From Gammaproteobacteria bacterium (lineage in GTDB: Bacteria > Pseudomonadota > Gammaproteobacteria > Pseudomonadales > Pseudohongiellaceae), in the NCBI GenBank assembly GCA_030654835.1, contig JAURWS010000003.1, positions 1-32,371 of the forward strand: a stretch of DNA of 32,371 bases, written 5' to 3'. Numbering within the stretch: the first letter of the stretch is position 1; the number at the start of each line of letters is the position of its first letter. Below the pieces are notes generated by a model. The model was not told the DNA's origin. It made no database searches and saw only the letters and a program-made list of their open reading frames with translations. The position numbers and the translations under genes were made by a program. This document shows, piece by piece, positions 1 through 32,371 of the stretch.

Positions 1-115
1 GCAGAGTCAGGAAGCGATGTTGAGCGGCGTTGATGTGCCCGGCGAGACGGGTAATCTCGTCGCTGAGCGCGGCGTTGTCTTGTGGGATAAGAGCAAGAGA
101 AGCGAGCTGTGACAT
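1..115 (-). CDS. DUF222/HNH endonuclease (13E12 family), N-terminal fragment
   Basis: Only the first 38 codons are in the window; the gene leaves at base 1. The peptide begins MSQLASLALIPQDNAAL and continues with SDEITRLAGHINAAQHRFL, matching the gene at the right end almost residue for residue. The right copy continues into a clear DUF222 domain, which identifies this one. Proteins of this family usually carry a C-terminal HNH nuclease domain, but that part is outside the window. The ATG follows AAGGAGG at good distance. Whether the gene is intact cannot be judged here. Confidence 0.75.
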   Translation of the reverse strand, partial: MSQLASLALIPQDNAALSDEITRLAGHINAAQHRFLTL

Positions 116-410
116 GAGACGATTCCTCCTTGGAAAGGCCACAAATGGGCGGTCATAAAACACTGTTTATATGTACATATTGTAGCCCTATCTCGATGAT
201 TTTGCTGCCAAATATCCCCCTATATTTTCACGAATAAATATTAATCCAGCGTAACCACCATCCACAATTCTGGCCAGAGCACTCTCAATCCGCAGATCAT
301 AAAAAGTGATGCGTTCAAAAATATCAGTGATGAGAGATTAGTGCTCATCGGCGCGCAATGCGTTGGCGAGTGCGTTCAACTTAAGGCATCGCGTTTCAAA
401 TCGACACCAA
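1..410 (-). repeat. Left copy of DUF222/HNH inverted repeat unit
   Basis: The reverse complement of this stretch aligns along its whole length with 31805-32226. By eye I count about 35 substitutions and one 12-nt gap, so identity is about 90 percent. The unit holds a leader of about 295 bp, a 12-bp palindrome ATATGTACATAT at 169-180, a Shine-Dalgarno AAGGAGG and the first 38 codons of a DUF222/HNH gene. The similarity starts at TTGG at 410 and runs out through the window edge, so the full unit is longer than seen here. Between 411 and 536 I see nothing coding. Confidence 0.9.
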
Positions 411-536
411 ATGAAATCGGCTGAAAAGCTGCGTCATAACTGGGCTTTAGCATCTGCATAATCAATTTAACCGGACACTACTGGCCTTGCTCTCCATTAA
501 CTTCAACACAACACCCTCTGGGTACGCTCCCACAGG

Positions 537-1385
537 TCATGCGGTCCATTTCCTTACATAGCCAGAGAGATACTCACTCATCAGCACAATCGCGATGATG
601 ATGAGCAGCACCGCTGCGGAGGTGTCGTAGTCATAACGGTTGATCGACGTGTTCAGCGTGGCGCCAATGCCACCCGCGCCGACGATGCCGATCACCGCCG
701 ACTCGCGAAAATTGATGTCGAGCCTGTACAGCGACAATCCGATCAGCCTCGGCATCACCTGCGGCTGCACCGCGTAGTTGATCCATTGCAGCCAGCTGGC
801 ACCTGTCGCGCGAATCGCTTCCATCGGTTCGTTCTGCGCGTCCTCGATATCTTCCGCCAGCAGCTTGGCCATGAAGCCAATCGTCGCAAACGCGAGCGTG
901 AACACGCCAGCCAGCGGGCCGAAGCCGAACATCGCCACGAACAAAATGGCGATGATGATTTCCTGAAACGTGCGCGACAGGGCGATGAGTGTGCGGCAGA
1001 AAAAATACACGGGGCGCGGTGCGATGTTGCGCGCGGCACCGAGGCCCACTGGAATCGCGAGGATGATACCGATGACAGTAGCAACGAAGGTCATCGTGAG
1101 GCTTTCGCGCAGACCCACGGCGATCTCGCCGCCGCGCGTGACGAAGTCCGGCGTGAAGAACGAGCCGACGAAATTGAGGCCGCGATCGAACCCCTGTGCG
1201 ACACGCTCCCAGTTGATGTCGACGCTGAAGTAGACGAGCACGAGGTAAGTCAGTGCCGCGAGGTTGAGCCCCCAGCGTAGCTTCGCACTGCTGATCAGTG
1301 GAAGTGGGCGCCAGCTGCCACGCTTTGCGGCGTCGATGCGCGCGTGGTCGACCTGTGAGGCAAGCGTGTTTATGGACAAACTCAC
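537..1385 (-). CDS. phnE: Phosphonate/phosphate-type ABC transporter permease (PhnE-like)
   Basis: This is a 282-residue inner-membrane permease of the binding-protein-dependent family, predicted to carry phosphonate or phosphate esters with the PhnC-like ATPase upstream. It has several hydrophobic segments, for example [12 protein letters not shown] near the start, [20 protein letters not shown] in the middle and [13 protein letters not shown] at the end. The EAA-type loop that contacts the ATPase is visible as [18 protein letters not shown], followed by GIVGAGGIG. The start is GTG at 1385, because this codon overlaps the ATPase stop as GTGA (4 nt), a classic coupled junction; a longer reading frame upstream only shadows the ATPase. 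No C-P lyase genes are nearby, so the substrate is inferred from family only. Confidence 0.88.
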
Positions 1386-2206
1386 GGATGTCCTCCGAGC
1401 AACGCCGCTTCGACATCCTTGCGTGGTTCGGTGGCCGCGTGCTCGTCTTCTTTCTGCACCGCCGTCCAATCTTCTTCGCCATAAATTGTCGTGAGAATTT
1501 CTGGCGTGAGACCGGTGGGCGGGCCGTCGTATACCACCACTCCCGCACGCAAACCAACGACACGATGCACGAACTGTTGTGCGAGCGCGACGTCGTGAAT
1601 GTTGATGATGGTGGCAAGATTTTGTTCCGCACACAGCTCGCAGATCAGCCGCATGATCTGCCGCGATGTCTTCGGATCGAGACTGGCGGTGGGTTCGTCA
1701 ACCAGCAATAGTTTTGGATTCTGCATGAGCGCACGCGCAATACCGACGCGCTGTTTCTGCCCTCCAGAGAGCGCGTCGCCGCGCTTGTCGATCATCGTTT
1801 CGAGGCCGACACGTTCAAGAATTTTGAAGGCCTGCTGAACATCGCTCTGCGGAAACTTGCGAAAAAAGCTGCGCCAGAAACCGACGTAGGCGAGGCGTCC
1901 CGACAGCACGTTCTCCATCACCGAGAGGCGTTCGACGAGCGCGTAGTTCTGGAAGATCATGCCGATCTGCCGACGCGCCTGACGTAGACGGTTGCCGCGC
2001 ACGCGCGTGATGTCTTCGCCGTCGAGATGGATGCTGCCGGCGGTGGGCTCGACGAGGCGATTGACGCAGCGTATCAGCGTGCTCTTGCCCGCGCCCGAGG
2101 GGCCGATCAGCGCCAGCACTTGACCGGCGGGCACGACGAGGTCGACGCTGTCGAGCGCGAGGTCGCCGGTGGCGTAGCGTTTGGTCAGGCCTTTCAGTGC
2201 GAGCAT
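1382..2206 (-). CDS. phnC: Phosphonate/phosphate-type ABC transporter ATP-binding protein (PhnC-like)
   Basis: This 274-residue cytoplasmic ATPase is the energy-coupling subunit of the phnDCE-type transporter. It shows Walker [10 protein letters not shown] near residue 36, a Q-loop in [20 protein letters not shown], the ABC signature [15 protein letters not shown], Walker [13 protein letters not shown] and the H-loop in [10 protein letters not shown]. The sequence [11 protein letters not shown] is a normal family start, so ATG 2206 is chosen over in-frame codons further upstream, which would read antisense-like sequence over the phnD 3' end. It lies 13 bp after the phnD stop and overlaps phnE by 4 nt, so the three are very likely one transcript. 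The C-terminal 15 residues are charged and of no known role. Confidence 0.92.
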
Positions 2207-2219
2207 GTGGGCCCCGTGT

Positions 2220-3359
2220 TCAATCGCAGTTATAAACCGTGTGCGTCGCCTCATCAATCTGCCGCACCACCGACCAGTGTTCCTGGTACGTGATCGGCAG
2301 AAACTGCTCCATCGCCGCATCGGCGAATTCACGTTGCAGCGCAGTGCCTTCCCAGTCAAACGTAAAGAATGCCTCCCGCACCTTTGCCGCGAGATCCGGG
2401 TGCAGATCGTGCGCAATGCCGTAGCCGGTGGTGGGGAAAGAGTCCGATTTGTAGATCGTCGTGTACTGCTCGGTGCGCACCACGTCGCGGGCCAGCATGC
2501 GGTACAGCACTTCGTTGGCAATCGCCGCCGCGTCGTAGTCTTTGTTCACCACGCCAAGGATCGAATTGTCGTGGCTGCCGGAGTAGGCGGTTTTGTAGTC
2601 GCGGTCCGCTACAAAACCGAATTCGGATTCGAGCAATGCCGAAGGTGCCTTGAATCCCGAATTGGAGGTCGGCGCGGTAAACGCCAGCGTGCGGCCAGCC
2701 AGATCGGGAATCGCCGCGATGCCGCTGCCGGGATACGTGATGATTTCCATCTGGTAGCCATAACTGCCGTCCTTCGCCGCCATCATCGTGAAGGGCACGA
2801 AGCCGACACAGTTCACGGCGATGGGCGTGGAGCCGGTGTTGAAGCCCGCGACATGCAGGCGCCCGGCGCGCATCGCTTCGAGCTGCGCCGCATTGGACTG
2901 CACGGGGAAGAAGCGCACTTCCTTGCCGGTGAGCGTTTCGAGATGTTGAATGAACTCGTCCCATACCTGCGAGTACATGGCCGGGTCTTCGACAGGCGTG
3001 TAGGCAAAGATGAGGATGCGCGGGTCGCGCCAGAGCGCGGGGTCGCTGGGCAGATCGGCCACGAGGTCGCCGTTGGCGTCTTGGTAGCGGGGGGAGAGTT
3101 CAATTGAGGGTTCAGCTGCGTGCAGATTTGGGAGCTGGCACAGCAGCAATGTGAGCACCAACCCCCTGTGGGAGCGGGCCTCGCCCGCGATCAGCCGCAG
3201 TGCAAAACCCGATCGCGGGCGAGGCCCGCTCCCACAAAAGCGCATCAGTGTATTAAGCAGAATTGTTGACGCGCGCGTCAGTGTCTGACGCGAAATTATT
3301 GGCAGGCGCGTCAGTGTCTTCAGCAAAATCGTCGACAGGCGTGTTGCAGTGCTCATCAT
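2220..3359 (-). CDS. phnD: Phosphonate/phosphate-type ABC transporter substrate-binding protein with REPIN-derived N-terminus
   Basis: This is the periplasmic binding protein of the transporter (PhnD family). Family sequence includes [47 protein letters not shown] and [13 protein letters not shown] hydrophobic stretch, [16 protein letters not shown] (about residues 66-81), looks like a signal peptide, with the mature protein from about AEPSIEL. The first 65 residues are abnormal: about residues 7-41 come from 33-bp tandem repeats (two copies of STILL) and residues 42-65 are a REPIN read in frame. The start at 3359 has GGGGAG six bases upstream, which supports it. Starts nearer the hydrophobic core (TTG or GTG near 3159) would leave no basic n-region. 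Export could be impaired; this is inference. Confidence 0.85.
3167..3236. repeat. REPIN (paired inverted REP palindromes) inside phnD
   Basis: A 70-bp near-perfect inverted repeat begins TGTGGGAGCGGGCCTCGCCC and ends with its reverse complement, with about 18 bases between the arms. The arm is the REP type common in Pseudomonas and relatives, which is mobilised by RAYT transposases. A second pair lies at 15609-15682 and a single half at 9309-9323. Unlike most REPINs, this one lies within an open coding frame (residues about 42-65 of the PhnD-like protein) and keeps that frame open. Confidence 0.9.
3240..3350 (-). repeat. 33-bp imperfect tandem repeat in phnD 5' region
   Basis: A unit close to GCGCGTCAGTGTCTTCAGCA plus about 13 further bases recurs. 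The CAGTG landmarks fall at 3246, 3279, 3312 and about 3347, giving steps of 33, 33 and about 35 bases. Because 33 is a multiple of three, the minus-strand frame stays open and gives repeated peptide pieces such as [11 protein letters not shown] and [11 protein letters not shown]. It sits directly between the phnD start codon and the REPIN. Confidence 0.75.
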
Positions 3360-3428
3360 GGCAGGCTCCCCGGGGAGTCATTCTGCCTGACAAGCCTGCC
3401 TGTTTGCTATCTCGTCCTGCTCAGCCGC

Positions 3429-6098
3429 TTACTCGGACTTCGGACCGTGGGGCGTCTTGCGCTTGCCCTTGTCTTTGTCCACGCGCTTGCTCTTCGCCTT
3501 CGGTTTGACCGGCTTGCCGTTCAGGCCGAGGATTGGCCGCGCGGCACGGATGCCGGGAGCCTCCATAGCCGGGAAGCGCTCCAGCACTTCGCGGGTAATG
3601 TCGGTGCTCTCGACGCCATGGAATGCGGGCTTGGCTGCCCCGTCCTTGGCGAAGGTGTCACGCTTGAAGCCGGGCTTTTTAAACTCAGCTTTCTTGAAGT
3701 CGGGCTTCTTGAAACCGGGCTTCTCATACGCGGGCTTCGCATACGCAGGCTTGCCGGACCCTTCAGTTCCGGTTTCGGACTTTGCGTAGGCTGGCTTGGC
3801 GTAGGCAGGCCTCTCATAGCCGTCCTTCTTGAATGCAGGCTTGCTGGCACCATCCTTGCGGAAGGAATCCTGCGCCGGACCGGCAGACTTGAACCCTTCC
3901 TTCTTGAAGCTGGGCTTTTCAAAGGCAGGTTTTTCGAACGCTGGCTTGTCAAACGCAGGCTTGTCGAACGAACGCTTCTCAAAAGACGGCTTGCTGAAGC
4001 CTTCCTTCTTGTAGCCATCCTTCTTCACGAAGCCTTCTTTCTTGACGAACCCCTCCTTCTTCACAAAACCTTCCTTGCTGTAGCCAGCCGGTTTCTCGAA
4101 GGCGGGCTTCGCGCTGGGGCGTTCGTATTCAGGCTTGTTCACCGGCTCGATCAGCAGCGGCTTGCTGCAGACATGCGTCCGCTTGAGAACCTGCATCACT
4201 TCGGGGGGCATGCCGCCGGGCAGGTCCACGGTGCAGTAATCGTCATAAATACGGATGTGGCCGATGTAGCGGCCTTCGATGTCAGCTTCGTTGGCAATAG
4301 CTCCGACGACTTCACGCGGCGTCACACCGTCGTTGTGGCCGACGTGGATGCGGAAGCGCTCCATCTTGATGTCCGGGTAATCGCGCAGCGGCTTGGCGCG
4401 GCCATCGTCCGCAGGCGAGTGCGGGGAGACGTAGCCGGGCGTCTGCCTTGATTCGCGGGCTTCACGCGGCGCACGCACTTCGCGTGCGCGGGGTGCCGCT
4501 TCATGTTCGTGTTCGTCTTCGGCAAGAATCTGCTCGAACAACGTGTCGGAGCTGACGCGATGCTCGCGCGCCGGTTTGGCCGGGCGGTCTTCGAACTCGT
4601 CGTTATCGTCTACAACCGGTTTGGCAGGACGCTCGACACGCGGGGCCGGAGCGGCGCGTTCGGTGCGCACAGGACGTGAGGTCGATTCTTCGCGCGAGCG
4701 ACGCGGGGCGCTGCTTTCGCGCGGCTCGCCATAGGCAAAGCCTGCACGGTCGCTGCGCGGCGATTCGTGTTCGAGCGCGGGCTCCAGCGGACGGTCTTTC
4801 TGCAGCAGATAGGCCATGGCGGCGGCGACGTGTTCGGGTGTGCATTCGTGCTCTTTCACCAGATCGGAAATCAGCTTGTGGAAGAAATCCAGCTTGCCGT
4901 TGCGGATGGTGTCGGCGATGCCTTCCTTGAACTGAGTGCTGCGCTTTTCGATCAGCTCGCCACGGGTCGGCAGCTCCATCTGGGTGATCTTCTTGCGGGT
5001 GGTCTTCTCGATGGACTGCAGCAGACGGCGCTCGCGCGGGGCCACAAACAGAATCGCCTTGCCGCTGCGACCGGCACGACCGGTGCGGCCGATGCGGTGC
5101 ACGTAGGCTTCGTCATCGTAGGGAATGTCGTAGTTCATCACGTGGCTGAGACGGTCGACGTCCAGACCTCGGGCCGCCACGTCGGTGGCGACGAGAATGT
5201 CGAGCTGGCCGTTCTTGAGCTGTTCGACGGTGCGCGAACGGATGGCCTGGTTCATGTCACCGTTCAGTGCCGACGCGGCGAAGCCACGCGCGCTAAGCTT
5301 TTCGGCCAACTCGACAGTGGCGGTCTTGGTGCGCACGAAGATCAGCATGGCGTCGAAGTCTTCCACTTCGAGGATGCGAGTCAGCGCGTCGAGCTTGCTG
5401 GTGCCCTGCACCAGCCAGTAGAACTGTTCGATGTCTTCGTTGGTGGAGATGGCGCTCTGGATGCGAATCTCCTGCGGGTCGTTCAGATACTTTTCGGCCA
5501 CCTTGCGGATGGGCGGCGGCATGGTGGCGGAGAACAGGGCCACCTGACGGGTCTTGGGCGTGTTCTCAAGAATCGACTCCACGTCGTCGATGAAGCCCAT
5601 GCGCAGCATCTCGTCGGCCTCGTCGAGCACCAGCGTGTTGAGCTTGCTCAGGTCGATGGTCTTGCGATTGAGGTGGTCGAGCAGACGGCCAGGCGTCCCG
5701 ACGACGACATGCGCGCCACGGCGCAGACCGCTGAGCTGACGCCCCATGTCCTGACCACCGTATATCGGCAGCACGTGGAAACCACGCATACCGGCGGCAT
5801 AGGTCTGGAACGCTTCGGCCACTTGAATGGCCAGTTCGCGAGTCGGACACAGCACCAGCGCCTGTGTGTGCGCCTGGCTCAGATCGATCTTCGCAAGAAT
5901 GGGGAGTGCAAAGGCCGCTGTCTTGCCGGTGCCAGTCTGCGCCATACCCACCACGTCCTTGCCTTGCAGCAGAACAGGAATGGTGGCTTGCTGGATCGGC
6001 GAGGGCTTTTCATAGCCCACCTTGCTCAGCGTTTCCTGCAGGTATTGTGGTAAATCGAGCTCAGCGAAACTGAGTTCCGGGCGTGTACTGGATGACAT
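3429..6098 (-). CDS. deaD: DEAD-box RNA helicase DeaD/CsdA with long F/Y-K-P repeat tail
   Basis: This 889-residue ATP-dependent RNA helicase unwinds structured RNA in ribosome assembly and mRNA decay, mainly in the cold in known relatives. Motifs are in order: Walker A AQTGTGKT (53-60), PTREL (85-89), GTPGR (134-138), DEAD (159-162), SAT (190-192) and HRIGRTGRAGR (334-344). A charged linker rich in Arg, Glu and Pro (about 441-575) leads to the DbpA/CsdA-type RNA-binding domain (about 579-655). Residues about 660-825 are a low-complexity tail of repeats such as FEKPA, FVKKEG and YAKPA, ending in a very basic KAKSKRVDKDKGKRK. E. coli DeaD is about 630 residues and lacks such a tail. A perfect 11-bp-arm palindrome lies about 100 bp upstream. 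Confidence 0.96.
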   Translation of the reverse strand: MSSSTRPELSFAELDLPQYLQETLSKVGYEKPSPIQQATIPVLLQGKDVVGMAQTGTGKTAAFALPILAKIDLSQAHTQALVLCPTRELAIQVAEAFQTYAAGMRGFHVLPIYGGQDMGRQLSGLRRGAHVVVGTPGRLLDHLNRKTIDLSKLNTLVLDEADEMLRMGFIDDVESILENTPKTRQVALFSATMPPPIRKVAEKYLNDPQEIRIQSAISTNEDIEQFYWLVQGTSKLDALTRILEVEDFDAMLIFVRTKTATVELAEKLSARGFAASALNGDMNQAIRSRTVEQLKNGQLDILVATDVAARGLDVDRLSHVMNYDIPYDDEAYVHRIGRTGRAGRSGKAILFVAPRERRLLQSIEKTTRKKITQMELPTRGELIEKRSTQFKEGIADTIRNGKLDFFHKLISDLVKEHECTPEHVAAAMAYLLQKDRPLEPALEHESPRSDRAGFAYGEPRESSAPRRSREESTSRPVRTERAAPAPRVERPAKPVVDDNDEFEDRPAKPAREHRVSSDTLFEQILAEDEHEHEAAPRAREVRAPREARESRQTPGYVSPHSPADDGRAKPLRDYPDIKMERFRIHVGHNDGVTPREVVGAIANEADIEGRYIGHIRIYDDYCTVDLPGGMPPEVMQVLKRTHVCSKPLLIEPVNKPEYERPSAKPAFEKPAGYSKEGFVKKEGFVKKEGFVKKDGYKKEGFSKPSFEKRSFDKPAFDKPAFEKPAFEKPSFKKEGFKSAGPAQDSFRKDGASKPAFKKDGYERPAYAKPAYAKSETGTEGSGKPAYAKPAYEKPGFKKPDFKKAEFKKPGFKRDTFAKDGAAKPAFHGVESTDITREVLERFPAMEAPGIRAARPILGLNGKPVKPKAKSKRVDKDKGKRKTPHGPKSE

Positions 6099-6193
6099 AT
6101 CGGGCCTTGTGTACTGGTGTCAGATAGAAGAGACGAACTATGACGGCTGAAACTGAATGCGGAGAGCAGCTGCAAAATCAAACGGGCGGCAAG

Positions 6194-6221
6194 TATACGC
6201 CAGAAGGCCATCTGGCGTATA
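6194..6221. promoter_or_regulatory. Perfect inverted repeat upstream of deaD
   Basis: The sequence TATACGCCAGA is followed by six bases and then its exact reverse complement TCTGGCGTATA. It lies 96-123 bp before the deaD start codon. One arm contains TATACT, a fair -10 element for the minus strand, so the site could be an operator lying over the deaD promoter or a hairpin in its leader. There is no T-tract on either side, so a simple terminator is unlikely. Nothing else is apparent between 6099 and 6326. Confidence 0.5.
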
Positions 6222-6326
6222 GCTTGGGATTTTTCGCTTGAAGCGAATCCAAACCAGCGTCGTCAATTACTGCATCATCAGCGACTCAAAAGATCGATCA
6301 CTCGACCGGATTTGGACTGATCGACT

Positions 6327-6722
6327 TCAGACGCGCAGCGTGGTTAGCAACCTAACCAATTCGTGCAGGGCGGTAAATGGCTCGGAGCCGTTGTAGGAAT
6401 TGTATTTCGCTTCCAACCCTTGCGCCCGTTGAATGGCGGTTTCCAAGCTGTCACGGGTAGTCGCAAATGCACCTCCCACGCCTTTTTCATAGCCGGGAAT
6501 GTGCTGCTTCAAACGTGCCATTACCTCGTCGCGGTGGATCGGGCGCTGAATATCCTCGAAGTGCAGCAACAGCCACAGTTCGAAACTAGGGATGGAGGCG
6601 ATGGCCTTGAAGCTGACTGGTTGCCTTTCGTCGTTGCGCAGCTTGCCATTCAGCGATTTCGCCAAACCATTGGCCGCCTTGCGGCGCAACTGCCTGTCTT
6701 TGGCTTGGTTGTCACGCCCCAT
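6327..6722 (-). CDS. RloB-like protein, truncated (TOPRIM-like half missing)
   Basis: This 131-residue protein matches the C-terminal half of RloB-family proteins: FKAIASIPSFELWLLLHFED corresponds to the family signature around S-x-P-x-FExWLLLH, followed by ARLKQHIPGYEKGVGGAF and a final HELVRLL. Complete RloB proteins are about 200-230 residues and begin with a segment containing VCEGEKTEP, thought to form a TOPRIM-like nuclease site. That segment is absent here; the protein goes from MGRDNQAKDRQLRRKAANG straight towards the FELW motif. The ATG overlaps the stop of the upstream ATPase by one base (TGATG), so the pair is translationally coupled. It could be a decayed toxin or a shortened functional version. 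Confidence 0.7.
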   Translation of the reverse strand: MGRDNQAKDRQLRRKAANGLAKSLNGKLRNDERQPVSFKAIASIPSFELWLLLHFEDIQRPIHRDEVMARLKQHIPGYEKGVGGAFATTRDSLETAIQRAQGLEAKYNSYNGSEPFTALHELVRLLTTLRV

Positions 6723-7993
6723 CAATGCTTCACTCCGAGATCCTGGTTGCGCAGGAAAGGCAGTGCGCCATAGCGCCCTTGCAGATAACCGCGCTCCAGC
6801 GCTTCATTCTTGCGCGGACTGAAATCTAGCAAAGGATACAGCGATGAACTTTGATCCGGGCGCTTTTCTACAAACCAGACCTGATCGCGTCGCAGTAGAC
6901 CGTAAGCATCAAGCAGAGAGGTGTCGTGGGTGGTGAAGATCAGCTGCGCTCCGCCAGTGTTGACTTCGGGCCGATGGAACAGCCGCACCAATGCCTGCAC
7001 CAGTCGGGTGTGCAGGCTGGTATCCAACTCATCTACCACCAGCGTCAACCCCTTGTTGAGGATGTCCAGGATCGGGCCGGTCAGGAAAAGCAGGTTGCGA
7101 GTACCACTGGACTCGTCCATTAAGTCGAACACGGCCTCGCCGTGCTCGGTTATGTGGTGGAACTTCACTTCGTCCACAGCCTCCTCGCTGGCCGTCTCCT
7201 CGCGCTTTCCTGTGGTGAGGTCGAACTTGATGGTATGCACCATGGCCTGCTTGGTGGCCACTTCGATGTCGGCAATGCTGATGTCAGCGGCATTCAGAAG
7301 CTCGCAAATCGCGTTGCGCTGCTCTTCCTTCTTCAGCATTTGCACAGAAAATTGAGGAGACGGTGGCGACTGTTCGTTGAATATCACGAGGCGATTCACG
7401 AACCAATCAAACACCGGGCGTAACGCCTCGCTGTTTAGCTGCACGGCCATGGAAAGAAATAAGGCGTTAGGTCGGGTGGCACCTTCCCACAAATTCTTTG
7501 CCCCCTTCATGTTGGAGCCAAAATCGTACACATCCTTGCCTTTTTCGGCATCAAAGTGCCGCTCAAACCACCGCTGCGGCTTGAATGCCTTGTAGACCAA
7601 AAGATGCTCGCTGACGATGCGCTGTGTTGTCATTGCAAAGCCATACTGATAGCGCACATTGTCAATGATGAGCGTAACCTCAAACTCAGTGGGAAGGGCT
7701 GAAGATGTGGCATCCAGCTTGAAAGGGTGGAGCCGGTCAAAGGTCTGCCCGGGCTGCAGGGCGGCAGACTCTAACACCACGCCACGCATATACTGCAGCG
7801 CTTTGATGAGGTTGGACTTGCCGCTGGCATTGGCGCCATACACCACGGCGCTCTTGAGCAAATGAGGGGCAGCCTTCAATCCGGTGCCCTGAGCATTGTT
7901 TTCCAGCAAGGTGTTGTCGTTGGACGCAACAAGGCTGAGAACCTGCTCGTCCCGCAGACTGCGAAAGTTTTTGATACGAAACTCGACCAGCAT
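6722..7993 (-). CDS. RloA-like AAA/ABC-type ATPase of a two-gene candidate defence system
   Basis: This 423-residue SMC/ABC-like ATPase belongs to the AAA_15/AAA_21 group that pairs with RloB or other nucleases in phage-defence loci. It begins MLVEFRIKNFRSLRDEQVLSL, typical of this group. Walker A GANASGKS is at 53-60, the signature ESSGTR at 294-299, Walker B LVVDELD near 316-322 and the H-loop TTHD at 354-357; all key residues are present. ATG 7993 is preferred because AGGG lies eight bases upstream; an in-frame GTG at 8002 would add three residues. A candidate promoter lies at 8023-8052 in very AT-rich DNA, unlike the flanking genes, which hints at transfer. It is followed directly by the truncated RloB. 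Confidence 0.87.
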   Translation of the reverse strand: MLVEFRIKNFRSLRDEQVLSLVASNDNTLLENNAQGTGLKAAPHLLKSAVVYGANASGKSNLIKALQYMRGVVLESAALQPGQTFDRLHPFKLDATSSALPTEFEVTLIIDNVRYQYGFAMTTQRIVSEHLLVYKAFKPQRWFERHFDAEKGKDVYDFGSNMKGAKNLWEGATRPNALFLSMAVQLNSEALRPVFDWFVNRLVIFNEQSPPSPQFSVQMLKKEEQRNAICELLNAADISIADIEVATKQAMVHTIKFDLTTGKREETASEEAVDEVKFHHITEHGEAVFDLMDESSGTRNLLFLTGPILDILNKGLTLVVDELDTSLHTRLVQALVRLFHRPEVNTGGAQLIFTTHDTSLLDAYGLLRRDQVWFVEKRPDQSSSLYPLLDFSPRKNEALERGYLQGRYGALPFLRNQDLGVKH

Positions 7994-8022
7994 TCCAGAC
8001 ACCCTATTTTAAAAATAAATTA

Positions 8023-8052
8023 ATAATATGCTAAAAATACGCAAATTATCAA
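8023..8052 (-). promoter_or_regulatory. Candidate sigma-70 promoter of the RloA/RloB-like pair
   Basis: On the minus strand a TTGATA hexamer (8052-8047) is followed after 18 bases by TATTAT (8028-8023), both one mismatch from consensus. The ATPase start codon lies 30 bases further on. The surrounding 80 bp are strikingly AT-rich, so chance matches are possible. Confidence 0.45.
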
Positions 8053-8116
8053 TTTATTTTATATTCAAAGTTTCTTGATAACCAGCCAGTAAGTGCCCCT
8101 TCCGCAGCCCCACAGG

Positions 8117-9235
8117 TCAGTGGTTTCTGATGAATTCAACCGCGCGGTCCGTAAAATCCGTGAACACGCCGTCGACATGGGCATTGACGTAAAACAGTTC
8201 CAGCATGTGCTCGAAGCTGCTGGCATAGGCAGGCAGCTGCCCCGCGTCGGCGCGGAAGGTATAGGGGTGCACCTGCAGCCCATTGGCGTGGGCATAGCCG
8301 ACCAGTCCGCTGATCTGCAGATTGTCCGCCGTGGAGTCGGGCCCGATGATCATCGTCTTCTCCGGCCCGAGGCCGTCGGCATACTGGGCGATCTGGCGCA
8401 CGCCGTCTTCGGTCTGCATCCACAGGTTCTCATCACCGCCGTCCAGCAACTGCACCAGCTTCAGATCGACACCCAGCGCGGGCATGACCACATCGTGCAG
8501 GCGCTTGAGCTCATCGAACTCGAAGGTCTGCACGAAGGCCTTGTCCGTCTTGCCGGTGTAGCCGTATTGCTTGAGCACGGCGAGCACCGCAGTGCCCAGG
8601 TCCTTGCCCTCGGCAAGGTGGAACGCGGGCGACTTGATCTCGGGGTAGATGCCGATGTCCTTGCCGGTGGAGTGATTCAGGCCCTGAATCAGCTCGATCT
8701 CCTGCGCCAGCGTGTGCACCTTGAAGATCGATTTGCCGAGCGGGAAACGGTCCGCATAGTTCTGCGTCTTCTGGCCATTCTCGACAGAGAAACCCTCGGT
8801 GACATTGAGTGTGAGGATCTCCTCCAGCGTGAAATCCACGGCGTAGTGCTGGCCGTCGGCACGGGCACGGCCGGGGAATTTCTCGGCGACATCGGTGGTG
8901 CGGTCGAGCGTGATGTCGTGAATGATGATCAACTGATCGTCCTTCGTCATCACCACGTCCTGCTCCAGGTAGTCGGCGCCCATCGCGTAGGCCATGGCCT
9001 TGGCAGGCAGCGTGTGCTCTGGCAGATAGCCGCTGGCGCCACGGTGGGCGACTACCACTTTGCCAGTGAGGCCGAAGGAGGGCGGCGGTGCTGGCTGGGC
9101 TGCAGGCTGGACGGCCGCAGGAGCGACGGGTTGGCTAGCACTGTCGGGGGTGTCACAGGCCACGAGGCTCATGGCGATCACTCCAAGAAAGGTGAGGGTG
9201 AGAACGGTACGGGACTGTTGCGGACGGATCTGCAT
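8117..9235 (-). CDS. glpQ: Glycerophosphodiester phosphodiesterase lipoprotein (GlpQ-like)
   Basis: This 372-residue enzyme is predicted to hydrolyse glycerophosphodiesters to glycerol-3-phosphate and an alcohol. A lipoprotein signal ends in LVAC (Cys27), followed by a Pro/Ala-rich linker to about residue 53, which places it on the periplasmic face of a membrane. The GDPD TIM-barrel starts VVAHRGASGYLPEHT (His64, Arg65, Glu73), with metal ligands LEQDV (Glu91, Asp93) and the second catalytic His in IIHDITLDRTT (His106). It ends in DGVFTDFTDRAVEFI, the usual family end, so it is full length. The DUF5916 gene upstream stops 87 bp before its start. A phosphate-diester role would fit the phn-type transporter a few kilobases away, but they are separate units. 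Confidence 0.95.
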   Translation of the reverse strand: MQIRPQQSRTVLTLTFLGVIAMSLVACDTPDSASQPVAPAAVQPAAQPAPPPSFGLTGKVVVAHRGASGYLPEHTLPAKAMAYAMGADYLEQDVVMTKDDQLIIIHDITLDRTTDVAEKFPGRARADGQHYAVDFTLEEILTLNVTEGFSVENGQKTQNYADRFPLGKSIFKVHTLAQEIELIQGLNHSTGKDIGIYPEIKSPAFHLAEGKDLGTAVLAVLKQYGYTGKTDKAFVQTFEFDELKRLHDVVMPALGVDLKLVQLLDGGDENLWMQTEDGVRQIAQYADGLGPEKTMIIGPDSTADNLQISGLVGYAHANGLQVHPYTFRADAGQLPAYASSFEHMLELFYVNAHVDGVFTDFTDRAVEFIRNH

Positions 9236-9308
9236 CGGGAATCCTTCATCGGGAAAATGGGCGGAAGTCCTATCCTGAATCAGCTGTGTGTCATGGATGT
9301 GTCACTTT

Positions 9309-9323
9309 TGTGGGAGCGGGCCT
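9309..9323. repeat. Single REP half-site
   Basis: TGTGGGAGCGGGCCT matches the outer arm of the REPINs at 3167-3236 and 15609-15682, without a partner arm. Its last base is also the last base of the stop codon of the upstream DUF5916 gene, so it lies immediately 3' of that gene. Confidence 0.7.
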
Positions 9324-11854
9324 CAGCTACCCAGCCGGTAGCGCAGCTTCACCACCCAGTTGTCAACGATCTGGTCATTCCAGGCGTGCTCGAACATGCC
9401 GCTGTAGTCATCCTCGAAGGTACGCGCGAGGTTGCCGCCGCGCGTGTAGACGAAGAACAGATCCGACAGTGGTGCGATCTCCCAGCGGTAGCGCGCCTGG
9501 AAGCTCATGCGGCTGACGGCGAAATTGTCGCTGCCAGCGGTCACATCGCCCGTCTCGTTCAATGACTCCACCTTGCTGGCGTTGACCTGATAGAAGCGAT
9601 CCTCGAAGGCCTTGATGCCGGTCCATTGCAGGCTGAAACGCAACTGCTGCTTGGCGCTGATGAAGTAGTCCATCTCCAGGCGTGGCGCCCACTCGTTGGC
9701 CTCGAAGGCCGTCATGCGACCCTTGCCCTGATGAATCAGCCACGCCTCGCGATCGACGTAGCGGGTGCTCAAGTCCACGGAGAAACGGTCGTTGGGCTGC
9801 CAGCTCACGCCAGCCGAGTAGCTCAGGCTCTGCTTCCCGAGGTCTTCCTCGGCGCTGTTGAAACCGACGTTGTAGGAGAACGGCCGCGAGGCATCGCTGC
9901 GCCAGTTGGCGTCGAAGCCGATGCGCATGGGGATCTTGAAGGTGCCATTGCCGCGGCTGAGCGTGTCGTCCGTGCGTGCCGGGAAAAGGCGCAGCGTGGA
10001 GCTCAATGAGGTGTTGTCGAGGAAGTTCAGATACTGGGTGAAATGCATGCCCAGCCGCACTGGATCTCCGTCGGTGTTCCATTGGTTGACGATGTTCATG
10101 CTGCGGTTGCGCGAGCGCAGGCCGGGCAGATCAGACTCGGTGATGTTGAGTACATAATCGAGCTGCACATGGTCGTTGCGCTGCACGAAGCCGATGTCAT
10201 TCAGCTCGATCTTGTCGTCCAGATAGGTGCCGGTGATGCTGTGTTGCAGGCGCCGGTTGGGGCGGAAGTCGAGGTCCAGATACATGCCCGAACCGCTGAC
10301 GTCCTGCACCCTGCTGTGCATGACCTGGCCGTCGAACACCCAGCGGGTGTCGGCGGAGAAGTAGTGCATGTCGAAGGCGTTCACCGTCGCCTCACGGTTC
10401 GGATGTGAGAGGTTGCTGCCGAACCAGCCAAAAGCTCTGCGCCCGCCAGACGCGGTGTCTTCATATAACAGACGCCCGATGGCAAAGTCCCGTCCGTCGG
10501 CCTGCACATGCACGCGCGAGCCATCGGCCAGCGTGCCGCGCACCGCTGAATCATCCTCTGCCGCCATCATCGTGCCATAACGCCAGTTGCCCGACTGCCC
10601 GGTGAGCTTGCCTGCCGCCAGCAGATCGGTGGGGCGACTCAGGTCGGTGGCGATCACGTTCACGCCTGTCGGCACCGTGTAAGAGGCCTGACGACCGATG
10701 CGCCGGGTGTTGAGCAATGTCGAAGGGGCACCACCGTGGCCACCGATGTCACGAGGCGAGGTGCTGAAGATGTCCTGGCCTTCGAGGAAGAACGGCCGCT
10801 TCTCTTCGAAGTAAGTCTCGAAGGCGCCGAGGTTGACCACCACGTCGTCGGATTCCACGGTGCCGAAGTCGGGGTTCAGGGCGGCCGAGAGTTGCAGATT
10901 GGAGGTCGGACGCCAGTAAAGGTCGGTGCCCACCCGATAATCGGTCTCGTTCTTCATGTCGTCGAAGGACGCCGAGGCATATGGGTAAAGCGTAAATTGG
11001 GTGGAGGGGTTGATGCCGGTCAGTTCATAGGGCTGAAATGCGGAGATGAATTCCGCACTGTTGCGCGGCAACACCGGCCATGACCAGGTCTCGCCCATCG
11101 CCGCCAGCACGCGCTCCGTATAGATGCCAATGCGGCGGGTGTCGCCACCCTGCGGCAGCGCCATCATCGACCACGGAATGAACATCTCGCCGGACCAGCC
11201 ATTGTCGAGCGACTTGGTCGCGCCGTTCCACGGCCCATCCCACTGCCGGTTGATCTGACGTTCCGGCACGATGGTGCCATCGTTCAGGGAGCCGCCCAGG
11301 TTGATGCGCAGGAAGTAGCCATACAGGCCGGTGCCGGAAGGGTCGAACGCAAACCCGTAACTATCGCGCTGGGACTGCGCGTCGCGCGAACTCATACGCG
11401 AGACCAGCGTCGCCGGGTCCTGATAATTCATCACGCCGACGTACATGCCGCGCGAGGTGTAGAACACGCGGGTATGGGTCTCCAGTGACGCCGACGCCAG
11501 GGTGTCTGGCTGAATGACACCCATGCCATCGATGATCGGAATGTCCTGCCACACGAATTCATCGAGTACGCCGTCCACCGTGATCTGTGCGTCTGCATCG
11601 GCGACGCGGGTCAGCGGCGTGGCGCGTTGCTCGGCAATCTGGTTGAGGGGCTGGGCTGTCAATGCCCCGGAAAAGCCGACACCCAGCATCAGGCCAGTGA
11701 TGAGTCTGGCCAGAGGAGTTGCGGGGAAATTTGCGGCGGCACTGGCGGCGAGAGGCGGTAATTTGATCGTCACAGGAATACTCAGGTTACGGGTGGGTTC
11801 GGCTGGAATTCCCGTTTTCGGCGGGAAATTGAGCAGCGGCGATTCTAACAGCAT
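9323..11854 (-). CDS. DUF5916 / CBM9-like outer-membrane protein
   Basis: This is a large secreted protein of about 843 residues. After a hydrophobic segment, LARLITGLMLGVGFSGALTAQ, the N-terminal third looks like the carbohydrate-binding family 9-like beta-sandwich: ITVDGVLDEFVWQDIPII, ETHTRVFYTSRGMYVGV and GWSGEMFIPWSMM. The rest alternates short polar and aromatic strands and resembles the DUF5916 beta-barrel, ending in VVKLRYRLGS with a near-terminal aromatic residue as in outer-membrane proteins. Function is not established for the family. ATG 11854 is chosen because AAAGGA lies about ten bases upstream; an in-frame ATG at 11923 and a GTG near 11773, just before the hydrophobic segment, are alternatives. 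The gene lies upstream of glpQ in the same direction. Confidence 0.85.
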   Translation of the reverse strand: MLLESPLLNFPPKTGIPAEPTRNLSIPVTIKLPPLAASAAANFPATPLARLITGLMLGVGFSGALTAQPLNQIAEQRATPLTRVADADAQITVDGVLDEFVWQDIPIIDGMGVIQPDTLASASLETHTRVFYTSRGMYVGVMNYQDPATLVSRMSSRDAQSQRDSYGFAFDPSGTGLYGYFLRINLGGSLNDGTIVPERQINRQWDGPWNGATKSLDNGWSGEMFIPWSMMALPQGGDTRRIGIYTERVLAAMGETWSWPVLPRNSAEFISAFQPYELTGINPSTQFTLYPYASASFDDMKNETDYRVGTDLYWRPTSNLQLSAALNPDFGTVESDDVVVNLGAFETYFEEKRPFFLEGQDIFSTSPRDIGGHGGAPSTLLNTRRIGRQASYTVPTGVNVIATDLSRPTDLLAAGKLTGQSGNWRYGTMMAAEDDSAVRGTLADGSRVHVQADGRDFAIGRLLYEDTASGGRRAFGWFGSNLSHPNREATVNAFDMHYFSADTRWVFDGQVMHSRVQDVSGSGMYLDLDFRPNRRLQHSITGTYLDDKIELNDIGFVQRNDHVQLDYVLNITESDLPGLRSRNRSMNIVNQWNTDGDPVRLGMHFTQYLNFLDNTSLSSTLRLFPARTDDTLSRGNGTFKIPMRIGFDANWRSDASRPFSYNVGFNSAEEDLGKQSLSYSAGVSWQPNDRFSVDLSTRYVDREAWLIHQGKGRMTAFEANEWAPRLEMDYFISAKQQLRFSLQWTGIKAFEDRFYQVNASKVESLNETGDVTAGSDNFAVSRMSFQARYRWEIAPLSDLFFVYTRGGNLARTFEDDYSGMFEHAWNDQIVDNWVVKLRYRLGS

Positions 11855-11991
11855 TCTTCCAACATCCTTTTCCAACAAGTCAGTTTTGCCACAATTCGTC
11901 AGAATTGCCCTCTGGATTGCCATGTTTCCTACTTCTAGCGGGCGGCGATATGGGCTCTAATTGGGTCACTATCAAAAAGAGCAGAAGTATC

Positions 11992-12141
11992 ATGAAACAC
12001 GTCGATCGCCGCATGAACCCAACACTGACCCAGGAAGTGACCTACAGCTGGGAACAACACGAACAGACCGGACAGAAGCTGCTTTTCAATCTGGCCTGCT
12101 TCACTGTCGTCTTCGGCGTGCTGTACTTCTTCCTGGCCTGA
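11992..12141 (+). CDS. Small single-span membrane protein, unknown
   Basis: This 49-residue frame is one of the few on the plus strand. It starts MKHVDRRMNPTLTQEVTYSW, has a polar N-terminal half and ends in one hydrophobic helix, LLFNLACFTVVFGVLYFFLA, so a C-terminal tail anchor is likely. A weak AGAAG lies eight bases upstream; Met8 is an alternative start. It sits between the start of the DUF5916 gene (divergent) and the end of the M1-M28 gene (convergent, 19 bp). I do not recognise a family. Confidence 0.5.
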   Translation: MKHVDRRMNPTLTQEVTYSWEQHEQTGQKLLFNLACFTVVFGVLYFFLA

Positions 12142-12160
12142 TCCATCCCGCATTAGCCAA

Positions 12161-15100
12161 TCAACGCGCTTTCAGCACTGCCTCGACAGAGAGCAGTGCA
12201 TCGTTGCGTCTGATCTGCAGCTGTACCGCATCCCCTGGCGCCGCCGCTCTTAGCAGATTGGAATACTCCTGAAGGTTCGCAATCGGAGTGTCGTTGTACT
12301 GCAACAGCACATCGCCCGCCTGCAAACCCGCTTCTTCGCCCGCACTGCCCGGTGTCACGCCTGAGATCTGCACACCTTCACCGGTGTAGTTGAATTCAGG
12401 AATCGTGCCCAACGAGGCAGCCCGCGCACCGGCAGCAGCTTCCGTCGAACGCACCGGCGCATTGGTGAGATTCACCCGCAGCGGCTGATCGCGATCTGCC
12501 AGATATACCATTGCCTCCTCTACCCACAGCGCGATGTCGGACATGCCGTCGAGATCGACCTTGTCGGCAGTGTCGCTGGCCCGGTGATAGTCCGTGTGCA
12601 GGCCGCTGAACAGGTGAATGGCAGGAATTCCCGCCTCCAGGAAGCTCACATGATCGCTGCCCGCCACTGCCTGCGCGGGGAACTGCGCGGGCACGCCGAT
12701 GGTGAAACCGATGCCCTGCGCCATGAACGGCCACTCGTAGGCGCTGTCGCTGGCGAAGACCTGCAGCGTGCGCCCTTCGAGGCGGCCGACGCTGTCCATG
12801 TTGAGCATGGCGAAGAGATTTGAGGTCGCGAACGGCGCCGGTGGATTCGCCACGAAGTGACGCGACCCGATCAGCCCCGACTCCTCGCCCGTGAAGGCCA
12901 CGAAGATCACCGAGCGTTTCGGGCTGAAGGATTTCTGCAGCTTGCGGGCGACTTCGATGAGAATCCCGACGCCGGAAGCGTTGTCGTCGGCGCCCTCGAA
13001 CACCGACTCGTTGCCATTGGCGTCTGTCTCCATCCCGAGATGATCGTAGTGGGCCCCAAGGATGATGGGCGCGTTCTTCAACGTGTCGTCAGTGCCCGGC
13101 AGCACGCCGATGACATTGCTGAACGACGCGCTCTCGCCACCCGGCAGCGCTTCCGTCCAGGTCTGCAGATAGGAATCACCCGGCTCCTGCAGGCCAATGT
13201 CTCTGAACTGGGTGGCGATGTAGTCGGCGGCGAGATCGATGCCGACGGTGCCGACGCCACGGCCTTGCATCACCGGGTCGCTTAACACCTCGACATGCGC
13301 GGCCAGCCCGGCAGGCAGATATTTCGGCGGCAACTCGGCCAGCGCCGACTGGACGGGCAGCAGTGCCAGTTGTGTGCCAGCGGCGAGCCCGGGCGTGCGC
13401 CACTGCAGCGGCGAATCCGGGCTCTCCCACTGGCCCTTCACATCATTGGTGGGCTCGCTGCCGACGAAGCTGAGATAGGAATATTTGCCGTAGTGCGGCA
13501 GCTTCTCGGTGAGGCCGGGCATCGCCTCCGGCGAGTGCGCGTGGATCCAGCCGATCGTCAGCTCGGGATCATCCGGATGCGTTGCCGTCAGCACGGTGCT
13601 GCGCTCCGCGAAGGGCAGCTCGCTGCCGAGTAGCGAGAGACCGGCGTCTTCGAAACCGACGCCGTAATAATTCACGGCATCGGCGATGATGCTGGCGGCG
13701 GGATTGTCACGCCCCATGATCCACACCGATTTGTCGGCGGGTAGCAGGCGGAAATCTTCGGCCATGACGATCTCGGAATTAACCTCGGTGCCCGCCGTGA
13801 AAAACTCGGCCATCTCCAGCCACAGCGCGCGGTTCTCCTGCGGCACCACGAACACGATATTCTGCGCGCCAAACATCTGTCGCAGTGTCGGCGGCAATTC
13901 GGCGACATCGAGGCGGCGGAACACGTCGAAGTAAGGGTCGACCTGCACGGCCTGCAGCGCTGCGTAGTTCGGCACGCTGAGCTGTGCGGTGGCGCTGCTC
14001 GCGCTCATCGGCACCTGCACTATCTGCGCCTCCTGCTCGCCTTCGTAATAAAGGGCAACCGGCACGCTCAGTGCGTAAGCAGCGCCCTGTTGAATCTGTT
14101 GCAGTTCGATCTGCGCGCTGCCATCTGCTGCGCCACTCACGCTGAGTGCGAGTTCCGGTGCACCGGGACGCTCGACCCACTGCTGGAAGAACTCACTCAG
14201 ATCTTTACCGCTGATTCTGGAAAATAGTGCCTCGATATCGGCGAACGAGGTGCGCTGGAAGCGCCGCTCACTGTAGAGATCGCGCAGCCCCTGCAGAAAC
14301 AATTCATCGCCCAGCTCGACGCGCAGCATGTGCCACAGCATCAGCGTCTTACCGTAGCCAATGGCCTGCGACGCCGCCGAATTGCGCGAAGTGAATTGGC
14401 TCAGCGGAAAATCCGCAGCATCGGTGACGAAGCTGCGATAGCGCCCGAGCATGTCCTTGCGATATTCCGCGCCAGCCGCATTCATTTCCTGAAACAGGTG
14501 GTCGGCGAGATAAGCCGTCAGCCCCTCACTCCAGTTGCCCGTGTCGTAATCGGGGTACACCGAGTTGCCCCACCAGTTGTGGAGAATTTCGTGCGGGTAC
14601 GACGATTCGAGAATGAAAGGAAAGCGGATGATCTGTTCGCCCAGCAGCGTGAACGAGGGCATGCCGTAGCCGGTCTCCCAGAAGTTCTCGACCAACGCAA
14701 ACTTGCTGAAGGGATAGGCGCCGAGCATCGGCTCGTACAGGGCCAGATATCTCTCCGTGGCATCGAGATAGCGCGTCGCAAGATTGGGATCGGGGTTGCG
14801 CAGGTAGGCGAGCATCTCGACTTCGCCGCTGCCGTTTGCGCCTGTCACGCTCGCCACTGACGAGCGGTAGGGCATGCGATAGGTCGTGAAGTCGGCGGCG
14901 ATCAGATAGACCTCCTCCATCGGCTGTGCGCTCACCCAGACATTTTCCCGGCTTTGAGAACCATCTTGCGAACCACTTTGAGAGTCACCTTGAGAGTCAC
15001 CCTGGCTTACCGCCGTCCAGCCCTCGGCCGCTCCGACAAAGTCCACCGCCATCGTGAAGCTCATCAGCCCCGCTTCGAAGTCCGGCACCCACACACTGCT

Positions 15101-15583
15101 GTGGTCGAGATAGACACCGCGCTCACTGATGATGCCGGTGGTGGAAGAGAAGCTCTGCGCGTATTCGGCCGTCAGTTGCGCGGCATCGGCGTAGACGTGA
15201 CCGCTGTAGCTCAGCGTCACCTGCGCGGAATCGTCGCTGAGCAGGAGACGGTAATGGTTGGCGGGCGCGATGGTGCGGCCTGCGTCGGCGGCGCTGCTGC
15301 TGGCGGTGGATGCAGTGTCGTCGGACTCGCTCTCAATTGCCTCGATGCGGAAGTTGCTGCCCTGCAGGCTGTCGAGAATCAGGTTGGCATTGAGCTGAAA
15401 CTCATACTCACGCTGGCCGGGAGTGAGCGCGGCCAAGGTCGCAGGCAGTGTCAGCGTGTCCTGCACGCTGATCGAGTTCTGCGCCGGGTCGAGCGTCACG
15501 TCCAGCGCATGATGCAGGCTCTGCTGCGCGTGGGCGGACGCGGCCCAGAGCAGGGTGGCGAGCGCGAGAGTGTGTTTGTTCAT
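12161..15583 (-). CDS. Secreted M1-like / M28 double peptidase with C-terminal PDZ domain
   Basis: This 1140-residue exported protein joins two zinc peptidase modules. Signal peptide MNKHTLALATLLWAASAHA opens it. The M1-like half carries HEILHNWWGN at about 331-340 and the third ligand Glu in NWSEG about 17 residues on; the usual GAMEN motif is replaced by an ENFWETGYGMPSF-type sequence. After an uncharacterised 280-residue section comes an M28 aminopeptidase with HYDHLG (about 845), GADDNASG, GEESGLIGS, NMDSVGR and HTDYH, all ligands present. Residues about 1058-1140 form a PDZ domain (GVQISGVTPGSAGEEAGLQAGDVL). A Ser/Gln/Asp/Gly-rich stretch lies near 195-211. AAGGA seven bases before ATG 15583 supports this start. 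Each module is known separately; the role is presumably periplasmic peptide digestion. Confidence 0.93.
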   Translation of the reverse strand: MNKHTLALATLLWAASAHAQQSLHHALDVTLDPAQNSISVQDTLTLPATLAALTPGQREYEFQLNANLILDSLQGSNFRIEAIESESDDTASTASSSAADAGRTIAPANHYRLLLSDDSAQVTLSYSGHVYADAAQLTAEYAQSFSSTTGIISERGVYLDHSSVWVPDFEAGLMSFTMAVDFVGAAEGWTAVSQGDSQGDSQSGSQDGSQSRENVWVSAQPMEEVYLIAADFTTYRMPYRSSVASVTGANGSGEVEMLAYLRNPDPNLATRYLDATERYLALYEPMLGAYPFSKFALVENFWETGYGMPSFTLLGEQIIRFPFILESSYPHEILHNWWGNSVYPDYDTGNWSEGLTAYLADHLFQEMNAAGAEYRKDMLGRYRSFVTDAADFPLSQFTSRNSAASQAIGYGKTLMLWHMLRVELGDELFLQGLRDLYSERRFQRTSFADIEALFSRISGKDLSEFFQQWVERPGAPELALSVSGAADGSAQIELQQIQQGAAYALSVPVALYYEGEQEAQIVQVPMSASSATAQLSVPNYAALQAVQVDPYFDVFRRLDVAELPPTLRQMFGAQNIVFVVPQENRALWLEMAEFFTAGTEVNSEIVMAEDFRLLPADKSVWIMGRDNPAASIIADAVNYYGVGFEDAGLSLLGSELPFAERSTVLTATHPDDPELTIGWIHAHSPEAMPGLTEKLPHYGKYSYLSFVGSEPTNDVKGQWESPDSPLQWRTPGLAAGTQLALLPVQSALAELPPKYLPAGLAAHVEVLSDPVMQGRGVGTVGIDLAADYIATQFRDIGLQEPGDSYLQTWTEALPGGESASFSNVIGVLPGTDDTLKNAPIILGAHYDHLGMETDANGNESVFEGADDNASGVGILIEVARKLQKSFSPKRSVIFVAFTGEESGLIGSRHFVANPPAPFATSNLFAMLNMDSVGRLEGRTLQVFASDSAYEWPFMAQGIGFTIGVPAQFPAQAVAGSDHVSFLEAGIPAIHLFSGLHTDYHRASDTADKVDLDGMSDIALWVEEAMVYLADRDQPLRVNLTNAPVRSTEAAAGARAASLGTIPEFNYTGEGVQISGVTPGSAGEEAGLQAGDVLLQYNDTPIANLQEYSNLLRAAAPGDAVQLQIRRNDALLSVEAVLKAR

Positions 15584-15608
15584 GAACATATCCTTCAAAG
15601 CTCAACCC

Positions 15609-15682
15609 TGTGGGAGCGGGCCTGCCCGCGATTTGCTCTGCGAGACTCACGGAAAGAAATCGCGGGCAGGCCCGCTCCCACA
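15609..15682. repeat. REPIN in intergenic region
   Basis: A 74-bp inverted repeat begins TGTGGGAGCGGGCCTGCCCG and ends with its mirror; the arms are 24-26 bp with a variable loop. It fills almost the whole gap between the TolB-like gene (stop at 15687) and the M1-M28 gene (start at 15583), so it could form an RNA hairpin that tunes expression between the two. It belongs to the same REP family as the copies at 3167 and 9309. Confidence 0.92.
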
Positions 15683-15686
15683 TGTG

Positions 15687-16892
15687 CTACAGACCCAGCA
15701 ACTCCAGCGCCCGCGCGTGGTTCCAATCAGCCATGAAGATCTGCGACGTGCCATCGGCAGTGCGCGTGCTGCTCCATGCCATCTTGTCCCCGGTCGGCGA
15801 GAACACCGGCAGGATGTCCGTGCCTTCGGTATTCGTCACCCGCACCGGCGCGTGCTCGCCCAGCGTGTCGACCATGAACAACTCGAAGTTGGCATGCCCC
15901 AACACGTTGCTGGAATAGATGATGTAATCGCCACTCGGATGGAAGTACGGACCCCAGGACACCATCGCCGAATCGGTGAGCTGACGCTGGTTGCTGCCAT
16001 CGGCATTCATCGTCCAGATCTCGGCGCTGTTGCCATCTGGGTTGAAACGACGCCAGACGACCTGCTGGTTGTCGGCGCTGAAGAAGGGACCGCCATCGTA
16101 GCCAGGGGAGTGCGTCAACTGCCGCACATTGCTGCCGTCGGGGTTCATCACGTAGAGGTCCATGAAGTAGGACGCGTCATCCTCGAACAGACGCTGCTCG
16201 GCCTGACTCAGCGGCCGGTTATAGGCTTCGCGGTTGGAGGCGAAGATGATGGTCTGGCCATCAGAAGAATAAGAACCCTCGGCGTCATAGCCACGGGCGT
16301 TGGAGAGATTCACCAGCCCGCTCCCGTCGGTGTTGGCCTGATAGATCTCGTAGTGTTCGTCATAGTCCCACGCGTAGCCTCGCTGCGCCGCGCTCTCGCG
16401 CATCGCAATCTCGCGCTGCTGCTTGCCGAGGGTATCCGGGTCTTCGTGAGTGGACGAGAACAGCACGAGGTCTTGTGTCGGATGAATCCATGAACAGGTA
16501 GTCAGCCCGATGCCGGGTGACACGCGCGTCGTGGTCCCAGCCACGAGATCACGCATGAAGATCTGGTAGAACGGGTTGTCACCCTCCAGCTCGGCCTGAT
16601 AGATGAGACGGTTGCCGTCGGCGCTGAAGTAACCCTCGCCAGAGCGCTTGCCCTCGGTGATCAGCTGGTGAGTGTTGAGCAGCAGCTCACTCTCATAAAG
16701 AGTTTCCATCTCGGCCGGTGGCGTGTAGGCAGCGGTGGCGCCCGTAGTACCATCCGGAGTGGTCGTCGCCACTGCAGCGGCCGACTCTTCACTGGTGTTG
16801 GAGGCGACCGGCGCTTCCTGGCTGCAGGCCACGAGAGAGAGAACGCTAAAACAAAGGATACCCAGACGTTTTGAGTGCATGCGTGCGTGCAT
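15687..16892 (-). CDS. TolB-like (PD40/WD40-like) beta-propeller lipoprotein
   Basis: This protein of about 400 residues is anchored as a lipoprotein: its signal ends in SLVACSQE. After a Ser/Thr/Ala-rich linker come repeated PD40-type blades, each with a pattern such as YSSDGQTIIFASNR, FFSADNQQVVWRRF, FHPSGDYIIYSSN and FSPTGDKMAWSS, alternating with DLYVMNPDGSNVRQLT and EIWTMNADGSNQRQLT. This is the TolB-type propeller fold, which binds proteins or peptides; it lacks the TolB N-terminal domain and no Tol genes are near. It is directly upstream of the M1-M28 peptidase, separated by a REPIN, so it may serve as a partner or ligand-binding subunit of it; that is inference. ATG 16880 is an alternative start. 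Confidence 0.88.
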   Translation of the reverse strand: MHARMHSKRLGILCFSVLSLVACSQEAPVASNTSEESAAAVATTTPDGTTGATAAYTPPAEMETLYESELLLNTHQLITEGKRSGEGYFSADGNRLIYQAELEGDNPFYQIFMRDLVAGTTTRVSPGIGLTTCSWIHPTQDLVLFSSTHEDPDTLGKQQREIAMRESAAQRGYAWDYDEHYEIYQANTDGSGLVNLSNARGYDAEGSYSSDGQTIIFASNREAYNRPLSQAEQRLFEDDASYFMDLYVMNPDGSNVRQLTHSPGYDGGPFFSADNQQVVWRRFNPDGNSAEIWTMNADGSNQRQLTDSAMVSWGPYFHPSGDYIIYSSNVLGHANFELFMVDTLGEHAPVRVTNTEGTDILPVFSPTGDKMAWSSTRTADGTSQIFMADWNHARALELLGL

Positions 16893-16960
16893 AAGCGGTC
16901 ACCAATACAGATAGGAAGAGGAGGGCTGGCGGCCACTATATCGTCGAGCGGCGCCTCTGC

Positions 16961-16998
16961 AAAGCAAAACGGGCGAACCCCGTGAGGTTCACCCGTTC
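16961..16998 (-). terminator. Rho-independent terminator (possibly bidirectional)
   Basis: A stem AACGGGcGAACC pairs with GGTTCaCCCGTT around a short loop (16968-16997). On the minus strand it is followed by TTTTGCTTT, placing it just after the stop (17003) of the phospholipase-like gene. On the plus strand it is followed by CTTTCTC. It ends the long transcript from the right and separates it from the TolB-like gene. Confidence 0.8.
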
Positions 16999-17002
16999 TT
17001 TC

Positions 17003-17416
17003 TCAAGGGCGCATTCCTTGAACCTGCTCCAGCTCTTCAGCCGTGAGTTTTTTGTAGCCGCGCGGATAGGGCCAGCCATATCCCCATCTGAATGGGGTCG
17101 GCAGATACGGAGTGCCACCAACGCGCACACCGGCCAGCATGATCGCCGCGATTCGTGAGTCGCCCACCTGCGCGACACACTGCTGCAGCCCCAGATCGGC
17201 CGCCATGCGTTCCTCGTAAGTGCCTCCTTGCCAGTACGCCACGTCGTGCGCCACACAACAACTCAGCCACAACTGCCGCTGCTCAAGTGAGCCATCCGGA
17301 AACGCGCTGCAACCGTCCGAAGTGAAAGGCGCCAACTCTTCGCTTTGGGAGAACATCGGGAGCAAGGCGAGCAGCATGCCGAGCAGTAGAAAGCCAGGCA
17401 TTCGATTCAGAAGCAT
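17003..17416 (-). CDS. Small secreted phospholipase-A2-like protein
   Basis: This 137-residue protein has a signal peptide (MLLNRMPGFLLLGMLLALLPMFSQS) and then DGCSAFPDG (34-42) and WLSCCVAHDVAYWQGGT (50-66). The CCxxHDxxY arrangement (Cys53, Cys54, His57, Asp58, Tyr61) is the catalytic helix signature of secreted phospholipase A2-type folds, so a lipid-cleaving role outside the cytoplasm is plausible but not shown. A further Cys80 could form a disulfide. The ATG overlaps the stop of the VIT1 gene as TGATG, so the two are translationally coupled. A longer frame starting at 17476 would read antisense-like sequence inside the VIT1 gene and is rejected. Confidence 0.75.
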   Translation of the reverse strand: MLLNRMPGFLLLGMLLALLPMFSQSEELAPFTSDGCSAFPDGSLEQRQLWLSCCVAHDVAYWQGGTYEERMAADLGLQQCVAQVGDSRIAAIMLAGVRVGGTPYLPTPFRWGYGWPYPRGYKKLTAEELEQVQGMRP

Positions 17417-18105
17417 CACATCACTCCGAAAACTGAGCCAACACCGGCAGTCAACGCCATCGCCAATGCACCCCAACCGGTGACACGCGACGTCGCTCTC
17501 ACCATGGACGCACCGCCTGCCTTGGCGGACAGTGCGCCGAGAAGCGCCAGAAATACCAGCGAGGAAAGCGATACCGCCACAATCTGCAGCGAAGGGGGAA
17601 AGAGCATTATCACAAGCAGCGGAAGAAAGGCTCCCACTGCGAAGGTTAGAGCCGAAGAGATTGCCGCCTGCACAGGGCGGGCCTTGAGCGTCTCCGAAAT
17701 GCCCAGCTCATCTCGTGCATGCGCAGCGAGTGCATCCTTGGCTGTCAACTGCTTCGCCACATTGCGCGCCAGCTCGGCGTCCAAACCGCGATGAATGTAA
17801 ATATTGGTCAGCTCTTCAAGTTCATGCACGGGATCTTCTGCCAACTCTTTGCGCTCGCGATCCAGGTCGGAGTTTTCAGTATCCGCTTGCGAACTTACCG
17901 ACACATATTCGCCCGCCGCCATCGACATGGCGCCGGCAACGAGGCCCGCGATCCCGGCAACCATGACGGATTCGGAACTCGCACCTGCGGCCAGCACCCC
18001 GATTATCAGACTGGCGGTAGAAACAATGCCGTCATTCGCGCCAAGCACTGCTGCGCGCAACCAGCCGACCCGATCGGTCCGGTGTCTTTCGATATGTCTT
18101 GCCAT
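17416..18105 (-). CDS. VIT1/CCC1-family iron/manganese transporter
   Basis: This 229-residue membrane protein belongs to the VIT1/CCC1 family, which moves Fe2+ or Mn2+ out of the cytoplasm. The family start is clear: WLRAAVLGANDGIVSTASLIIGV, then AGLVAGAMSMAAGEYVSVSSQADTE with the conserved Met and Glu residues of the transport path, a cytoplasmic acidic helix region (DLDRERKELAEDPVHELEEL) and three C-terminal spans, ending in the GWGALAMALTAGVGSVFG segment. Length is normal. Its stop overlaps the start of the phospholipase-like gene, and the thiopurine methyltransferase gene ends 29 bp upstream. Confidence 0.93.
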   Translation of the reverse strand: MARHIERHRTDRVGWLRAAVLGANDGIVSTASLIIGVLAAGASSESVMVAGIAGLVAGAMSMAAGEYVSVSSQADTENSDLDRERKELAEDPVHELEELTNIYIHRGLDAELARNVAKQLTAKDALAAHARDELGISETLKARPVQAAISSALTFAVGAFLPLLVIMLFPPSLQIVAVSLSSLVFLALLGALSAKAGGASMVRATSRVTGWGALAMALTAGVGSVFGVM

Positions 18106-18134
18106 TGATCATTACCTGCTTGGTGGAATTCGAT

Positions 18135-18779
18135 TCAACAATGCGCCATTTGCAACGCCCAGACGGTTTCTGTGGCGGGCACCTTACCGCGCAATCCTCC
18201 CGGAACGTCATGCGTTTCCAACGGCCGCACGTCATAGGTGACGGAGTAGAGGCGCTTAATCTCGTCGGCATGCACGGAGAAGGGCGGGCCGTTCATGAGC
18301 TGCTGATTGTATTCGCAGCTGAGGAGCAGCTGCTGGGCGGCATCGGTAATATCGATCAGGTGCGCGGCATAACGCACACGCATCTCCATCGGCAACGCCA
18401 CCAGCGCCGCCCTGTCGTAGATCGCGTCAATGGGGCCGAGAAGCTTCGCAGACAGATCAAAAATATCGCCGACAAATATGCGAATGTTTCGGGACTGGTA
18501 GCACAAGTGTTTGCCCGCATCGGTAATCTCGGGCACGAGGCCAAGCTCGTCGAACAACGCCTTGATGGCCAGCTCACTCAGCTCGGCGCCAGTGACTCGA
18601 TAGCCTTCGTCGAGCAGCCACGCGATGTCGCGCGTCTTGCCACAAAGGGGCAGAAATACCCTCGCACCCGCCGCCATTTGCAGTTTGCCGAAGTGCTCTC
18701 GCAGTGAAGGATTAACCTCCTGCGCGTGAAACCCAATATCGCCCGCTGCCCACTTTTGATGCCAAAAACCTGCTTCCAT
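18135..18779 (-). CDS. tpm: Thiopurine S-methyltransferase
   Basis: This 214-residue SAM-dependent methyltransferase begins MEAGFWHQKWAAGDIGFH, the hallmark start of bacterial Tpm, which methylates thiopurines and, in relatives, selenium and tellurium compounds. The SAM-binding region VFLPLCGKTRDIAWLLDEGYRVTGAELSELA and IFVGDIFDL follow, then AIYDRAALVALPMEMR. GGAG lies a few bases before ATG 18779; an in-frame ATG at 18800 lacks such support. It is full length and part of the same-direction run, 43 bp after the TfoX-C gene. Confidence 0.94.
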   Translation of the reverse strand: MEAGFWHQKWAAGDIGFHAQEVNPSLREHFGKLQMAAGARVFLPLCGKTRDIAWLLDEGYRVTGAELSELAIKALFDELGLVPEITDAGKHLCYQSRNIRIFVGDIFDLSAKLLGPIDAIYDRAALVALPMEMRVRYAAHLIDITDAAQQLLLSCEYNQQLMNGPPFSVHADEIKRLYSVTYDVRPLETHDVPGGLRGKVPATETVWALQMAHC

Positions 18780-18822
18780 CTTTACTCCGAAATCGACCAA
18801 ACCAACAGCCAGGATTGGCTAG

Positions 18823-19095
18823 TCAGACATTTCTCTCACGCTCTTCCACCGCAAGCAAGAAGCTTGTCCGGTGCACACGTGCTACTTCCTGCCACGGCAT
18901 GCCCGTCAGTGCAGACTCCAGACCCCAAAGCAGGTTCAGACTGGTCCCCGCATTCGCCCGCTTGGTGCGGACATAGGCCTCCACAGCGCCAAGCTCACGC
19001 AATTGTGCAACGGTAGTGATTCCCGCGCGCGCTAGCATCTCCCGTGACTTTGGCCCCAGGCCTGGCAATTCAGCAATCTGCGTGACGTCACTCAC
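18823..19095 (-). CDS. TfoX C-terminal domain protein (helix-hairpin-helix)
   Basis: This 90-residue protein consists only of the TfoX/Sxy C-terminal domain: IAELPGLGPKSREMLARAGITTVAQLRELGAVEAY, a helix-hairpin-helix type segment, then NLLWGLESALTGMPWQEVA. Full TfoX/Sxy proteins are about 200 residues and activate competence genes together with CRP; stand-alone C-terminal domains are common and of unknown role. It lies 61 bp after rsgA in the same direction. Confidence 0.85.
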   Translation of the reverse strand: MSDVTQIAELPGLGPKSREMLARAGITTVAQLRELGAVEAYVRTKRANAGTSLNLLWGLESALTGMPWQEVARVHRTSFLLAVEERERNV

Positions 19096-19156
19096 TATGG
19101 GAGTCCCTTGATAAGATTAGTGACAATACCCAAGATAACCGACCAGACGGCTGAAG

Positions 19157-20254
19157 TCATGAGTCATGCCTGTCTCTCTTGTTCTTGGCCTTCATTGCAG
19201 AGTTGACGAACTTCCCGAACGCGCGGTCCTTCTTGCGCTTGTCTGTGTAGGACATTTCATGAAACTCCGATTCCTTCGTGAGCTTCAGATAATTCTGAAA
19301 TTGTTCCTCATTCAATTCATGTTGCTCTATCGCCTTTCGAACTGCACAGCCTGGCTCGTTGGCATGCCCGCAATCGTTGAAGCGACAACTCTTCGCAAGC
19401 TCACGTATCTCCGCGAAACTGTTGTCGATACCTTCGCTGAACCCCAGCATCCCCAGCTCACGCATGCCCGGCATGTCGATCAGCAACGCTTCCTCTTTCA
19501 ACAGTAGCAGCTGACGACGCGTGGTCGTGTGTCGACCTTCCCCTGTCCCGCTCACCGCGCCCGTCTCTAACTCAATCTTCAACCCCGTCTCCGACCCCGT
19601 GTCGCCCATCAGGCGATTGATGAGCGTCGTCTTGCCGACACCGGATGACCCGAGCAGGCAGTAGGTCTTGTCGGGAATCAAGCTGGCACGGATCTGTTCG
19701 ATGCCATCGCCGGTCACGTTGCTGAGAGAAATAATTCTGGCGTGAATCCCTGCCTGACGAATTCGCCCGATCAACTCGTCCAGCGCCTCGGCGCTTATCA
19801 GATCCGTCTTCGTAAAAAGCAAAACAGGTTCTATATGGCCCTCAGTCACCATCACCAGATAACGCTCAAGCCTGCGAACATTGAAATCGAAGTGGCAGGA
19901 TTGAACAATGAAAGCGACATCGACATTTGCCGCGATCATCTGGATGTCGACATTCTTCCCGGCAATTTTCCGTTTCAGAAATGATTTTCGTGGCAGGACA
20001 TGATGAATGGTGGCGTGAGACCCAGCGTCGAGATATTGCACGCAGACCCAATCGCCGACGCAGGGCAAATCGGCTGAAGACTCTGCGAGGTGCAGAAACT
20101 TTCCTGTCAGCTCGGCAGGCAGCTCGCCGTTTTCATTTCTGATGATATAGCGATCACGATCAACGGCCGTTACCCTGGCAAGAGACTCGCCTGGATACAA
20201 CTGATCGCGCTGATCTTTGAACCAGCTATCCAAACCAATCGCATTCAGCTCCAT
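19157..20254 (-). CDS. rsgA: Ribosome small-subunit-dependent GTPase RsgA
   Basis: This 365-residue circularly permuted GTPase assists late maturation of the 30S subunit. An N-terminal OB-fold (about 25-95) is followed by the permuted GTPase motifs G4 TKTD, G1 GSSGVGKTT and G3 DMPGMRE, and by the zinc-binding CRFNDCGHANEPGC near residues 290-305. A basic tail (KRKKDRAFGKF and AMKAKNKRDRH) ends the protein. All motifs are intact. It may be a second paralogue, since housekeeping rsgA is usually next to orn or psd, which are absent here. The RibD-like gene ends 18 bp upstream. Confidence 0.95.
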   Translation of the reverse strand: MELNAIGLDSWFKDQRDQLYPGESLARVTAVDRDRYIIRNENGELPAELTGKFLHLAESSADLPCVGDWVCVQYLDAGSHATIHHVLPRKSFLKRKIAGKNVDIQMIAANVDVAFIVQSCHFDFNVRRLERYLVMVTEGHIEPVLLFTKTDLISAEALDELIGRIRQAGIHARIISLSNVTGDGIEQIRASLIPDKTYCLLGSSGVGKTTLINRLMGDTGSETGLKIELETGAVSGTGEGRHTTTRRQLLLLKEEALLIDMPGMRELGMLGFSEGIDNSFAEIRELAKSCRFNDCGHANEPGCAVRKAIEQHELNEEQFQNYLKLTKESEFHEMSYTDKRKKDRAFGKFVNSAMKAKNKRDRHDS

Positions 20255-20272
20255 AAGTGTTCTGTGCTTGCC

Positions 20273-20863
20273 TCACAATTTGTGAATCGCCACGCCGCAC
20301 GGCTTCAATTCATAGCAAAGCCCCACCATACCACTCTTGTAGGCCTTGACCTCTTTCAAATGCAGAGCGACGTCTCTATCCAGCTTTTCAAAGAACTGCA
20401 CTCCATCGCCGATCAGAACCGGCAGGATCGAATAGCGCAGCTCGTCAGCCAGTCCGAGACGCAAACATTCGCCAGACACCGCTCCGCCGCCCACAAACCA
20501 GATACTGCCGAACGCTGGCCGCAGCCGCACGTTGACGAGCTGCGCAAGATCGCCTGAGTAGAATTCGACAGTGTCCCTGATGCGCGGAAGATCGCGAGTG
20601 GTGAGGACGAAAGTGGGCTTGTCGCCATACGCCCACCCGAAGCCCTGCGCTGCAAAGTTCAACGCGGTCTCGTAAGTTCGCGAGCCCATGACATAGCAGT
20701 CGATAGTCTTGAGAAACGCCTCGACGAACTCCGGGTCCATCGTCTCGCCATCCGGGAATTCGTCGGTGGTTTCGAGCCAGTCGACTCGCCCGTCTTTGCG
20801 GGCGATGAAGCCGTCGAGGCTGGCGGCCATGTGGATTGTGACGCGGGAATCAGGGCTTGGCAT
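20273..20863 (-). CDS. RibD C-terminal / dihydrofolate-reductase-like protein
   Basis: This 196-residue protein has the DHFR-like reductase fold seen in the C-terminal domain of RibD and in many stand-alone proteins of unknown substrate. It begins VTIHMAASLDGFIARKDGRVDWL, then YVMGSRTYETAL (NADPH-binding region), PTFVLTTRDLP and IWFVGGGAVSGECLRLGLADELRYSILPVLIGDG, all typical. It is neither FolA nor full RibD. It lies between the GFA gene (72 bp upstream) and rsgA (18 bp downstream) in the same direction. Confidence 0.9.
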   Translation of the reverse strand: MPSPDSRVTIHMAASLDGFIARKDGRVDWLETTDEFPDGETMDPEFVEAFLKTIDCYVMGSRTYETALNFAAQGFGWAYGDKPTFVLTTRDLPRIRDTVEFYSGDLAQLVNVRLRPAFGSIWFVGGGAVSGECLRLGLADELRYSILPVLIGDGVQFFEKLDRDVALHLKEVKAYKSGMVGLCYELKPCGVAIHKL

Positions 20864-20935
20864 ATTGCTCTCTCCTGAAATAGGAATACGAAATGATCGG
20901 ACATTACTAACCGCAGGGGAACCACCGCATTAACG

Positions 20936-21322
20936 CTATGGTACAGGCTTGCTCTTGCTGGCGAGCTTCGCGCCATGGGCTTCCCAGTTATCACCGTCAA
21001 AGCTCACTATCGTCACCTGATCAGGTTGTGTCGCCAGGCATCGAAGATTGACATCCACGCCATCAGGGTTGGAGCGTGGAATGTAGAAGGACTTGATGCC
21101 GCAGACTCTGCAGAATTTGTGCTCCGCCACTCCTGTATTGAATCTGTAGGTCGTCAGTGTGTCCGCGCCGGACAGCAATCGAAAACTCTGCAGCGGCACA
21201 ATCAGATGCAGAAAGCCTGTCTTCCGACAAATCGAACAATTGCAGTCTTCCACTTCTACTGACTCTGGCGCCTCAACCTCAAACTTTATGGCACCGCAAT
21301 GACATCCACCCCGGTAAATCAA
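20936..21322 (-). CDS. GFA/CENP-V family zinc protein
   Basis: This protein of about 128 residues has the zinc fold of glutathione-dependent formaldehyde-activating enzyme: GGCHCGAIKFEVEAP, CNCSICRKTGFLHLIVP and FCRVCGIKSFYIPRSNPDG. Substrate is unknown for most members. The start is taken as TTG 21322, since GAGAGGAG lies seven bases upstream and the codon overlaps the stop of the EamA gene by four bases (TTGA); the longer in-frame sequence only reads antisense-like parts of that gene. Confidence 0.85.
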   Translation of the reverse strand: MIYRGGCHCGAIKFEVEAPESVEVEDCNCSICRKTGFLHLIVPLQSFRLLSGADTLTTYRFNTGVAEHKFCRVCGIKSFYIPRSNPDGVDVNLRCLATQPDQVTIVSFDGDNWEAHGAKLASKSKPVP

Positions 21323-22242
21323 GGCACCACTCCTCTCACTCTCATAGACTTGCGCGGCAATCCGAACGTCGTGATAGCCAGCCCGCACAGCACCGCGAGG
21401 CAACCACCCCATTGCAGCCAGGACAGATGCTCATCGAGCACGACACTGGCGGTTAGGAGCCCCGTCACCGGCACCAGCAGGGATAACGGCGCCACGCTCG
21501 CGGTTGGGTAGCGGGAGAGCAGGCTGCTCCATGCCCCGAATCCGAACAGTGTCGCGCAAAAAGAAAGGTAGAAGAAGACGAGAATTGATGCAACGTCGAT
21601 ATGGCTCACTGCCACCTTCATGGTCTGTAGTGAATCGAGCTGCAATGCCAGCACAAGCAACGGAATCGGCGGCACCAGGCTCGACCACACGACGAGGCTG
21701 AACATGTTCACGCTCTCACCGCGTTGCATAGCCGCCACCGACGCTTTGCGCACGATGATGTTAGAGCCTCCCCAGAATGCGGCTCCCGCCAGACACAGCA
21801 ACAGTGCTCCCAGTGGCAAAGCAGCGAAGCCCGGGCCGCTGCCGCCCTGTGCAATCAGAAACAGACCACAGGCCGCCACCACGACGCCGATCACTTGCGA
21901 AGTCGAGACAGATTCCTTTAGAAATATCGCAGCCAATGCGAGCGTGAAGAATGCCTGCGACTGCAGCACCACCGATGCCAAGCCGGCTGGCATGCCAATG
22001 TGCATGGCATAAAAGAGACAACCAAACTGGCCCACTCCGACCAGCAACCCATAACCAATCAGGTAGCGCAACTCAATGGCAGGACGGCGCACAAAGAACA
22101 CCGCCGGAACCGCCGCCAGCGCAAAACGCATGGCCGCAAGCAGCATCGGAGGGACGCCATCCAGCCCCAGCCTGATGACGGTGAAACTGGCGCCCCAGAT
22201 CGTAACGACCAAAAGGGCCAAGCCCATATCGCGGTTTGTCAT
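21319..22242 (-). CDS. EamA/DMT-superfamily transporter
   Basis: This 307-residue inner-membrane protein has about ten hydrophobic spans in two EamA halves. It starts MTNRDMGLALLVVTIWGASF with the typical GxxxF-like first helix; the second half opens GALLLCLAGAAFWGGSNIIVRKA. The segment LSLLVPVTGLLTASVVLDEHLSWLQWGGCLAVLCGL is characteristic. Such proteins usually export amino acids or metabolites; the substrate cannot be told. It follows the ABM-like gene by 15 bp and is coupled to the GFA gene by a 4-nt overlap. Confidence 0.93.
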   Translation of the reverse strand: MTNRDMGLALLVVTIWGASFTVIRLGLDGVPPMLLAAMRFALAAVPAVFFVRRPAIELRYLIGYGLLVGVGQFGCLFYAMHIGMPAGLASVVLQSQAFFTLALAAIFLKESVSTSQVIGVVVAACGLFLIAQGGSGPGFAALPLGALLLCLAGAAFWGGSNIIVRKASVAAMQRGESVNMFSLVVWSSLVPPIPLLVLALQLDSLQTMKVAVSHIDVASILVFFYLSFCATLFGFGAWSSLLSRYPTASVAPLSLLVPVTGLLTASVVLDEHLSWLQWGGCLAVLCGLAITTFGLPRKSMRVRGVVP

Positions 22243-22257
22243 CGGTGTGCGTCGCCC

Positions 22258-22539
22258 CTAGCGAGTACCCGCCTCGAGGAGATCAAGGTAAATGAATTCC
22301 GGTGCTTTGACACCCGCCTTCCTGCGAATCTCTTCCACCTCGGCTGATTGGAAAAAATTCCTGGCGTGCCCGTGTGATTTCCATCTTGAGAAGTGTACGA
22401 CCTTGTTCGGGTCCAGCTCATATTTGAGAACTTGATACTCGAATTCTCCCGCGTCTCGCAGAATCCCGGCAGCATTGTCGAAAGCCTGCTTCCAGACTGC
22501 GTAATCTTTCACCTCGTGGATAATCAACACATACTGCAT
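22258..22539 (-). CDS. Small ABM/dimeric alpha-beta-barrel-like protein
   Basis: This 93-residue protein begins MQYVLIIHEVKDYAVWKQAFDNAA and contains VVHFSRWKSHGHARNFFQSAEVEEIRRKAGV, the pattern of small ferredoxin-like dimeric barrels (antibiotic biosynthesis monooxygenase or related). It is a common stand-alone family with no fixed function. It lies 21 bp after the methyltransferase gene and 15 bp before the EamA gene, so it is probably in one transcript. Confidence 0.75.
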   Translation of the reverse strand: MQYVLIIHEVKDYAVWKQAFDNAAGILRDAGEFEYQVLKYELDPNKVVHFSRWKSHGHARNFFQSAEVEEIRRKAGVKAPEFIYLDLLEAGTR

Positions 22540-22560
22540 TTCAACCCCGGCTTACTTCTA

Positions 22561-23184
22561 TCATGTTGCACGATACAACGCCCTGCCACCCTTGACGAGA
22601 ATTTCTGAAACTGTAAAACCTGCAGACTCCAGGCAGGAACGCTGTTCGGCCAGAGACATGTATAGCTGATCATTCTGCATCGCTCTTTCACCAAAGTAGT
22701 GATCAGCGACCAGATACACTCCCCCGGCACGCAGCAGCCCCTTGACCTGCGCGTGGAGAGCAGCAGCATATCTCTTATGCCTCAATTCATGAACCGCCTG
22801 ATTGGTAATCACTGCGTCAAACTGGCCTAATCCGACCTCCCACCCTGACTCCTTGAAGCTGCGCTCAACGAAAGTCACGCTGCCAGGATTGTCAATCAAA
22901 CGATGGCGCGCGAGTTCATGCATCGCCGAAGAATAGTCGAGCAGCGTCAGCTGCGCGCCTGGGATTTTCGAAAGCACGTGATGTGCTAAGAATCCCGGCC
23001 CTGATCCCAATTCAAGAATCCGAATGGCAGGCTTGTCGATTGCCTTCAGCTCATCCGCGAACACAGCGAAAAAATCCTCTCGATATGGACGCAGCATGGC
23101 CTTGCTCTCCCATTCCTGAGCATCGCGCATGGTGAGAAAGTCGATAGGGGTTGGGACGTCAGCGGGTTCCCTATTGCTCATCAT
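22561..23184 (-). CDS. Class I SAM-dependent methyltransferase
   Basis: This 207-residue enzyme has motif I IRILELGSGPGFLAHHVL, an acidic end of strand two in LTLLDYSSAMHELAR and motif IV QFDAVITNQAVHELRHK, followed by LLRAGGVYLVADH. The substrate is not evident. Its ATG overlaps the stop of the esterase gene by four bases (ATGA at 23181-23184), so the two are coupled. Confidence 0.9.
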   Translation of the reverse strand: MMSNREPADVPTPIDFLTMRDAQEWESKAMLRPYREDFFAVFADELKAIDKPAIRILELGSGPGFLAHHVLSKIPGAQLTLLDYSSAMHELARHRLIDNPGSVTFVERSFKESGWEVGLGQFDAVITNQAVHELRHKRYAAALHAQVKGLLRAGGVYLVADHYFGERAMQNDQLYMSLAEQRSCLESAGFTVSEILVKGGRALYRAT

Positions 23185-24179
23185 GGCTCCGGATAAACCC
23201 CCGCCTTCTCGAACTGCCCAATATGGAACTCAAGACTGAACGGTATCCGACTTCCAAAGAATGCATCATCGTGTTTTCCACCAGGAACAGAGACAAATTT
23301 ATGTTGCAGGCTCAGCTCTTTCAACCGCTGTTCGAAATGAAGCGCCATCTGGTAAAAGCCAAACTCGTCTTCCGTGCCACTATCAAAGTAGATAGCCAAT
23401 TCATCGGGCTGTAGAGCCCCCAGCAGTGAGTAAGGGTCGTACTGCTTCCAGCCTTCTATATCCAGGCCGAACATGGCCTCCCACTCTTCGAACCCGGGAC
23501 GATGCTCGATAGTCGTCAGCACCTTTCCGTTGCCGGGCAAATAGAGCATGGACACACCACCAGAGTGCGCAGCAACGGAAGAGAACAAGTCTTTGTGTCT
23601 CAGGGCAAGATGCATTGCAGCGAGGCCTCCGGCAGACTCGCCAACGATGCTGCGAGCTTGTTTGGTGGCATTGGTTCGGTACGCGCCATCGATATAAGGC
23701 ACTATCTCCTCGACCATGTAACGTTCGTAATTGGGTGTGCGGACACAAAATTCCTGCCGGGGTTCTTGCGCATTGCGGGCAGGAGAGACGTCGTTCATGC
23801 ACTCATTATAATCAACGGGCGTGACAGAATTTACATACGCCCCTCTGTCGCCATCCGGCATGACAATAATGGCCTGAAGATTCAGGCTGTCAGCGACTTT
23901 CTTCACATCAAGCCCGGGAGACAACCAGGCATCTTCATTCACGCCCCAACCGTGCACAAGATAGATCACCGGGTAGCGCAAATCGCTATCGGCATACCCC
24001 TCGGGAAGATAGATATTGAAGCGCTTTGCAACTCCCAGAGCGGAAGATTCGATAACCCCGCTCGTCACAGTTCCTTCAGCGGAGGGCATGATACCGGCCG
24101 GATCTGAATGATGAGGCAGCCCTCCGGTACAACCAGCCAGGACCAGAACAAGCAATGTCTGAATCAGTCGATAGACCAT
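23181..24179 (-). CDS. Lipoprotein esterase of the esterase D / alpha-beta hydrolase type
   Basis: This 332-residue protein has a lipoprotein signal ending LVLVLAGC (Cys17). The hydrolase domain shows an oxyanion region VIYLVHGWGVNEDAW, nucleophile motif GESAGG (Ser182), a likely Asp in DSGTEDEFGF and His in GGKHDDAFF. It resembles the esterase D/putative esterase family of carboxylesterases such as feruloyl esterase-like enzymes. Acting from the membrane surface in the periplasm is likely. It sits 7 bp after the GNAT gene and overlaps the methyltransferase gene. Confidence 0.9.
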   Translation of the reverse strand: MVYRLIQTLLVLVLAGCTGGLPHHSDPAGIMPSAEGTVTSGVIESSALGVAKRFNIYLPEGYADSDLRYPVIYLVHGWGVNEDAWLSPGLDVKKVADSLNLQAIIVMPDGDRGAYVNSVTPVDYNECMNDVSPARNAQEPRQEFCVRTPNYERYMVEEIVPYIDGAYRTNATKQARSIVGESAGGLAAMHLALRHKDLFSSVAAHSGGVSMLYLPGNGKVLTTIEHRPGFEEWEAMFGLDIEGWKQYDPYSLLGALQPDELAIYFDSGTEDEFGFYQMALHFEQRLKELSLQHKFVSVPGGKHDDAFFGSRIPFSLEFHIGQFEKAGVYPEP

Positions 24180-24186
24180 CTATGGC

Positions 24187-24774
24187 TCACAATATTATCT
24201 CTCTCGAAGAGGCGACCGCATAAACGCAGGTGTTGCACAATACTCCAGAAGGGGTGATGTCCTCATTACGAAGAACTCCCTCCAACTGCATACCGGACGC
24301 TTCGCACACCGCTCGACTGGCAACATTTCTTTCATCCGTGAGCGCATCAACCCGATTCGCCCCCAGATCAGAAATCGCGTACCGAATCAACCGCGAGATT
24401 GCCTCCGTAGTGTAGCCGTTCCCTTGCCGAGTTGCGCGGCACCAGAAGCCAATTTCGAATTTCGGCACTTTCCAGTTAATGCCGTGAAGACTCGTGCTCG
24501 CAACAAAGGTGCCCGCATGATCAAACACAAGGAAGACGAAGGAGGTTCTTTTGAGGAAAGCTGCTGCGCTTTCGCGGCAGAAAATTTCAGATGCCTCGAC
24601 TGAGGGTTCCGCCAGAGCCCACGGCAGAGATGCTGGCCAAGCGCGCAACTGTTGAAGACTCTCAACTACAGCCTCATGCACAGCGGCACCATCGCCTTCA
24701 CGCGGGCAGCGCAGATACAGACGCTCAGTTGTCAGTTCGGAGCTGACATTGCGAAGGATTGGGGCGGCTTGCAT
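24187..24774 (-). CDS. RimJ/RimL-type GNAT N-acetyltransferase
   Basis: This protein of about 195 residues starts with LTTERLYLRCPREGDGAAVHEAV, the usual opening of the RimJ/RimL branch, then FEIGFWCRATRQGNGYTTEAISRLIRYAI, the acetyl-CoA-binding region, and NRVDALTDERNVASRAVCEASGMQLEGVLRNE. Substrate unknown. ATG 24774 is chosen since it follows the DUF202 stop by eight bases and has AGGTG upstream; the in-frame ATG at 24792 lies inside that gene. Confidence 0.9.
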   Translation of the reverse strand: MQAAPILRNVSSELTTERLYLRCPREGDGAAVHEAVVESLQQLRAWPASLPWALAEPSVEASEIFCRESAAAFLKRTSFVFLVFDHAGTFVASTSLHGINWKVPKFEIGFWCRATRQGNGYTTEAISRLIRYAISDLGANRVDALTDERNVASRAVCEASGMQLEGVLRNEDITPSGVLCNTCVYAVASSREIIL

Positions 24775-24781
24775 ATGACAC

Positions 24782-25147
24782 CTACTGCGCATACAACGCT
24801 ACGACCAAAGCCAGACCCAATAGCGCGACAACGATATTTACAACGAGCCCCCACCGAGGACGATAGCCTTCCGGGAATTCGGCCTGTGTGAGGGTTTTCA
24901 ATATCGCCGCATATTGATAAGAGGACACGGCAGCGCAAATGGCGCCAAGAATGATAAAGCACATGCCGAGAAAGAATGTGCTCGAATGCAAAGAGTCGCG
25001 CGATGATGTCTGTTCAATCGCCCTGATCAAGAGGCCAGTGCGCTCTACTACAAAACCAAAGGCAATCAACCCTATGCTGGTTCTATTCCAGGCGAGCAGG
25101 GTGCGTTCTGCAGCAAACAGGACTCGGGGGTCCTTGAGATCGGACAT
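24782..25147 (-). CDS. DUF202 (YidH-like) inner-membrane protein
   Basis: This 121-residue protein begins LKDPRVLFAAERTLLAWNRTSIGLIAFGFVVER, the DUF202 signature, with three hydrophobic spans ending in VVNIVVALLGLALVVALYAQ. Function is unknown. It is the first gene of the tightly spaced run that continues leftward to about 17 kb. Confidence 0.92.
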   Translation of the reverse strand: MSDLKDPRVLFAAERTLLAWNRTSIGLIAFGFVVERTGLLIRAIEQTSSRDSLHSSTFFLGMCFIILGAICAAVSSYQYAAILKTLTQAEFPEGYRPRWGLVVNIVVALLGLALVVALYAQ

Positions 25148-25207
25148 AATCTCTCCTTCACAATTTTTTATGCGGATATTTTCCTTGTTCGATTGCTCAA
25201 GGGTAGC

Positions 25208-25681
25208 TCAACTAAATTGCTTTGACAGTTTAGTGGAAAACTTTCCAAAACCTAGTGCGGAATAGAACTTCTCAGCGCTCGCGTTGTAAGCCATTACCTC
25301 AAGGAAGGCTTCGGCAGCACCCATGCCACAACTGACAGATACAGCCGACTCCACTAGAGCCCGACCAATTCCTTGTCCTCGTGCACTTTGCTCCACAACA
25401 ATAGTGGAAATTTGGAGCTTCTTCTTCGGGACAAGATAGGATGACTTGCCGCTGTCCACTACTCGACCGGCGATGAATCCGACAGCGACATCCCCGTCTT
25501 CCGCTACCAATAGAATCCCGCGTTCATCCTTGTCAAATGCACACCAATGCTCCCAGTCACCTCCATTCCCATCCGGTTCTTTGAAGTCATTGGGCATATT
25601 TTCAAAATGCTCCTGGTTGATTTGGTCGGACAGGATACAAATCAGCTGCTTGTCTTCCGGTTTTAATTTTCTGATGATCAT
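25208..25681 (-). CDS. GNAT-family N-acetyltransferase
   Basis: This protein of about 157 residues begins MIIRKLKPEDKQLI. The acetyl-CoA motif is LQISTIVVEQSARGQGIGRALVESAV (QxxGxG/A as ARGQGIGRAL), followed by AFLEVMAYNASAEKFYSALGF, the typical end. Substrate unknown. An in-frame ATG ten codons upstream (25711) is possible but lies outside family homology. The SIS gene ends 45 bp upstream in the same direction. Confidence 0.88.
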   Translation of the reverse strand: MIIRKLKPEDKQLICILSDQINQEHFENMPNDFKEPDGNGGDWEHWCAFDKDERGILLVAEDGDVAVGFIAGRVVDSGKSSYLVPKKKLQISTIVVEQSARGQGIGRALVESAVSVSCGMGAAEAFLEVMAYNASAEKFYSALGFGKFSTKLSKQFS

Positions 25682-25726
25682 GCGTAAATCTCTAAGTGCC
25701 TCTGGTGCCAAGCCAGGCGGCGAGTC

Positions 25727-26332
25727 TCACTTTGGTTCATTGTCAGTTCTAGCGGCCCTGCCAAGATAGCCACCATGGTGCCGAAGCCCCCACTCTTCTT
25801 TAGTGAACTCTCTACTTTCCATTACTGAGATTGCGATCGCATCGCTTATCGCAAGCATCACCGCAATTGAAGACGTTGGTGTCAGTTCAAGAGGACACGC
25901 TTCTTTAGGCATCCCCATATCAAGAATATACTCGCAGTGATCCCTTAGTTCAGAGTCAGGATGTGAAGTGATGCCGATAATATGGGAAACGCCTAAATGC
26001 CGAGATAATTCTAGAATTTCTATCACCTCTCTCGACTTACCGCTCGTTGAAAAGGCAATCAACACATCGTTTGCACTCACTATTCCTAAGTCTCCATGTG
26101 CTGCTTCAGCTGCGTGTAAAAATACTGAAGGTGTGCCAGTGGAGCATAAGGTCGCTGTGAACTTGTGAGCAATGTGCCCAGCTTTGCCAATACCTGTAGT
26201 AATGACTTTCCCACTACAAGCGAGAATAGTATTCACTGCTGACTCAAAGGACTCATCCACATTTACGGATTGAATAGCTCTCGCTTCAGCTTCAAGTACT
26301 GCTTTTATTCTTTCGATTACGTTCATCTTCAA
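25727..26332 (-). CDS. SIS-domain sugar-phosphate isomerase (KdsD/GutQ-like, no CBS domains)
   Basis: This 201-residue protein is the SIS domain of arabinose-5-phosphate isomerases: VITTGIGKAGHIAHKFTATL, TPSVFLHAAEAAHGDLG, VLIAFSTSGKSREVIEIL, CPLELTPTSSIAVMLAISDAIAISVM and the end HHGGYLGR. KdsD, KpsF and GutQ are about 320-330 residues because two CBS domains follow; here the protein stops soon after the SIS domain. Stand-alone SIS versions exist. No LPS or capsule genes are nearby, so the pathway is unclear. MNVIER at 26326 is an alternative start. Confidence 0.9.
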   Translation of the reverse strand: MKMNVIERIKAVLEAEARAIQSVNVDESFESAVNTILACSGKVITTGIGKAGHIAHKFTATLCSTGTPSVFLHAAEAAHGDLGIVSANDVLIAFSTSGKSREVIEILELSRHLGVSHIIGITSHPDSELRDHCEYILDMGMPKEACPLELTPTSSIAVMLAISDAIAISVMESREFTKEEWGLRHHGGYLGRAARTDNEPK

Positions 26333-26392
26333 ACCCTAAAATGGGGGGAGAGTTACGGCTCTTTGTACCTTGCCGACCGACTATTCGTATTG

Positions 26393-27151
26393 TCAATCTG
26401 CGGAAAAGTCCGCTACAGCCAGTGCCACAAAGTCGGCCACAGCCTGGAGGTTCTCGTCCAGTGCATTGCCCTCGGCGCGGGGTAGCCCTTCAAAGGAATG
26501 ATCGCCGCCTACGACTAAAAGCCGAGTGGGAGCGCTAAGGTCTGCCATCAAACCATAGAGTATTGGCGTAGAACACAAAGGATCTGCATCTCCTTGCGCA
26601 AAGACCAGCGGACGCGTTTCCGCGGAAACGTCTGGATAGTAGTAATCGTGGATGGCAACGGGAGCTGCTCCGGCACTTTCGACCTGGCTACAGACAGGCG
26701 TAAGAAGTACCCCGCCGCGCAGAGTCCGATTGGCGCGCAACACATGCCAAGCGACGGACGATCCCAATGATTTTCCGGCCGCCCATACGCGCGAGCTGTC
26801 CACGCGACTATCCGCCACAGCCAAAGCGACTACCGTGTTCATGTCCTCAATCTCAAGCCCGAAGTCTTGGGACGGACTTCCACGTGGCGTAGCCGTGTAA
26901 TACGTCCAATCGAACCTGTAGACAGCAATGCCCTCTTCGACCAGACGCCGCGCTGTTTGCTCCAGCGCTGCGAGCCGCATGTGATAACCCTGACCGGGTG
27001 CGAGAATAACCGTGGTGAACGGACCAGCTCCGATTGGGAAATCTGCGATAACCTCAATCGTCGAGCCTCTTGGTGTTGGGATTGATACGGACTCTGCTGC
27101 TGCCGATAGGCTGCAGTGTAAAGCTAGAATTACTGTTAGAAGGCCTTTCAT
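26393..27151 (-). CDS. Secreted alpha/beta hydrolase
   Basis: This 252-residue protein has a signal peptide MKGLLTVILALHCSLSAAAES, then FTTVILAPGQGYHM (oxyanion loop region), VWAAGKSLGSSVAWHVL with nucleophile GKSLG, VFAQGDADPLCS (likely Asp) and VVGGDHSFEGLP (likely His). It resembles dienelactone-hydrolase or KANL3/Tex30-like hydrolases of unknown substrate. GAGGAG six bases before ATG 27151 fixes the start; earlier in-frame ATGs would break the signal peptide. The 277 bp upstream (27152-27428) hold nothing I recognise. Confidence 0.87.
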   Translation of the reverse strand: MKGLLTVILALHCSLSAAAESVSIPTPRGSTIEVIADFPIGAGPFTTVILAPGQGYHMRLAALEQTARRLVEEGIAVYRFDWTYYTATPRGSPSQDFGLEIEDMNTVVALAVADSRVDSSRVWAAGKSLGSSVAWHVLRANRTLRGGVLLTPVCSQVESAGAAPVAIHDYYYPDVSAETRPLVFAQGDADPLCSTPILYGLMADLSAPTRLLVVGGDHSFEGLPRAEGNALDENLQAVADFVALAVADFSAD

Positions 27152-27428
27152 GGATGCTCCTCGGAATTTCGTTTTTGTCATTAGCGTCCCTCCGTGGGTT
27201 GTCATCGCTGGAATAACACCGCGCACATGACCCTACCCCTCTTTTTCAAAAGCAGTCTGACTTATCAGCTTCACGATGCCCACTTGCTGACGCTGGAAAG
27301 CCGATGACATGGTTAGGCAATATTTTCCAGCAATCTTGGCAACTCCTGAATGTTCAGAATTATAGCGTCACACATTACTGGTTCAGGGACGAACTCATTT
27401 CTTATCAATGCACGCTCCTTGTAGATCG

Positions 27429-28055
27429 CTAAGCTTTGAGATTAGGGACGCACAACGGCGGCACATACTTTGTCAAGCCGTCTAGCTTTTTACCAACGGG
27501 GACAAACAGCCAGCCGAGCGTGTTAGCAGCGACGGCATCCCAATGTCCGTCGCCATAATACGAAATGGTGTCGAAGACGCCATTCAGTTGCCCGAGCGCA
27601 CGCAACATTATTTGCGGCCTCTCGAAATGATCATCAGAGCTGGCTAGCGGAACGCCGTCCACCGGGAATCCTGCGAGTGACAGCTTTAGCAATGCGGACC
27701 CGCCCCAACCGCCGGTCGCGTACGCAATTCGATGCGTGGTCGATGTGTGCAGACTCTGCACATATGCCAGCGCGCCCGGAATCTCGGCGAATGGTCCGTG
27801 CTCGGACATGTGACGGCGTACTCCTTCGACAAAGCTGCCTCGTACCGCAGCTACTCTCTCAGGTGTTGCCTCCAAATCGTTGTCACGCAGTATTTCGGCC
27901 AAGATACCAGCAGCGGTAAATTGGGTATACATCCCCCAGGATGGACGTAATTTGACATCGCCAAGTGCATCGCGGATTGACTCCAGGTACATCGCGTCGT
28001 CGCTCGCGTCGGACTGGAGGAGGGTGCCATCTATGTCGAAGATCGCTGCTTGCAT
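27429..28055 (-). CDS. HAD-superfamily hydrolase
   Basis: This 208-residue phosphatase-like protein begins AIFDIDGTLLQSD (motif I DxDGT), has a helical cap domain, YATGGWGG around motif II and YYGDGHWDAVAANTLGW as motif IV. The usual motif III Lys is not obvious; SSDDHFERPQIML offers only an Arg. Substrate cannot be told. The FGE-like gene ends 21 bp upstream in the same direction. Confidence 0.9.
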   Translation of the reverse strand: MQAAIFDIDGTLLQSDASDDAMYLESIRDALGDVKLRPSWGMYTQFTAAGILAEILRDNDLEATPERVAAVRGSFVEGVRRHMSEHGPFAEIPGALAYVQSLHTSTTHRIAYATGGWGGSALLKLSLAGFPVDGVPLASSDDHFERPQIMLRALGQLNGVFDTISYYGDGHWDAVAANTLGWLFVPVGKKLDGLTKYVPPLCVPNLKA

Positions 28056-28076
28056 AACCCTAATTATTCTCCCACT

Positions 28077-28817
28077 TTATGGGTCCATCACTAATCTAAA
28101 GCCAGTATCCTGAGTAGGTCTTCTGGACATCTGTCGGGCGCGTTTCCAGAATACAAGGTCGTCAGCACCATCATCCCAAGAGCCACCTCGCACGACGCCA
28201 AGTTGACAATGAATTCCACTTTCATCCTTTGGATCATCCCCGAAGTAGCAATCAGCAGTCCATTCCCATACATTGCCGTGCATGTCGTAAACTCCGAGTA
28301 GGCTGGGTTCAAAACTACCGACAGGCGCTGTCATTCGCGCGTCCCATTCGCTTCCACAGTTCCGACAATTTGCCCTGCCGTGTTCATACTCCGTGCCCCA
28401 GCTGTAATTAAATCCCAATTCAGTATTTAACTTTGCAACGTATTCCCATTCCGCGTCCGTGGGCAGGCGATATCGTTTTCCGGTTTTGTCACTAAGCCAT
28501 TCCGCATAGGCAACCGCATCAAACCAGTTGACGTCAATCACGGGCCTATTATCTCTTCCAAACCCAGCATCGTTTCGAGTGGCTCGCGCAGTTTCGTTAG
28601 TGAAAATATCGTATTCCAGGAACGTGATTTCGTACTGACTTATCAGAAAGTGACCTAAACATACCTCTCGCAATGGACTTGACTGCGAATCCATCAGCAA
28701 CGTGCCCACCTCAGCACAACCCTCGGGTATATGGACCATTTTGGGCTCGATTTGTGCGGCAACATTTGCCGTATATGCAAAAGCAAAAATTGATACCAGA
28801 ATCGAAACTCTAGACAT
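28077..28817 (-). CDS. Secreted SUMF1/FGE-fold protein, probably not a formylglycine enzyme
   Basis: This 246-residue protein has a signal peptide (SILVSIFAFAYTANVAAQ) and an FGE-sulfatase fold: MVHIPEGCAEVGT, FLISQYEITFLEYDIF, PVIDVNWFDAVAYAEWLSDK, RLPTDAEWEYVAKL, YDMHGNVWEWTADCY, VVRGGSW and DTGFRLV. True formylglycine-generating enzymes have two copper-binding Cys soon after RGGS; here that region reads DDGADDLVFWKRARQMSRR with none, so catalysis is unlikely. The fold is also used for ligand binding and other oxidation chemistry. No sulfatase is nearby. Confidence 0.9.
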   Translation of the reverse strand: MSRVSILVSIFAFAYTANVAAQIEPKMVHIPEGCAEVGTLLMDSQSSPLREVCLGHFLISQYEITFLEYDIFTNETARATRNDAGFGRDNRPVIDVNWFDAVAYAEWLSDKTGKRYRLPTDAEWEYVAKLNTELGFNYSWGTEYEHGRANCRNCGSEWDARMTAPVGSFEPSLLGVYDMHGNVWEWTADCYFGDDPKDESGIHCQLGVVRGGSWDDGADDLVFWKRARQMSRRPTQDTGFRLVMDP

Positions 28818-28974
28818 CGGTTACCTCAACATTCGTATAGGTTGTTTAGCGTGCATGCGCGAAATTTTAAGATAGCGATGGAGTATCCCACCGAATTCGT
28901 GGCATTTCAATAGTGCTCAATTCATTGTGCGCCGGGTGATTCTTGATCAGTAGAATGTGCCATTTGAGTGCCAA

Positions 28975-29235
28975 TCAGGTACGGTTATTCGCAAACTTTT
29001 GGCACCCTGCCGGTTTAAATATGCGCTTATTTGAAGCCGGATTAGCGGCAAGCTTGACGGTCGGACGCCGAGGACGTGCAACCAGCTCACCGCCGCAATT
29101 TGGACAAATCCCCCCAAGCACGCTCTCTGAGCACGATCTACAAAAAGTACATTCAAAGGAGCAGATTCGCGCTTCGAGCGACTCTGGGGGAAGATCTTTG
29201 TCGCAACACTCACAATTTGGTCTGAGTTCTAGCAC
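28975..29235 (-). CDS. DUF1272 zinc-ribbon protein
   Basis: This 86-residue protein begins LELRPNCECCDKDLPPES, then ARICSFECTFCRSCSE and CPNCGGELVARPRRP, the full set of Cys pairs of DUF1272. Zinc binding is expected; function unknown. GGGAGG a few bases upstream supports the start. A short C-terminal tail (KLAANPASNKRIFKPAGCQK) goes beyond the usual family end. Confidence 0.9.
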   Translation of the reverse strand: MLELRPNCECCDKDLPPESLEARICSFECTFCRSCSESVLGGICPNCGGELVARPRRPTVKLAANPASNKRIFKPAGCQKFANNRT

Positions 29236-29339
29236 ATGGCCTCCCTATTGAGGATGTATAGCATTGCCATAGTGTGCAAGCACGCATCCCTATAGCGTTA
29301 GCAGGAATCTAACCCAGACCCCGCCGCGAAAACAGGAAT

Positions 29340-29966
29340 TTAATCGTTGTCGTCGTCGTTGCCATCACTATCCCAGTCATCATCATTCCAATCTCGGTCC
29401 TCAGAATTGTCTGCCTCATCATCGCCGTAGAATCCGTCGCGATCGTCGTCGCTATCCCACTCCCCATCGTGGTCGCCATCACCACCGACTGTGGCTGAGC
29501 TGGAATATACGGCATCCGTATCCAGCAGGCCCGCAAAGCCGTTATACCAGTCGTCTGTGTCGGAAGGATCACCTCCTGCTCGTACCAATATCAATGCCAG
29601 TTGGTAGGACCCCTCGGCCAGAGTCGCAGTGCTTACCGTGTCGAGGAAAAACAAGCGAGAGCTCGTAAATGTAGAGTAGTCGTCAATTTTTACTTTGCTG
29701 GCCGTTTGACTCTGGTCATACGCAACCACATAAGCCTCGACACCTTGACTTTTGAGTAGCGCGGTATCGCCTCCAAAACTAATGCGAACATCAAGGGTAT
29801 CGCCCGGGTAGTAAATATGCTTCACGGTTTCAATTTTACCGCTCAGATAGCTCGCGTCATTGGTTAGATTGTAGGATTCATCATTGTCGGCGAGCGAGAT
29901 TGTGGCGCTGAATATTGCACCGATCAGAGCACTGAAACTGGCGAGCTGTTTATATGGGATCTTCAT
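29340..29966 (-). CDS. Secreted protein with Asp-rich tail, unknown
   Basis: This 208-residue protein has a signal peptide (MKIPYKQLASFSALIGAIFSATISLA), a probable beta-sandwich domain (YYPGDTLDVRISFGG, AYVVAYDQSQ, GSYQLALILVRAGGD) and a C-terminal 45 residues that are more than half Asp/Glu, for example DGDHDGEWDSDDDRDGFYGD. The DxDxDG patterns resemble EF-hand-like or thrombospondin type 3 calcium sites, so Ca2+ binding is plausible. AGGAG eight bases before ATG 29966 fixes the start. A CRP-like palindrome lies 99-120 bp upstream. I do not recognise a family. Confidence 0.75.
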   Translation of the reverse strand: MKIPYKQLASFSALIGAIFSATISLADNDESYNLTNDASYLSGKIETVKHIYYPGDTLDVRISFGGDTALLKSQGVEAYVVAYDQSQTASKVKIDDYSTFTSSRLFFLDTVSTATLAEGSYQLALILVRAGGDPSDTDDWYNGFAGLLDTDAVYSSSATVGGDGDHDGEWDSDDDRDGFYGDDEADNSEDRDWNDDDWDSDGNDDDND

Positions 29967-30064
29967 ATTTTCCACTCCTGTCATTGGTTAAGTGACTTGA
30001 AGCGTGATCCCCGAAAATTAACGGATTCTTAAGCGCAATGCGATGTGCATCCGCCAATCTCCAA

Positions 30065-30086
30065 TAACGTGATGTAGATCACGTTA
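30065..30086. promoter_or_regulatory. Candidate CRP/Vfr-type binding site
   Basis: TAACGTGAT-GTAG-ATCACGTTA is a perfect 22-bp palindrome that contains GTGA-N6-TCAC, the core of CRP sites; consensus has T where this has C before GTGA. It lies about 100 bp upstream of the Asp-rich protein gene, just after the GNAT stop. An intrinsic terminator is less likely, since no T-tract follows on the minus strand. Confidence 0.55.
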
Positions 30087-30087
30087 C

Positions 30088-30627
30088 CTATCTTTCATTC
30101 TGCATCCTTGGCGTGGGAATTATGGAGTACAAAAAACAATCTCGGGGCTCTCCTCGAACTATTCTCAAGTTCCGGAGTTTGCCTTCCTGGCGAAACCCAC
30201 ATTTTTCGAGCACCCGCATAGAAGCAACATTCGTGTCCAGTACACAGGCTTGTATCCTGAAAAAACCACGGATGGAATGCCCCCAATTCACAATGCCCTT
30301 GCCGACTTCTGTGGCAATACCTCTTCCCCAGAACGAAGGATGAATATCGTAGGCCAGCTCAGCCGAAAGGTTAGCAGAAGACAGAGTGTGAAACCCAATT
30401 GTGCCCACCAGATTGTCGCTGACCTTGTCGACGATTGCGAAACGGATCGGAGATTCAGCTTCGTTTGCCAGGTAGCTCATGACCAATTTTTGGAGATCAT
30501 TCTCGGAAGATAAGTTCCAGCTTGTGTGCTCGATAACGCTGGGAATAGAGAGGTACGAGTACCATGCGGGCACATCGGAAAGTCGGATAGGTCTTACATA
30601 GACATCGGCAGTGTCAAAGAGTGGCAT
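30088..30627 (-). CDS. RimJ/RimL-type GNAT N-acetyltransferase
   Basis: This protein of about 179 residues begins MPLFDTADVYVRPIRLSDVPAWYSYL and has RFAIVDKVSDNLVGTIGFHTL, AYDIHPSFWGRGIATEVGKGIV (acetyl-CoA loop) and ACVLDTNVASMRVLEKCGFRQEGKLRN, all typical of ribosomal-protein-type acetyltransferases, many with other targets. ATG 30627 is preferred because GGAAG lies about ten bases upstream; ATGs at 30636 and 30648 are in frame. The 30649-30847 stretch upstream contains nothing coding that I can support. Confidence 0.88.
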   Translation of the reverse strand: MPLFDTADVYVRPIRLSDVPAWYSYLSIPSVIEHTSWNLSSENDLQKLVMSYLANEAESPIRFAIVDKVSDNLVGTIGFHTLSSANLSAELAYDIHPSFWGRGIATEVGKGIVNWGHSIRGFFRIQACVLDTNVASMRVLEKCGFRQEGKLRNLRIVRGEPRDCFLYSIIPTPRMQNER

Positions 30628-30847
30628 GGCGATCATTCTTCCTATCATGTTTGGGGGAATCTAACCCGGAATCCACTCAGAAGACAATTGATTGCTTAAT
30701 ACTGTGCGACGGGAGGTGACTGCCATAGCGCTAACCGTCCGCAGTGTGATACACGCGCAATCCGAATCTGCTCTCCGTTCAAATTTCACCGCTCCATAAA
30801 TCTGTCCTATTACTTGATCAGGGCTATCGAACAGGGAGGTTTACAGG

Positions 30848-30898
30848 ATGAGTCACTTTCAGACGCTATCACTTAGTGATAGCATTCGACATGAGTAG
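30848..30898 (+). CDS. Candidate leader peptide overlapping hicA start
   Basis: A 16-codon frame, MSHFQTLSLSDSIRHE, has a strong GGGAGG eight bases before its ATG, whereas hicA itself has no visible Shine-Dalgarno. Its stop TAG ends at 30898, five bases inside hicA (ATG at 30891), so ribosomes finishing the leader could restart on hicA. The operator-like palindrome lies within this frame. Confidence 0.4.
   Translation: MSHFQTLSLSDSIRHE
30866..30882. promoter_or_regulatory. Candidate HicB operator
   Basis: CTATCAC-TTA-GTGATAG is a perfect 17-bp palindrome lying 8-25 bases before the hicA start. HicB antitoxins with DNA-binding tails repress their own operons at such palindromes, so this is a likely autoregulatory site. 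Confidence 0.55.
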
Positions 30899-31136
30899 CG
30901 CACAGCGCAGGATACTGGCGCTGATTCTCGCGGGCATCGCCCCGTCGTCACTTGAGTGGCGAAAGGTGGAGGCCTTGCTGCTGGCTCTAGGGGCGAAAAG
31001 TGTTGAAGGGCGAGGCTCCCGCGTGCGATTTGAGCTGAACGGTGTCGTAGCAGCTTTTCACAAGCCGCATCCGGGAAAGGAAATCAAAGCCTACCAAATC
31101 AAAATCGTCAGAGACTTTTATATGAATCTGGAATAG
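30891..31136 (+). CDS. hicA: HicA-family toxin
   Basis: This 81-residue mRNA interferase-type toxin of a type II toxin-antitoxin pair has LEWRKVEALLLALGAKSVEGRGSRVRFELNG followed by AAFHKPHPGKEIKAYQIKIVRDF, the common HicA pattern with FHxPHPG. The catalytic His of E. coli HicA (GSHH) is replaced by Arg in GSRV, as in many members of this branch. ATG 30891 is chosen by length; a GTG at 30876 is in frame. hicB starts 4 bp after its stop. Confidence 0.88.
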   Translation: MSSAQRRILALILAGIAPSSLEWRKVEALLLALGAKSVEGRGSRVRFELNGVVAAFHKPHPGKEIKAYQIKIVRDFYMNLE

Positions 31137-31140
31137 CACT

Positions 31141-31470
31141 ATGAACATCATGCACTACAAGGGCTACTCGGCCCCCATCGAATACAGCGATGAAGATCAA
31201 TGCCTGGTAGGTCGTCTGGCTGGTATTGACGATCTGATAGGCTTTCACGCGGACTCCGTCACAGAACTCAGGAAGGAGTTTGAAGAGGCGGTGGACGACT
31301 ACCTGGAAGCGTGCGAGAAGCTGAATCGCAAGCCACAGCGTCCATATTCTGGGAAGTTGATGCTAAGAATTGACCCCGTCCTTCATGCTAAGGCTGCTGC
31401 GCGTGCCGAGGCTGAGAGCAAGAGTCTTAATGCGTGGGCACAGGAGGCTCTGCAGCGCGCGACGTCCTGA
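31141..31470 (+). CDS. hicB: HicB-family antitoxin
   Basis: This 109-residue antitoxin starts MNIMHYKGYSAPIEYSDEDQCLVGRLAGIDDLIGFHADS, the HicB partial RNase-H-like fold, then ELRKEFEEAVDDYLEACEKL. The C-terminal LMLRIDPVLHAKAAARAEAESKSLNAWAQEAL is a ribbon-helix-helix DNA-binding part that would bind the palindrome at 30866-30882. It follows hicA by 4 bp. Confidence 0.92.
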   Translation: MNIMHYKGYSAPIEYSDEDQCLVGRLAGIDDLIGFHADSVTELRKEFEEAVDDYLEACEKLNRKPQRPYSGKLMLRIDPVLHAKAAARAEAESKSLNAWAQEALQRATS

Positions 31471-31558
31471 TTCGATCTCTCTCCCGGGTTGAGTGGTGCT
31501 GCACAAACCTTCTAGCAGGATATTATCAGACCTCAAGCATACTGATCTCAGGTACTTC

Positions 31559-31819
31559 ATGACACATCACATCCTGACCGACATCTCCGCCAGCATCTCC
31601 GAGCTGAAGGCTAACTCTATGAAAGTCGTCGCTCGCGGAGAAGGCATGCCCGTTCTCGTTCTAAACAGGAATGAACCAGCCTTTTACTGCGTTCCCGCGA
31701 AAGCCTATGAAGCATTGATGAATCTCGTCGAGGACACGGAGCTTTTGGCTCTCGCCAATGGCCGCATGGACGAAGAAAGTATAAAAATTTACGTCAACGA
31801 TCTATTGGCGTCGATTTGA
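31559..31819 (+). CDS. Phd/YefM (StbD-like) antitoxin, orphan
   Basis: This 86-residue protein begins MTHHILTDISASISELKANSMKVV and continues VLVLNRNEPAFYCVPAKAYEALM, a clear Phd/YefM/StbD antitoxin. Relatives end soon after a motif like the IKIYVNDL seen here, with a RelE/ParE toxin gene following. Here four extra residues (LASI) and the stop come from the start of the DUF222 repeat at 31805, and no toxin follows. The upstream hicAB pair is a separate module. It probably lost its toxin when the repeat arrived. Confidence 0.82.
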   Translation: MTHHILTDISASISELKANSMKVVARGEGMPVLVLNRNEPAFYCVPAKAYEALMNLVEDTELLALANGRMDEESIKIYVNDLLASI

Positions 31820-32226
31820 AACGCGATGCCTTAAATTGAACGCACTCGTCAACGCATTGCTCACCGTGGCAGCGGGCGAGGAGCACCAATCTCTCATCAC
31901 TGATATTTTTGAACGCATCACTTTTTATGATCTGCGGATTGAGAGCGCTCTGACCCGAATTGTGGATGGCGGCTACGCTTGATTAATATTTATTCGTTAA
32001 AATCTAGGTGGATATTTAGCAGCAAAATCATCTAGATAGGGCTATAATATGTACATATAAATAGTGCTTTATGACCATCCGTTTGTGGCCTTTCCAAGGA
32101 GGAATCGTCTCATGTCACAGCCCTCTTCTCTCGCTCTCATCCCTGCAGACAACGCTGCGCTCAGCGACGAGATTACCCGTCTCGCCGGGCACATCAACGC
32201 CGCCCAACATCGCTTCCTGACACTGC
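31805..32226 (+). repeat. Right copy of DUF222/HNH inverted repeat unit
   Basis: This is the inverted partner of 1-410, with 12 additional bases near 31867-31885. Its non-coding part (31820-32111) contains TATAAT at 32043-32048 overlapping the ATATGTACATAT palindrome (32047-32058). From 31836 a frame LNALVNALLTVAAGEEHQSLI runs to 31982; the left copy has TAA where this one has CAA, and the length difference is a multiple of three, so this part may be a decayed coding remnant. Confidence 0.9.
32043..32058 (+). promoter_or_regulatory. Promoter -10 with overlapping palindrome before DUF222 gene
   Basis: A perfect -10 hexamer TATAAT overlaps ATATGTACATAT, a 12-bp palindrome found at the same place in the left copy (where the -10 reads TACAAT). 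No good -35 at the right spacing is visible. The palindrome could be a repressor site. Confidence 0.4.
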
Positions 32227-32371
32227 TCGCTACGCTCATCGAGCGCGACGCATGGGAGGGTCACGGCATCAAATCGCCCGCCCATTGGCTCAACTACCAC
32301 TGCGGCATTGATCTGGGCGCTGCGCGTGAAAAAGTGCGCGTCGCGAAGAGCCTGCAACAACTTCCCGCCAT
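32112..32371 (+). CDS. DUF222/HNH endonuclease (13E12 family), N-terminal part
   Basis: Eighty-six codons are visible before the window ends. The protein starts MSQPSSLALIPADNAALSDE and reads into AHWLNYHCGIDLGAAREKVRVAKSLQQLP, the DUF222 signature found at the front of HNH endonucleases such as the mycobacterial REP13E12 proteins. The HNH part would be beyond the edge. AAGGAGG seven to eight bases before ATG is an ideal ribosome site. It points outward, mirror-image to the gene at the left end. Confidence 0.9.
   Translation, partial: MSQPSSLALIPADNAALSDEITRLAGHINAAQHRFLTLLATLIERDAWEGHGIKSPAHWLNYHCGIDLGAAREKVRVAKSLQQLPA

Follow-up and report, generated by a model that had tools for sequence, protein, structure and literature searches.

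Two inverted copies of one repeat stand at the two ends of the DNA studied here, a stretch of 32,371 nt from a gammaproteobacterial draft genome (the window), and each copy contains the start of a DUF222/HNH gene. The question raised by this arrangement is whether the pair bounds a genomic unit, as a sequence-only reading had proposed in describing an enclosed 31-kb segment whose interior could invert, or whether the copies belong to a dispersed family that moves together with its leader, which the same reading had also suggested. The pair itself, claimed to be about 90% alike, is real: the inverted arms at 1-350 and 31877-32226 are 92% identical, as is a second arm pair at 349-410 and 31805-31866, and the left copy matches the full 422-bp query at 89% identity with E = 2e-160, which is not chance. 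Reading both copies also confirmed that a palindrome accompanies a promoter-like -10 element in each, that each further has a leader and an AGGAGG resembling a ribosome-binding site, and that a DUF222 gene begins in each and faces outward from the window. When the genome contigs were compared with the 422-bp query, the window proved to be one entire contig (G000:C47:1-32371) of a 60-contig draft, and the copies are terminal in it because the assembly stops inside them.

The same 422-bp probe has 24 matches in the genome. Of 120 contig ends, 33 lie inside the repeat, and 118 nt separate a 34th, the start of contig C39, from the element. These junctions consist of 17 upstream and 17 downstream halves, and the genome therefore holds at least 17 copies rather than the two seen in the window. 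When the flanks at the 17 upstream and 17 downstream junctions were compared, no pair shared 100 nt or more. The proposal of a dispersed repeat family is thus borne out by the probe matches, the halves at contig ends and the unrelated flanks. A larger cluster of 93 contig ends was rejected as a single family, because short palindromes and repeats of other kinds had linked its members into a chain.

The repeat unit is a cassette of about 2.0 kb with terminal inverted repeats, having CAGTAGTGTCCGGTTAAATTG at the beginning of one end and CCGGACACTAGTG closing the other. Its element model comprises a leader, the DUF222/HNH gene and a transposase remnant of about 42 residues, and it contains no transposase gene. 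All 12 matches to the cassette terminus in the genome sit at element ends. The inverted repeat is kept with at most two mismatches at 7 of the 17 upstream and 5 of the 17 downstream junctions, and many copies are therefore truncated or rearranged. The right copy in the window (31805..32371, plus strand) is one that lacks the outermost 73 nt and the inverted repeat, and it retains the leader, the promoter and the gene start up to the contig edge; its part of the DUF222/HNH coding sequence spans 32112..32371 (plus strand). A Phd/YefM-type antitoxin gene (31493..31819, plus strand) adjoins this copy, and its final four codons, together with the stop codon (31805-31819), fall inside the cassette remnant. 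The reading of a stretch near the right end as HsdM-like was set aside, Pfam giving no match.

The left copy (1..483, minus strand) includes the inverted repeat, the IS-derived 5' end, the leader, the promoter and the DUF222/HNH start (1..115, minus strand; the family is assigned from PF02720 in other copies), and the remainder is lost at the contig end. The copy extends to the left terminal inverted repeat CAGTAGTGTCCGGTTAA (467..483, minus strand), and the adjoining nine bases (484..492, minus strand) are the target-site duplication GAGCAAGGC, which recurs on contig C50 immediately past the right inverted repeat with agreement at 9 of 9 bases. The insertion lies between two transporter genes, namely that of an ABC-transporter permease (537..1634, minus strand), which adjoins a phosphonate-binding protein gene, and the permease gene's downstream neighbour in relatives, which is the gene after the cassette on C50. 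The two transporter genes adjoin in 8 of 8 relatives examined, and it is from this and the target duplication that the left copy is known to join the C50 gene; relative G008 has a clean empty site. The exact duplication was found at this one copy, the only other paired flanks being those on C39 and C25, where the duplication matches at 7 of 9 bases; a single G008 contig carries both of these flanks and lacks the element. The target-site duplication and the empty site support the suggestion that the repeat is dispersed as a unit including its leader.

The ends of the cassette have a recognizable source. ISPosp4, an IS4-family element from a plasmid of Polaromonas sp. JS666, has a 19-nt left terminus identical to that of the cassette, and its target duplication, AGATTCGAT, is 9 bp and thus of the same length. 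The left subterminal sequences are also similar, and end alignments of cassette and ISPosp4 reached scores of 101 on the left and 114 on the right, where shuffled sequences attained at most 55 and 63. The open reading frame at the right end of the cassette matches the C-terminus of the ISPosp4 transposase at 54.8% identity over 42 of 42 residues (E 2e-3), and the best of its four plasmid matches has E 5e-5. Both the terminus and the transposase C-terminus are thus homologous to those of an annotated IS4 element, although the transposase encoded in ISPosp4 is absent from the cassette. A search of 14 genus genomes with an IS4 C-terminal query found no intact cognate transposase, its sole match besides the cassette remnant being a broken gene in this genome, so that mobilisation in trans is something we infer. 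An autonomous insertion sequence with the same ends was also considered as a resident of this genome and set aside, as none occurs among the 12 terminus matches and the one IS4-type gene is broken.

We therefore read the repeats as a non-autonomous transposon, made of two ISPosp4-like IS4-family ends between which a DUF222/HNH nuclease gene, driven by a promoter of its own, takes the place of the transposase, and we place the probability of this reading at roughly 0.87. The gene is under purifying selection, and its copies show signs of recombination with one another (figures below). Counting against the reading are the truncated or rearranged copies, the single exact target duplication, the lack of an intact cognate transposase in the genomes searched, and third codon positions that are much more diverged between copies than the IS-derived ends. 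The architecture is that of a mobile insertion cassette, with IS-type inverted repeats on both sides and a target-site duplication. An IS4 transposase acting in trans would have inserted the copies, and that transposase is probably no longer intact here; the copies may later have exchanged sequence by homologous recombination.

The promoter region of the cassette suggests how its gene might be controlled. In the left copy a LexA-box-like operator (ATGTACATATAAACAG, 163..178, minus strand) lies at the -10 element, and another (ATGTACATATAAATAG, 32049..32064, plus strand) is present in the right copy. At the conserved place, 29 of 32 copies match the 16-base consensus at 12 or more positions, compared with 10 of 700 mononucleotide shuffles. 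The operator is common to relatives, and G005 and G001 each have one copy whose box departs from the consensus at none of its fixed positions; in this genome the box is somewhat eroded, with the conserved first C replaced by A in 14 of 14 scored copies. Among four outside loci examined, an SOS box is present in one, from Rhodococcus (11 of 12 bases); one of two Arthrobacter loci has two 10/12 sites, both downstream of the match, and none was found in the other Arthrobacter locus or in the phage locus. The gene is putatively repressed by LexA, now or formerly, and would be induced by DNA damage. A structured RNA in the leader was set aside, as no Rfam family reached the gathering threshold in the window, and a weak Permuted_GreAB-C match of a leader open reading frame fell below the cut-off and was not believed.

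The cassette protein contains DUF222 (E 2e-24) and HNH (E 5.8e-5) domains. No PDB relatives were found by phmmer at E <=0.1, and the AlphaFold model, with a mean pLDDT of 36.8, is too poor for use. A defence system was rejected on a weak PADLOC match of 18 residues (E 0.0038). There is no match in viral_contigs that would indicate viral carriage; one phage record at 34% identity is a candidate only.

An explanation that we consider improbable is that the cassette owes its spread to the DUF222/HNH protein, an SOS-induced nuclease that would cut DNA and have the cassette copied into the break, or would drive gene conversion between copies, with the IS ends as accidental passengers. Purifying selection on the gene (median dN/dS 0.116 over 123 pairs; 17 open copies tested) and a recombination signal between copies, as low in 1 of 2000 permutations, are in its favor. 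The IS ends also appear younger than the gene: divergence between copies is 19-23% at third codon positions and 6-8% in the IS-derived ends, a relation that simple copying of entire cassettes leaves unexplained. Additionally, relatives G001 and G005 have 2 and 5 DUF222 matches, lying in six loci in which no IS-shell match was found, and REP13E12 loci in M. tuberculosis are described as gene-conversion hot spots in the part of a preprint available to us (PMC13061034). The target duplication, inverted repeats and transposase remnant, however, fit DDE transposition, and by eye the flanks show no common target motif, save that 5 of 9 left flanks have AT immediately preceding the left repeat. The shell-free edges in G001 and G005 may merely reflect similarity lost in diverged non-coding flanks, and we dropped these copies as a sign of self-mobility, as they are so diverged that their edges are uninformative.

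Another proposal, tentative and in our view unlikely, gives the nuclease a part alongside the IS ends. Both in Gammaproteobacteria and in mycobacteria, DUF222/HNH proteins would be nucleases that are induced by DNA damage and stimulate recombination among the dispersed copies of their genes, and in this lineage the gene would have been captured by IS4 ends, the ends inserting and the nuclease keeping the copies exchanging. If true, this would explain both the purifying selection in many copies and third codon positions far more different than the IS ends.

That the two copies bound a 31-kb interior able to move or invert as a whole is very improbable. Besides the inverted pair, one G004 contig, C165, joins one copy's upstream flank to another's downstream flank, as recombination between copies would; it is a 3.6-kb metagenomic contig that may be chimeric, however, and exchange between copies or misassembly is therefore possible. 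An enclosed or inverting segment is rejected because its edges are contig edges, and inversion between copies was not observed. Moreover, the left copy is a single insertion with its own target duplication, joined to C50, the ten interior proteins scanned are of ordinary chromosomal type, and the gene order of the first 6 kb of the window is the same in relatives. The apparent enclosing of 31 kb is an artefact of a draft assembly breaking at each copy: the contig stops at two copies since the assembly could not cross them, and the DNA between is ordinary chromosome. The window is a clear example of a draft-assembly edge mistaken for an element boundary. Least credible is that the repeats are merely old duplications of a DUF222 paralogue and no mobile element, for although the shell-free genes of G001 and G005 and the 7-15% divergence of most copies from the element model would suit this, the flanks of different copies have no stretch of 100 nt or more in common outside the element, its sharp ends carry inverted repeats, and the empty site and 9-bp duplication of the left copy contradict it.

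Besides ISPosp4, the proposed non-autonomous IS4-type transposon has parallels in two known systems. IS231 is a member of the IS4 family. MIC231 of Bacillus cereus is a mobile insertion cassette movable in trans by the IS231A transposase, and according to the available part of the source such cassettes have, like ours, IS-type inverted repeats, no transposase gene, a target duplication and a passenger gene (PMC3913671). Unlike them, the present cassette has a DUF222/HNH passenger gene whose operator resembles a LexA box, retains a fragment of the transposase C-terminus, occurs in at least 17 copies and resides in a genome in which no intact cognate transposase was found. The second parallel is REP13E12 of mycobacteria, to which the sequence-only reading had likened the repeats, and we know of no IS4 shell for it. 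The kinship holds at the level of protein domains, since DUF222 and HNH are united in one protein in multi-copy elements, and recombination between copies is likewise described for REP13E12 in excerpts of PMC10589994 and PMC13061034. In the parts of the literature at hand, some of the 10 HNH genes that M. tuberculosis has in the 13E12 family are assigned to a repair system, itself hypothetical, under LexA control (PMC4181829), and a 2026 preprint treats REP13E12-type DUF222/HNH genes as multi-copy, gene-conversion-prone and without defined function (PMC13061034). In contrast to REP13E12, the host here belongs to a different phylum, and the vehicle that carries the DUF222/HNH gene can be read mechanistically, an occupied and an empty site both being known outside the mycobacteria.

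The two inverted copies of the DUF222/HNH unit at the ends of the window are real (89% identity over a 422-bp probe), and their terminal position reflects a stop of the assembly within each. The whole window corresponds to contig C47, one of 60 in a 3.84-Mb draft genome. Of the 120 contig ends in this genome, 33 fall inside the repeat, on the criterion that the match starts no more than 20 nt from the edge; one more, the start of contig C39, has the repeat beginning after 118 nt. Of these 34 ends, 17 keep the upstream half and 17 the downstream half. When the 110 nt outside the element were compared, no pair of flanks matched over 100 nt or more; one pair has a shorter match. The genome therefore carries at least 17 copies, none of them assembled through with both flanks, and the dispersed repeat family suspected by the sequence-only reading is borne out. 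An additional diverged copy (70% identity) is internal to contig C22 and lies outside the 17. That reading had also pictured the two copies as enclosing a 31-kb segment whose interior could invert by recombination between them. This idea is dropped, given the assembly stop and the ten interior proteins scanned (a phosphonate-binding protein, DeaD-type helicase, AAA ATPase, DUF5916 protein, M28 peptidase, PD40 protein, RsgA, EamA transporter, esterase and hydrolase), which gave no hint of mobility.

Comparison of flanks extended the homology past the 410-422 bp originally recognized, to common ends at CAGTAGTGTCCGGTTAAATTG upstream and CCGGACACTAGTG downstream in complete copies; a composite model of the element measures 2006 bp. 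Allowing up to 2 mismatches, the terminus matched the source genome 12 times, at 7 left and 5 right cassette ends, compared with 3 matches for a control pattern. A recognizable inverted repeat thus survives at seven of the 17 upstream junctions and at five of the 17 downstream ones; the remaining junctions are truncated or changed, one of them being that of the window's right copy, which lacks the outermost 73 nt. A Phd/YefM-type antitoxin gene (window 31493-31819) takes its last four codons and stop from this truncated copy. Variable modules occupy element model positions 1781-1870, between the nuclease gene and a transposase remnant, as at the start of contig C19. One module reads GIKANLESYIQGFSRDAW, which is reminiscent of a type I methylase (HsdM) but has no match in Pfam.

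Insertion is best documented for the window's left copy, whose downstream continuation is on contig C50. In all eight relatives examined, out of 13 of the same genus, the permease gene (window 537-1634) has as its downstream neighbor, no more than 153 nt from the match end, the gene that comes after the cassette's right end on C50 in the source genome. The left flank in the window ends in GAGCAAGGC and C50 starts again with GAGCAAGGC, a target-site duplication. Joined with one GAGCAAGGC copy removed, the flanks align with the relative G008 across the junction with no gap at the site, so that a clean empty site exists. The G008 contig (C13) also carries a palindromic sequence, GAGCCTGCTCGCGATT...CGCGAGCAGGCTCG, as a separate insertion upstream of and near the empty site; short palindromic repeats, which may be different ones, link other contig ends of the source genome. 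For a second pair, C39/C25, the duplication matches at 7 of 9 positions and both flanks are found on one G008 contig lacking the cassette; because the surroundings of the site differ there, we count this locus as lacking the cassette but not as a clean empty site. In all, a single exact duplication is shown, along with a single clean empty site. In G004, the closest relative examined, the 3578-bp contig C165 carries the upstream flank of C16 linked to the downstream flank of C50 with no matching duplication, reflecting either recombination between two copies or a chimeric 3.6-kb metagenome contig.

The right end of the cassette encodes ...YTLLQILSVSVFEKIPLNKAFLDV...NQLNLFNY (a composite of copies). 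Of the four records that this peptide matched in a plasmid collection, two carry an IS4 transposase annotation; the match to ISPosp4, one of them, is 54.8% over all 42 residues. The ends of ISPosp4 scored 101 (left) and 114 (right) against those of the cassette, where the maxima in 300 shuffles were 55 and 63. A related transposase C-terminus adjoins a related terminus in G051, a genome from the same family as the source. In L302, from contig C9 of G051, an open frame at 1293-1940 seemingly fuses an IS1380-like N-terminus to an IS4-type transposase C-terminus, with the same kind of terminal repeat adjacent. Searching 14 genus genomes with the G051 C-terminus recovered a broken IS4-type gene in the source genome and the remnant in two cassette copies, with no further match. 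The broken gene, at about 87000-88000 of contig C30, is the source genome's only match besides the cassette remnant. Having IS4-like termini and a transposase remnant without a transposase, the cassette is therefore an IS4 shell lacking its transposase, and we infer that it was moved in trans.

The protein carried by this shell combines a DUF222 domain (E 2e-24) with an HNH domain (E 5.8e-5), and among the translated shell-family copies CRFPGC...DAHHV...CRHHH is intact in all 20 whose frame reaches the motif. Median dN/dS was 0.116 (range 0.067-0.187; median dN 0.052, dS 0.431) for 17 chosen open copies from three genomes, broken copies being left out and 123 of 136 pairs having enough overlap. 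Broken copies include those with frameshifts (L279, on the G004 contig C165, and L284), an internal deletion (C6) and a truncation (C22). Twelve copies (807 nt, 114 informative sites) were tested for recombination; the statistic was 0.539, the null 0.584 (sd 0.013), and a single permutation in 2000 fell as low. In seven copies keeping the left end and enough of the gene, the divergence is 0.186 at third codon positions and 0.057 in the IS end; in nine copies keeping the right end, the values are 0.231 and 0.082. The alignment is anchored on one reference, which may favor similar ends. This contrast is only partly understood and most probably stems from copies exchanging gene sequence with one another.

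Of 14 genus genomes, the source included, 6 have DUF222 matches. Those in G004 and G008 are shell-family copies, whereas six loci in G001 and G005 have the gene and a related promoter with no match to the IS ends; the genus thus had the gene either earlier than its capture by the shell or independently of that event. Several insertion sites are common to the source genome and G004, so part of the amplification predates their split.

At the -10 element of the gene's promoter is a conserved site, (A/C)TGTAnATATAaACAG. Scored against the LexA consensus CTGTATATATATACAG, 29 of 32 copies (36 rows minus three duplicates and one fragment without the promoter) match 12 or more of the 16 bases at the conserved place, a level reached by 10 of 700 mononucleotide shuffles; copies C39, C6 and L279 fall below it. 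Two of the most diverged relatives, one copy each in G005 and G001, have CTGTATTCATATACAG, the sole perfect CTGTAT-N4-ATACAG match in G005; the source genome has no perfect match. This box type fits the source genome, as CTGTATATTGTTACAG lies 66 nt upstream of its uvrA-like gene (named by eye). All 14 scored source-genome copies have A instead of the first C, which speaks against LexA control; judging from this substitution, repression may be weak or lost there.

Outside the family, a host-type SOS box lies upstream at one of four loci, a Rhodococcus homologue (35% identity); two Arthrobacter loci and one phage locus have no upstream SOS box. The Rhodococcus box, TCGAACGTACATTCGA, matches the mycobacterial consensus given in PMC4181829 at 11 of 12 positions, begins 47 nt before the annotated start, and is equaled in 3 of 20000 shuffles. 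According to the same paper, some of the 10 13E12-family HNH genes of M. tuberculosis are placed in a hypothetical LexA-controlled repair system. In the open-access PMC literature, 'DUF222' together with 'inverted repeat' was not found, and 'HNH endonuclease' and 'mobile insertion cassette' co-occur in one paper, a fosfomycin-resistance review. Among known elements, ISPosp4 has at its left end a 19-nt terminus identical to that of the cassette, and has a 9-bp duplication, AGATTCGAT. The cassette has the same architecture as the mobile insertion cassettes, the name used for such elements in PMC3913671.
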